Positions 1 to 64,000 of a stretch of DNA of 64,000 nt are shown in pieces. The DNA is taken from NCBI RefSeq assembly GCF_964355755.1, contig NC_092673.1:18731001-18795000 (forward strand), in the 5' to 3' direction. Made by a program: the position numbers and the translations under genes. Every line of letters starts with the position of its first letter. The first letter of the stretch is position 1. Below the pieces are notes generated by a model that worked only from the letters and a program-made list of their open reading frames with translations, searched no databases and had not been told where the DNA came from. Origin of the DNA: Antedon mediterranea. Taxonomy: Eukaryota; Echinodermata; Crinoidea; Comatulida; Antedonidae.

Positions 1-235
1 GTGTATCACCGGGCGGTTTGGAATTTATTTCTATGCCTGTTGTGTTTATATATATATAAAAGTATCTCTCGAGATCCCGCTCAGTGAATAAATATACTGA
101 ATTATAGATGAGGGCGTATCAATTTGATCTCTGGTGCGCGTGCGTACAACTGAGGACTAGTTGTGTTCCAACCGTACCACGCCGAGAATGTTAAAGGGTC
201 GTTATCCGATCGAGTTAAAGAACAATACCATGAAA

Positions 236-307
236 GCCTCAGTGGTCTAATGGTTAGGGCAACTGCATATCAAGCAGACGGTCCGAGTTCGAGTCTCGGT
301 TGGGGCG
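236..307 (+). tRNA. tRNA-like sequence, copy 1 (tRNA gene, pseudogene or SINE head)
   Basis: A cloverleaf can be drawn. The acceptor arm GCCTCAG pairs with TTGGGGC using two wobble pairs. The D-loop contains GG, the anticodon stem has four pairs plus one mismatch, and the T arm is CCGAG/CTCGG with loop TTCGAGT. The A box (TGGTCTAATGG) and B box (GTTCGAGTC) fit the Pol III consensus. The anticodon reads ATC, which is unusual for Asp, and no T4 terminator follows closely. A tRNA-derived repeat is therefore as likely as a working gene. Confidence 0.55.
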
Positions 308-607
308 ACTTTCTCTCATTCTCACAGATTTCCTCATCTTTATCGTTTCAAAAATTAATTAAATAATTTTCAGTGTATCACCGGGCGGTTTGGAATTTAT
401 TTCTATGCCTGTTGTGTTTATATATATATAAAAGTATCTCTCGAGATCCTGCTCAGTGAATAAATATACTGAATTATAGATGAGGGCGTATCAATTTGAT
501 CTCTGGTGCGCGTGCGTACAACTGAGGACTAGTTGTGTTCCAACCGTACCACGCCGAGAATGTTAAAGGGTCGTTATCCGATCGAGTTAAAGAACAATAC
601 CATGAAA

Positions 608-679
608 GCCTCAGTGGTCTAATGGTTAGGGCAACTGCATATCAAGCAGACGGTCCGAGTTCGAGTCTCGGTTGGGGCG
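608..679 (+). tRNA. tRNA-like sequence, copy 2
   Basis: Identical in structure to the sequence at 236-307, exactly 372 bases downstream in the second tandem unit. The same reservations apply: ATC anticodon, base 32 an A, and no nearby T-run terminator. Confidence 0.55.
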
Positions 680-787
680 ACTTTCTCTCATTCTCACAGA
701 TTTCCTCATCTTTATCGTTTCAAAAATTAATTAAATAATCTTCAGTGTATCACCGGGCGGTTTGGAATTTATTTCTATGCCTGTTGT

Positions 788-823
<36 letters not shown>

Positions 824-859
824 TCATAATATTGAAAACTTGCTTTTCTTCAACCATAG

Positions 860-1374
860 ATTTCTCAGAGGATGATTTTCGACAGTTGATTACAGACTTT
901 GCACAATGGTTTGATGAACGTGGACTCCTTAACAGGCTACAAGTTCTATTCATAGAAATAGTAGGTGACGTTGAAGCAGTGAAAAAAGTTACCAGTACAA
1001 TAAAACTTTTAGCTCTTTTAACTGCAAATGGAAAATTGAGTCAAACAAATCTGTCTGTACTGTATGATGCAATAAAAGTAACTGAACAATTTGGCTTTGA
1101 GTCAACTATCACAGAAAAGCTTCCTGCTTTCAAAGACATCAAGGAACATGAGGTAGTATCATTTCCTGCACACACCCTAACAATTTTTAAGCTAGGAAAA
1201 AGTCTTAGTGATTCAGATAAAGAAACTCTTGATGGACGATACAACTTCCCTGTCCTTAAGGGGTATACTGACAGCTGGAGTTTAATTTTGGATTTTGTTC
1301 CTCGAGGGTTGTTGAGTGAAGACAAAATTAAATCCGTTAAGAAGATGTTGAAAGATGAGAAAAAGTGGAGGTGA
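860..1374 (+). CDS. Last exon of an upstream gene; two predicted death effector domains
   Basis: The exon follows an acceptor (ttcaaccatag, ending at 859) and stays open for about 171 codons to TGA at 1372-1374. The protein looks like two helical bundles. The first has the DED-like core LLALLTANGKLSQTNL; the second has SWSLILDFVPRGLLSEDKI just before the C-terminus. The pattern 'helix - longer helix with L-x-x-L - G-x-L-(S/T)-x-x-(N/K)-L' is that of DEDs such as those in caspase-8 and FLIP. This is by eye and no charge triad (RxDL) is obvious. The start of the gene lies before the window or beyond the tandem repeat. It is on the same strand as the large gene at 16107, which also encodes a tandem DED, so the two may be related neighbours. 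Confidence 0.55.
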
Positions 1375-1415
1375 CTTTGCAGTGGTTTATTGTTCAACAT
1401 TGATATAACTATGCA

Positions 1416-1421
1416 AATAAA
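1416..1421 (+). promoter_or_regulatory. Polyadenylation signal AATAAA
   Basis: AATAAA lies 42 bases after the stop codon of the exon ending at 1374 and fits the 3' UTR of that gene. About 190 bases without visible features follow before the satellite. Confidence 0.5.
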
Positions 1422-1607
1422 CAATGGATTGCAATAACATAAATAATGAAAATAATTATTATTTAGGGAACACTTGACAACTTTACACACTTCACATGGC
1501 CTATTGCAGCTAATGAGATTTAAAGCTATTCATTTTACTGTTTTTATTTTTGGAATATTAAACACCAGAAACTTTTCAAATTGAACTCTCATTTCTTTAG
1601 CAATATA

Positions 1608-2084
1608 TGTCCTGTATGTATTGTAATACTGCAATGCAGATTGTACACTATAGTCTATCTTGTATGAGTAGCCATTTATTTGTCAATGTAGTGTTAGGGT
1701 GTCATACCTCAGTGTATGCATTATAATACCACAATGCACGTAGTACGCTATAGTCTATCTTGTATGAGCAGCCATTTATTTGTCAATGTATTGTTAGGAT
1801 GTCATACCTCAGTGTGTAATTCCACAATGCAGGTAGTATGCTATAGTCTATCTTGTATGAGCAGCCGTTTATTTGTCAATGTAATGTTAGCGTGTCATAC
1901 CTCAGTGTATGCATAATACCACAATGCAGGTAGTACGCTATAGTCTATCTTGTATGAGCAGCCATTTATTTGTCAATGTATTGTTAGGATGTCATACCTC
2001 AGTGTGTAATTCCACAATGCAGGTAGTATGCTATAGTCTATCTTGTATGAGCAGCCGTTTATTTGTCAATGTAATGTTAGCGTG
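1608..2084. repeat. ~95-bp satellite, left part
   Basis: About five units of 93-100 bp. Each contains a form of cataccTCAGTGTATG, CCACAATGCAGG and TTATTTGTCAATGTA. All are of the sub-type with GCTATAGTCTATCTTGTATGAG. The array stops mid-unit at 2084, where the LINE begins, and resumes at about 6537. The short open frame across 1716-1916 is repeat translation, not a gene. Confidence 0.9.
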
Positions 2085-2381
2085 AAAACGTACCGGTATT
2101 GACACTGAGTGTACTAACAGCTACAGAATCGGGTGTATTTTCCCGATTTTTGATACAAATCTAACAGGATTTTGAAAATTTAGTAGGCTTATATATTTGG
2201 GTAATGTACTACTAGTATGAAATTTCAAGATCGGTGAAGATATTCTGTTAAGATTGATGTTTTTTATTCAGTCTCTGTGTCATTAAAAGCTAGCCCGAAC
2301 TGTCATTGGGATCACCGTTTGTCCAACCTGTGTGAGCTCATTGTTTGACCGGTAGCGTCCCCTTGAAATTGGCGCGTAGTG

Positions 2382-3593
2382 ATGGCGTCATCTGAAAGGG
2401 GGCTAGCTGGAACCGAAGACATTCTACAACGAAGTCAATTACATGGCGATCATGATGATAACTCGATTGCTAATCATGGTGGTGCTGATGAAGATGATGA
2501 CACCCAATTTGATCATCATGATTCCACTGGAAAAGGTCCAAATGATGTATTGATTAATGAACTTCTGTGCTTTATAGTCAATAACATGGGTAGTATGACA
2601 TTTGATCGGTTACATGCTATTTGTATGGCCAATTTTCCAAATGATGACATAAAGAAGGCCAAGGAGATGTTATGCGTCTGTGTAGGTGATCCTGAAAATG
2701 CGATTCATAAACCTCGACGCAAAGCTGATGGTATACTAAATGATGTGTTGGGCTATCTCATCCAATGTGACCTGTCTAAATTGCCTATTTTTGCTGCAGC
2801 AAACCTTAATAAAATACCGGTTGTGCCTGTGGATGCTATTGATGCCCCATTGATTTTCAGAGAACTACAAAGGTTGAGGACAGAATTCCATTGTGTTAAG
2901 GCCGACATAGCCTACGCTACTAACCAGCGATGTAAACTTGCTCAACAAGTGAGGGATGTTATGGATTCCCACAAAAAGTTAGCTGATCGTGATTTGCAAC
3001 CTATTACAAACACTGTAAGTAACAAACTGTTTTCTAACGTAGTAGCAACCAATACCGGCCCAGTTGCTAATAGTAAGAACAGCAACTCCGCTTCGGTAAC
3101 ACAGTTTGTGAAATCAGCTACCGTACCAGTATTGAAGAGGGGAATTACCCGTCCAGAAGTAAACAAACATGACGTAATGACTCATGCGCGTAGGCAAGCT
3201 CCGCCTTCCAGTGATCCGGACGCTCGTGATTGGATGGATTGTGATGACGGCTTTCAGTACCCAAGACGAAAACGCAAACGGGGTAATTTCAAGCGTGGAA
3301 CCGGTGTTGATATTGCTTTAAAAGGTAGGGATCCCCCACCTTACAAGATGTATGTAGGAAACCTGAGTCCTGATACTAAAGCGGACGAAATAAAATCGTA
3401 TCTAAAAAGAGTAAAGAAAATTGACGTTACTGTGGAAGTGTTGCCTAGTAAGCGTTCTGACTATACTTCGTTTATGGTTGAATGCGGTTTTGCACATAAG
3501 AACTGTATTAATGAAGCGGAGCTCTGGCCTCAATCTGCTATAATCAGACGGTATTATGAACCGATAAGGCAAACAATACATCATGATGGATAG
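2382..3593 (+). CDS. LINE ORF1 protein with RRM-like C-terminus
   Basis: Predicted 403 residues. The first ATG is at 2382; the in-frame codon just before it, at 2379, is GTG. The N-terminal third is acidic. A basic stretch (RRKRKRGNFKRG, about residues 295-306) could bind RNA or act as a nuclear signal. From about residue 320 the segment starting YKMYVGNLSPDTKADEI looks like an RNA-recognition motif, with the RNP2-like YVGNLS. In LINEs of this type ORF1 coats the element RNA to form the RNP. No zinc knuckle is seen. It overlaps ORF2 by 11 bases, suggesting coupled or reinitiated translation. Confidence 0.85.
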   Translation: MASSERGLAGTEDILQRSQLHGDHDDNSIANHGGADEDDDTQFDHHDSTGKGPNDVLINELLCFIVNNMGSMTFDRLHAICMANFPNDDIKKAKEMLCVCVGDPENAIHKPRRKADGILNDVLGYLIQCDLSKLPIFAAANLNKIPVVPVDAIDAPLIFRELQRLRTEFHCVKADIAYATNQRCKLAQQVRDVMDSHKKLADRDLQPITNTVSNKLFSNVVATNTGPVANSKNSNSASVTQFVKSATVPVLKRGITRPEVNKHDVMTHARRQAPPSSDPDARDWMDCDDGFQYPRRKRKRGNFKRGTGVDIALKGRDPPPYKMYVGNLSPDTKADEIKSYLKRVKKIDVTVEVLPSKRSDYTSFMVECGFAHKNCINEAELWPQSAIIRRYYEPIRQTIHHDG

Positions 3594-6417
3594 TGAATCT
3601 AAAATTAATTGTAGTAAACTGAAATGTGTTTCTTTTAACTGTAGGTCATTTAAATCTCGCAAAAACGAAATTTATGATCTTTGCATGAGTAATGATATTA
3701 TTGCCATTCAGGAGCATTGGCTGCTTGATGACGAGTTACCTATATTAAAATCATTACATGAAGAGTTTGATTGTTTTGGGATATCGTCTGTTAAGAGTTC
3801 CGATGGCTTACTTGAAGGACGCCCCTATGGAGGCATTGCCATATTTTATAGAAAATGTTTGCACGACTACATCAAAACAGTTAATTACAACGACAATAGG
3901 ATTATTGGTTTGGAACTAGGAAGTGGTAATGATATTACACTCCTTATCAATGTATATCTTCCTTATGAGTGCGATGAGCACTTCGCTGAATTTGTTGACT
4001 ACCTGGGTACAATTCAATCTATAATTAGTGATTTCCATGGTGATAAACTTATTGTATGTGGTGATTTTAATGCTGATCACAAAAAAAGATTTGGTGCTGA
4101 ATTGTTAAATTTTACATCCGAGTGCGACTTAATTTTAACTGATTTAAATCTATTAGGACAGCACTCTGATAACTTTACTTATATCAGTGATGCTTTTGCT
4201 ACAACGAGTTGGCTTGATCATGTCCTGTCTACCAACGGAGCTAATGCTCGGATAAAAGAGCTTTCCATACGTTATGACATGATCGGTTCGGATCATTTTC
4301 CACTTTGCTTTGTTTATGATTTTTCTTTTGAAATTGAACATGAAAAAGATGACCAAAAGAATTATACAAGCAATATAAATTGGCAGAAGGTTACTCATCA
4401 GGAAATTTACAACTATCAGGAGCGTACTGAATTGCTGCTTAATGATGTTGTTATTCCTCCTTCAGTATGTTCATGCAATGATGTAAATTGTGGTGACACT
4501 AAACATTTTGATGATATTGATACTTTGTATAATAATATAATTTCTTGTCTTAATCAAGCTGCTAATCATTCATTTGTTTCGCATGAAAGTAAATCTTTTA
4601 ACGTTGTTCCCGGTTGGAACGACTATGTTTCGGAAGCTCATGATATAGCTAGGGAAGCTTTCTTGTTGTGGAAATGTAATGGGAAACCTAGACATGGTCC
4701 TTTATTTGATACCATGAAAGTTGCTAGATCTCGTTTTAAACTGACTCTTCGGAACTGCAGACAGAATGAAGAGCAACTTCGAGCTGATAAGATTGCGAAC
4801 TCTTATATTAATAACGATTTTAACAGTTTTTGGAATAACGTAAAGCGTATGAACAACTCATCTTCTGGTTCATCTAACATTATTAATGATGTTAGAGGGG
4901 ATAATAATATATGTAAAACATGGGCTGATCATTATGAGAAGCTTTTCAATTGTGTTAACAATGATACTCATAGAATTTATGTTGAAAGACATCTTAATGA
5001 AATTAATGTATCTGCTTTTGATGATAAAATTTGTACTGATAGTAATATATTGGATAGTATAAATAAGCTCAATAGTGGTAAATCCCCTGGGTTTGACGGG
5101 CTTAGTGCAGAGCATTTGAAGTATGCTTCAAAACATGTTATTACTTTACTTAGTTTATGTTTTAATGCTATGTGTATCCACGGCCATGTCACTGATGAAA
5201 TGGTACGAGTTGTACTGGTGCCTATAATTAAGAGTAAATCTGGTGACATTACGAGTATGGATAATTATAGGCCTATAGCTCTTTCTTCTGTTGTATCTAA
5301 GATATTTGAAACATTGTTAATCAATTATTGTGGAGATACCCTTAAGTCAGGGGATCACCAGTTTGCTTTTAAAAGTCAACACTCAACGGATACTTGTATC
5401 TTTGTTTTTAAGCAGATAGTAGATTACTATAATAGGAATGGGAGCCCCGTATTTACTTGTTTTCTCGACGCGAGTAAAGCGTTCGACCGAGTCAATCACT
5501 GGTCACTGTACAGGCAATTAATTATGAGAGAAACAAACATTATTGCTATTAGACTTCTAAAATCTTGGTATGAGAATCAACGATTTTTTGTTAGATGGGG
5601 TAACTCTATGTCTTCAGGTTTTAAAGTTACCAATGGCGTTAGACAGGGTGGTGTTATGTCTCCTCTGTTATACAATGTTTACATTGACAATTTAAACAGT
5701 ATGCTTAGTGATTGTAATTTTGGTTGTGAGCTCAATAATACAAAGTTCAACAACTTAAGTTATGCAGATGACATGGTCTTACTTGCGCCCTCTTTAGATG
5801 CCCTCCAAAAGATGGTTAACATATGTGAGGATTTTGCTAATGACTTTGATGTATTATATAATTCAAAAAAATCAATTTGCATGTGTTTTTGCCCTAGGAA
5901 AAGAAAACTGAATGGTAATTATGTTACTGTTCTATGTGGTAAAGAACTAAATTACGTTCAATCCACTACCTACCTTGGTTGTGTTATCAGCAATGATACT
6001 AGGGACGAACTGGATATTAAAAGGCAATATCGATCATTATGTATTAGAGGTAACTCTCTTTGTAGAAAATTTAGTAAATGCTCAACAGATGTTAAGATTA
6101 CTTTGTTTAAGTCATACTGTATTAGTATGTATTGTGCGGCCTTATGGTGCGATTTTAATGTAAAAACTATAAAGTCATTACAGGTCTGTTATAATAACGC
6201 ACTTAGAAAGATTTTAAGACGCTCAAGGAGCTGTAGTGCTAGTGCTATGTTTGTTGATAACCATGTTCCCTCTTTCTATGAGTACATTCGGAAATCAATT
6301 TTTTGTTTCAAAACAAAAATTGAAAAAAGCTGTAATACTTTAATTACATGTGTTTTTTCTCGTATTCTAAAAGATTCAAAGTTGCATAGAAAATGGACAG
6401 AACTTTTGTATATTTAA
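3583..6417 (+). CDS. LINE ORF2: AP endonuclease and reverse transcriptase
   Basis: Predicted 944 residues, uninterrupted. The N-terminal APE-type endonuclease has the expected residues: N in FNCRSF near 19, E in IQEHW near 44, GDFN at 160-163 and SDH at 236-238. The reverse transcriptase spans about 500-770, with the GKSPGFDGLS entry motif, the first catalytic Asp in FLDASKAFD (from about 627), GVRQGGVMSPLLYN and YADD at 727-730. No RNase H or C-terminal Cys-rich finger is evident. The protein would nick target DNA and copy element RNA by target-primed reverse transcription. The catalytic set looks complete, so activity is possible but not shown. Confidence 0.93.
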   Translation: MMDSESKINCSKLKCVSFNCRSFKSRKNEIYDLCMSNDIIAIQEHWLLDDELPILKSLHEEFDCFGISSVKSSDGLLEGRPYGGIAIFYRKCLHDYIKTVNYNDNRIIGLELGSGNDITLLINVYLPYECDEHFAEFVDYLGTIQSIISDFHGDKLIVCGDFNADHKKRFGAELLNFTSECDLILTDLNLLGQHSDNFTYISDAFATTSWLDHVLSTNGANARIKELSIRYDMIGSDHFPLCFVYDFSFEIEHEKDDQKNYTSNINWQKVTHQEIYNYQERTELLLNDVVIPPSVCSCNDVNCGDTKHFDDIDTLYNNIISCLNQAANHSFVSHESKSFNVVPGWNDYVSEAHDIAREAFLLWKCNGKPRHGPLFDTMKVARSRFKLTLRNCRQNEEQLRADKIANSYINNDFNSFWNNVKRMNNSSSGSSNIINDVRGDNNICKTWADHYEKLFNCVNNDTHRIYVERHLNEINVSAFDDKICTDSNILDSINKLNSGKSPGFDGLSAEHLKYASKHVITLLSLCFNAMCIHGHVTDEMVRVVLVPIIKSKSGDITSMDNYRPIALSSVVSKIFETLLINYCGDTLKSGDHQFAFKSQHSTDTCIFVFKQIVDYYNRNGSPVFTCFLDASKAFDRVNHWSLYRQLIMRETNIIAIRLLKSWYENQRFFVRWGNSMSSGFKVTNGVRQGGVMSPLLYNVYIDNLNSMLSDCNFGCELNNTKFNNLSYADDMVLLAPSLDALQKMVNICEDFANDFDVLYNSKKSICMCFCPRKRKLNGNYVTVLCGKELNYVQSTTYLGCVISNDTRDELDIKRQYRSLCIRGNSLCRKFSKCSTDVKITLFKSYCISMYCAALWCDFNVKTIKSLQVCYNNALRKILRRSRSCSASAMFVDNHVPSFYEYIRKSIFCFKTKIEKSCNTLITCVFSRILKDSKLHRKWTELLYI

Positions 6418-6536
6418 TCTCATGTATACTTTTACGTGTGTTAACTAGTATCAGTAAAGCCATAATATGTGTTGTTTTTGTAAACTTTATGTGTTTCATA
6501 TGGACAGTTTGTCTGAAATAAAGTTGAATTGAATTG

Positions 6537-7985
6537 ATACCTCAGTGTATGTCGTGTGATATCACAATGCAGATTGTACACTAATAGTTGAATGAGCAGC
6601 CGTTTATTTGTCAATGTAATGTTAGCGTGTCATACCTCAGTGTATGTATTGTAATACCACAATGCAGGTTGTACACTAATAGTTGAATGAGCAGCCGTTT
6701 ATTTGTCAATGTAATGTTAGCGTGTCATACCTCAGTGTATGTATTGTAATACCACAATGCAGGTAGTACACTAATAGTTGAATGAGCAGCCGTTATTTGT
6801 TAATGTAATGTCAGCGTGTCATACCTCAGTGTATGTATTGTAATACCACAATGCAGGTTGTACACTAATAGTTGAATGAGCAGCCGTTATTCGTTAATGT
6901 AATCTCAGCGTGTCATACCTCAGTGTATGTATTGTAATACCACAATGCAGGTACACTATAGTTAAATGAGCAACCGTTTATTTGTCAATGTAATGTTAGC
7001 GTGTCATACCTCAGTGTATGTATTGTAATACCACAATGCAGGTAGTACACTATAGTTAAATGAGCAACCGTTTATTTGTCAATGTAATGTTAGCGTGTCA
7101 TACCTCAGTGTATGTATTGTAATACCACAATGCAGGTTGTACACTAATAGTTGAATGATCAGCCGTTTATTTGTCAATGTAGTGTTAGGGTGTCATACCT
7201 CAGTGTTTGTATTGTAATATCACAATGCAGGTTGTACACTAATAGTTGAATGATCAACCGTTTATTTGTCAATGTAACGTTAGCGTGTCATACCTCAGTG
7301 TATGCATAATACCACAATGCAGGTAGTATGCTATAGTCTATCTTGTATGAGCAGCTATTTATTTGTCAATGTAGTGTTAGGGTGTCATACCTCAGTGTTT
7401 GTATTGTAATATCACAATGCAGGTTGTACACTAATAGTTGAATGATCAACCGTTTATTTGTCAATGTAACGTTAGCGTGTCATACCTCAGTGTATGCATA
7501 ATACCACAATGCAGGTAGTATGCTATAGTCTATCTTGTATGAGCAGCCATTTATTTGTCAATGTAGTGTTAGGGTGTCATACCTCAGTGTATGTATTGTA
7601 ATACCACAATGCAGGTAGTATGCTATAGTCTATCTTGTATGAGCAGCCATTTATTTGTCAATGTAGTGTTAGGGTGTCATACCTCAGTGTATGTATTGTA
7701 ATATCACAATGCAAGTAGTATGCTATAGTCTATCTTGTATGAGTAGCCATTTATTTGTCAAATGTAGTGTTAGGGTGTCATACCTCAGTGTATGCATAAT
7801 ACCACAATGCAGGTAGTATGCTATAGTCTATCTTGTATGAGCAGCCATTTATTTGTCAATGTAGTGTTAGCGTGTCATACCTCAGTGTATGCATAATACC
7901 ACAATGCAGGTAGTATGCTATAGTCTATCTTGTATGAGCAGCCATTTATTTGTCAATGTAGTGTTAGGGTGTCGTAGCTCAGTGT
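6537..7985. repeat. ~95-bp satellite, right part
   Basis: About 15 further units in register with 1608-2084. Two sub-types are present: units with CACTAATAGTTGAATGAGCAGCC predominate nearest the LINE, then units with GCTATAGTCTATCTTGTATGAG return. A few units carry GTTAAATGAGCAACC. No coding capacity. Confidence 0.9.
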
Positions 7986-9355
7986 ATGTACAGATACAGT
8001 ATTACTACTATACATATTTTATGCGATTATTTCTGACATGACAAGATTAAAGCTTTGCTTAATACTGTTTTTTTTTTATTGGTTTCCATTTTATATTAAT
8101 TTAGTATTTGTTTTTTTAAATGAAATTAAATAACATTAGCTATGTATGTGTTTAATCGCCCTTAACATTATTTGGGAAATTGTTTTTAAATGAAAACAAA
8201 CTACCGGCATAAAACGATAATGCAATTAAGAAGTCATTTTTTGTTTACAACTTCAAAATTTCAATTTAGTATAAATGACCCACCATTTGTACCTATCTAG
8301 TGAGTAGCTCAACATTTAAATGACCCACCCTTTGTACCTATTTCATAGTGAGTAGCTCAACATTTAAAAGTTTATTTGGTTTAGATGCAGTTTATTTATT
8401 TGTTGTACATTACAGTGATGAAATATTATAATATAAAATGTGAATAAGATGATTTATTTTTGTATAAAGAACATTGTAATAATAAATATACAGTAATTTA
8501 TATTTTGATTCATTTTATCAGTCATTGTGTTTTGTGTGTATAGCAATATAAAGGATTACTTGTGTTATAAATTGTCTGCTACATTAATTTTGTAACTGTA
8601 AAATACAGTCAACTCTCCCAACCCAAAACATTCATGAAAACTCTTAACAAGAATATTTTAAAGACCAGAATTCCTTTCATTCTTTTATAAAATGCTTTTA
8701 AGAAATCATACTTTTTAGCTTTGATCAAGTGTGTTTGGCTTCTATAGAGAGCTCTATATCTTAATTGATATAATAGGTGTTACATTTGTCTTATTTTCAG
8801 CATTGAAGCTGCTTTTTGTTTTATCTACCATAGAACAAAAATATAAAAGAAATTAATTCAATTTTTCTTTTCTAATAAAATGCGTAAAAAGAATTAAAAA
8901 AATAAAATATAAAACTGGATATTATTCTTTATACAAATTTGTAAGGAAGGATTTAATTGGAAGAGGAAGAAGAGAAATGTAGTCCTAATAAAACTTATAG
9001 CAATATAATATTTTATCCATTTTACCATGGAGAAATATGATATTAATTATTAACCGGAGTTTTTATGTTACCGCGATGTGGCCAATCGGGCCAATTACAG
9101 TAAATCATGGTAAATGTATTTTTTTTTTTTTTAACTCTTGCGTTTTATATAAACATTGATTGCGCCCTCAATAAAGTTTAATTTCAACAACATACCACAC
9201 AAACAAACTTTGACAACATGTATCTGAATAAAAAAAAGTAAGTAGGGCCTATTTATCTTATTATGGACTTAAAAGCCAACGGAATTCTTTAGAATGGCAG
9301 ATAATATTCATTGATAGGCATTATTAAACCTATCTTACTCATATTATGTTGGACT
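7986..9355. other. AT-rich non-coding stretch
   Basis: No exon or transposon protein is recognisable. The only structure I see is a short direct repeat at about 8274-8367 (two copies of a unit with AATGACCCACC...TTTGTACCTAT and GTGAGTAGCTCAACATTTAAA) and homopolymer runs. Confidence 0.6.
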
Positions 9356-9532
9356 TGTAATGTATTGTATTCATGATCATGTAGAATAATGATACAGCGC
9401 CCTCTATCCGATGTGGATTCATGTATTTGTTGGTGAATAAAGCACTCCAGTACACACGGCAAAACGAGGTGTCCATTGTATTTATTTTCGTTAATGAATC
9501 ACATAATATTAAACATAATATCGGACATTGCA
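9356..9532 (+). repeat. 5' LTR (177 bp)
   Basis: Starts TGTAATGTATTG and ends GGACATTGCA. It contains AATAAA at 9436-9441, the likely poly(A) signal. It is identical to the 3' LTR except for ten bases (9440-9449) missing from the latter. Confidence 0.95.
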
Positions 9533-9550
9533 TGGTGTCAGAAGTGCAGG
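9533..9550 (+). promoter_or_regulatory. Primer-binding site
   Basis: TGGTGTCAGAAGTGCAGG directly abuts the 5' LTR. The TGG start would pair with a tRNA CCA end. The sequence resembles PBSs used by Mag/SURL-like elements; the exact tRNA cannot be settled here. Confidence 0.8.
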
Positions 9551-9581
9551 AACTGTGAAGTAAGTACTGGTGACCACAAAT

Positions 9582-12500
9582 ATGGCGGAATTAACAGGAA
9601 TTCCAATACCTACGATAGATTGGAAGGCACAGAATTTGCCGGAGGCACTAAGAAAGTTCAAGCGCACAGTGACGCTGATCTTCGAGGGCCCACTGGCTGA
9701 CAAGCCAGACAAAACCAAACTACGCTACCTCCTACTTTGGGTAGGCGAAACGGGACGTGACATTAAAGATTCTTGGAACCTGGCAGATGGGGACGAAACT
9801 CTGGATAAGCATTGGGAGAAATTTGAAGCATATGTCACCCCAAAATCAAACTTCCGGGTAGCACGATTTCAACTCCGAGCAATAAAACAGAAGGAAGGAG
9901 AAGCTATTGACAGTTTCATCACAAAAGCCAAAATCATACTGGCAGACTGCGATTATACAAACAAGGAGGAACAGCTGCTAGACTGTATCATAGCCGGGGT
10001 TCACAATGAAACCACCAGAAGGAAACTCATCGCAAAGGACAAGAACATGACGGTAGACCAAGCCCTGACCATGATCCGAGCACATGAGTGTACAACCCGT
10101 CAAATGAACGACATTCAAGAAGCCCAGTCCATGAAAAGCCAAGAGCAAACGGTCCACGAAATGAGATTCAAGAGGCATTATGAGAGACCACAAAAGCATG
10201 GACAATCGTTCCGAAATACAAACTCACACGGTAAGAATTTTCAAGCTGCTGAACCAATATACAATCACAACAAACATCCATCGCAGAGGTTTACCACTAC
10301 AGGGAACCATAACAAATGTGGGCGGTGTGGTTATAACAACCACAAGGATGGTGTCAGGTGTCCCGCAATTGATGCGCAATGCAACTCATGCAACCGCAAG
10401 GGACATTTCAGCCGGGCGTGCAGAACAAAGGGCATAGAGAAACAGATGAAGGAACTCAGAGTGGAAAGCGACGAAGACGGCGACAATTGCGACCTGTTTG
10501 AAATGACAGAAATAACAATATCGGAATTAGAACGAGAGAGGGCCGCAAAAGGTTGGTTCCAGGAATGCCTGGTACAACATGGGTTTCCAGTATCCTTTAA
10601 AATAGATACTGGCTCTGAAGCCAATGTAATCTCATCTGATGTAATGTCTTTAATTGATGCTGAATTTCAGCGAAAATTGATAAAGAAACAGGATAGGTTA
10701 AAGGGATTTGGTGGCAAAATAGTCAAACCAATGGGCCAAATTCAAATGCTTTTGAAAACTAAAGTATCAAAAGCAAATGTTGAGCAGATGCTAACATTCC
10801 AAATTATAAAGGGGCCTTGTTCGCCCATACTTAGTTTAGACTCATGTGAACAACTAGGCATAATTAAGCGGGTGGAATCCATTGAGAAAGAACAAGTAAA
10901 TTATAATGCCAAAATCAAGTCACTACTAGAGGCAAACAAAGATTTGTTTGAAGGGTTGGGCTGTCTTAAGAACTGTGAATTCGACATTAAGGTAGACAAG
11001 TCTATACAGCCCAAGCAACTCCCACCACGTCAAATACCGCACAGAATCAAAGATAAAGTTAAAGAGGAGTTAGAAAGAATGACCAAACTCGGGGTAATAG
11101 AGCGTGTTACTGAGCCCACAGAGTGGGTCAGCCAAATCACATCTGTTGCGAAGAAGAACGGTAAAGTTCGAATATGTTTAGATCCTAGAGAATTGAATAA
11201 AGCCATATTAAGACAACATTACCCAATGAAAACCGTGGAAGAGGTTGCCGCTACAATGCCAAACGCTAAAATCTTCTCAAAACTTGATGCCACATCAGGC
11301 TATTGGCAGCTCAAACTAACAAAAAAGGCGTCACTACTAACGTGTTTCAACACTCCTTGGGGCCGGTATAAATTTAACAGAGCCCCATTCGGAATAAACT
11401 CCATTGCGGAAGAATGGCAACGGGCAATGATAGAAGGTTTTGAAGGAGTACCTGTTAATATAATAGTCGATGATTTCTTAATTACTGCAAAAGATACCGA
11501 GCAACATTTCGAACGGCTCAAAGAGTTCTTAGACCGTGTGAGACAGACAGGCCTAAAATTAAATCGAGATAAGTCAGAAATCAACCGAAGCGAAGTAGAA
11601 TATGTGGGGCATCTAATCACCAGCGAAGGTTTAAAACCAAATCCAGAACGAATTAGAGCCTTGAGAGACATGCCGAAGCCTGTAGATAAAGCGCAGCTCC
11701 AAACATTCTTAGGAATGATGACATATTTGGCAAAGTTTCTCCCTAACATGTCCAAAATGAGCGAGCCGCTCAGACTACTTCTTAAAAAGGGGAACGAATT
11801 TGATTGGAGTACTGCCCAAGAGCGAGCGTACAATGAGTTAATCATAGCTGCTACCACGGCTCCAGTGCTAAGGTATTACGATCCGACACTACCGATCACA
11901 CTTGCCACAGATGCGAGCAACCACGGTTATGGGGCAGTCATCATGCAAATGAACCAACCAGTCGCATATGGTTCCAGGTGTTTAAATTCGGCCGAATTAA
12001 ATTATGCACCAGTCGAGAAGGAGATTAACGCTATTGTATTTGGGTGCAATAAATTCCACCACTACGTATATGGTAGCACAGTGGTTGTAGAAACCGACCA
12101 TAAGCCCTTAATTGGCATATTTGACAAGCCACTACACAAACTGAGCCCAAGAATTCAAAGAATGAGAATGGCACTATTAAGATACGACCTGAAACTAAAA
12201 TGGGTGCCCGGTAAAGACAATGTAATCGCAGATACATTAAGTAGAGCAACCCTTAACGATAAACCAAAAGACAAAGAAGAAGACACGCCGTTAGTGTTAA
12301 GCATAATCTCGCAACTACCCATCTCTGATGAAAAGCTACAACAAGTCAAACTAATGACCAATAACGACGAAACACTCGCACAAGTAAAGACATTAATTCA
12401 AGGTGGTTGGCCGGAACACATTAAAACCCTAGCCAATGACTCGCCAGCAAGGCCATATTTTAAATACAGGAACGACCTCTCATGCTGCGATGATGTCATA

Positions 12501-13637
12501 TTTAAAAATAATCAAATAGTTATTCCAAGAAAAATGCAAAAAGAGATGCTAAAAAAGCTACATGCAAGCCACCAGGGTATGGTAAAATCTAAATCAAGGG
12601 CTAAAGGGATAATGTTCTGGCCAGGAATGAACGCCCAAATAGAAGAAATCGTCTCACAGTGCGAAACATGCATGGAGATAAAACCACAAAGGCCAAAAGA
12701 GCCGATGATTCCACACGAGTTGCCAGATGCACCCTGGATTAAAATAGGAACAGATTTGTTTGAGATTCAGGGAAGGAACTATCTGATACTAACAGACTAT
12801 TATTCGAAATTCCCTGAGATCATAGAAATACCAGATAAGACTGCAAGCTCAGTAATCAAAGCTACATTGGACGTCTTTGCAAGACAAGGTGGACCACAAA
12901 TTATCATTAGTGATAACGGTCCATGTTACTCGAGTGAAGAATACTCGAACATGATGAAAGAATGGGGCATTAAGCATATTACAATCAGTCCAACCCACTC
13001 TCAATCCAATGGTCAAGCCGAAAACACTGTTAAAACTGTAAAAAACATAATCAAGAAGTGCACTAAATCGAACGAATTGAGAAATACACCATTGGATGGA
13101 ACATACGGATACAGTCCAAGCCAGCTACTAAATGGAAGACCTTTAAGGTCAAAGCTCCCCACTAAACCCGGACTGCTAAGACCACAATACATACCAAACG
13201 TATACAAGCAACTATGTGCTAGACAGGACAAACAAAAGTACTATTATGATCAACATGCATCTAAGCCCATACCACCATTGAATGAAGGACAGAAGGTTAG
13301 ATTTCAAAATGGAAACAAATGGGAGTATGGTACCATGACTAAGAGTCTTGAACAACCACGTAGTATGTTGGTAGAAAGCAGCAGAGGAAGAAAATTCAAA
13401 AGAAATAGCAAGCACATTTCTCCAACAAAAGAAAAAAGTGAACCGTTAGATAGCAGTAAGATTAGTAGTGATGTTGAGGATGAGCCTACTGAAGGCCCAA
13501 ATACCACTGAGGTCACACCACACCAACACAGTATAAAAACACATAATCAGAAGTATGACTCTGTGCCAGCGCGATCTAATGTAGTAATAACAAGGAGTGG
13601 GCGTGAGTCCAAGCCAGCTAAAAGACTAGATATATAA
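9582..13637 (+). CDS. Gag-Pol polyprotein of the gypsy element
   Basis: 1,351 residues from ATG 9582 (the in-frame codon at 9570 is GTG). Gag occupies about 1-285 and ends in two zinc-binding clusters, from Cys 246, the second a clean CX2CX4HX4C (CNSCNRKGHFSRAC). The protease active site is DTGS at 342-345. The reverse transcriptase has FSKLDATSGYWQL and IVDD (DD at 630-631). RNase H has ATDASNHGYGAV and ETDHKPL. The integrase has an HHCC zinc domain and DDE triad at about D1058, D1111 (ISDNGP) and E1147 (SNGQAEN). Gag and Pol share one frame with no frameshift or stop, so both would be made as one precursor. It appears intact and would copy and integrate the element. Confidence 0.95.
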   Translation: MAELTGIPIPTIDWKAQNLPEALRKFKRTVTLIFEGPLADKPDKTKLRYLLLWVGETGRDIKDSWNLADGDETLDKHWEKFEAYVTPKSNFRVARFQLRAIKQKEGEAIDSFITKAKIILADCDYTNKEEQLLDCIIAGVHNETTRRKLIAKDKNMTVDQALTMIRAHECTTRQMNDIQEAQSMKSQEQTVHEMRFKRHYERPQKHGQSFRNTNSHGKNFQAAEPIYNHNKHPSQRFTTTGNHNKCGRCGYNNHKDGVRCPAIDAQCNSCNRKGHFSRACRTKGIEKQMKELRVESDEDGDNCDLFEMTEITISELERERAAKGWFQECLVQHGFPVSFKIDTGSEANVISSDVMSLIDAEFQRKLIKKQDRLKGFGGKIVKPMGQIQMLLKTKVSKANVEQMLTFQIIKGPCSPILSLDSCEQLGIIKRVESIEKEQVNYNAKIKSLLEANKDLFEGLGCLKNCEFDIKVDKSIQPKQLPPRQIPHRIKDKVKEELERMTKLGVIERVTEPTEWVSQITSVAKKNGKVRICLDPRELNKAILRQHYPMKTVEEVAATMPNAKIFSKLDATSGYWQLKLTKKASLLTCFNTPWGRYKFNRAPFGINSIAEEWQRAMIEGFEGVPVNIIVDDFLITAKDTEQHFERLKEFLDRVRQTGLKLNRDKSEINRSEVEYVGHLITSEGLKPNPERIRALRDMPKPVDKAQLQTFLGMMTYLAKFLPNMSKMSEPLRLLLKKGNEFDWSTAQERAYNELIIAATTAPVLRYYDPTLPITLATDASNHGYGAVIMQMNQPVAYGSRCLNSAELNYAPVEKEINAIVFGCNKFHHYVYGSTVVVETDHKPLIGIFDKPLHKLSPRIQRMRMALLRYDLKLKWVPGKDNVIADTLSRATLNDKPKDKEEDTPLVLSIISQLPISDEKLQQVKLMTNNDETLAQVKTLIQGGWPEHIKTLANDSPARPYFKYRNDLSCCDDVIFKNNQIVIPRKMQKEMLKKLHASHQGMVKSKSRAKGIMFWPGMNAQIEEIVSQCETCMEIKPQRPKEPMIPHELPDAPWIKIGTDLFEIQGRNYLILTDYYSKFPEIIEIPDKTASSVIKATLDVFARQGGPQIIISDNGPCYSSEEYSNMMKEWGIKHITISPTHSQSNGQAENTVKTVKNIIKKCTKSNELRNTPLDGTYGYSPSQLLNGRPLRSKLPTKPGLLRPQYIPNVYKQLCARQDKQKYYYDQHASKPIPPLNEGQKVRFQNGNKWEYGTMTKSLEQPRSMLVESSRGRKFKRNSKHISPTKEKSEPLDSSKISSDVEDEPTEGPNTTEVTPHQHSIKTHNQKYDSVPARSNVVITRSGRESKPAKRLDI

Positions 13638-13826
13638 GTAAAGCGCATTGAGAAAGCAAGTAGAAAGTAGTATCTTAAGTAGCGATTGTTAAAATGTAAA
13701 TAAAAGAAAATGCCACAATGCAATAACTCATATTGAACATCTTTTCAAAATGTCAGTTTATCACAAACTACTGTATGTACAAACTAATTTAAAAAAAAAA
13801 ATAAATAAATATATTAAAAAGGGGCA
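13638..13826 (+). other. 3' untranslated part of the gypsy element with polypurine tract
   Basis: AT-rich spacer after the gag-pol stop. The polypurine tract AAAAAGGGGCA (about 13816-13826) lies right before the 3' LTR and would prime plus-strand synthesis. Confidence 0.75.
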
Positions 13827-13993
13827 TGTAATGTATTGTATTCATGATCATGTAGAATAATGATACAGCGCCCTCTATCCGATGTGGATTCATGTATTTG
13901 TTGGTGAATAGTACACACGGCAAAACGAGGTGTCCATTGTATTTATTTTCGTTAATGAATCACATAATATTAAACATAATATCGGACATTGCA
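13827..13993 (+). repeat. 3' LTR (167 bp, AATAAA lost)
   Basis: Same as the 5' LTR but lacks the ten bases aagcactcca, which removes the AATAAA. Flanked by the duplicated GACT. Confidence 0.95.
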
Positions 13994-16106
13994 GACTAGG
14001 CCTAGCCTAGATGATCTATCTTATCTAGGCTAGCCTACTAGGGCCAGCCTAGGCCTAGTCCCTATCTCTATAGTACTACAGTAGGGCTAGGCCTAGCTAG
14101 GCTACTCTAGGAGGAGAGGGCATAGCATGTAGAAGTTAGATATGGCTAGGCCTAGTAAGACTACAGATTAGTGGAGTAGGAGGCCTAAGGTGTGCTATGG
14201 TCTATTATTAGGCTAGAAGGCCTGCTTTACAGGAAGACCAAGCCGGCGCGGCACTGATCCACAACTACTGCATTTGAAATCGGTCACGTTTCTAATCAGT
14301 TGCATATGGCATGCCAAATGTGCCTTATGTATATTTTCTTTTGCTTATTCCTCCCAGGGTCATACCGTATGCGCGATATGATTCTAACAAGACAATGATG
14401 ATTAGGTTTAAAAAAGGTGGTAAAAACCAAAGGCTTCCATTGATACACTAAAGAGACGTAAAAAAATGAATTAATAAAAAATGCAATATATATGTTATGT
14501 ACCTACTATATCTTTTATTATTGTTCTGAAAAAATGATAAAATAATGATATACATTCCATAATTTTATAAATGAACATATTTCACATTTTCTGTAGGAAA
14601 TTTAACTAAAAATATTGGAATCTAATAACCAGGCCATTGGGTGTTTATATTGTTAAGTTGTAATAAATTGCAGTTGATGAAGTAATTGTTAACAATAACT
14701 AAATATGAATATCAATCAATATGTTATTACAAAATAAACAAAAAAATCATTACAAGAATGTACTAAAGATTTAAAAATAAATCACTTTGGGAATTGACAA
14801 TTTAATAATTATCGTCAAATTGACCTATTAATATTTGTTCACATTTTAATATTTCCTTTTCTCTTCATGTCAAGCAATTTCTGTTTTTTTCTTCATTACG
14901 TCTGTCTAATGAGTGAGTTCTCTCCTTTCAATTAGTTTAGTATGTCTTGAGATATTTGGGTAGTCTACAGGTAGGTTCTAGAATGTGTTTTGACATAATG
15001 TTAGTAAAAAGATAAATATATTGCCACATAAGGCGTTTCATACATATAATGCTAATTGATCGATCATCGAAAAAAAACGCAGTAGTTTCCAAACAAAAAT
15101 TGAAACGCTATCCGGTGGACTAACATAAAAAAGAGAATATAAACTACAGACTTGGGGTAAGTCATCTAATATTTGGGCAACTAATCTTTGTTATGGATGA
15201 TTTTACCAATGTACAGAAACAATTTTATTGCATTAAGTATTTTTTCCTATAGTTTAAAATGTATGTACAGTATAGTGATTCATTTGTTCATGAATGAAAG
15301 AGTTGGTGTCAGTTTATTTCAAAATGGTAGCTAAATCAATGTCGATGACCTATTAAATATAGTACACCCTTCCTCCCCTGAAATTGACGATTAACAAGTA
15401 TATACTTATTTAAACTTTACAATCAGTTGTGTTAATAATTAATGCATTTTATTTTGGCCAAAACCCGAATAGCGAAAGCTGATTTGTTTTGGTCTTTTTT
15501 GTCATAATTGTTTATGAAGTTTTTATATTATTTTATTATTATGTTATGAGAGTGACAAATAAAGTATTTACACAAATATATATATTTTGGCCTTATGTGT
15601 ACAATATAAATGTTAAAAAAAGATATTCAAAGTTTACTTTCAAGTCGCTAGCATTACAAAGAATCTACAATTTCTTTTTAAAGAATTGTAGCCAATTTTA
15701 AAAAAATGTCCTAAATAGGATAGTTTTTGCAGTTTAAAAATGTAATGTTGTTTACTACACTAACATGAAGGAAATAAAAAAGATTACATTATTTATTTCC
15801 TCCATGATATCATAGTGTGCCTTGCTTTTGTGTGTACACTCTTTTATTGACTTAACCTTGACTGGACAATATCCAGATGCCAATTGTGTAGTAAAATGAT
15901 TTCATATGCTCTAGTTAACATGTTCTTTACAAAAGGTTGTTCTTTGTTAATATGAAGTATATAGAAACTACTTATAATAATATAAGTTGACAACTTATAT
16001 TTTCTGTTATTTTCTAGTATGCAAGACTGACTCTCAAAGTCATGTGACACACGGAACGCTGTAAACAGGGTGTTGGCACTTAGCATAACAATAAACACCT
16101 TTGACG
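13994..16106. other. Non-coding stretch; TAGGCCTAG-rich patch, then AT-rich DNA and putative 5' region of the large gene
   Basis: 13994-14235 is full of CTAGGC/GCCTAG palindromic motifs, a composition common in some echinoderm genomes. The rest is AT-rich with no exon I can support. Just before the first exon (about 16030-16106) the sequence reads like a short 5' UTR and includes TCATGTGAC, an E-box-like site. No TATA box is convincing. Confidence 0.45.
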
Positions 16107-16150
16107 ATGGACCAGGGATTGGAGGAATATTCAGACATGAACATACAAGG
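16107..16150 (+). CDS. Large gene, exon 1 (start codon)
   Basis: ATG at 16107 in context gacgATGG, followed by 14 codons (MDQGLEEYSDMNIQ...) and donor GTAAGT at 16151, phase 2. The next coding exon at 18349 begins with the single base needed. Short and without a recognised domain. Confidence 0.55.
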
Positions 16151-16601
16151 GTAAGTTATGGTTACCAATACCACCAACTCTTTATGAATTTATTGTTAGT
16201 GACTGTGTGTGTTTTTATTTCATTACAGTAATTTGACGTTTTAAGCTCTTTGTCATTTGAAGGTTACAAATAAACAGTACAGTTAAACAACACAAGACAC
16301 ATAAATTTTGCTTGATCTAATCCAGCAGAAGTATGTAGTGTGAGAACAAAGATTACAATTTTCATCTTCATTCAGTAACACCAGCATACAGATGCAAGTT
16401 AATTGTCGTAGCCTTTAATGTTTCTGCTGTCTGATGGGATTATATTTTATACATGCTGTATGTATGAAACACATACAGTAATATTGAAATATAAAATGTT
16501 TCTGCTGGAATAGCTTGTCAGTATGTATACACTTTCACCAGTTTTATGTTCAACAGTCTGATAATACTGAAGTTTCCATTCCATTTGTATATACAGTAAG
16601 C

Positions 16602-16973
16602 GGTTCAGGGAAGATTCGGCCCTGAGACGATTCGGCCCGGGACTATTCGGCCCACTTTTAGTGGGACGTTTCGGCCCACTTTGGGCCAAAACGTAGACCA
16701 AATTCATATTCATTTTTTGGGGTATTTATCAAGTTTTTAAAGGTGTTTAACAATCCGTATTTTATTAATATTGACAATGTTGATATAATATATATAATAA
16801 ATTACTAAAAAAACGTAATTTTATATTCAATTTATTACTTCGAAAACCTTGTTTATTTCGTGCATTCGCCAAGCGGCCAACAGAGGGCGTAACTTGTTTA
16901 CATCGTTCACATGACTAAAAAATGATCATTTTCCCAGGGCCGAATAGTCTCAGGGCCGAATCGTCCCGTTACC
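16602..16973. mobile_element. MITE with TTCGGCCC-type terminal inverted repeats and 8-bp TSD
   Basis: Both ends carry inverted GATTCGGCCCTGAGAC..ATTCGGCCC blocks (about 40 bp, imperfect), flanked by the 8-bp direct repeat CAGTAAGC (16594-16601 and 16974-16981). An 8-bp duplication fits hAT-like (or P-like) DNA transposons. No transposase is encoded. It lies in intron 1. An antisense open frame across 16447-16713 merely runs into it. Confidence 0.8.
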
Positions 16974-17141
16974 CAGTAAGCAATTGATTATTATCAGTAT
17001 TGTCCTTGTACCACACAGTGACTGTGACACAAACAATTGGTATTTTTTGCATTGCATTGTTTTGAATACAACACACATATTAGGAATTAATGATGATTCG
17101 CACTAGTTTCTTTTATTTCCTGAAAATTATTTGTAAAGCTC

Positions 17142-17237
17142 TGTCTACACCACCATATATGGACATGATGAGGTCATATCACTACCCTATTTGAGAACAT
17201 AACAATTTCTTTGTCAAGTTTGATATTGTAGACAGAG
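17142..17237. mobile_element. Short palindromic MITE (AGCTCTGTCTACAC ends), copy 1
   Basis: Inverted repeats AGCTCTGTCTACA at the left and TGTAGACAGAGCT at the right enclose a short core with TGATGAGGTCATATCACTAC. A related copy is at about 32489-32632. Confidence 0.7.
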
Positions 17238-17265
17238 CTGTGGTTTGTCTAACAAAAGCTATGCA

Positions 17266-17384
17266 TTTAATAACCTCAGGCTACAGAGTTGGAGATATGA
17301 ACATTTAATAACCTCAGGCTACAGAGTTGGAGATATGAACATTTAATAACCTCAGGCTACAGAGTTGGAGATATGAACATTTAA
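17266..17384. repeat. 38-bp tandem repeat, three copies
   Basis: Three nearly perfect copies of a unit containing ATAACCTCAGGCTACAGAG and TTGGAGATATGAACATTTA, in intron 1. The perfect identity suggests recent slippage. Confidence 0.9.
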
Positions 17385-17964
17385 AATCAGACAAGATAGT
17401 ATCAGACAATTTGATAGCTATAAAGATGTATTATTCCCCATTTAAAAATAATAATTCATTTTTTTTGTTGAATGCCATTTTAATGTCCCATAATAGGTAT
17501 CCACTTTGACCAAAAGTTTAATTGAAAACATTTTTTTACCTGAAAAAAATGGTAATTTAAAGCAAAAATTAATCAATTTGGCTGCCAGCCAATGGTTTTT
17601 GTGTAAAGTGAAAACGTTATTTCTTTTCTTTTTTTTTTCTACAGAAGTGATTAACTTTATTAAAACTACAAAATAACCCGCTATTCAAAGTCTGATTTAA
17701 TTAATCTTCATTTTTCATGTTTTTGGGTGACAATCTTTAAACAAATATTTTAACAAAATGACATTGTTGTGAGTATCAGTAGCTGTATCTCAATGTACAA
17801 ATATAATAAGCAAAAGCTAAATTCAAACAACAAAGTAAAACAGCCAGCATCAGAAACATCTATATTATGGTATATTACTTCAATAGGAATTTAGATAGTT
17901 TAGATAGAAATACAGATAGTTTACATACCAGGAAAGATTAAATGTTTACCTTTTATATTTTCAG

Positions 17965-18047
17965 AAGAGAATGTGTAGGCTTTTATACTAGAAGCTATCG
18001 GCATTAATAATTGTTAAATGAAGACACTGTATTTTGAAAATGGAAAG
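17965..18047 (+). CDS. Possible alternative first exon of the large gene
   Basis: An acceptor-like ttttatattttcag ends at 17964 and a donor GTAGGT starts at 18048. The last eight bases, ATG GAA AG (18040-18047), end in phase 2 like exon 1 and would join exon 2 to give MERNKLEEAL. It could be an alternative 5' exon or a chance pattern. In-frame stops upstream mean it would be mostly UTR. Confidence 0.3.
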
Positions 18048-18348
18048 GTAGGTTTTTTAATTGTATTATTTCAAATCAAACAGATTAACCTTCAATTAAT
18101 TTATAGTTTAAATGAAAAAGAAAACACTTTAAGATATTATTTTGAGAAACTTTTCAAATACAAACATAAATATTACAATTAAAGGGCCCATTTTCATCAA
18201 ATATTTATTATTGAATGAAAGAAAGAAAAAATAAATGTTTACGTTGAGTTGAGTTGAAATATAATGATGATAATATTATTTTCATCAATCGTCATTTTCA
18301 TAAAATAATGTAACACTTCATTATAATCTTTTATAATCATTTTAACAG

Positions 18349-18442
18349 GAACAAATTAGAAGAAGCTTTGCACAGGAATGATTTGCAAACAGTTAAACAC
18401 ATTTGTAGAACACAGCCAGATCTTGTGAAATCTATCAATGAG
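18349..18442 (+). CDS. Large gene, exon 2: start of the ankyrin domain
   Basis: Acceptor tttaacag ends at 18348; donor GTATTA follows 18442. It encodes NKLEEALHRNDLQTVKHICR and then TQPDLVKSINE, the typical 'A-x-x-x-N-D-L-x-x-V-K' capping helix pair of an ankyrin array, in phase 0 with the next exon. Confidence 0.75.
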
Positions 18443-18620
18443 GTATTAAAAATATATTTTCATAATATTAACAAAAAGAAATTCTTTTCATTGAAATTTA
18501 AAATTGTTTACTACATTATTTAGCTGTAATTTTTGCTGCTGTTTATATTGACAGAAAACCAATTTCACATAATGTCTGTTGTCAGTATTTATAAACTATA
18601 TTATTTTGATTCCTTTCCAG

Positions 18621-18728
18621 GATGGGAACACTCCACTACATGTATATCTGAGTAAAGTAATTCCTACCTTAGATATACTTACTTGTCTTTTAAATCATAA
18701 TGTGTCTGCAGCAACATTGCAAAATAAG
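18621..18728 (+). CDS. Ankyrin exon 1 of 10
   Basis: 108 bases, 36 codons, phase 0 at both ends (tttccag | ... aataag | gtaatc). One ankyrin repeat: DGNTPLHVYLSK, then VIPTLDILTCLLNHNVSA and ATLQNK. The TPLH signature and LLxHN-x-S-A match the ankyrin consensus. Nearly identical to exon 4 of the array. Confidence 0.85.
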
Positions 18729-18927
18729 GTAATCCACATGGATTTGCTAGTGTAGTAGGCTACCATTCTCTGCAGTAAACCATTCTATTTATCAATAATG
18801 ACAAATATGATTTTTTACTACATTATTTAGCTGTAATTTTTGCTGCTGTTTATATTGACAGAAAACCAATTTCACATAATGTATGTTGTCAGTATTTATA
18901 AACTTTATTATTTTTATTCCTTTCCAG

Positions 18928-19035
18928 GATGGGAACACTCCATTACATGTATATCTTAGTAAAGTAAATCCTACCTTAGATATACTTACTTGTCTTTTAA
19001 ATCATAATGCGTCTGCAGCAACATTGCAAAATAAG
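18928..19035 (+). CDS. Ankyrin exon 2 of 10
   Basis: Same splice borders and length, 307 bases after exon 1. Differs by VNPT and NHNASA. Matches exon 5 of the array. Confidence 0.85.
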
Positions 19036-19234
19036 GTAATCCACAGGGATTTGCTAGTGTAGTAGGCTACCATTCTCTGCAGTAAACCATTCTATTTATC
19101 AATAATGACAAATATGATTTTTTACTACATTATTTAGCTGTAATTTTTGCGGTTGTTTATATTGACAGAAAACCAATTTCACATAATGTCTGTTGTCAGT
19201 ATTTATAAACTTTATTATTTTTATTCCTTTCCAG

Positions 19235-19342
19235 GATGGGAACACTCCATTACATGTATATCTGAGTAAAGTAAATCCTACCTTAGATATACTTACTTGT
19301 CTTTTAAATCATAATGCATCTGCACCAACATTGCAAAATAAG
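19235..19342 (+). CDS. Ankyrin exon 3 of 10
   Basis: 108 bases, phase 0-0. Carries NASAPTLQNK. Matches exon 6; the following intron is four bases longer, the same as after exon 6. Confidence 0.85.
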
Positions 19343-19545
19343 GTAATCCACAGGGATTTGCTAGTGTAGTAGGCAACCATTCTCTGCTGTAAACCATTCT
19401 ATTTGTTTATCAATAATGACAAATATCATTTTTTTCTACATTATTTAGCTGTAATTTTGGCTGCTGTTTATATTGACAGAAAACCAATTTCACATAATGT
19501 CTGTTGTCAGTATTTATAAACTTTATTATTTTGATTCCTTTCCAG

Positions 19546-19653
19546 GATGGGAACACTCCACTACATGTATATCTGAGTAAAGTAATTCCTACCTTAGATA
19601 TACTTACTTGTCTTTTAAATCATAATGTGTCTGCAGCAACATTGCAAAATAAG
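19546..19653 (+). CDS. Ankyrin exon 4 of 10
   Basis: Copy of exon 1 displaced by 925 bases (VIPT, NVSA, and the same ttgattcctttccag acceptor). Confidence 0.85.
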
Positions 19654-19852
19654 GTAATCCACATGGATTTGCTAGTGTAGTAGGCTACCATTCTCTGCAG
19701 TAAACCATTCTATTTATCAATAATGACAAATATGATTTTTTACTACATTATTTAGCTGTAATTTTTGCTGCTGTTTATATTGACAGAAAACCAATTTCAC
19801 ATAATGTATGTTGTCAGTATTTATAAACTTTATTATTTTTATTCCTTTCCAG

Positions 19853-19960
19853 GATGGGAACACTCCATTACATGTATATCTTAGTAAAGTAAATCCTACC
19901 TTAGATATACTTACTTGTCTTTTAAATCATAATGCGTCTGCAGCAACATTGCAAAATAAG
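19853..19960 (+). CDS. Ankyrin exon 5 of 10
   Basis: Copy of exon 2 displaced by 925 bases. Confidence 0.85.
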
Positions 19961-20159
19961 GTAATCCACAGGGATTTGCTAGTGTAGTAGGCTACCATTC
20001 TCTGCAGTAAACCATTCTATTTATCAATAATGACAAATATGATTTTTTACTACATTATTTAGCTGTAATTTTTGCGGTTGTTTATATTGACAGAAAACCA
20101 ATTTCACATAATGTCTGTTGTCAGTATTTATAAACTTTATTATTTTTATTCCTTTCCAG

Positions 20160-20267
20160 GATGGGAACACTCCATTACATGTATATCTGAGTAAAGTAAA
20201 TCCTACCTTAGATATACTTACTTGTCTTTTAAATCATAATGCATCTGCACCAACATTGCAAAATAAG
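20160..20267 (+). CDS. Ankyrin exon 6 of 10
   Basis: Copy of exon 3 displaced by 925 bases (NASAPTLQNK). Confidence 0.85.
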
Positions 20268-20470
20268 GTAATCCACAGGGATTTGCTAGTGTAGTAGGCA
20301 ACCATTCTCTGCTGTAAACCATTCTATTTGTTTATCAATAATGACAAATATCATTTTTTTCTACATTATTTAGCTGTAATTTTGGCTGCTGTTTATATTG
20401 ACAGAAAACCAATTTCACATAATGTCTGTTGTCAGTATTTATAAACTTTATTATTTTTATTCCTTTCCAG

Positions 20471-20578
20471 GATGGGAACACTCCATTACATGTATATCTG
20501 AGTAAAGTAAATCCTACCTTAGATATACTTACTTGTCTTTTAAATCATAATGTGTCTGCAGCAACATTGCAAAATAAG
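20471..20578 (+). CDS. Ankyrin exon 7 of 10
   Basis: 925 bases after exon 4 but a mixture of types: VNPT as in exon 2, NVSA as in exon 1. Suggests gene conversion or unequal exchange in the array. Confidence 0.85.
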
Positions 20579-20777
20579 GTAATCCACATGGATTTGCTAG
20601 TGTAGTAGGCTACCATTCTCTGCAGTAAACCATTCTATTTATCAATAATGACAAATATGATTTTTTACTACATTATTTAGCTGTAATTTTGGCTGCTGTT
20701 TATATTGACAGAAAACCAATTTCACATAATGTATGTTGTCAGTATTTATAAACTTTATTATTTTTATTCCTTTCCAG

Positions 20778-20885
20778 GATGGGAACACTCCATTACATGT
20801 ATATCTGAGTAAAGTAAATCCTACCTTAGATATAGTGACTTGTCTTTTAAAGCATAATGTATCTGCAGCAACATTGCAAAATAAG
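20778..20885 (+). CDS. Ankyrin exon 8 of 10
   Basis: 108 bases, phase 0-0. Carries DIVTCLLKHNVSA, diverging from exons 1-7 at the second helix. Confidence 0.85.
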
Positions 20886-21084
20886 GTAATCCACAGGGAT
20901 TTGCTAGTGTAATAGGCTACCATTCTCTGCAGTAAACCATTCTATTTATCAATAATGACAAATATGATTTTTTACTACATTATTTAGCTGTAATTATTGC
21001 TGTTTTTTATATTTACAGATAAACAATTTCACATAATGTCTGTTGTCAGTATTTATAAACTTTATTATTTTTATTCCTTTCCAG

Positions 21085-21192
21085 GATGGGGACACTCCAT
21101 TACATGTACATCTGAGTAAAGTAAATCCTACCTTAGATATACTTACTTGTCTTTTAAATCATAATGCGTCTGCAGCAACATTGCAAAATAAG
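21085..21192 (+). CDS. Ankyrin exon 9 of 10
   Basis: 108 bases, phase 0-0. Carries DGDTPLHVHLSK and NHNASA. Confidence 0.85.
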
Positions 21193-21391
21193 GTAATCCA
21201 CAGGGATTTGCTAGTGTAGTAGGCTACCATTCTCTGCAGTAAACCATTCTATTTATCAATAATGACAAATATGATTTTTTACTACATTATTTAGCTGTAA
21301 TTTTTGCTGTTGTTTATATTGACAGAAAACCAATTTCACATAATGTCTGTTGTCAGTATTTATAAACTTTATTATTTTTATTCCTTTCCAG

Positions 21392-21499
21392 GATGGGGAC
21401 ACTCCATTACATGAGTATCTAAGTACAGTAAATCCTACCTTAGATATAGTGACTTGTCTCTTAAAGCATAATGGATCTGCAGTAACATTGCAAAATAAG
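21392..21499 (+). CDS. Ankyrin exon 10 of 10
   Basis: 108 bases, phase 0-0. The most diverged copy: DGDTPLHEYLSTVNPT, DIVTCLLKHNGSAVT. Followed by one more intron copy with no exon after it. Confidence 0.85.
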
Positions 21500-21809
21500 G
21501 TAATCCACAGGTATTACCTAGTGTAGTAAGCAACCATTCTCTGCAGTAAACCATTCTATTTGTTTATCAATAAGAACAAATAGGATTTTTACCACATTAT
21601 TTAGCTGTAATTATTGCTGTTTTTTATATTTACAGATAAACAATTTCACATAATGTCTGTTGTCAGTATTTATAAACTTCATGATTATGATTATTAGTAT
21701 ATTGGAAATTGACTATACTATAGTTATGTGCTTAAACCATTTGAAACAAACTAAATTGCTCAGAAAGCAAATGACCCCCAGCCAAAAGTAATCTTTGTTC
21801 CCGCTTTTG

Positions 21810-22078
21810 ATTTATTTCTGGTTCCACTCCTGGGTACCCTGATTTCAGTTCCATTTTTAATTTGTCATCAAAAAGAGCAATTATATATAATGTTTATTTC
21901 TGGTTCCGCTCCTGGGTACCCTGATTTCAGTTCCATTTTTAATTTGTCATCAAAAAGAGCAATTATATATAATGTTTATTTCTGGTTCCGCTCCTGGGTA
22001 CCCTGATTTCAGTTCCATTTTGAATTTGTCATCAAAAAGAGCAATTATATATAATGTTTATTTCTGGTTCCACTCCTG
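21810..22078. repeat. 82-bp tandem repeat, just over three copies
   Basis: Units contain TTCTGGTTCCGCTCCTGGG, CCCTGATTTCAG and GAGCAATTATATATAATG. Near-identical, in the intron after the ankyrin array. No coding value seen. Confidence 0.9.
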
Positions 22079-23340
22079 ATTTAAAGTATACAGTTATCCA
22101 TCAAATCAAACATATATCTTTTTTCTTAATGAACAAAAAAAATCTACTTGTAATTTTTTATATTCAGGTGAATTAGTATAATTTTGTTTAAATATTTTTT
22201 ACCATAAAATAAATATATATTGCTCATATGTAGCTGTAAAGATAACAACAATTGAAAATGGTCTAATTAATTATAAATATGAAATAAAATTGGACAACTA
22301 CAGTATGTTGACAAATAATAAAATAGCAAACAAATATGTTTGTGTTATTGTTAACAAAATTAATAGAATCTGATTTTAATAAAAAAGAATTAGTAATTGT
22401 TAATAACCTGCTCCCTCCCTTACCTTCCAAAAAAAATACTTCTGTCAGTATATCCAGCTAATTACAGTTTGAATATGGCCTTAAAGAGATCCTTTTCCAG
22501 ATTTCTTTTTTGCAAACATTTTGCCACAAATGGAAGAGAAATGTAAATAATGTTTAGTTCATAGTGGTTTCCAAAATCTAAAAATGTTTGAGCAATGCAA
22601 TTGGAAAAAGAAATTTAACATGAAATTATTCTTTTCAAACAGTGCCGTATCTTATCTTATGACTTTTTGGAAAAAATGATTCTATAAAGTTGCCAGTTAA
22701 AATGTTATATACTAGTAAGTGCCCACAGATGGTTCTCGAATACATGAACTTTGGTAAATAACTGAAATTGTCTAAGTCGCACTGTATACAAAGCAAATAA
22801 ATACAGATATGATGGAATTTATGTATTCAAATATAATTGTCATCCTGAGAATTACCTTAATTTTGTTTATTGCATGGTATTGTTCACCAAATTCCTATCT
22901 TGGTACATTTGATGATAGGATGGTATAAGGCTTCATGATATGATATGATTTTCATCGAGGCCAATGGTTTAAAATAAATTTTTTATCGTTAATATCTAAC
23001 TTAGCTTAATTATGATATTGGTTTCATTGGGTGTTAAAAATCAGTACTGAAAGTATGTACCAACTTTCTCTACCATTGAGTATAAATTCTAGAAGTTGCA
23101 CTTAATTTACTAAAATTTCCTATTACCTAAATTTATATATAAATTCATTAAACTTCTTATTGGCCTCATATTTTTAATGCTGAACATTTGTTTGTACAAT
23201 TTTATGAAATATGTATTTTATTAATGTTCAAATTTTGTGTTTGATATTGTACAGTAAGTAGATTTAATGATTAATAACTTACATTAAGTAAATAGGCTAA
23301 CAATCACTAGATCTGATCCATGGTAAGATATAGTGACGTA
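22078..23340. repeat. Intronic ~1.2-kb duplication, copy A
   Basis: Aligns in order with 23531-24650 through shared blocks such as CTTCTGTCAGT..TATCCAGCTAATTA, GCAAACATTTTGCCACAAA, GAATTTATGTATTCAAATAT and CTAACAATCACTAGATCTGA. Moderately diverged, so older than the ankyrin exon expansion. Confidence 0.75.
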
Positions 23341-23383
23341 GTGTCTCATTCAGCATGGGGCACCAGTAGCATTGCAAAATAAG
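23327..23383 (+). pseudogene. Relic ankyrin exon
   Basis: Reads gat ata gtg acg TAG tgt ..., then cat ggg gca cca gta gca ttg caa aat aag and a donor GTAAAT. This matches the second half of the ankyrin exons (DIVT..C L..H G A..ALQNK) but carries an in-frame TAG. The first half is gone. Confidence 0.65.
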
Positions 23384-23530
23384 GTAAATGTACAGGGATT
23401 TGCTAGTGTAAAGTGCTGAAGTAAAGCATTCAATGAGAGAAAAAAGTAAGCACATTAACAAAAATCAAATTTGATTAAAACAAACCAAATAAAAAAATAA
23501 CTAAATAGTTATATATGATTTATGATAACT

Positions 23531-24650
23531 GATTTAAAGTGTACAGTTTCCTATCACATAACATAAATATTTAATTTTCTTAATTTTTATATATTCAGTT
23601 ATTAATGAACAATTATTGACAATGGTCTACTTAATTGTAAATATGAAATAAAATGTGACAACTACTATTAAAACAACTAATAAAAATTAATAGAATCTGA
23701 TTTTAATAAAAAATGATTATTAATTAATAATGTGCTCCTTCCCTTATCTTACAAAAAAATGCTTCTGTCAGTCTATCCAGCTAATTATGAACATGGCCTT
23801 AAAGAAATCCTTTTCCAACCTAGGATCTTTTTGTGCAAACATTTTGCCACAAAATGAAGAGAAATGTAAACAATGTTTTGTTAGTTTTCAAAATCTAAAT
23901 TGTTTGAGTAATGCAATTTAAAAAAGAAAGGTAATACGAAATTATTCTTTTCAAACTGAATGCTTTTAAGAAAAGTTCCGTCTCTTATCTTGTGACCTTT
24001 TCGGAAAAATGATTTCTCGTTAAAATATAATATACTAATACTAGTAAGTGCTCACAGATGCTTCTCGAATACATGAACTTTGGTAAATAACTGAAAATTG
24101 CATTGTACACAAGGCAAATATATACAGATATGATGGAATTTATGTATTCAAATATAATTGTCATCCTGAGAATTACCTTAATTTTGTTTATTATATGGTA
24201 TTGTTCACCAAATTCCTGTCTTGGTACATTTGGTGATGGGATGGTATAAGGCTTCATGATATGATATGATCTTCATCGAGGCAAATGATAAATTTGTTTT
24301 GATCGTCAATATAGTACACTGGTTTTCATTAGGTGTTAAAAAATAGTACCAAAAGTATGTACCAACTTTCTCTTCCATTGTGTAAAAATTCTAGAAGTTG
24401 CACTTAATTTACTGAAATTTCCCATTACCTAAATTTATATGTAAATTCATTTAACTGCTTATAATGGCCTCATACATGATGTTTAACATCTAAACATTTG
24501 TTTGTACAATTTTATAAAATATGTATTAAATTATTAATGTTCAAATTTTGTGATTGATATTGTACAGTAAGTAGATTTTAATGATTACTTACATTAAGTA
24601 CTTACATTAAGGCTAACAATCACTAGATCTGATTCATGGTAAGATATTCT
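23531..24650. repeat. Intronic ~1.2-kb duplication, copy B
   Basis: Second copy of 22078-23340 with scattered indels. It ends in the same CTAACAATCACTAGATCTGA block. Confidence 0.75.
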
Positions 24651-24775
24651 ATTTTGTTCTCATTTATCAATAGTCGACAATTATGATTATTTACCACATT
24701 ATTTAGCAGTAATTTTTTGCTATGGTTTGGGTTGACAAAAAAAACCCAATTTCACATAATGTTTGTTGTCAGTAT

Positions 24776-24799
24776 TACACCAGCAACATTGAAAAGAAG
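24776..24799 (+). pseudogene. Relic ankyrin exon end
   Basis: acaccagcaacattg, then aaaagaag and donor GTAATG: the tail of an ankyrin exon, preceded by decayed but recognisable ankyrin-intron sequence (ttagcagtaatttttt..., ttcacataatgtttgttgtcagtatt). Confidence 0.5.
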
Positions 24800-25295
24800 G
24801 TAATGTACAGGGATTATACAGGGATATTTCATTTGTATCTGGATAGTATCCAAATATTATTTGCTTTGAAAGTTTATAGTAAAACTATTTGTTGTTATGG
24901 CTCAAACATTTTAACACATCTACCTACTGTTCCAAAGTAAACTTTTATTAAATTTATCTCTCTCTCTCTCTCTCCTCCATCTTTCAATGTTGAAGGCGGT
25001 AGACTATAAACGGCAGCGCTTAAGTTTTGGTTTGGATACAGGAGTTGGCGCACTGTACAAATTGATGTCATTTATTGGCAAATAGTAATTTCTATTCACG
25101 TCCTTATTTACAACCAATGTTAAAAAATAGTAAATCTATGTATTATCACGTGATGCTCTTTCATCCAATCTCTAGATGGTAAATGTTTGAGCCATGATAT
25201 AATACTGTATGTATGTGATGCATAATTAAAGTGTGTTATATTGTATATCAATAATTTCTCAAAACTACTAATAACTAAACCCATTTTTTTAATAG

Positions 25296-25380
25296 GATGG
25301 AAATACACCTGTCTCTCTTTTAGAAAGTAACAGGCTGATAAGTGACCAAAGAAAAACTGAAATTTTAAACTTCTTAGAAG
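25296..25380 (+). CDS. Large gene: last ankyrin repeat exon
   Basis: Acceptor ttttttaatag, donor GTAAGT. Encodes DGNTPVSLLESN then RLISDQRKTEILNFLE, an ankyrin repeat (DGNTP..LLES) with a capping helix. Starts in phase 0 and ends in phase 1, switching to the phase-1 exons downstream. Confidence 0.8.
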
Positions 25381-25713
25381 GTAAGTGAAGTTTTAATTAT
25401 TCAAATTCTAGGATCAACTAGTTTCATTGCAAACGATAAAAATTTTACTTCTCGTCCCAAGTGAAGAAGAATGTCCAGATAAAAAAAATTAACATTTATG
25501 ATATATCATTCACAGGTTTATTATAGATTAAATAATTCAGTGGGATAGTAGTATACATGGAAGTTGTGATATGTTGCAAGATGTAAAAACCTAATTTTTT
25601 ATGATTTGAAAATTGCAAATAAATTAGAAAAAATATTTTGCCATTAATACGATAAAAATAACACAAAAACGCAAACTTTAAAATTCCTTTGAAATAAAAA
25701 TATTAAATAAATC

Positions 25714-25790
25714 ATTTTTCAAATCAAATCAATCTCTTTATTCAATACATCAAAACAATACACATAACAAAAATAAAGAGATTTTAATGA
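25714..25790 (-). mobile_element. Short 3' end of a LINE, reverse orientation
   Basis: The minus strand reads ...gaataaagagattgatttgatttga, the same style of end (AATAAAG then a TTGAA/TTGAT tail) as the intact LINE at 6500-6537. A short, 5'-truncated relic. Confidence 0.4.
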
Positions 25791-26589
25791 TGATGATGAT
25801 TTTAAGATGAAAGGGACCTCCAATAAACCTCAAGGGGCTTTTGATATTAGGCTTTACTTTAAACTAGTTACAATAATCGGACGGGGGACATGCATTGTTA
25901 AGGAATATTTGAACTTTATTAATTGCATGTAAATGTAGATTTTTTTTTTTTAATGTAATCTATTTTATATATAATGCTATGTACAATTGGTATTCGTATT
26001 CAAGGCAAACAATTTACGATAGGAGGCGATAAATATTGAATATAAAAATCTAATCTTGTTAAATCCCAGTTTTTGTTTCCACAATGGATGAATTTCCTTC
26101 ACACATTTTAAAGCCTGCTTAAGAATACTATTTTTCTGTATGTAAAATTAAACATAATGCGTAATGTATTTTACCTTCACTCTTACAATTGTATTATCTT
26201 ATACCAGGGGTGGATCTAGTCATTTTTATTTGAACTTTATTAAGTGCATATAAATGTAAATGTAGATTATAATTTTTTTTTTAGATTGCCGATGTGGACC
26301 AAACAATTTTTTTTTTCTAGACGCCCGGAAATAGCATCTGAAGCGTTTTGGCCGTTCGATTCTTTTAGCTCATTTTCCTGTAAAATCGTTGTATGTAAAT
26401 GGGTGGCGCGTCAATAACATTTAAAAGAATATACGACCCCCTCACCCCCCCCCCCCCCTAATTTTCCCCTGTATGTAACTTTCCAAGCAAATAGCACAAT
26501 GCAAAGCAATACGGAGCAGTTAAATTATTGAAAAATTGAGCTTCAGAAAACAATAATACTATTAGTACACACAGAATAATAGAATATTA

Positions 26590-26781
26590 TACAGATATTG
26601 CCTGCTTTGAGGTAAAATATAAGATTTGACCTCCCTGAGGGAATGATATTTTGTTCAAGGGAATAATACATTTCCAAAAGCGCATAGTGCTGAGGGAAAT
26701 ATATTCTATCGAACTAGATATCATTCCCCGCGGGATGTCAAATCTTACATTTTACCGATATAAAAGGCGATATCTGTTATA
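26590..26781. mobile_element. Foldback element (long inverted repeat)
   Basis: The left arm (ACAGATATTGCC, GGTAAAATATAAGATTTGAC, GGGAATGATAT) is matched in reverse by the right arm (ATATCATTCCCC, GTCAAATCTTACATTTTACC, GGCGATATCTGT). Nearly the whole 190 bp can fold into one hairpin. Confidence 0.75.
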
Positions 26782-26959
26782 TTATATAGCCAACAACAAG
26801 TTAAATATTTACTGGGTCGGGTAGCTAGGCCTCCTTTATGTAATAAGCCTGCCTAGTTAGGCGTTGCATTCACCTTATCTTGCGAAGAATAATATACAGA
26901 TAATTACTAATTAATGATTCCTTGGCAATAAAATATTCACTTAGGCCTAGGTTGTTTAA

Positions 26960-28575
26960 ATTAACAGAAGAATTTCCATCAATAAGCCTACATTAATAGT
27001 AATTGAAGAATTTTATGAAGAACTCTATCAAAGCAGCCAGTCAGTGGACCTTCAATTATCCATAGACTCGGAAGAAATTCCAGACATCACATATTGGGAG
27101 GTGCAGCATGCAGTCAAAAACATGAAACGAGGGAAAGCACCAGGACCAGATAACATTTTAATTGACACAATCAAAGAGGGGGAGGACGTCATTGCTAAGA
27201 AGCTGGCGAAGCTATACACAGCTTGCTTACATCAGGGGAAAGTGCCAGAGAAGTGGAAAGAATCTAACATGATCATCCTTTTAAAGAAAGGGGACAAGAG
27301 GGATCTCAAAAACTACAGACCTATTAGTCTTCTTTCAAACATATACAAGTCAAGTTGTTTACAAGAATCCTGACAAATCGAATGGAAAATTCACTTGATA
27401 GCCACCAACCCAGAGGACAAGCAGGGTTTAGGAGTGGTTTTTCTACCATGGATCAACTGAACCAGCTCAAAGAAAAATGCCAAGAATACAACAAACCACT
27501 TTGTATGGCCTTCATAGACTATGAAAAGGCATTTGATTCAGTGGAGACACAGTCAGTTCTAAAAGCTCTGCAAGATCAGGGAATTCATTATAAGTACATT
27601 AACCTACTCAAGGACATCTACACCAACTGCACTACCACAGTTACGATTCACAAACCAAGCGAGAAAATCCACATAAAGAAGGGTGTCCGACAAGGCGATA
27701 CAATTTCACAAAACCGTTTACAGCTTGTTTGGAAGGCATATTTCGCTCACTGGAATGGGAGGATAAAGGAGGGAATATCAATGGAGGAAAATTTTATCAT
27801 TTGAGGTTTGCAGATGACATTGTTGTCCTGGGAGAGCAAATCAGTGAAGTGGAGGATATGCTTAAAGACCTTGCCAATGCCAGCAAATGCTGTGGATTGA
27901 AAATGAATATGAAGAAAACAAAAGTTATGGCAAATTCCATGGTACCTCATGGTTCTGTGACTGTTAATGGCAATAAAATTGATGAAGTAAATGAATATAT
28001 CTATCTGGGGCAGAGATTTAGCCTGAGAGAAAAGAATCAAGAACAGGAGATAAAGAGGAGAATCAGATTGGGCTGGTGCCAATATGGTAAACTGAGCAAC
28101 ATCATGAGAGGGGAAATCCCGTTAAGCCTAAAAAGAAAGATCTGTAATCAATGCGTGTTACCAACCATGACATATGGAGCTGCGACCTGGGCACTGTCAA
28201 ATAAAATGGAAAAGAAAATAGCAGCAGCACAGCACAACATGGAAAGAAATATGCTCGGAATCACATATAAAGACAGAAAAACAAATGAATGGGTGAGAAA
28301 ACAAACACAAGTTCAAGACATGAACTATCAAATTAAGTAAGTGGAAGTGGGCTGGACATATCAGTAGGAGAAGAGACAATAGATGGCCTTCGCTAATGAC
28401 ATCATGGAGACCGATGGATGGGAGTAGAAATAGAGGAAGACAAAGAGTGAGATGGCAAGATGAAATAGACAAGTATTGGGGTACAGTGCAGTGGCAGGGA
28501 GCAGCTAGAGATCGTGCACTGTGGCAGAAACATGCTGAGGCTTTTGTCCAACAGTGGACTGACAACGGCTGATGA
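26960..28575 (+). pseudogene. 5'-truncated, frameshifted RTE-type LINE
   Basis: Reverse transcriptase pieces lie in three overlapping frames: 27044-27373 (GKAPGPDNI, YRPISLLSNIYK), 27355-27804 (AFIDYEKAFDSVE, KKGVRQGDTIS) and 27729-28340 (LRFADDIVV). The catalytic Asp and FADD are still visible, but frameshifts near 27350 and 27715 break the protein. The end, ctgatgatgaatagtaataat, fits the simple-repeat ends of RTE elements. It lies in the intron between 25380 and 29739 and is dead. Confidence 0.85.
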
Positions 28576-28779
28576 TGAATAGTAATAATATTATTATCAG
28601 GTAGGCCGAATAAATAATAATTCGTCTTCTTTGGGGACAGCGCGCTGCCCGTACCAGGTTACTACCATGAGTATTGACCAATAACAAACGATCTTTCATC
28701 GTGTCTAGGGAGGGCTAATAACAAATGAGGGCGCTATATATGCATAGTTTAAATAGTTTAGTTTATTAATTTCTTCAAG

Positions 28780-28860
28780 CAAGTTGCGTGGCGCAACGGA
28801 TGAAGCGTTGTCTTGTAATGGTGTGACTAATCTTTGCAAGTTCAAGTCTCAGTAGATGAC
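28780..28860 (+). repeat. tRNA-like (SINE-like) sequence
   Basis: A box TGGCGCAACGG and B box GTTCAAGTC are present with tRNA-like spacing. The loop CTTGTAA would give a Thr-type TGT anticodon, but the stems pair poorly. Probably a decayed tRNA-derived SINE head. Confidence 0.45.
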
Positions 28861-29738
28861 TTTTGTTTATTTATCGCAAAATTTGAGTGTTTCCACACGA
28901 AAATTACACTATATCAATATCTTCGTATTCGAGAAATTACTGGATTTTATATGTTTAATGACAGGGACACGATAATTACGCGAAAATTACTCAGTCAATA
29001 TCATCATAATCGAGTATATATACAATTTACAATCCTCGCAGTGGTAGTCATGTGATGCAGTTTCAACCAATCACGTTCACGTATTTACATAGGCTGTAAT
29101 ATAAATAAATATTTGGCCTTGGTTTGGTGGTACTGTTAGTAGGACTAACTAAAAAGAAAACCAAAACTGAATTTGAAACTTAAAGTTTCAAACTTTTATA
29201 GGCTAAGACCAATCATATAAACTTAAGTCCCATTATGGGCAATTGCAGTTGAGTTTTACAAACAGTGTTAAAGGCAATTCAACTTCAGTGGAAATAAAAT
29301 GTACTTAAGTCAAATGTTTTGTACTTAAGTTGAATACAATTGTACTTCAGTGCAATGTATTTGGCTTAAGTTTAACTTGGAGGTAACTGATAAAATTGCT
29401 TGCCATATAGCAGTGATGCCTTATCTTTGGTTCGCAGCGTGTGATTGTTATACTGAATTCTGTGTGTATAATGTTAATAAATGTTTTGAATTTTCAATTA
29501 TGTATACTGTTCAAATATGAGTGAGATATTCTTGTTTTTGTGTACTAGTCCCCCTCCCACAATACTTGACCCCTCTCAAATTTAGCGCTTGATGCGCCCC
29601 TGCTTCAATAGGATCAAATCCCCCTTGTCGTCCCCCTCCCCAATGATCTGTGTCATGAATATATAAAAGTGTTGCCGAGTTGACGTGACTTTTTATATAA
29701 AATTATATGTAATTGTTTTGTTTTTGGTAATGTTTCAG

Positions 29739-29807
29739 ATTTACCAAGTCCTGTTAGTGATCAATTTCAAACACAATTTGAGAAACTAAAGGTTCAAAAA
29801 CAGAATG
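29739..29807 (+). CDS. Large gene: linker exon (SPVSDQFQTQ type)
   Basis: Acceptor ggtaatgtttcag, donor GTGAGT, phase 1-1, 69 bases. Encodes DLPSPVSDQFQTQFEKLKV and then QKQN. Its SP-V-x-(D/E)-x-FQTQ core recurs in the exons at 48868, 49186 and 50977, so the gene has reused this module. Confidence 0.7.
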
Positions 29808-31179
29808 GTGAGTTACAGTGTGTTATATGCATACATATGATTGCAGATTTAGAAAATGCAATGAAATAATAGGAATAAAGATTATTTCAATTTATTTCCA
29901 AAATATTATAACATAAAACTAATTTGTTAATAAATATAATTGCATATGTAAATACATTGTAAAGTAGTTCAGTCATGTGGAGTCGAGTCATACGTTCTAT
30001 TTAATCAATTTATCAATCTTATGAAATTAATTTACGTTCATCATATCTAGAAAGTAAAAAGTCTAAACATAATTTAAAAACACAGTGTAAATATCTACAA
30101 TAGAATGAGTATTGTATATACTGTTCATATAATTATGAATAAGCTGGTGTGGTGTTGATACACAACAGAAACTGGCCATGAAAAGCTTTTTTGTTATGTA
30201 ACTTTGCTATAACTATAATATATAAATCATTTCTGCATGGTATAAATAAACACATGTGTATTGTGGTAGGAGACTGCATACAAATGAAATCACAGACAGG
30301 TTCTTTACTTCATTCGATATATATAATTTATTATCTGGAACATCAAGTCACATTCATACATACAGATGTTCAATATAGTTACGACAGTATCTGGATCATT
30401 TCACATTCATATATACAGAGATGTTCAATATAGTTATAACAGTATCTGAATCGTTTCACATTCATATATACAGATGTTCACTAATCAGCGTATACGAAGA
30501 TTTAAGCACAAAACAACAATGTACAGGATTACAAATTCAGTCAAACCCAAACCAAAAACCCCTTGAGTCATCTGTCAAATAAATGGAAGTTCACCGGCTC
30601 CGAGCAAACCAATCTTCTCCGAGCAAACCAATCTTCATATCATATCTATCCATAAACCTATTACAATATCATAAAAGAATTCATCATTATTTACCTTATA
30701 CAGTAGTAAAATAACACTATCAATTACAAGAACGGGAACGTCCCATTCCGCCGCCATGTTCTGTAACTAGCATACCTACAGTATGCACACACGTGTGAAT
30801 GACCATACATCATAATAACCATAATAAACCACATATAATATCACTTTCCTAGTTAATTAACATGGCAAATATAAGTATAGCAAGATTATCAATCAATCAC
30901 AGTATCTTAGGGTATTCTACTATGATTTCAATGCAGGTTATCTACAATATATTTCAACGTACGAAAACTACGCAGAAACCTTGTACATGTACCCTTATAT
31001 AGTACAGTACCAAAAATACATCCGCGGCATAATATAGTTCAGTAAATACCGCCCTCCCACAGTATGATACATCAGGTTGAAATAAAAGAATTTGCATTGT
31101 GTAATGAAGACAATTGTGACAATGGCTATTTATCAAATACCATTAAAGTAATATCTTACAGTAGATTTCTATTCTGCAG
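29808..31179. other. Intron without recognised elements
   Basis: AT-rich. It holds a ~58-bp tandem repeat with two to three copies at 30345-30482 (CACATTCATATATACAGA..TGTTCAATATAGTTA..ACAGTATCTG) and a short duplication at 30600-30635 (TCCGAGCAAACCAATCTTC). The antisense frame across 30954-31136 has no support. Confidence 0.55.
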
Positions 31180-31703
31180 ATCAAATTAAGGAAGTGTTTG
31201 TGGGATCTGCTGGTGATGTGCTTCATCTTGAGGAGGCAGACATCAAGTTGGAGATACATTCTGAAGCAATTAAAGTGGAGAAAGTTAAAGTATCACTAGA
31301 AAATTGTTTTGAGGAAACAGACATGCCTGTACTTCATCCTCATGAAACCATTATATCACCTATTGTTAAATGTGGACCAGAAGGCACCAGCTTCAACAAG
31401 CCCATTTCATTGTCATTTCCACACGATGCTGTAAATGAAGAGAATTGGGAATTTAGTCTACTTGTTAAAGATCGCATTGAAGATGAATGGAAACAAATTG
31501 AAAAGGATAAAAAGGACATACAGTTTACTTTTAAAAACGGTCGATGTTGTATAACATTAAATCATTTCAGTTTTTATGCACTAAAGGGTCATGTAAGAAA
31601 TTTCTTTGGTAAGAAAAGAATGTTGTTAGGAGTTTTTGGAAAGATGCTTGCAAATGATGAATATCAACTTCAAACAAGACTTTTTAAGCCGTCAGATAAA
31701 CAG
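31180..31703 (+). CDS. Large gene: ZU5 domain exon with HFS motif
   Basis: Acceptor tattctgcag, donor GTAATT, phase 1 to 0, 524 bases. The first ~45 codons are a lead-in, then the ZU5 core: ETIISPIVKCGPEGTSFNKP is the ZU5 hallmark (S-P-x-V-x-C-G-P-x-G-x-x-F-x-x-P), followed by ISLSFPHDAV. Near its end comes CITLNHFSFYALKG, with H-F-S at 31563-31571. In PIDD an HFS motif at this place is the self-cleavage site, and NLRP1 and CARD8 FIIND domains also cut before a Ser. The last ~40 codons begin the UPA domain. Self-cleavage here is inferred. Confidence 0.85.
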
Positions 31704-32175
31704 GTAATTACTATTTGTTGTTAAACTGTGTTTAAATAAAGTAGTTCTTAATTTACTTACATTAACAAAATATTGTCAAAATATAGATATAATAAATAGT
31801 TGCTTTGTCATCTTATATTTGGTCAATAACATTAACCTAGAGTAGTTAATTTGGCATAATATTTATTCTCTTATTTTTATATGCCTTAAAATTATACAGT
31901 GTGAACAAATGCATTTTCTTGACACCTACCTTCAGACCTGGGGATTCACAGGCACTAAATTTGAGCTAACTTATGACATATTTACGGCAGAAAATTCAAA
32001 ATTATTTAAAAAATGATATTAATAAATCGTGTATTGAATTGATTCCTGATCATTATAAAATATGCTGTAAAGAAGTAAACATGATGATTGCATTGTACAC
32101 TTCCCTCATATAATTAATAAACTAATATACACAGTCACAAATAACATTAAGTATATGTATATATATATATTTCAG

Positions 32176-32310
32176 AGGATAATAGAAGAGCACAAAGAAA
32201 TCAGTGAGAAGCCTTTAATAACACCAGTAGATATACTATCTATGTATAAGGACATGAACATTACTGTAGCAGTATCAGAACAGGAATGGAAAGTTCATGA
32301 GAAAAAAAAA
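32176..32310 (+). CDS. Large gene: UPA domain, first part
   Basis: Acceptor tatatatttcag, donor GTAGGA after AAA, phase 0-0, 45 codons. Encodes RIIEEHKEIS, KPLITPVDILSMYKDMNITV and EQEWKVHEKKK. Joined to the next exon it gives EWKVHEKKKTVTAEYLWRGT, the usual UPA ending before its last strands. Without splicing the frame reads on for 35 codons to TGA at 32413. Confidence 0.75.
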
Positions 32311-32488
32311 GTAGGAATATCAATATTTTTAGTAGATTGGCATGGTAAAGAATTATGCATTAAACATGTTTTTGCAGGGATACCACATAACTTGAGAATT
32401 CATAATGATAATTGATCAATAAATAAAATCTCTATTGCTATCCATATATTTAGCATACTGGATCACGATACTGAGTTAAGATCTTTAA

Positions 32489-32632
32489 CTCTGTCTACAC
32501 TGTCAAACTAGTTTGACAAAAAAAGTGTGATATATACAAATATGGTAGTGATATGCCCAAAAATGGTAGTGATATGACATCATCTTGTCCATATATAGGC
32601 ACATTTTGTTTGATAGTGTAGACAGAGCTTTA
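32489..32632. mobile_element. Short palindromic MITE (AGCTCTGTCTACAC ends), copy 2
   Basis: ACTCTGTCTACACT at the left and AGTGTAGACAGAGC at the right, with TTTA directly repeated at both ends. The core shares GGTAGTGATATGACATCAT with the copy at 17142. It lies in the UPA intron. Confidence 0.7.
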
Positions 32633-32873
32633 GAATAAAAATGCTGTCTTTTGATTAGTCTCGTTGGAGGATGCACACTTTTAATTGCAGTTAGCCATTT
32701 TTGTATTTCTCATTGAGAGAAAAACTCTTTGAATGAAAGCATTATCATAACATATAACACATAACATTATAAACAAAATTATTTTAAAAAAAATGTATTC
32801 ACCAAAGCAATCAATTTAACTACAGTGCCTTTGAGCTGTAACTTTTTATCTCCTGGCTCCTTTTTTCCCTTAG

Positions 32874-33015
32874 ACTGTCACTGCTGAATACCTATGGCGT
32901 GGAACACCATTGAAGAATTTTCTTTTAAAAAGAGGTAATTCATCAGCAAAAGTCCTAAAGGCAACAGTATCACTGTCACAAGAGTCAAATGATATTGATC
33001 CAGTGGAAGTGAATT
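32874..33015 (+). CDS. Large gene: UPA domain, last part
   Basis: Acceptor ttttttcccttag, donor GTAAGT, phase 0 to 1. Encodes TVTAEYLWRGTPLKNFLLKR, then ATVSLSQES and DPVEVN. LWRG and the final T-x-S-L-S strand match UPA ends in PIDD, UNC5 and ankyrins. Confidence 0.8.
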
Positions 33016-33251
33016 GTAAGTATTTAAAATGCAACAACAATTAAAGTCTAAATTTAGAATGATTGTAATAAATAAAATGTACTATTCAAATACGGTAATC
33101 AGACATTACCATCCATGACAATAACCACCCATTATTAACTGTACCATTGTTAGAATATGGGGTGGAATCAATATAGGTGTTGGCTTGTTTTTTATCTAGC
33201 ACTACAATACACTTTGGTTACATTGCTAGTTCCTAAAACACCTTAATTCTT

Positions 33252-33360
33252 CCGCATATCAAGCAGAGGATTTTTATTTCGAATATCGGTTGGGTGTTTT
33301 TTTTTCTAATTCTTACAGATTTTCTCATCTTAATTTTTTTATATTATTTAATTTCCAGTA
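33252..33360 (+). repeat. Degenerate copy of the 372-bp tRNA-like unit
   Basis: GCATATCAAGCAGA, then TCGGTTGGG, TTCTCACAG-like and TTTTCTCATCTT-like blocks occur in the same order as 264-350 of the 5' tandem unit, with substitutions. So that unit, or its tRNA-like 3' half, is a dispersed repeat as well as a tandem one. Confidence 0.6.
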
Positions 33361-33459
33361 TAATATTACTAGTCAAGTTTTTCTATATATATATACACTA
33401 TATATAAATCTGGTTTCTTTTTTTATTGAAAAAATGATTAAATATTTTATTTGTTATAG

Positions 33460-33489
33460 GTAATGTTGAGACATCAGGACCAAATCCAG
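33460..33489 (+). CDS. Large gene: micro-exon linker
   Basis: 30 bases, phase 1-1, acceptor tttgttatag, donor GTATGT. Adds NVETSGPNP, a flexible linker between UPA and the tandem DED. Confidence 0.55.
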
Positions 33490-33609
33490 GTATGTTATAT
33501 TAATTGTGGTAATGATTAAGTCTGTTTTCACCTTGACCAGAGAAAAGGCATAAGCCAATACGTCTGAGGCAGATACTAGATGCAAGGGCTGCCAGCAGTT
33601 CTGATTTTA

Positions 33610-33732
33610 AATGCTTGATGGGATCTCAACTCCCAGACGGTCTCCCATCCAAGCTCCAACCGGGTCCAACGTTGCTCAACTTTGGTGATCAGACAAGAAA
33701 ACCAGTGTTTCAACATGATAAGGCCGTATCAT
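33610..33732 (-). pseudogene. 5S rRNA-derived sequence (pseudogene or 5S-type SINE head)
   Basis: Read on the minus strand it follows 5S rRNA: a GATACGGCC..ATCATGTTGAA start, CTTGTCTGATCACC in the middle, and the C-box region AGCTTGGATGGGAGACCG followed by TCTGGGAG. Many substitutions rule out a functional 5S gene. The non-5S tail continuing to about 33540 (GCAGCCCTTGCATCTAG...) suggests a 5S-derived SINE. Confidence 0.8.
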
Positions 33733-34028
33733 ATCATGTAGTGCATGAACAAACAAAAAAACAGACTACAATTTGTAGAATTTAATTCACCACCATTTCT
33801 ATGGAAAATTATACAATAAAGAGTGCCCTTAAGCACCATTTTGTCTGGCACTATTAGCCAGATTTTATCAACTTTACAGGTTATATTCCAACCAATGTGA
33901 ATAGTTTTATGGTAAGCGCCGGCAGGCATCTATGCCGCATGCCTATGAACATTTTTAGACCATGATACATTATAACAAATATATTTACTGTAATTTTTAG
34001 CTAATTTGTTCATCCCATGCTGGTACAG

Positions 34029-34118
34029 GTGTTCCTCCCAGTACAGGTGTGTCTTCTGGTACAGGTGTGTCTTCAGGTACAGGTGTTCCTTCCAGTACAG
34101 GTGTGTATTCTGGTGCAG
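34029..34118 (+). CDS. Large gene: possible Ser/Thr/Gly-rich repeat exon
   Basis: An in-phase (1-1) open stretch made of a short tandem repeat: units of 18 bases encode V-S-S-G-T-G and variants (VPPSTG, VYSGAG). Each unit contains TACAG|GTGT, which looks like both an acceptor and a donor, so the exon borders are ambiguous. It could be a flexible, length-variable linker or plain intron microsatellite. Confidence 0.3.
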
Positions 34119-34451
34119 GTGTGTCTTCTTGTACAGATAAACAAAATTTTCAAAACTTTCTTTTATTTAAAAGTCGAAGATAGCCAGGTCTCGGGTCCAT
34201 TCTGTTGTCGTCACAGATTGATATCTTCATCAGTACTTCTATGAATGGATGATTAGGTGGGAACACGAACGCTAGTTGATCATACCCAGTACCGTTTTGA
34301 TCGTACGATTAATCGGGAAACCTCCTCACGATATATATAATATATTCTATATAATAACATTAAAATGTTTACTTTTCTTGTCACAGTTACATAGTAATAT
34401 TTTTAGTTAATGGTTATAGTTACTCAATAATAGTATAATTGTTTGTTGCAG

Positions 34452-34967
34452 AAACAAGAAATCCATTGGAAGACAAGTTCAACAAGTTAAATTATGATCT
34501 CAGTGAAGTATTTATGAAGTATCAGAAAAGATATTATTTTTTGAGATGTTGTCTCTCTGAGCACATTGCATTACAGGTCCTTGGCAATAGAGATTGCATA
34601 GCAAATGATTATTTCAATGAACTCTCTGAGAAAGGATATATCAAACCAACTGATGTTGATCTTTTGCTAAATATTGCAGAATTATCAGAAATTCAGGAAG
34701 CTAGAAATGTTGTAGCACAGTATATGAGAGACAACAATGTTAAAAATACTGATAGACATAAGTTGTCCCCATATAGGAAAAGATTGTGCAAGGCATTGAG
34801 AGAGTTTAACCCAAATGAAATCAATAAGATTAATGCTTTTTATCAATTGGAATTATCAACCATTTGGGATGTCGCATTTGAGTTAGAGAGGAAAAACAAA
34901 TTAGTGAATAAATCACAGAGAAAAGCGTTTGCTAACATTCTTGGACCAACTCCTAAGAAGATACTTG
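34452..34967 (+). CDS. Large gene: tandem death effector domain exon
   Basis: Acceptor tgtttgttgcag, donor GTATGT, phase 1-1, 172 codons in one exon. Domain 1 (about residues 10-90) has CIANDYFNELSEKGYIKPTD followed by VDLLLNIAEL. Domain 2 (about 105-165) has YRKRLCKALREFNPNEI and STIWDVAFELERKNKLVNKS. Both follow the six-helix DED pattern (helix 5 'x-x-F-x-x-L-x-x-K-G-x-I', then 'x-x-L-L'). Tandem DEDs in caspase-8 and FLIP build filaments. No clear E/D-RxDL triad is seen, so the fold call rests on pattern only; another death fold is possible. Confidence 0.65.
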
Positions 34968-35258
34968 GTATGTACAATATTTTTTGTATTAAAAAATTGT
35001 CTCTAGAGTAGGTGTTGTTAATAAAAATATTAGTTTTTATGAAAAGATTTTGCTGGTGGCCTTTATTTTACACTGACAATCTGTATTGATAAGAAAATAC
35101 TAAAAGTACAGTACATTTTCTCACATCAGATCAGACCATATGTTTTAGTATGTGGCTGCCTTGAATGAAAACTTCAAAACTATTGCAGAGAAATTCATTT
35201 TTAATGCTAATTTATTTAAAAAAAATAAACAACAGACAAAATAGCTAATAGTATTGTT

Positions 35259-35886
35259 AAAGACACCTTCCCTACAATTTGTGACGTTTTGTAAAAATAA
35301 TACATACATATTACTTTAAAAACATTAAACCAGGTCATTCCTTGTCGTAAATGTACGTTTTATGGTAAATTATGATAAAAAGTGAGAAACAATGCACTAC
35401 TTAAGTAGCTCGCGGCGAGTGACCTCTCGTAGTCGGTCTTTAGGCCTAGCCTAGCTAGGCTTAGTTTTGTAGGCCTAGCTGGTAAACATCGGTAACGTAC
35501 GAACATCGTACGCTACCTATATACCTAGCCTGACGTCGTATAGTTGCTGCATTAATTGTCTTTCTATTTTTGCCAGACTCCATTGATACAAATTGAGGAA
35601 AACCCGGTATTTTCGCTGAAAAGTTAGGAGTCTTCCATTTGTTTTGGCCTCACGATCGATCGAAAAGTGGGTGAATTACATACGAAAAAAAAAAAAAATA
35701 TCAATCCGCGCGCAATGCATTTTGCGATTTATAGCGGGCCGCTATAATTATTAGAATCGGCTTATTTTTCACATTTTTAATCATTTAAAGACAAAAATTA
35801 GGACGCAATAGGACCATATAGTATTAATATTAAATATAGTTTGAGATCTTAAATTAGATCTAAAAAATGTAGGGAAGGTGTCTTTA
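35259..35886. mobile_element. MITE with AAAGACACCTTCCCTACA ends
   Basis: Terminal inverted repeats AAAGACACCTTCCCTACA / TGTAGGGAAGGTGTCTTT, with TA at both borders. The paralogous intron at about 41868-41882 lacks it and shows the empty site. Contains TAGGCCTAG-rich DNA. No coding capacity. Confidence 0.85.
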
Positions 35887-35976
35887 ATGTCACCAAGTTA
35901 ATTTAATGATAGATGATACCACACATACCGACATGAAATTATTAAAATATTTAAAAAAAATCGTATCTCTTCACAG

Positions 35977-36021
35977 ATGAGCAAGACGATACAGCGACTA
36001 CTACACAAGCCAGTGAACAAG
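35977..36021 (+). CDS. Large gene: linker exon (DEQDDTATTTQASEQ)
   Basis: 45 bases, phase 1-1, acceptor tctcttcacag, donor GTATGA. Acidic and Thr-rich linker after the tandem DED. Near-identical copy at 41973; a more distant relative at 48200. Confidence 0.65.
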
Positions 36022-36852
36022 GTATGATCCATTGATGATACAGTCAAGTGTATAAATACTAATTTACATTTTGTCAAATCAAAATTGAACTGTTCACCGC
36101 TGTTAAAAAACCAAGCATTATTATTATTAAACTATCTGTTTTTTTTTTTTAACTCTTTCACTGCGTATACATCCCTGTATTATCAACAAACTTAAAAATA
36201 AGAGATAGTTCTCTATCCAATGTAAATAGAACAGTTTATATTTCATCAAAGAACATATTGTTATTGTTAATCTTATTTTGATATGCTTGCTCTATAAATT
36301 CAACAACAGATTAATTATGATTGGTCAAAGCTCTCTGTGAAGCTGTCAACATCTTTGAAAATAGGCTTCTGGGCTCAACTTACTAAGTATTTGCTGCCCC
36401 ATATATCTGGGAAAATTGGCCGTTGGTAGAGACAAAATTTGAAATTTACTTTGTTATTTATAAAGTCGCAAATTAGCATGCAACATACAAATACATTGCA
36501 AAATAATAACAAATTGATATTAATTAATAATCAAATTAGGGTGTGTTACATTGTATAGGTCTATGGTACAGGGCTCAGGTGGCAGGCCTTTACTTTACTT
36601 GCCAACTAATGTTTATTTTTTTCTTATATAAATTTTCTGGTTTTTTATTGTAATAACCTAATGCTATTTTTTGTAATATATTAATAAACCATAAATCAAT
36701 TAAAAAAAATGAGGTTCTGCACAGTAAATGAAGATGATAATGGATGAAAATGTATTAGAAATTTATGTTATTGTGGTTGATTGTGTTGAGTAATGAATAA
36801 TCAAATGCTGTTGCTTGTGATATTTAATTCTTAATACTAATACTCATTTCAG

Positions 36853-36877
36853 ATCTGCAGTCGCCAGAAAATGACAG
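36853..36877 (+). CDS. Large gene: mini-exon (DLQSPEND)
   Basis: 25 bases, acceptor actcatttcag, donor GTAAGT, phase 1 to 2, matched by the phase-2 start of the exon at 38052. Duplicated at 52098. Confidence 0.6.
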
Positions 36878-37570
36878 GTAAGTAGTACTGTATAATGAGT
36901 GTATCACAGTATCTATACTGTTTATTTATACTCTCCAATACCATAGAGATAGACCAACACCCTGCTAGTTAATTGTTTGCCCTGAGATGATAGTCTGGAA
37001 GGGATACATATTATTACTATCACTTGTGTGTCTATCAGTTCAGTTGTATACTAATAACATAACCTGTTAATACAACCATAAAGTTCAACCATAGAAATAG
37101 TGTTGAAACAATTATACACAAAATCAAGAATAACAAACATCAAAAGAACTTTTAAACCCAACAACCAAGTTATAATAGTAATGAAACAATCCTGGTTTTA
37201 TATAGAATTACATTCTGCATAAGCTTAACGGAGGATGACGGACCTTTTGTCCTACCAATATTTTTAATTTCAGTAAGATATATGCCACACTTCCGTTTTG
37301 GCCGACAGACTCCCATATTTATACTTGTCTCTTAGACTAACGTGCTCCTGGTTTTATATTCTCCCGTATTACAAAGATAACTGAACTTTGATGTATATGT
37401 GTTGCTTTCTGCAATAAAATATAAAAAAAAAAGCTAAAAAAACATACAAATTTATGGTATTTAAGTCATAATTTATTGATCACCTTATTGAAGGGGATTC
37501 TTTTCACATAGTCATTATGGTACCAATTGCTCCTTGCATTTCCTGATTTTGATAATAATACTGTAAAAAA

Positions 37571-38015
37571 GGGAGTGGGGATGGGTTGCTAGAACCATAA
37601 AACCCTCCTGCTTACGAGTCTGTTATCCTTATTATAGGGAGTGGGGAGGGGTTGCTAGACCATAAAACCCTCCTGCTTACGAGTCTGAATCCGTATTATA
37701 GGGAGTGGGGAGGGTTTGCTAGACCATAAAACCCTCCTTCTTACGAGTATGTTATACTTATTATAGGGAGTGGGGAGGGTTTGCTAGACCATAAAACCCT
37801 CCTTCTTACGAGTCTGTTATCCTTATTATAGGGAGTGGGGAGGGGTTGCTAGAACCATACTTACTTACGAGTCTGTTATCCTTATTATAGGGAGTGGGGA
37901 GGGTTTGCTAGAACCATACTTACTTACGAGTCTGTTATCCTTATTATAGGGAGTGGGGAGGGTTTGCTAAAACTATAAAACCCTCCTGCTTACGAGTCTG
38001 TTATCTTTATTATAG
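37571..38015. repeat. 64-66 bp minisatellite, short array
   Basis: About seven units starting GGGAGTGGGGAGGGGTTGCT and ending CCTTATTATA. Some units are truncated around ACCATA..CTTACTTACGAG. Same family as the long array at 52805-64000. Confidence 0.95.
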
Positions 38016-38051
38016 TTTTACTAATGTGTACATATACATTTTTATTTTTAG

Positions 38052-38083
38052 CCTGAAAGAAAGCATACAGACATTTGTCAAAG
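38052..38083 (+). CDS. Large gene: mini-exon (LKESIQTFVK)
   Basis: 32 bases, acceptor ttatttttag, donor GTAATT, phase 2 to 1. It restores phase 1 after the exon at 36853. The equivalent partner of exon 52098 must lie beyond the long minisatellite. Confidence 0.55.
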
Positions 38084-38091
38084 GTAATTTC

Positions 38092-38663
38092 CTTAATCAT
38101 TATTGATAATCTATACATTGTTACAACATGCTGCTATTAACTGTGATATCTTCATTCCTGTTACCTGTAGTAGTACTCTCAGAATCATTATTGATAATCT
38201 ATACATTGTTACAACATGCTGCTATTAGCTGTGAAATCTTCATTCCTCTTACCAGTAGTAGTACTATCAGAATCATTATTGAGAATCTATACATTGTTAC
38301 AACATGCTGCTATTAGCTGTGATATCTTCATTCCTCTTACTAGTAGTAGTACTATCAGAATCATTATTGATAATCTATACATTGTTACAACATGCTGTTA
38401 TTAGCTGTGATATCTTCATTCCTCTTACCAGTATCATTATTGATAATCTATACATTGTTACAACATGCTGCTATTAGCTGTGATATCTTCATTCCTCTTA
38501 TCAGTAGTAGTACTATCAGAATCATTATTGATAATCTATACATTATTACAACATGCTGCTATTAGCTGTGATATCTTCATTCCTCTTACCAGTAGTAGTA
38601 CTAGTAGAATCATTATTGATAATCTATACATTGTTACAACATGCTGCTATTAGCTGTGATATC
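38092..38663. repeat. 88-bp tandem repeat, about six and a half copies
   Basis: Units contain CATTATTGATAATCTATACA, TTGTTACAACATGCTGCTAT and CTTACCAGTAGTAGTACTAT; one unit lacks about 18 bases. The 62-codon frames inside are repeat translations. Confidence 0.93.
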
Positions 38664-38800
38664 TTTATTTTATGTCTGATGTTTGTCCTGACAACGTCTC
38701 ATGTCCTGACCAATTGACTGATGCTCTATTCTCAGAACGTCTATGATGATCATACATCTAACATTGATCCTGATCAGAATTTTTTTCATAGCAACATTAA

Positions 38801-39990
38801 TCTATATATAAATTTACGTAAGGGCAAAATTCGGTAAATCGCGCCTTACTTTTAGAATTTTTACTCGATGGTATGTAAAGTTGGTTCGTACTTTCGGTAC
38901 TGATTTAACCACCTGATGCAACCCTGTTTACTAATTAAATTAAGTTAGATAATTAGTTATTGACGATTAAAACGAATTTAGGTTCAACAATTTGCCCCAG
39001 ATAGGGGTGTTTTCCGATCGTGGTATACACTGTCTAATGGATGTCTATCTTGAAAAATACCCGCCACAAAAATGCGAGGAGGCTTTGCATTTTCCTATCT
39101 CCTCCTACGATAATTGTTTTTAATAGCTGAAAACCGGTTGAACAGCTCGAGTACAGTATCATAATGTTGAAGACAGGCCGATTTTCTTAAAAAAATACTA
39201 TTTTGATAGATTTAATATACGTTTATACAAATGTATTGATTTGCGATGAATGGAACATTCCAATCTCTGTGTCGTTCCACAAGTGTCTATTCCCTCAGGC
39301 GTCGTAAAGGAAAGTACTGTATACTCATAACAGAAATTCGATCTGTGCTGCAGAGGTTGGATATAATTTTTTTTAAACGGATAATGAGCTAGCGTTTTCA
39401 GTCGCCGTAATTTAATATTTATTACCGATTAAATCGAATTTATGATTTGCCCCGAATAGAGGTGGTTTTCACAAATTGTTTAACATTATATATAAACATA
39501 CGTCGTAGTGTATCGTTACATGTACTGTACTATTTCAATCGACTACGACGGTGATAGTTTCAACAAAGTATTACATCGCAATGCTTTGTGGTATATTATT
39601 TGTAAAACATGTTAATTAATATTTCGTTACAAAATAAAGAATATATTTAAAAATTGTTCCTCTTTGCACCCATCCTCTTTCCCATCTCTCAACCATAGGC
39701 CTAATGTTACATACAAAACACAAATTAAGTTTGTTTAAATTTGACTTAAACAATTGGTCTCATTTTGTGACAACTTTCTCTTTCGGAAGTAATTCCCAGT
39801 GTGCTAATTTTAGTTGAGTACATAAATCACAGTGTCTATTTAATCGTTCCTGTAAACGACATATATTATTGTCCTGCATTATTGTACATTTGAAATCGCC
39901 AGTTTTTTAACGCTGAAATTACTGTATATTCGAGAACCATCTGTGGGCACGACCTAGATGGTACGCGAGCGAAGCGAGCGTGCCATCTAG
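38801..39990 (+). mobile_element. Non-autonomous Helitron-like element
   Basis: Begins TCTATATATAA and ends with a hairpin (GGTACGC..GCGTGCC, 39960-39984) followed by ATCTAG, i.e. the CTRR end. It sits between an A (38800) and a T (39991), the Helitron target. About 1.19 kb with no Rep/helicase frame. Internal half-duplications (TTTGCCCC(A/G)GATAG-like) are present. Confidence 0.6.
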
Positions 39991-40008
39991 TATATCAAAT
40001 TATTATCC

Positions 40009-40720
40009 TAGTGATTTTACCCACAAAATTAATACGAATTCAGACAATATTTTTTCATCCATCCACTTTAATGCAAGAAGTCTATTAAAAAATATTGATC
40101 CAATCGTGAGTCTTCTCTACATTTTTCTTTCGATGTGAATGCTGTTAGTAAAACATGGTTTTTAAAATTTGATAATCCCTTGGTTAAAATCCCTGGATTT
40201 TCTTTTGTCTCGAATCACAGGTCTTTTAAAGGAGGCGACGGTGTCGCCTTGTATATTTGCGATGGCCTTCAATTTTAAATAAGAGATGATCTATTTTTTT
40301 ACCCCCTAGTTTGCGAATCAATATTTGTTGAAATCATCCACCCTAATACAAAAAATATTATTAAAAGAAGTATCTATAGAGCCCCATTAAATGATCCGCT
40401 TGTGTTTATTGATCAACTTGATTCAATCTTAGCCAAATTATCCAATGAAAACAAAATAAATTATATTCTTGGTGACTTCAATATTGATATATTAAAAAAT
40501 GAATCAAATAATGATGCTTGTCAATTTGTTAACTCTCTGTTTAGTAATTATTTTCTCCCCCTTATTCATAGACCATCCAGAATGACCAAGTCCTCTTTCT
40601 CACTGATTGACAATATTATAACCATGGAGGTTTTATACCTCCATGTTATACCTAATAAATTTGATTTCCCTAGTATAAGTGGACTATTATATAGTGATAT
40701 TTCGAACGATCTTTTTAATC
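40009..40720 (+). pseudogene. Fragment of a CR1/Jockey-like LINE endonuclease
   Basis: Translations give IHFNARSLLKNIDPIVSLL, GDGVALYICDGLQF, then (from 40402) ILGDFNIDILKNES and FLPLIHRPSRMTKSSFSLID: the APE endonuclease N-terminus through GDFN and the Asp-Asn region. Frameshifts and a stop lie near 40130 and 40278. It runs directly into duplicated DED-exon sequence at about 40720, so the last codons of this frame (PIPKKILG) come from the host gene. Confidence 0.8.
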
Positions 40721-41064
40721 CAATTCCTAAAAAAATACTTGGTATGTATTTATGCAAACATGCTCTAAAAAAAGTGTTGAAATAATTTACTGGTACTTAG
40801 CTGTTAACACGATCACATTAAGTTGAAGACAATTTTCCCTCCCTCCCGCCCAATAACAGAGTAGGTGTTGTTAGTAATATTAGTTTTTGTGAGAATATTT
40901 TGTCTTTATTTTACGCTGACATTCTGTATTGATAAGAAAATACTGAAAGTACAGTACATTTTCTCACATCAGATCAGACCATATTTTTTAGTATGTGGCT
41001 TCCTTGAATTGAAACTTCAAAACTATTGCAGAGAAATTCATTTTTAATGCTAATTTATTTTAAA

Positions 41065-41848
41065 CAAGGCCAACAGCCATTAAGTCGCGTGCTACAATGC
41101 ATAGTGATACCGGACCGACATACAGACCGATAAACCGACAGACAGACCGACAGACAGACAGACAGACCGACCGACATAGTGAACTATACTGACCGAAATT
41201 ACTGAACATGTTTAAAAATGTTGAAATGTTTAAAAACATTTATATTTTTTTAATTTACACGTGCGTAGCCTGTCACTTTCGACGTGCTCGTATAACGTAA
41301 TTTCGAGTTGAAAAGTAAGTCAAGAAAACAGAAATCAAGCAAAAAGAGTGCGTAATAACATTTAACACGCAGTGCGCGCGCAAAAATATGCGCACTCATG
41401 GCAATTTTGTAAACGCTTAAAATTGCCTGAAATGTACTCTTATTTCATCGAAAATAAATTTTGAAAATTTTAAGCGCGCGTACGCATGCGTTACATGCGC
41501 TACGCACGTAATTGTATTGCCATATGATGATTTATGCCCTGAAATTTATGAGTACCAAATTTTATTTAATTGTGATTCATGGTTGTGAAGATATGATTAC
41601 AAACGTGATTTCGTTAAATCGTGCGTAGACCGCGTAATTTTTTATTGCGCACCGTGAAAACATAACCACATTGATTCCTGGCCATAAGGAATATACTGTG
41701 AAAAATTGACCTAGCTAGATTAAACTGATATCAAGATAAGGTCAGAAAGGGATAAAACGCATAGTGATACCGGACCGACAGACAGACAGACCGACAGACA
41801 GACCGACCGACCGACATAGTGAACTATAGAGTCGCTTCCACGCGACTA
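41065..41848. mobile_element. Non-autonomous element with GACAGACC microsatellites and terminal hairpin
   Basis: Inserted in copy B; copy A at about 35230 shows the uninterrupted site (aaac|aacagac). It contains two (CAGA/CCGA)n tracts introduced by CATAGTGATACCGGACCGAC and ends with the hairpin AGTCGCttccacGCGACT (41830-41847). The 3' hairpin and internal microsatellites recall non-autonomous Helentron/Helitron elements. Class uncertain. Confidence 0.65.
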
Positions 41849-41972
41849 AAAACAGACAAAATAGCTTCTTGTATTATTAATGTCACCAAGTTGATTTAAT
41901 GACAGATGATACCACACACACTGACATGAAATTATTTTACAATATTAAAAAAAAATCTTATCCTCTTCACAG

Positions 41973-42017
41973 ATGAGCAAGTTGATACAGCGACTACTAC
42001 ACAAGCCAGTGAACAAG
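41973..42017 (+). CDS. Large gene: linker exon (DEQVDTATTTQASEQ)
   Basis: Duplicate of the exon at 35977 with two codon changes. Intact splice sites (ctcttcacag, GTATGA) and phase 1-1, so it should be spliced in. Confidence 0.65.
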
Positions 42018-42174
42018 GTATGATCCATTGATGATACAGTCAAGTGTATAAAGACTAATTTTAATCTACATTTTGTTGAACCAAAATTGAACCGTTCACA
42101 CCTGTTAAAAAACCAAGCATTATCTATATATTAAAGCATTATTATTGTTATTAAACTATCTGTTTTTTTTTAAC

Positions 42175-43578
42175 TCTTTCACTGCGTATACAGTACTCGG
42201 TATTACCGGGTATGAGAAAAATTATTATTTATTTGTATTTGCCTATAATATATAACACCCTCTATTGTTTTTTGATAAACTTGAAGATATTTGCAATTCA
42301 TTAAAACTAATTTTTTAGCACAACATGCGCCCTCTATAGTTGTTAATATTATCTTGAAATATCACATATTATTATTATTATAAACTTGTAATTAAAATTA
42401 TTTTGACCTTGGAAAGTTATATGATTAGCTATAATGGCACAAAAATATCATCCACTTACCAATTTTACCCACCCCATAGGGCAATATCATGTTCATTCTG
42501 CAAAAAGAATTCTGAATTAGTCGTTAGTGTTTCTGTAACAGCGATTTTTTAGAAAAATTTCATTTTTCTATGATTTTGACCAAAAATGTTATGCCAAATT
42601 TTTTGTAAAACGATGAAAATAACTAGATTTGAACTTGTCACTTTGACGAGTTCGGGTTATCCGCTCAAACGTAACATGTACCACATACATTATATGAACG
42701 CCGACAATTATTATGCCATCCTATGACATGAATGAAATATGTTTGGCAAGAAAGAAAGGTCATTGCGTATCATTTTTAATATTAATTGGAAATATATGTT
42801 TCCATTTATAGCCCTAAATTCGCTGGGTTGCATATAATATTCAATGGATTGAGTCACACTAATCGACCAAGCGCCATATTGGTTGTGTACATGTGAAACT
42901 GGTATACTGTAGGTCTAATATAGATGTTTGTTACGTCCTTTATTTTGGTGAAATAAGACCAACAAGGGAAAATAAGTGAGAAGGATCAGGGATGGCCTAC
43001 TAAAATTGCTCTTTGTCCGGATACGGAATTTCAGCTTCTTTGATGTAAAAACGATAAACTAAACAGCATTGATGCACGTAGATTTAAAATTTAAAAAGAA
43101 AAGATTAGAATGTTAGGTACGGTCATTTTATATTGACTATTAATGGCAAATATAATATTTTCAGCGTTAATAATGATTACTTTTCATATACCTAAGCACC
43201 ACCTCGGTTAGGGTTAGATTTGTTGTTATTTCTCATTCAGACAGAGAACACATTATTCTGTTCATCATGGCCTGAAGCATGATGATCTTAATTGATTATA
43301 CTGTATATTGATGGTCCATGGTATATCTGATCCACTGAATCCAATTGAATAAATAGAGGCCCTATATGGTTATTGGCTCAACACTACAGATAAGTTTAGC
43401 TTCTAATAAAATAAGTTTTGTCCAAATTTTAAATTGATGTGCTTAGTAATCGTATTTTAAATAATGTTTTAAGATTATGAATTGTGATTTTGACATGTAA
43501 GTTAAATTTTATTATCATTATTTTTTTTTGTCGCGTTAAACTAATAATGGGTTGTTCAGGAAGTTACTTTTATAATTT
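42175..43578. other. Intron stretch with no recognised element
   Basis: 42175-42620 recurs with deletions at 46985-47210 (CTCGGTATTACCGGGTATGA, CAATTCATTAAAACTAATTT). Beyond it the sequence is AT-rich and I see nothing. Confidence 0.6.
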
Positions 43579-44250
43579 ACCTCCGCCAAGGAGGTATATG
43601 TAATCGGTAGCGTGTGTTTGTTTTTTTGTTAGCAGGATTACTCAAAAAGTAATTACAAAATCTTTACCAAAATCGATATACAGATAGATATGTGGTCAAG
43701 GACCATTCCATTAAATGTTGGGACCATTTGTGACCATGGTCCCAATTCTGGACCACTTTTTAGTATACTTTTTTAGACCTGTTAGTGTTAAAGATAGGAC
43801 AGAATTTTTCAAAAGCCGGCGACCAGTCTTAAAGTAACAAGTAAACTGAAATTGCATTTTCTCAAGAACTACTTGTCCAAAAAACTTTATTTTTGTATAA
43901 AAGGCAAGAGTTATATTTTGTGATTTGTAATTTTAAAACATAATTTGATTTAATGTGCACGTTTTTTGTTGCGAGTAGTTTAAAAAACCTATTTCTTTTC
44001 AAATTCACTCGTTTGATTTTCGCGTTGCTGTTCTATTGTTAGTCAACTGAAGCTATTGTTAATTGAAAGGCTTGTTACATAACCATTACACCAAACTTGC
44101 ATACACATGCTTGTAGTGCAATTAGCCTAAATCACAAACAGCATTAAGACACACACAAATATATAAATATTATTTTTTTTGCTGGAGAAATCTTATGTAT
44201 GAGAATTTTACAGTAGGCGGAGGTATGCACTCTCGGAGTGGCTTTCTAGT
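43579..44250 (+). mobile_element. Non-autonomous Helentron/Helitron2-like element
   Basis: The left end ACCTCCGCCAAGGAGGT is echoed near the right end by GGCGGAGGT (asymmetric inverted repeat). It is followed by a small hairpin (CACTCtcgGAGTG) and the end CTTTCTAGT. This arrangement is typical of Helentron-type non-autonomous elements. No protein coded. Confidence 0.6.
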
Positions 44251-44832
44251 TTTCATTGTATTAAACATTTATATTGATATGTTCTGTGTTTAAAACACTA
44301 TTGTTTGTTAGGCAGGATAGTCAGATGCTCACATCACTATGACACTTGTGAATAGATAGCTAGCTTGTCTTGACAAGTTAGTGAAACAGTGTGCCGTGGT
44401 GATGTGAGATTCCGTTTTTGGTCTTTTTTCTGTTGTCTTGGTCAATTTATTCGGTTTTCTTAGGCTATTTCGTGGTTTATTTTACATCAACATTTTTATT
44501 TTCAGACTTGTGCTAAACAGCGCATAGAGACTATTTGTATTTTGCGCTATATAAATTTAAAACCATTAAAAGTAAATAATTGTTCAAAAACATTTGTCAT
44601 TTTTAATTGTAATGTATTTCTATATTATTACAATATGCATGTAATTGGAATTAGCCATTGGTTCATTATACAAGAGAGACATAAATTCAATGGACCAAAT
44701 AAAAAGGTTCAGACTACTGTAGACTGGAAATAGAATGTTGGTGATCATTAATTATCCCAAATTACTCCACTAATAATACTTTAGCTAATGCAAATGATTA
44801 TCAACAGCCATCTCGTCATTTATCGTTTACAG

Positions 44833-45537
44833 ATTCCTTATTGTGCTCCATACGTGCTCAAACGGTTTATGATGAGGAAAACATCAATTATTTCCGAATT
44901 TGTTGTTTGCTTTTTGAGGAAGGTACAAAGGCAATGAGATGGTTTTTCCTCACCCATGCATCTGATGGTGGCCTACAACCGGAACAAGTACATGAATTTT
45001 TAAAGAAAAAAAAACCTGAACTGAAAAAGCTAAACAAAACACAAAAGAATTTGTTATTCCCATCAGAAGGAAAAGCTGATATAGAGGATTTTGATATGAC
45101 TTTATTAAACATTTTGATATGTAATCTTTGCGTATGTAATGATGATGAATCAAAAACTGTTAATGACCTCAGAATCTTCAGAAATGATCAGGCCCACAAG
45201 AAAGACTATCGCATTTATAGTCAGCATGATTTTGACCGTGAATGGAGTCGTTTATCAGGTATCCTGGACAAATTTGGAGTCAAGCAAAATGTAATTGATA
45301 GGTATGCTATTGCTACCGATAGTGACATACTGCAGTTTCTGGAAGATCGAAAAGATCTTAAAGAGCTGAAAGAAAGTTTTAAAGACATGGAAAAGAAACT
45401 GGACCAGCACTGTGAAAGTACTTCATTTGATTTGAAAGAACTACTACAGAAACAAGAAGAAACAAGCCAGAAACTAACTGATTTAAACCTAGTGATGATG
45501 GGAAAGGAAGAAAGGAAGGAACATACACTTCCCAGTG
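44833..45537 (+). CDS. Large gene: DZIP3-like HEPN domain exon
   Basis: Acceptor tcgtttacag, donor GTTAGT, phase 1-1, 235 codons in one exon. It starts DSLLCSIRAQTVYDEENINY, then FRICCLLFEEGTKAMRWFF, a typical DZIP3-type HEPN opening. LNKTQKNLLFP and FDMTLLNILICNLC follow, and then the HEPN core LRIFRNDQAHKKDYRI. The RNDQAH stretch (45180-45197, about residue 116) is the R-N-x3-H motif of HEPN ribonucleases. The C-terminal ~70 residues, with ELKESFKDMEKKLDQHC, look coiled-coil. DZIP3-type HEPN domains are common in invertebrate NLR-like and DED/CARD proteins. RNase activity is inferred. Confidence 0.85.
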
Positions 45538-45764
45538 GTTAGTATTATTCTGTCGTAGTTGGGCGTAATATTGTGGAAATTCAATTATTTTAAATATTTA
45601 TTGAATAATTATGTTTAATAATCATAATTATTTCTATTTAAATCATGGATTTACAGTGTGTAAATTTAAGGCATTTTATGAACAAATTAGTTGATCCGCA
45701 GTTTTATAAGTACAAATCTAAAAGGTATGGAGGGCTCATTTGAGAAAACAAATTTGAAAATCCG

Positions 45765-46862
45765 TCAACATGGTCCTTGCGGCTTTAAAATTACCACCTG
45801 AACCGTACCCTTCCAATCCTCCCCCTCTTTAATTGTGTCAATTAAAATGTTTCTGGTCCTGGTGCTTTCCTTCGTTTCATGTTTTTGACTGCATGCTGCA
45901 CCTCCCAATATGTGATGTATGCAGTTTCTTCTGAGTCTATGGATAATTGAAGGTCTACTGACGGCTGCTTTGATAGAGTTCTTCATAAAATTCTTCAATC
46001 CTCCTCAAAATTATATCTTGATCTGTGATTTCTGTCTATTTTTTTTTTATCAAGTAATGATGTTATTTTCTGCTTTCCACTTGCAAGTTTCTGCTTTGTT
46101 TTCTTTAAACTTCTATTGTTTGTTATTGTTTTTTTAATTTTAAGAGTGTTGTATTTTCTTATGTCTTGTCGGAGTTTCTTTCGTATTGTCTTGCATGTTT
46201 CTGTATATTCAACATTTTGGAATCCAATTCCATCTCTCTTCATATTCCTCCTTTTCTCCATTAGCCACCTGGTGCTATCTGAGAGTTTGGACTCTTGCAT
46301 TTTCTTTTCTTTCCCTGCTGTTTTTGTAAAGCTCTCATGTACTATGTCGATGATTTTGTCATTGCATTCGTCAAGGTCGGAGACATCTTCTACTTCCAGT
46401 CTTTGAAAGTGGTTTTGTAGTTAGTTGAAATTCATGCTTTCTGGCTTCCAAATTGATCATTCCGGGCTTTCTGTATTTTGCTATTTTCATTCTTTCTAGT
46501 CTTGTATCTACCTTCACTTTGCACCTAAGCATACGGTGGTCACTGCCAGTGTTTAATTTGTTGAATATGGTAACATCTTGAATTATCTTTGGCTTATTAG
46601 TCAAGATAAGGTCAATTTCATTTTTGGTGTTACCGTCTGGGCTTCTCCAAGTCCATCTTCTGGATATTTTCTTCTTGAAGAAGGTGTTCATAATTTTTAG
46701 TTTGTTTCTGGAAGCCAAATCGATAAGCATTTCTCCTCTGTCATTTCTGTGACCTGATCCAAAGTTTCCAATCACCTCTTCCTCCCCATCTTGCTTGATT
46801 CCTACTTTAGCATTGAAATCCCCTATTACTGGGTTAAAGACAAGATTATTCCCTATTACTAG
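45765..46862 (-). pseudogene. RTE-type LINE fragment, reverse orientation
   Basis: The minus strand encodes the endonuclease end (GDFNAKVG near 46830; NTFFKKKISRRWTWRSPDG; GSDHRMLRC), the linker (46300-45995) and the region before the reverse transcriptase up to NILIDTIKEGED. Its last ~190 bases match 27000-27187, so it belongs to the same RTE family. Frames are broken. Confidence 0.85.
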
Positions 46863-46869
46863 GTTAAAG

Positions 46870-48199
46870 ACATGATACAGACAAGCATATAAATACTAAT
46901 TTACATTTTGTTGAACCAAAATTGAACCGTTCACCCCTGTTAAAGAACCAAGCATTATTATTGTTATTAAACTATCTGTTTTTTTTTAACTCTTTCACTG
47001 CGTATACAGTACTCGGTATTACCGGGTATGAGAAAAATTATTATTTATTTGTATTTGCCTATAATATATAGCACCCTCTATAAACTTGAAGATATTTGCA
47101 ATTCATTAAAACTAATTTTTTAGCACAACATGCGCTCTCTATTTCATTTTTCTACGATTTTGACCAAAAATGTTATGCCTAATTTTTTATAAAACGATAA
47201 AAATAATTCTAATTTGTTTGATATTTTTATTCGTTACACATATCTTCATCAATATCCAGTGGGAAAACCATATTCTATAAAAATTATAGAAAAAATAGTT
47301 TTTATCATGAATTGATAAAAAAACAGGAAATCCAAAATATATGTAATGATGTCATTAACATGCAAATTAGCTTCTTTTTTTTTTACTTCCAACCATAGAC
47401 CAACCTTTTAAAATAATTACAAAATTATGTCATTTAGTATTTTTTTGCAAATTTCTTAAAACAATTTCAATGAAATAAATGTTTGTGTATTTTAAAGGAC
47501 AGGTACGGGCACAACATTTCTATTGATCATACATTCCAATAATCATCTATCTATAGTTTCCCCTATGTTTCATAATTTTTGGATTTTATTTGTGTTACAC
47601 GAGCTTGTTGAAAATAAGCACTTTCTTATCAGTGGGGGGGGGGATAGTTCAAATTACACAGTAAAATCTGTATTCTTTTGTACACAAATTGTGTAAATAG
47701 AGAGGCATTTTAAAAAGCTATGAAAACTAAACGGTGTGGTAAAAAATGTTATCAGATGACTAAATATAGGTAATATAACTTGAATTTTAGATTTCTGGTA
47801 TTTTTATTCAACTTCAGATTTTTGTTTTCATGCTATAGCAAAAATTATCCACCGTATATCCACCATCTTTTTTCACCTTCTAGGGAGTCACCAGACATGT
47901 TATTGCATTAGGTTAAACTACTGAAAAAAAATTCTTCCTGGTTTTTATGGCAGAATATTGCCAAATTTTGTATTTGACCATATAAAGGAAAATTCATGTT
48001 TTTTCGTCTTGATTCTTGTTACAAATATTTGATTTATGTACAATTAACCATCTGCCACAATTTAAATTCCCATCTTATTAAAATAATACTAATGACAATG
48101 GCAGTAAAATAAGAAATAATATTGATTATACATACTTGGATAAAATCATGCATAATTGTATTATTTCACAAGATTCCAAAAAAAACTACTTTTTCACAG
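46870..48199. other. Intron stretch; starts with a third copy of duplication 1 sequence
   Basis: 46870-47210 matches 42030-42620 with internal deletions; the linker exon expected before it was lost where the RTE fragment joins. The remainder is AT-rich, with a poly-G run at 47634-47643. I see nothing else. Confidence 0.6.
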
Positions 48200-48262
48200 A
48201 TGTGCAAGATGGTTCAGTGACCTCTGCATTACCACAGTCTGACATCCAAGGCAGTCAACAAG
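48200..48262 (+). CDS. Large gene: linker exon (DVQDGSVTSALPQSDIQGSQ)
   Basis: 63 bases, phase 1-1, acceptor tttttcacag, donor GTAGGA. A distant relative of exons 35977 and 41973 (shared TTCACAG|ATG-GCAAG start and a Q-x-S-x-Q-Q/E-Q end). Confidence 0.6.
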
Positions 48263-48424
48263 GTAGGATCCACTGGTTAATTCCAGAGGTTAATCATCTA
48301 AGTGGTTACATTTTAAAATAAAACTTAATAGACATATTATAATAATAACTGTAGCACATTTTGAGTTATTCAAACTGTATACATTTTAGCTGAAAATGTA
48401 TAGTTATGTTACTCTCTGCCACCA

Positions 48425-48781
48425 TGTAACGGTGTCGTGTCGAGGGCCAAGACAATAACGATGGCACAAAATTATTCAATGTACAAAATACACTATTTAT
48501 TCAATCAAAAGTAAGATATATATAAAACAATGTGACAATGTAGTGATTCTGACTGATGTTATAGTCTCAAGAATCAATACCCAAACTAACTAACTTAACT
48601 ACAAAACATATATTTATATTAAGGGGACAAAAGTATGACTAATTAAATGGTACCACATCCTGATTGACTTTCCTTGGAATACCCTCCTCAGGAATGTAGT
48701 GTTCCAAGTTAAGTAGGCATCGGGGAGAGTAAGGGGTGAATAGCCTGTGTGACTAATAGGGTTTGGTCCCACCATGTTACA
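48425..48781 (-). mobile_element. Possible solo LTR
   Basis: On the minus strand: TGTAAC at the start, GTTACA at the end, a TATA-like TAATATAAATATATG and GAATAAATAG near the end, about 357 bp. No clear target-site duplication was found (ACCATGT(A/T)AC recurs at both ends but overlaps the element), so this is tentative. Confidence 0.35.
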
Positions 48782-48867
48782 ATGTATAACTCATAAAAAA
48801 TCAACAGCTTTGTCATTTAAATGTGTAATGTATAAATAACTGTCTTTTCTGTATTTTTTTTAAACAG

Positions 48868-48984
48868 AATTAGTAACAAAACAATTAGATTCAGATTCAC
48901 CAGCTACTGTTAATGAGGAATTTCAAACCCAAAAAAAGAAATTGATGATTGAGGAACAGGAAAGAAAACTTGAAGCAGAGAGTG
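48868..48984 (+). CDS. Large gene: linker / coiled-coil exon
   Basis: 117 bases, phase 1-1, acceptor ttttttttaaacag, donor GTGAGT. Encodes ELVTKQLDSDSPATVNEEFQ followed by a Lys/Glu-rich helix (KKKLMIEEQERKLEAES). Same module as exons 29739, 49186 and 50977. Confidence 0.65.
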
Positions 48985-49185
48985 GTGAGTTAAGGATCAT
49001 AAATGAATTTACTTTTTATTTTATTTCATCACCACACAAGTCAAGTCAGTTACAAAGTTGAACAATAGAAAATGATGAATAGACATTTATTTAAACATAT
49101 AAAACTCATTCAAAATATCCTATGTCTTAAGCTGGCCTTTAATATACTGTACTGTTCATACACATTATAGTTGTCGTTATAACAG

Positions 49186-49281
49186 AAGTGACGAAGGAAT
49201 ATCCATCAGATTCACCAGGTACTGTTAATGAGGAATCTCATACACAATTGGAACAGGAAATTAAACCTAAACCAGAAACTG
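49186..49281 (+). CDS. Large gene: linker exon (SPGTVNEESHTQ type)
   Basis: 96 bases, phase 1-1, acceptor gttataacag, donor GTGAGT. Encodes EVTKEYPSDSPGTVNEESHT then QLEQEIKPKPET. Its upstream intron (TATGTCTTAAGCTGGCCTTT) is repeated before exon 50977. Confidence 0.65.
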
Positions 49282-49499
49282 GTGAGTTAAGTCTCATAGA
49301 ATAATTTGTATATTATTATATGGTTAATTTGGCCAGTTGTTGTTGCACGCCCTTGTACACTCACTCCCGTATTCTTAAAGCAAACTTTGGTCGTAGTTCG
49401 AAGTTCGACTTGAAAAATTCCTAGTTCGAGCTATTACTTCAAATTCAATTCATAAAAGAAGTAGTCAAAGTTTCGGTATTTCGGTAGAATCTTTGAATC

Positions 49500-50890
49500 G
49501 TTTCTAACGACCTGGATCATGGAGAATATTGTTAATGATATCGATAATAAACAGTACGGAAGTCGCAAGAACTCGTCTACCACGCATTACCTTGTTGACC
49601 TTATTAACACTATCTTATCTGACATTGATTCAGGTGGAAAGTTTGTGAATCTATGTGCCATAGATTTCACCAAGGCTTTTGATCGTGTGGATCACACGAT
49701 TCTGATTAGTAAATTAATAAATATTGGGGTTCGTCCGTCTATAATTCCAGTTATTAGTAGCTTCTTAACCAATCGAAATATTAACACCAAAATTTGTCAA
49801 TGTGTTTCGTCCACCGTAGGCATCACGTGTGGTGTCCCCCAAGGGACTAAGTTGGGTCCCATCCTTTATTTAGTGCTTGTCAATGATGTCGCCCAAGATA
49901 CTCCTAAGAGGTGGAAATATGTGGTTGACTTAACCATCGGGGAAGTTGTTAATTATAGATGGGGAAATGATCAAAAAATGCAAACTATCCTTAACAATGT
50001 TGACACTTGGTGTTCTAGCAACAGCATGCTCCCCCACAACCTAGTAAATGTCATATTATGAGAGTGTCCTTTTTGCAGGGCCACACACCGCAACCAATTT
50101 TTACACTTAATGACCATGTCATCGAAGTGGTTGAGTTTTTAAAATTACTAAGGGTTGTAATACAATGTGATCTTAAATGGGACATTCAAGTTAATGAATG
50201 TGTTTCTAAAGCATCTAAACAACTTTTTACCCTTTCCATTCTTAGGAAAGCTTTGGCCCCAGCTAACGACCTGTTAACTGTTTTTACTACGTACATACGT
50301 CCAGTTTTGGAATATGCGTGTTCCTTGTGGCATAGCTCATTAACCAATATCCAATGTACTAGAATTGAAAGGGTACAAAAGAGAGCTCTAAGATGTATTT
50401 ACGGTGCTAATTACATCAGTTATGAAAATGCTTTATCCATGTCTGGATTATGTTCCCTTGGAGCCAGAAGAGATAACTTGATGATGAAATTTGGGAAGGG
50501 GATACTACTCTCTAAAGTCTATCGTGATATGCTTCCCCTTATCATAACCGCAGTCGCAATTTGAGAAATTTTAATTTGTTGTGTCCAACGCTCTACCATC
50601 CCTAACATTATTGATAGAATGAATGAAGCTTCTAAAACTAAAACTTTGTAGGTTTATAACATTAATAATAATTACCGCATGTTTTGGTTTTTCTGGGTCT
50701 TTTGGCATTTTAAATTTTAAATATTTTTAACGGCTTTTTAATGATCTTATTTTCTGTGTACTTGTATATATTATATTGTTGTTAGAGTCTTTTAAATTTT
50801 TTACTTTGTACGTTGTTTGCAGAATTTTTCAGCCGTTGACTGCCTTCTGTTTGTACTATTTATGTGTTTTTTATGAATAAATACCTATAT
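49500..50890 (+). pseudogene. 5'-truncated CR1/Jockey-like LINE (reverse transcriptase part)
   Basis: Two frames, 49519-50061 and 50058-50564. The first has QYGSRKNSSTTHYLVDLI, CAIDFTKAFDRVDHTI and GVPQGTKLGPILY; the second covers the thumb and C-terminal end (VLEYACSLWHSSLTNIQ, ERVQKRALRCIYG). The YxDD box has decayed to YVVDLT, so the enzyme is dead. It ends near TGAATAAATACC. Inserted between two copies of the linker-exon module. Confidence 0.88.
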
Positions 50891-50976
50891 ATATCTTATG
50901 TCTTAAGCTGGCCTTTAATATACTGTTCAACATATACTAACAATAACTGTCTTTTCTGGATGTTTTTATTGACCAG

Positions 50977-51063
50977 AAGTGACATCGGATTCATCAGATA
51001 CTCTTAGTGATGAATTTCAAACACAAGTAGTGGAACAGGAAACTAAACCTGAACCAGAGAGTG
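50977..51063 (+). CDS. Large gene: linker exon (SDTLSDEFQTQ type)
   Basis: 87 bases, phase 1-1, acceptor tattgaccag, donor GTGAGT. Encodes EVTSDSSDTLSDEFQTQ then VVEQETKPEPES. Clear duplicate of 49186. Confidence 0.65.
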
Positions 51064-51420
51064 GTGAGTGTCATAAAATATTAGTTGTGTTATTATATGG
51101 TTAAACTAACTTTAAATGTGATGTTATAGAATGGATTTTAGCTACATTTTTTTTTTATTTCAACATTTATAAAAAAAAGAATGTCTTTAAACAGAATTAG
51201 AAAAAAATACTAAATTCATACATTTAAACGATTGATAAGGTAAATGACTTATTTAACTAATCTTTAAAACAACATGTCTTTTATTATTAGTCAAGAATAA
51301 AAGCTGATACACTGAACAATATCTGCATAAATACTGTCATATTTATACATAAGTTGCTGTGACACTTACAGGTCACCGTACTTTGATCACACCAACAAAA
51401 CATCCCATTATGGTCGGCAA

Positions 51421-52804
51421 TGTATTATCAACAAACTTAAAAATAAGAGATAGTTCTCTATCCAGTGTAAATAGAACAGTTTATATTTCATCAAAGAACA
51501 TATTGTTATTGTTAATCTTATTTTGATATGCTTGCTCTATAAATTCAACAACAGATTAATTATGATTGGTCAAAGCTCTCTGTGAAGCTGTCAACATCTT
51601 TGAAAATAGGCTTCTGGGCTCAACTTACTAAGTATTTGCTGCCCCATATATCTGGGAAAATTGGCCGTTGGTAGAGACAAAATTTTAAATTTACTTTGTT
51701 ATTTATAAAGTCGCAAATTAGCATGCAACATACAAATACATTGCAAAATAATAACAAATTGATATTAATTAATAATCAAATTAGGGTGTGTTACATTGTA
51801 TAGGTCTATGGTACAGGGCTCAGGTGGCAGGCCTTTACTTTACTTGCCAACTAATGTTTATTTTTTTCTTATATAAATTTTCTGGTTTTTTATTGTAATA
51901 ATCTAATGCTATTTTTTGTAATATATTAATAAACCATAAATCAATTAAAAAAAATGAGGTTCTGCACAGTAAATGAAGATGATAATGGATGAAAATGTAT
52001 TAGAAATTTATGTTATTGTGGTTGATTGTGTTGAGTAATGAATAATCAAATGCTGTTGCTTGTGATATTTAATTCTTAATACTAATACTCATTTCAGATC
52101 TGCAGTCGCCAGAAAATGACAGGTAAGTAGTACTGTATAATGAGTGTATCACAGTATCTATACTGTTTATTTATACTCTCCAATACCATAGAGATAGACC
52201 AACACCCTGCTAGTTAATTGTTTGCCCTGAGATGATAGTCTGGAAGGGATATTATTACTATCACTTGTGTGTCTATCAGTTCAGTTGTATACTAATAACA
52301 TAACCTGTTAATACAACCATAAAGTTCAACCATAGAAATAGTGTTGAAACAATTATACACAAAATCAAGAATAACAAACATCAAAAGAACTTTTAAACCC
52401 AACAACCAAGTTATAATAATAATGAAACAATCCTGGTTTTATATAGAATTACATTCTGCATAAGCTTAACGGAGGATGACGGACCTTTTGTCCTACCAAT
52501 ATTTTTAATTTCAGTAAGATATATGCCACACTTCCGTTTTGGCCGACAGACTCCCATATTTATACTTGTCTCCTTATGCTCCTGGTTTTATATTCTCCCG
52601 TATTACAAAGATAACTGAACTTTGATGTATATGTGTTGCTTTCTGCAATAAAATATAAAAAAAAAAGCTAAAAAAACATACAAATTTATGATATTTAAGT
52701 CATAATTTATTGATCACCTTATTGAAGGGGATTCTTTTCACATAGTCATTATGGTAACAATTGCTCCTTGCATTTCCTGATTTTGATAATAATACTGTAA
52801 AAAA
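51421..52804. repeat. Segmental duplication 2, copy B
   Basis: Counterpart of 36177-37570. Near-identical, indicating a recent event. It contains exon 52098 and leads into the long minisatellite. Confidence 0.92.
52098..52122 (+). CDS. Large gene: mini-exon (DLQSPEND), last in window
   Basis: Exact copy of exon 36853 with the same splice sites, phase 1 to 2. The gene must continue beyond the minisatellite, probably with a phase-2 exon like 38052. Confidence 0.6.
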
Positions 52805-55800
52805 GGGAGTGGGGAGGGGTTGCTAGACCATTAAAACCCTCCTGCTTACGTGTCTGTTATCCTTATTATAGGGAGTGGGGATGGGTTGCTAGAACCATAA
52901 AACCTTCCTGCTTACGAGTCTGTTATCCTTATTATTGGGAGTGGGGATGGGTTGCTAGAACCATAAAACCCTCCTGCTTACGAGTCTGTTATCCTTATTA
53001 TAGGGAGTGGGGAGGGGTTGCTAGAACCATAAAACCCTCCTGCTTACGAGTCTGTTATCCTTATTATAGGGAGTGGGGAGCTGTTGCTAGACCATTAAAA
53101 CCCTCCTGCTTACGAGTCTGTTATCCTTATTATAGGGAGTGGGGAGGTGTTGCTAGAACCATAAAACCCTCCTGCTTACGAGTCTGTTATCCTTATTATA
53201 GGGAGTGGGGAGGGGTTGCTAGAACCATAAAACCCTCCTGCTTTCGAGTCTGTTATCCTTATTATAGGGAGTGGGGAGCTGTTGCTAGACCATTAAAACC
53301 CTCCTGCTTACGAGTCTGTTATCCTTATTATAGGGAGTGGGGAGGGGTTGCTAGAACCATAAAACCCTCCTGCTTACGAGTCTGTTATCCTTATTATAGG
53401 GAGTGGGGAGGGGTTGCTAGACCATAAAACCTTCCTGCTTATGAGTCTGTTATCTTTATTATAGGGAGTGGGGAGGGGTTGCTAGAACCATAAAACCCTC
53501 CTGCTTACGAGTCTGTTATCCTTATTATAGGGAGTGGGGAGGGGTTGCTAGAACCATAAAAACCCTCCTGCTTATGAGTCTGTTATCCTTATTATAGGGA
53601 GTGGGGAGGGGTTGCTAGAACCATAAAACCCTCCTGCTTACGAGTCTGTTATCTTTATTATAGGGAGTGGGGAGGGGTTGCCAGAACCATTAAAACCCTC
53701 CTGCTTACGAGTCTGTTATCCTTATTATAGGGAGTGGGGAGGGGTTGCTAGACCCATAAAACCCTCCTGCTTACGAGTCTGTTATCCTTATTATAGGGAG
53801 TGGGGAGGGGTTGCTAGAACCATAAAACCCTCCTGCTTACGAATCTGTTATCTTTATTATAGGGAGTGGGGAGGGGTTGCTAGAACCATAAAACCCTCCT
53901 GCTTACGAGTCTGTTATCCTTATTATAGGGAGTGTGGAGGGGTTGCTAGAACCATAAAACCCTCCTGCTTACGAATCTGTTATCTTTATTATAGGGAGTG
54001 TGGAGGGGTTGCTAGAACCATAAAACCCTCCTGCTTACGAGTCTGTTATCCTTATTATAGGGAGTGGGGAGGGGTTGCTAGAACCATAAAACCTTCCTGC
54101 TTACGAGTCTGTTATCCTTATTATAGGGAGTGGGGAGGGGTTGCTAGAACCATAAAACCCTCCTGCTTACGAGTCTGTTATCTTTATTATAGGGAGTGGG
54201 GAGGGGTTGCTAGAACCATAAAACCCTCCTGCTTACGAGTCTGTTATCTTTATTATAGGGAGTGGGGAGGGGTTGCTAGAACCATAAACCCTCCTGCTTA
54301 CGAGTCTGTTATCTTTATTATAGGGAGTGGGGAGGGGTTGCTAGAACCATAAAACCCTCCTGCTTACGAGTCTGTTATCCTTATTATAGGGAGTGGGGAG
54401 GGGTTGCTAGACCATTAAAACCCTCCTGCTTACGAGTCTGTTATCTTTATTATAGGGAGTGGGGAGGGGTTGAGACCATTAAAACCCTCCTGCTTACGAG
54501 TCTGTTATCTTTATTATAGGGAGTGGGGAGGGGTTGCTAGACCATTAAAACCCTCCTGCTTACGAGTCTGTTATCTTTATTATAGGGAGTGGGGAGGGGT
54601 TGCTAGACCATTAAAACCCTCCTGCTTACGAGTCTGTTATCCTTATTATAGGGAGTGGGGAGGGGTTGCTAGACAATTAAAACCCTCCTGCTTACGAGTC
54701 TGTTATCCTTATTATAGGGAGTGGGGAGGGGTTGCTATAGAACCATAAAACCCTCCTGCTTACGAGTCTGTTATCCTTATTATAGGGAGTGGGGAGGGGT
54801 TGCTAGACCATTAAAACCCTCCTGCTTACGAGTCTGTTATCTTTATTATAGGGAGTGGGGAGGGGTTGCTAGACCATTAAAACCCTCCTGCTTACGAGTC
54901 TGTTATCTTTATTATAGGGAGTGGGGAGGGGTTGCTAGAACCATAAAACCCTCCTGCTTACGAGTCTGTTATCCTTATTATAGGGAGTGGGGAGGGGTTG
55001 CTAGACCATTAAAACCCTCCTGCTTACGAGTCTGTTATCTTTATTATAGGGAGTGGGGAGGGGTTGAGACCATTAAAACCCTCCTGCTTACGAGTCTGTT
55101 ATCTTTATTATAGGGAGTGGGGAGGGGTTGCTAGACCATTAAAACCCTCCTGCTTACGAGTCTGTTATCTTTATTATAGGGAGTGGGGAGGGGTTGCTAG
55201 ACCATTAAAACCCTCCTGCTTACGAGTCTGTTATCCTTATTATAGGGAGTGGGGAGGGGTTGCTAGACAATTAAAACCCTCCTGCTTACGAGTCTGTTAT
55301 CCTTATTATAGGGAGTGGGGAGGGGTTGCTATAGAACCATAAAACCCTCCTGCTTACGAGTCTGTTATCCTTATTATAGGGAGTGGGGAGGGGTTGCTAG
55401 ACCATTAAAACCCTCCTGCTTACGAGTCTGTTATCTTTATTATAGGGAGTGGGGAGGGGTTGCTAGACCATTAAAACCCTCCTGCTTACGAGTCTGTTAT
55501 CTTTATTATAGGGAGTGGGGAGGGGTTGCTAGAACCATAAAAACCCTCCTGCTTACGAGTCTGTTATCCTTATTATAGGGAGTGGGAAGGGGTTGCTAGA
55601 ACCATAAAGCCCTCCTGCTTACGAGTCTGTTATCTTTATTATAGGGAGTGGGGAGGGGTTGCTAGACCATTAAAACCTCCTGCTTACGAGTCTGTTATCC
55701 TTATTATAGGGAGTGGGGAGGGGTTGCTAGAACCATAAAACCCTCCTGCTTATTATAGGGAGTGGGGAGGGGTTGCTAGAACCATAAAATCCTCCTGCTT

Positions 55801-58800
55801 ACGAGTCTGTTATCTTTATTATAGGGAGTGGGGAGGGGTTGCTAGAACCATAAAACCCTCCTGCTTACGAGTCTGTTATCCTTATTATAGGGAGTGGGGA
55901 GGGGTTGCTAGACCATTAAAACCCTCCTGCTTACGAGTTTGTTATCCTTATTATTGGGAGTGGGGAGGGGTTGCTAGAACCATAAAACCCTCCTGCTTAC
56001 GAGTCTGTTATCCTTAATATAGGGAGTGGGGAGGAGTTGCTAGAACCATAAAACCCTCCTGCTTACGAGTCTGTTATCTTTATTATAGGGAGTGGGGAGG
56101 GGTTGCTAGAACCATAAAACCCTCCTGCTTACGAGTCTGTTATCTTTATTATAGGGAGTGGGGAGGGGTTGCTAGACCATAAAACCCTCCTGCTTACGAG
56201 TCTGTTATCCTTATTATAGGGAGTGGGGAGGGGTTGCTAGAACCATAAAACCCTCCTGCTTACGAGTCTGTTATCCTTATTATAGGGAGTGGGGAGGGGT
56301 TGCTAGACCATTAAAACCCTCCTGCTTACGAGTCTGTTATCTTTATTATAGGGAGTGGGGAGGGGTTGCTAGACCATTAAAACCCTCCTGCTTACGAGTC
56401 TGTTATCTTTATTATAGGGAGTGGGGAGGGGTTGCTAGAACCATAAAACCCTCCTGCTTACGAGTCTGTTATCTTTATTATAGGGAGTGGGGAGGGGTTG
56501 CTAGACCATTAAAACCCTCCTGCTTATACGAGTCTGTTATCCTTATTAAAGGGAGTGTGGAGGGGTTGCTAGAACCATAAAACCCTCCTGCTTACGAGTC
56601 TGTTATCTTTATTATAGGGAGTGGGGAGAGATAGCTAGAACCATAAAACCCTCCTGCTTACGAGTCTGTTATCCCTATTATAGGGAGTGGGGAGGGGTTG
56701 CTAGAACCATAAAACCCTCCTGCTTACGAGTCTGTTATCCTTATTATAGGGAGTGGGGAGGGGTTGCTAGACCATTAAAACCCTCCTTCTTACGTGTCTG
56801 TTATCTTTATTATAGGGAGTGGGGAGGGGTTGCTAGAACCATAAAACCCTCCTGCTTACGAGTCTGTTATCTTTATTATAGGGAGTGGGGAGGGATTGCT
56901 AGAACCATAAAACCCTCCTGCTTACGAGTCTGTTATCCTTATTATAGGGAGTGGGGAGGGGTTGCTAGAACCATAAAACCCTCCTGCTTACGAATCTGTT
57001 ATCCTTATTATAGGGAGTGGGGAGGGGTTGCTAGACCATTAAAACCCTCCTGCTTACGTGTCTGTTATCTTTATTATAGGGAGTGGGGAGGGGTTGCTAG
57101 AACCATAAAACCCTCCTGCTTACGAGTCTGTTATCCTTATTATAGGGAGTGGGGAGGGGTTGCCAGAACCATAAAACCCTCCTGCTTACGAGTCTGTTAT
57201 CTTTATTATAGGGAGTGGGGTGGGGTTGCTAGAACCATAAAACCCTCCTGCTTACGAGTCTGTTATCCTTATTATAGGGAGTGGGGAGGGGTTGCTAGAA
57301 CCATAAAAACCCTCCTGCTTACGAGTCTGTTATCCTTATTATAGGGAGTGGGGAGGGGTTGCTAGACCATAAAAACCCTCCTGCTTACGAGTCTGTTATC
57401 CTTATTATAGGGAGTGGGGAGGAGTTGCTAGAACCATAAAACCCTCCTGCTTACGAGTCTGTTATCCTTATTGTAGGGAGTGGGGAGGGGTTGCTAGAAC
57501 CATAAAAACCCTCCTGCTTACGAATCTGTTATCCTTATTATAGGGAGTGGGGAGGGGTTGCTAGACCATAAAACCCTCCTGCTTACGAGTCTGTTATCCT
57601 TATTATAGGGAGTGGGGAGGGGTTGCTAGAACCATTAAAACCCTCCTGCTTACGAGTCTGTTATCCTTATTATAGGGAGTGGGGAGGAGTTGCTAGAACC
57701 ATAAAACCCTCCTGCTTTCGAGTCTGTTATCTTTATTATAGGGAGTGGGGAGGGGTTGCTAGACCATAAAACCCTCCTGTTTACGAGTCTGTTATCCTTA
57801 TTATTGGGAGTGGGGAGGGGTTGCTAGACCATAAAACCCTCCTGCTTATGAGTCTGTTATCCTTATTATAGGGAGTGGGGAGGGGTTGCTAGACCATTAA
57901 AACCCTCCTGCTTACGAGTCTGTTATCCTTATTATAGGGAGTGGGGAGGGGTTGCTAGACCATTAAAACCCTCCTGCTTACGTGTCTGTTATCCTTATTA
58001 TAGGGAGTGGGGAGGGGTTGCTAGAACCATAAAACCCTCCTGCTTACGAGTCTGTTATCCTTATTATTGGGAGTGGGGAGGGGTTGCTAGAACCATAAAA
58101 CCCTCCTGCTTACGAGTCTGTTATCCTTATTATAGGGAGTGGGGAGGGGTTGCCAGAACCATAAAACCCTCCTGCTTACGAGTCTGTTATCTTTATTATA
58201 GGGAGTGGGGTGGGGTTGCTAGAACCATAAAACCCTCCTGCTTACGAGTCTGTTATCCTTATTATAGGGAGTGGGGAGGGGTTGCTAGAACCATAAAAAC
58301 CCTCCTGCTTACGAGTCTGTTATCCTTATTATAGGGAGTGGGGAGGGGTTGCCAGAACCATAAAACCCTCCTGCTTACGAGTCTGTTATCCTTATTATAG
58401 GGAGTGGGGAGGAGTTGCTAGAACCATAAAACCCTCCTGCTTACGAGTCTGTTATCCTTATTGTAGGGAGTGGGGAGGGGTTGCCAGAACCATAAAAACC
58501 CTCCTGCTTACGAATCTGTTATCCTTATTATAGGGAGTGGGGAGGGGTTGCTAGAACCATAAAAACCCTCCTGCTTACGAATCTGTTATCCTTATTATAG
58601 GGAGTGGGGAGGGGTTGCTAGACCATAAAACCCTCCTGCTTACGAGTCTGTTATCCTTATTATAGAGAGTGGGGAGGGGTTGCTAGAACCATTAAAACCC
58701 TCCTGCTTACGAGTCTGTTATCCTTATTATAGGGAGTGGGGAGGGGTTGCTAGAACCATAAAACCCTCCTGCTTTCGAGTCTGTTATCTTTATTATAGGG

Positions 58801-61800
58801 AGTGGGGAGGGGTTGCTAGACCATAAAACCCTCCTGTTTACGAGTCTGTTATCCTTATTATTGGGAGTGGGGAGGGGTTGCTAGACCATAAAACCCTCGT
58901 GCTTACGAGTCTGTTATCTTTATTATAGGGAGTGGGGAGGGGTTGCTAGAACCATAAAAACCCTCCTGCTTACGAGTCTGTTATCCTTATTATAGGGAGT
59001 GGGGAGGGGTTGCTAGAACCATAAAACCCTCCTGCTTACGAGTCTGTTATCTTTATTATAGGGAGTGGGGAGGGGTTGCTAGACCATTAAAACCCTCCTG
59101 CTTACGAGTCTGTTATCCTTATTATAGGGAGTGGGGAGGGGTTGCTAGAACCATAAAACCCTCCTGCTTACGAGTCTGTTATCTTTATTATAGGGAGTGG
59201 GGAGGGGTTGCTAGACCATAAAACCCTCCTGCTTACGAGTCTGTTATCCTTATTATAGGGAGTGGGGAGGGGTTGCTAGACCATAAAACCCTCCTGCTTA
59301 CGAGTCTGTTATCTTTATTATAGGGAGTGGGGAGGGGTTGCTAGAACCATAAAAACCCTCCTGCTTACGAGTCTGTTATCCTTATTATAGGGAGTGGGGA
59401 GGGATTGCTAGAACCATAAAACCCTCCTGCTTACGAGTCTGTTATCCTTATTGTAGGGAGTGGGGAGGGGTTGCTAGAACCATAAAAACCCTCCTGCTTA
59501 CGAGTCTGTTATCCTTATTATAGGGAGTGGGGAGGGGTTGCTAGACCATAAAACCCTCCTGCTTACGAGTCTGTTATCCTTATTATAGGGAGTGGGGAGG
59601 GGTTGCTAGAACCATTAAAACCCTCCTGCTTACGAGTCTGTTATCCTTATTATAGGGAGTGGGGAGGGGTTGCTAGAACAATAAAACCCTCCTGCTTACG
59701 AGTCTGTTATCTTTATTATAGGGAGTGGGGAGGGGTTGCTAGACCATAAAACCCTCCTGTTTACGAGTCTGTTATCCTTATTATTGGGAGTGGGGAGGGG
59801 TTGCTAGACCATAAAACCCTCCTGCTTACGAGTCTGTTATCTTTATTATAGGGAGTGGGTAGGGGTTGCTAGAACCATTAAAACCCTCCTGCTTACGAGT
59901 CTGTTATCCTTATTATAGGGAGTGGGGAGGGGTTGCTAGAACCATAAAACCCTCCTGCTTACGAGTATGTTATCTTTATTATAGGGAGTGGGGAGGGGTT
60001 GCTAGACCATAAAACCCTCCTGTTTACGAGTCTGTTATCCTTATTATTGGGAGTGGGGAGGGGTTGCTAGACCATAAAACCCTCCTGCTTACGAGTCTGT
60101 TATCTTTATTATAGGGAGTGGGGAGGGGTTGCTAGAACCATAAAAACCCTCCTGCTTACGAGTCTGTTATCCTTATTATAGGGAGTGGGGAGGGGTTGCT
60201 AGAACCATAAAACCCTCCTGCTTACGAGTCTGTTATCTTTATTATAGGGAGTGGGGAGGGGTTGCTAGACCATTAAAACCCTCCTGCTTACGAGTCTGTT
60301 ATCTTTATTATAGGGAGTGGGGAGGGGTTGCTAGAACCATAAAACCCTCCTGCTTACGAGTCTGTTATCTTTATTATAGGGAGTGGGGAGGGGTTGCTAG
60401 ACCATTAAAACCCTCCTGCTTACGAGTCTGTTATCCTTATTATAGGGAGTGGGGAGGGGTTGCTAGAACCATAAAACCCTCCTGCTTACGAGTCTGTTAT
60501 CTTTATTATAGGGAGTGGGGAGGGGTTGCTAGACCATAAAACCCTCCTGCTTACGAGTCTGTTATCCTTATTATAGGGAGTGGGGAGGGGTTGCTAGACC
60601 ATAAAACCCTCCTGCTTACGAGTCTGTTATCTTTATTATAGGGAGTGGGGAGGGGTTGCTAGAACCATAAAAACCCTCCTGCTTACGAGTCTGTTATCCT
60701 TATTATAGGGAGTGGGGAGCGGTTGCTAGAACCATAAAACCCTCCTGCTTACGAGTCTGTTATCCTTAATATAGGGAGTGGGGAGGGGTTGCTAGAACCA
60801 TAAAACCCTCCTGCTTACGAGTCTGTTTTCTTTATTATAGGGAGTGGGGAGCTGTTGCTAGACCATTAAAATCCTCCTGCTTACGAGTCTGTTATCCTTA
60901 TTATAGGGAGTGGGGAGGGGTTGCTAGACCATAAAACCCTCCTGCTTACGAGTCTGTTATCTTTATTATAGGGAGTGGGGAGGGGTTGCTAGACCATAAA
61001 ACCCTCCTGCTTACGAGTCTGTTATCCTTATTATAGGGAGTGGGGAGGTGTTGCTAGACCATAAAACCCTCCTGCTTACGAGTCTGTTATCCTTATTATA
61101 GGGAGTGGGGAGGTGTTGCTAGACCATAAAACCCTCCTGCTTACGAGTCTGTTATCCTTATTATAGGGAGTGGGGAGGTGTTGCTAGACCATAAAAACCC
61201 TCCTGCTTATGAGTCTCTTATCCTTATTATTGGGAGTGGGGAGGGGTTGCTAGAACCATAAAAACCCTCCTGCTTACGAGTCTGTTATCCTTATTATAGG
61301 GAGTGGGGAGGGGTTGCTAGAACCATAAAAACCCTCCTGCTTACGAGTCTGTTATCTTTATTATAGGGAGTGGGGAGGGGTTGCTAGAACCATAAAAACC
61401 CTCCTGCTTACGAGTCTGTTATCCTTATTATTGGGAGTGGGGAGGGGTTGCTAGACCATAAAACCCTCCTGCTTACGAGTCTGTTATCCTTATTATAGGG
61501 AGTGGGGTGGTGTTGCTAGACCATAAAACCCTCCTTCTTACGAGTCTGTTATCCTTATTATAGGGAGTGGGGAGGGGTTGCTAGAACCATAAAACCCTCC
61601 TGCTTACGAGTCTGTTATCCTTATTATAGTGAGTGGGGAGGGGTTGCTAGACCATAAAAACCCTCCTGCTTACGAGTCTGTTATCTTTATTATAGGGAGT
61701 GGGGAGGGTTTGCTAAAACCATAAAACCCTCCTGCTTACGAGTCTGTTATCTTTATTATAGGGAGTGGGGAGGGGTTGCTAGACCATTAAAACCCTCCTG

Positions 61801-64000
61801 CTTACGAGTCTGTTATCCTTATTATAGGGAGTGGGGAGGGGTTGCTAGACCATAAAACCCTCCTGCTTACGAGTCTGTTATCCTTATTATAGGGAGTGTG
61901 GAGGGGTTGCTAGACCATAAAACCCTCCTGCTTACGAGTCTGTTATCCTTATTATAGGGAGTGGGGAGGGGTTGCTAGAACCATAAAAACCCTCCTGCTT
62001 AGGAGTCTGTTATCCTTATTATAGGGAGTGGGGTGGGGTTGCTAGACCATTAAAACCCTCCTGCTTACGAGTCTGTTATCCTTATTATAGGGAGTGGGGA
62101 GGGTTTGCTAAAACCATAAAACCCTCCTGCTTACGAGTCTGTTATCCTTATTATAGGGAGTGGGGTGGGGTTGCTAGACCATTAAAACCCTCCTGCTTAC
62201 GAGTCTGTTATCCTTATTATAGGGAGTGGGGTGGGGTTGCTAGACCATTAAAACCCTCCTGCTTACGAGTCTGTTATCCTTATTATAGGGAGTGGGGAGG
62301 GGTTGCTAGACCATAAAACCCTCCTGCTTACGAGTCTGTTATCCTTATTATAGGGAGTGGGGAGGGGTTGCTAGAACCATAAAAACCCTCCTGCTTACGA
62401 GTCTGTTATCCTTATTATAGGGAGTGGGGAGGGGTTGCTAGAACCATTAAAACCCTCCTGCTTACGAGTCTGTTATCCTTATTATAGGGAGTGGGGAGGG
62501 GTTGCTAGACCATAAAACCCTCCTGCTTACGAGTCTGTTATCCTTATTATAGGGAGTGGGGAGGGATTGCTAGAACCATAAAACCCTCCTGCTTACGAGT
62601 CTGTTATCCTTATTATAGGGAGTGGGGAGGGGTTGCTAGACCATAAAACCCTCCTGCTTACGAGTCTGTTATCCTTATTATAGGGAGTGGGGAGGGGTTG
62701 CTAGACCATAAAACCCTCCTGCTTACGAGTCTGTTATCCTTATTATAGGGAGTGGGGAGGGGTTGCTAGACCATAAAACCCTCCTGCTTACGAGTCTGTT
62801 ATCCTTATTATAGGGAGTGGGGAGGGGTTGCTAGACCATAAAACCCTCCTGCTTACGAGTCTGTTATCCTTATTATAGGGAGTGGGGAGGGGTTGCTAGA
62901 CCATAAAACCCTCCTGCTTACGAGTCTGTTATCTTTATTATAGGGAGTGGGGAGGGGTTGCTAGAACCATAAAACCCTCCTGCTTACGAGTCTGTTATCC
63001 TTATTATAGGGAGTGGGGAGGGGTTGCTAGACCATAAAACCCTCCTGCTTACGAGTCTGTTATCTTTATTATAGGGAGTGGGGAGGGGTTGCTAGAACCA
63101 TAAAACCCTCCTGCTTACGAGTCTGTTATCCTTATTATAGGGAGTGGGGAGGGGTTGCTAGACCATAAAACCCTCCTGCTTACGAGTCTGTTATCCTTAT
63201 TATAGGGAGTGGGGAGGGGTTGCTAGACCATAAAACCCTCCTGCTTACGAGTCTGTTATCCTTATTATAGGGAGTGGGGAGGGGTTGCTAGACCATAAAA
63301 CCCTCCTGCTTACGAGTCTGTTATCCTTATTATAGGGAGTGGGGAGGGGTTGCTAGACCATAAAACCCTCCTGCTTACGAGTCTGTTATCCTTATTATAG
63401 GGAGTGGGGAGGGGTTGCTAGACCATAAAACCCTCCTGCTTACGAGTCTGTTATCCTTATTATAGGGAGTGGGGAGGGGTTGCTAGACCATAAAACCCTC
63501 CTGCTTACGAGTCTGTTATCCTTATTATAGGGAGTGGGGAGGTGTTGCTAGACCATAAAACCCTCCTGCTTACGAGTCTGTTATCCTTATTATAGGGAGT
63601 GGGGAGGGGTTGCTAGACCATTAAAACCCTCCTGCTTACGAGTCTGTTATCTTCATTATAGGGAGTGGGGAGGTGTTGCTAGACCATTAAAACCCTCCTG
63701 CTTACGAGTCTGTTATCCTTATTATAGGGAGTGGGGAGGGGTTGCTAGACCATAAAACCCTCCTGCTTACGAGTCTGTTATCCTTATTATAGGGAGTGTG
63801 GAGGGGTTGCTAGACCATAAAACCCTCCTGCTTACGAGTCTGTTATCCTTATTATAGGGAGTGTGGAGGGGTTGCTAGACCATAAAACCCTCCTGCTTAC
63901 GAGTCTGTTATCCTTATTATAGGGAGTGGGGAGGGGTTGCTAGACCATAAAACCCTCCTGCTTACGAGTCTGTTATCCTTATTATAGGGAGTGGGGTGGT
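52805..64000. repeat. 64-66 bp minisatellite, ~170 copies, continues beyond window
   Basis: About 11.2 kb of units GGGAGTGGGGAGGGGTTGCT ... CTTACGAGTCTGTTATC(C/T)T ... TATTATA. Three main versions differ in the middle: AGAACCATAAAACCC and AGACCATTAAAACCC (66 bp), and AGACCATAAAACCC (65 bp). Blocks are repeated at higher order, such as 54470 and 55064 (594 bp = 9 units). Where 66-bp units run together the array stays open in frame (for example 53678-54352), but this is not a gene. Each unit can form a hairpin between GGAGGGGTT and AACCCTCC. Confidence 0.98.

Follow-up and report, generated by a model that had tools for sequence, protein, structure and literature searches.

Ankyrins present ankyrin repeats, a ZU5-UPA module and a death-fold domain in that order, and they carry two ZU5 domains. 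RNase L holds an ankyrin sensor and a kinase-KEN unit in one chain. A ZU5(2)-UPA module is named in excerpts of PMC3663501, and excerpts of PMC3710099 list KEN as an entry of the HEPN superfamily. In PIDD, CARD8 and NLRP1 the ZU5-UPA (FIIND) module also precedes a death-fold domain, which is a DD in PIDD and a CARD in CARD8 and NLRP1. Excerpts of PMC3210808 describe PIDD and DED-bearing FIIND proteins. HEPN-NACHT NLRs occur in cnidarians and bivalves (excerpts of PMC8260672 and PMC9646362), fusions of DED-TRADD-N, HEPN, ankyrin and UPA-ZU5 parts (including HEPN with DED-TRADD-N) in marine invertebrates (excerpts of PMC8195603), and a lineage-specific expansion of ZU5 proteins with a suggested role in defence in sponges (excerpts of PMC3482391).

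We analysed a stretch of 64,000 nucleotides from Antedon mediterranea (NC_092673.1, positions 18,731,001 to 18,795,000), here called the window. Our main reading, to which we give a probability of about 0.58, is that one gene at roughly 16107-51300 encodes ankyrin repeats, ZU5, UPA, DED, HEPN and acidic linkers in a single transcript. Like PIDD, CARD8 and NLRP1, the model places ZU5-UPA ahead of a death-fold domain, and it shares with PIDD an HF/S motif at the homologous place (cleavage here being predicted). It differs from all three in its DED and added HEPN, and in having an ankyrin sensor and neither LRR nor NACHT. The ZU5 of ankyrins 1-3 matches that of the model weakly (E 0.0035 to 0.88), and the model departs from these proteins in its single ZU5 with HF/S, its DED, its ten near-identical 36-aa repeats and its HEPN. 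An ankyrin sensor and an RNase domain of the HEPN superfamily in one chain recall RNase L, but ZU5-UPA-DED stands where RNase L has kinase-KEN, and the HEPN families differ. The HEPN exon belongs to the same family as that of the HEPN-NACHT NLRs described in the excerpts; unlike theirs, it is internal and without a start codon, and no NACHT was seen among the open reading frames listed. The parts are reshuffled much as in the marine invertebrate fusions, whereas no TRADD-N match occurs in the scanned pieces, and the exact order of the model was not found in the excerpts of PMC8195603. The original prediction called the combination new-looking. This stands for the full ANK-ZU5-UPA-DED-HEPN set, which was not found in the literature searched (available partly as excerpts), but neighbouring pairs are described in ankyrins, in PIDD and FIIND proteins and in HEPN with DED-TRADD-N.

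Gene model and splice phases

The model runs from 16107 to 51235 on the plus strand, with twenty-seven phase-consistent exons encoding 1324 aa and closed by a stop. Its features are:

16107..16150, +, candidate first exon MDQGLEEYSDMNIQ (ATG and a good donor, 8.2 bits)
18349..18442, +, N-terminal ankyrin cap exon (sites 10.5/7.4 bits)
18621..21499, +, ten ankyrin exons of 108 bp each, phase 0-0, in a 307-bp tandem array (TRF)
25296..25380, +, C-terminal ankyrin cap exon (96.6% aa identity to the paralog, splice sites kept)
29739..29807, +, linker exon of FQTQ type, phase 1-1 (resembles 48868, 49186 and 50977; 12-bp in-frame indel against the paralog)
31180..31703, +, ZU5 exon and start of UPA (Pfam ZU5, UNC5B 3g5b)
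31563..31571, +, HF/S, predicted autoproteolysis site, F587/S588 of the model
32176..32367, +, UPA exon 1 (covered by the UNC5B alignment, which stops two residues after the junction)
32874..33015, +, UPA exon 2 (phase 0 acceptor; 100% aa identity to the paralog)
33460..33489, +, 30-bp linker exon (sites 10.4/11.0 bits, identical in the paralog)
34452..34967, +, DED exon, phase 1-1 (DED-like in its first half)
35977..36021, +, DEQ1, a phase 1-1 linker exon
41973..42017, +, linker exon DEQ2, phase 1-1, a copy of DEQ1
44833..45537, +, HEPN_DZIP3 exon that has lost its ancestral start codon, phase 1-1
45180..45197, +, Rx4H motif RNDQAH, predicted HEPN RNase site (R1072 and H1077 of the model)
48200..48262, +, linker exon DVQ, phase 1-1
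48868-48984 and 49186-49281, +, two linker exons of FQTQ type
50977..51063, +, linker exon of FQTQ type (differs from the paralog by a 12-bp in-frame indel)
51195..51235, +, likely terminal exon ELEKNTKFIHLND-stop (TGA at 51233, AATAAA at 51296)

An alternative run of the model to 52122 also has twenty-seven exons and gives 1319 aa. Both versions bear out the earlier observation of plus-strand exons that can be joined free of stops, in ankyrin-ZU5-UPA-DED-HEPN order, here followed by linkers. The count of at least 29 exons ending at 52122 has to be revised: we find support for twenty-six in that range, the first weakly, plus the terminal exon at 51195-51235, and the coordinate 52122 belongs to a 25-bp candidate that ends there, has a poor acceptor (4.6 bits) and lies past the likely stop. 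Nor is stop-free joining much of a sign of one gene. From 29739 onwards the exons are mostly phase 1-1 modules, which would also join in other orders, and the phases therefore prove little. A splice-site scan of 16000-52500 gave fourteen phase 1-1 candidates on the plus strand (some nested) against one on the minus strand, a result that is circular because the scan was trained on the same exons. The first exon has no match in the paralog region, so the 5' end of the gene is uncertain. The AATAAA after the end exon is weak evidence, since this hexamer is common here (nineteen copies on this strand in 34001-52000). Two introns count against a single gene, namely DEQ1-DEQ2 (5.9 kb, containing an endonuclease-like remnant at Pfam E 0.012, under cut-off) and DEQ2-HEPN (2.8 kb).

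Evidence for the domains

The ankyrin exons, near-identical and 36 aa each in translation, match Pfam Ank_2 at 1.8e-32, over the curated cut-off, and the N-terminal cap exon has paralogs at C4:18105419 and 18168170. ZU5 (PF00791) is found at 7.3e-18, also over its cut-off, and phmmer aligns ZU5-UPA to UNC5B 3g5b (E 7.9e-8, residues 45-241 of the 287 submitted). The UPA call is this UNC5B similarity, which runs through the first part of UPA; Pfam gave no UPA family. One ZU5 is present in the model, and among the genome-wide Pfam matches listed one ZU5 place falls within the window. The HFS motif, of PIDD type, sits at the end of ZU5, is kept in the paralog and aligns with UNC5B position 677, which excerpts of PMC3210808 give as the counterpart of CARD8 Phe-296. 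By eye, no histidine lies at the CARD8 His-270 spacing, a point against the main reading. The donor of UPA exon 1 (CAT/GTTTTT) is weak at 1.5 bits, which speaks against a single gene, yet it is identical in the paralog.

The original prediction of a tandem DED survives in part. For the window's own DED exon, neither a Pfam DED (PF01335) match nor a credible PDB match was obtained. Pfam DED is the top match for all three of its paralogous exons (41-43% identical; E 2.8e-4 to 1.4e-3), at 19.3-21.5 bits against a curated cut-off of 35.9 bits, and a first DED is suggested through these exons. The supposed second DED, in the second half of the exon, found no domain support in the Pfam searches. The structure prediction is all-helical at low confidence (pLDDT 58.1). 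Were donor 34967 skipped, the frame would run into a stop at 35009-35011, with an AATAAA following at 35020, which counts against a single gene; a partial copy of the exon at 40720-40748, upstream of DEQ2, keeps the DED exon donor and counts for one.

The predicted HEPN domain was confirmed by Pfam, which finds HEPN_DZIP3 (PF18738) at 7.3e-11 and 42.5 bits against a curated cut-off of 27. Rx4-6H is a motif of the HEPN family (excerpts of PMC3710099 and PMC9646362). Among the genome matches listed, all three other HEPN exons start with ATG GCA AGT after a homologous acceptor. In the window exon ATA replaces ATG, and no other in-frame ATG lies ahead of the domain. By eye, its frame is open from the acceptor, with TCC TTA where the HEPN exons L005 and L002 have TCC TAA; in the HEPN exon L001 the frame is also open from the acceptor despite the kept ATG, a point against a single gene. 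Two of these three exons are followed by a same-strand NACHT exon (3.8e-20 and 5.8e-9), with a shared donor sequence at the HEPN end. The lost start codon, like the segment missing from the window when it is compared with the paralog, is better evidence for joining than the phases are. As we read these sequences, the window exon probably derives from the first coding exon of a HEPN-NACHT type gene, and the locus may be a recent fusion of such an exon to an ANK-ZU5-UPA-DED gene.

The paralogous locus and competing explanations

A paralogous locus at C4:18105419-18143419 lies 640 kb from the window locus; the effector half is nearly identical between the two and the ankyrin half has diverged. 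All sixteen exons mapped to the paralog keep AG and GT and are stop-free, in a test that includes the doubtful 52098 exon and leaves the ten ankyrin exons, the first exon and the end exon outside. Indels against the paralog are multiples of three in 4/4 cases in exons and 7/40 in the introns compared. Substitutions in the 3' half affect 12/2060 exon and 96/15369 intron positions (p = 1.0), and with no difference in rate they give no evidence of recent function. Between its DED and HEPN exons the paralog retains what is likely a stop exon. The segment holding it is absent from the window, so the first stop exon after DED there lies beyond HEPN. In the 214-kb window region the terminal exon has a single copy, after HEPN, against three in the 120-kb region of the paralog (copies 98.4-99.5% identical over 190 bp). 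Since the paralog still has its likely terminal exon, the fusion is not conserved. The original prediction took a stop with a poly(A) site between these two domain exons as the mark of separate genes; such an arrangement is likely present in the paralog, while in the window the segment is gone. Neither locus showed an ankyrin-cap first exon between DED and HEPN, which favours a single gene.

The same comparison leaves room for a different account, possible but doubtful, in which the working gene is ANK-ZU5-UPA-DED, perhaps with linkers, and the downstream HEPN is the leftover 3' part of a broken tandem copy whose 5' half has been lost, untranslated or rarely spliced in. The DED exon end and donor at 40720-40748, beside the endonuclease-like frame, would suit such a remnant, as would the paralog's stop exon, the lack of a constraint signal in the substitution rates and the rarity of ZU5 near HEPN genome-wide (2 of at least 63 ZU5 places listed, with at least 5 HEPN places). 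It is harder to reconcile with a HEPN exon that is open over 235 codons, keeps both splice sites in both copies and differs between them by a 3-bp in-frame indel. Moreover, a DED transcript using its donor would meet no known earlier family end, since the search of the window turned up no family terminal exon between DED and HEPN.

We consider it improbable that HEPN belongs to a gene of its own that starts from an unseen first exon somewhere in 35-44.8 kb. An ATG does open the exon at all three other HEPN places found, and a short candidate ends in phase at donor 44222 (9.3 bits), but AT-rich sequence would be expected to yield short donor-bearing candidates by chance, and the window exon has lost the start codon kept by the other three. 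What follows HEPN, moreover, is ZU5-family linkers, with no NACHT frame noticed among the open reading frames listed. A conventional cytoskeletal ankyrin gene whose ends have diverged would share the ANK-ZU5-UPA-death-fold order and is very hard to credit against one ZU5 instead of two, the HF/S motif, the downstream HEPN, the ten near-identical repeats and the membership of the locus in a clustered family.

Proposed mechanism and meaning

Under the single-gene reading, the original prediction assigned sensing to the ankyrin array, release to ZU5-UPA, assembly to the tandem DED and RNA cutting or a scaffold role to HEPN. This scheme fits the parts, the tandem DED being half supported, and it is strengthened by HF/S in ZU5 and Rx4H in HEPN, neither of which it had mentioned. 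By analogy with PIDD, CARD8 and NLRP1, the protein would cut itself at F587/S588 and its halves would stay together. Engagement or degradation of the ankyrin half would then free the UPA-DED-HEPN half, whose DED would polymerise, and the crowded HEPN domains would pair and cut RNA. For its origin, the first coding exon of a HEPN-NACHT gene would have become an internal phase 1-1 exon, and the window copy would have come to lack the segment with linkers and the likely terminal exon; because that segment is missing, HEPN is the next domain exon after DED. Put together, and only tentatively, the locus may encode an ankyrin receptor that cleaves itself and releases a UPA-DED-HEPN half acting as a filament-forming RNase. 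It would have arisen by very recent loss of a stop exon between a PIDD-like gene and an NLR-captured HEPN module, a sensor-to-nuclease fusion in the act, built of phase 1-1 cassettes.

If the fusion is transcribed, it would combine inflammasome-style ZU5-UPA autoprocessing with an RNA-cutting domain in one chain, and would arrive at a logic like that of RNase L with other components. The locus further illustrates how such a receptor could originate, through phase-compatible exon cassettes, tandem copies and the loss of a terminal exon.

Gene model and domain content

On the plus strand of the window (C4:18731001-18795000) we rebuilt 26 exons between 16107 and 51063 whose phases join. Together with a likely terminal exon at 51195-51235 (TGA at 51233, AATAAA at 51296) they encode 1324 amino acids, the sole stop being the final codon. 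Of the exon series that had been predicted, the joining phases, the lack of an internal stop and the order ankyrin-ZU5-UPA-DED-HEPN are recovered in this model, with 27 exons against the proposed 29 or more. Linker exons are labeled after letters in them (DEQ, DVQ, FQTQ).

Features of the window
1-802: 372-bp tandem repeat, with a tRNA-Asp-like sequence in it twice
860-1374: terminal exon of an upstream gene, DED-like, with phase 1 acceptor, TGA and AATAAA
3568-6414 and 9564-13634: long ORFs belonging to a LINE (endonuclease, reverse transcriptase) and to an LTR retrotransposon (reverse transcriptase, RNase H, integrase)
16107-51235, plus strand: the model, as follows
N-terminal part: short ATG exon, ankyrin cap, ten 36-residue ankyrin repeats, second cap, linker
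Middle: ZU5, UPA in two further exons, 10-residue linker, DED exon (34452-34967), two DEQ linkers
C-terminal part: HEPN (44833-45537), DVQ linker, three FQTQ linkers, end exon (51195-51235)
36176-38015 and 51421-53267: 1.86-kb repeat pair (96.4% identity), terminated by a 65-bp minisatellite that in the second copy spans about 11 kb (52804-63996)

The ankyrin, ZU5 and HEPN domains in the window are real. Pfam matches to Ank_2 (1.8e-32), ZU5 (7.3e-18) and HEPN_DZIP3 (7.3e-11) each exceed their cut-offs, and among PDB sequences ZU5-UPA matched UNC5B (3g5b, 7.9e-8), in a local alignment that stops two residues beyond the UPA1-UPA2 exon junction. Domain searches gave no DED match for the DED exon itself. 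Pfam DED is the top match for three exons elsewhere on the contig that are 41-43% identical to it (2.8e-4, 4.9e-4 and 1.4e-3) and for a second, terminal exon type, found at 862-1371 and in two kin (0.0028, 0.0063 and 0.012); all six fall under the curated cut-off of 35.9 bits. For the DED exon's second half, neither search nor structure prediction gave a domain. HEPN is upheld, and of the 'tandem DED' in the original prediction the first unit is supported through the sub-threshold matches of related exons, but the second half matches nothing.

A paralogous locus and the end of the gene

Phase continuity is weak evidence for a single gene: from 29739 onward, apart from the phase 0 junctions of ZU5-UPA, the linker, DED and HEPN exons are phase 1-1 and would join equally well in a different order. 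Comparison within the genome says more. The same contig (C4) carries, 640 kb upstream and on the same strand, a paralog in which the order FQTQ-ZU5-UPA-DED-DEQ ... DEQ-HEPN-DVQ-FQTQ is repeated. All sixteen exons mapped to it retain AG and GT and are free of stops; this set includes a doubtful exon at 52098 and leaves out the ankyrin, first and end exons. The four exon indels between the loci (12, 9, 3 and 12 bp) are all multiples of three, compared with 7/40 intron indels in the same aligned blocks; by our own arithmetic, four such indels at the intron rate have a probability of (7/40)^4, about 0.001. Substitutions in the 3' half, however, are equally frequent in exons (12/2060) and introns (96/15369; P = 1.0) and give no sign of exon constraint. 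Protein identity rises from about 55% in the ankyrin exons to 83% in ZU5, 94-100% in UPA and 99% in both DED and HEPN. Since the surrounding DNA shows the same gradient, recent copying of the 3' half is no worse an explanation, and perhaps a better one, than selection acting on the sensor.

Around the window, a 214-kb region contains the end exon (thirteen codons and a stop, with AATAAA downstream) a single time, past HEPN. The 120-kb paralog region contains three: one separating DED from HEPN, one past HEPN and one in a third unit. The window is without a segment of about 2.2 kb (C4:18125104 to about 18127302) that in the paralog contains DVQ, a pair of FQTQ exons and the end exon, so its first such terminal exon after DED stands beyond HEPN. 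In the paralog, by contrast, a likely end sits between DED and HEPN. Because the third unit reads DED-DVQ-FQTQ-FQTQ-end, a deletion seems to have produced the window state. A DED-exon end with its donor stands at 40720-40748, upstream of the second DEQ exon, which suggests an origin of the HEPN unit as the 3' portion of another ANK-ZU5-UPA-DED copy. As a caveat for any poly(A) reading, AATAAA occurs 19 times on the plus strand within 34001-52000; one, at 35020, stands just past the stop that the DED frame meets if the DED donor is unused. There is a good case, though not proof, that the window copy is a fused gene.

The HEPN exon and the wider family

Profile searches covered 354 Mb in 18 contigs, and counts for large families are lower bounds. 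HEPN_DZIP3 was found in at least five places, all on C4, two of them being the window and the paralog. At two of the others, L001 and L005, the HEPN exon has a same-strand NACHT exon downstream of it (5.8e-9 and 3.8e-20). At L002 (142-2019, minus strand) the HEPN exon is followed about 0.9 kb downstream by a terminal-type DED exon, a possible HEPN-DED gene in which these modules may have been joined a second time. In all three the HEPN exon starts with ATG GCA AGT after a homologous CAG acceptor and TTCCT; the window has ATA in place of ATG. By eye, TCC TTA in the window corresponds to TCC TAA in L005 and L002 when these are read in phase 1 from the acceptor; L001 read likewise has no stop there. 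The window frame is open from the acceptor, with no start codon ahead of the domain, and the exon looks as an internal exon should. Its 3' end, CCCAGTG|GTTAGT, is common to the three loci compared (window, L001 and L005). The paralog has the same start-region letters, so the start-codon change predates the split between the two.

ZU5 was found in at least 63 places, 21 of them on C4, and 20 of these form a clustered expansion at 13.4-19.7 Mb. A neighboring locus has ZU5 at 18066092, DED at 18077617 and a terminal-type DED exon at 18078757 (DNA examined from 18076000 on). Upstream of the DED-like terminal exon at 860-1374, nine of the family's ankyrin exons are found 25-46 kb before the window begins. 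Within the window, the ankyrin array (18503-21686) has ten exons, one per 307-bp unit. Three units, together 925 bp, are repeated with 921/925 positions identical, and an exact run of 934 bp occurs at the same offset. This points to a sensor array that was amplified recently and whose copy number may differ from one individual to another.

A candidate cleavage site and its proposed consequences

We found no description of the order ANK-ZU5-UPA-DED-HEPN in the retrieved portions of literature naming both HEPN and ZU5. Sponges have an expanded ZU5 group whose architectures are given in a supplement (PMC3482391), so a close relative may already have been described.

ZU5 ends in ITLNHFSFYAL, and HFS is kept in the paralog. 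PIDD is cut at HF/S and CARD8 and NLRP1 at SF/S; the serine is required for cleavage of this type, and the CARD8 fragments remain associated (PMC3210808). Aligned with UNC5B, HFS has its F over the final L of LLDQLG, shortly after two C seven apart. If these are the disulfide pair Cys-663/Cys-670, that L is Leu-677, the counterpart of CARD8 Phe-296 (PMC3210808). HEPN carries RNDQAH, a form of the putative RNase site Rx4-6H; in pearl oyster, Rx4H is the variant seen most often (131 proteins; PMC9646362).

On the model of PIDD, CARD8 and NLRP1, the protein would be cleaved constitutively at HF/S and its halves retained together. Engagement or degradation of the N-terminal part would then release the C-terminal part, as for CARD8 (PMC9213247), and the released part would assemble through its death fold. 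Particular to the window model is a final step, in which HEPN domains brought together would cut RNA.
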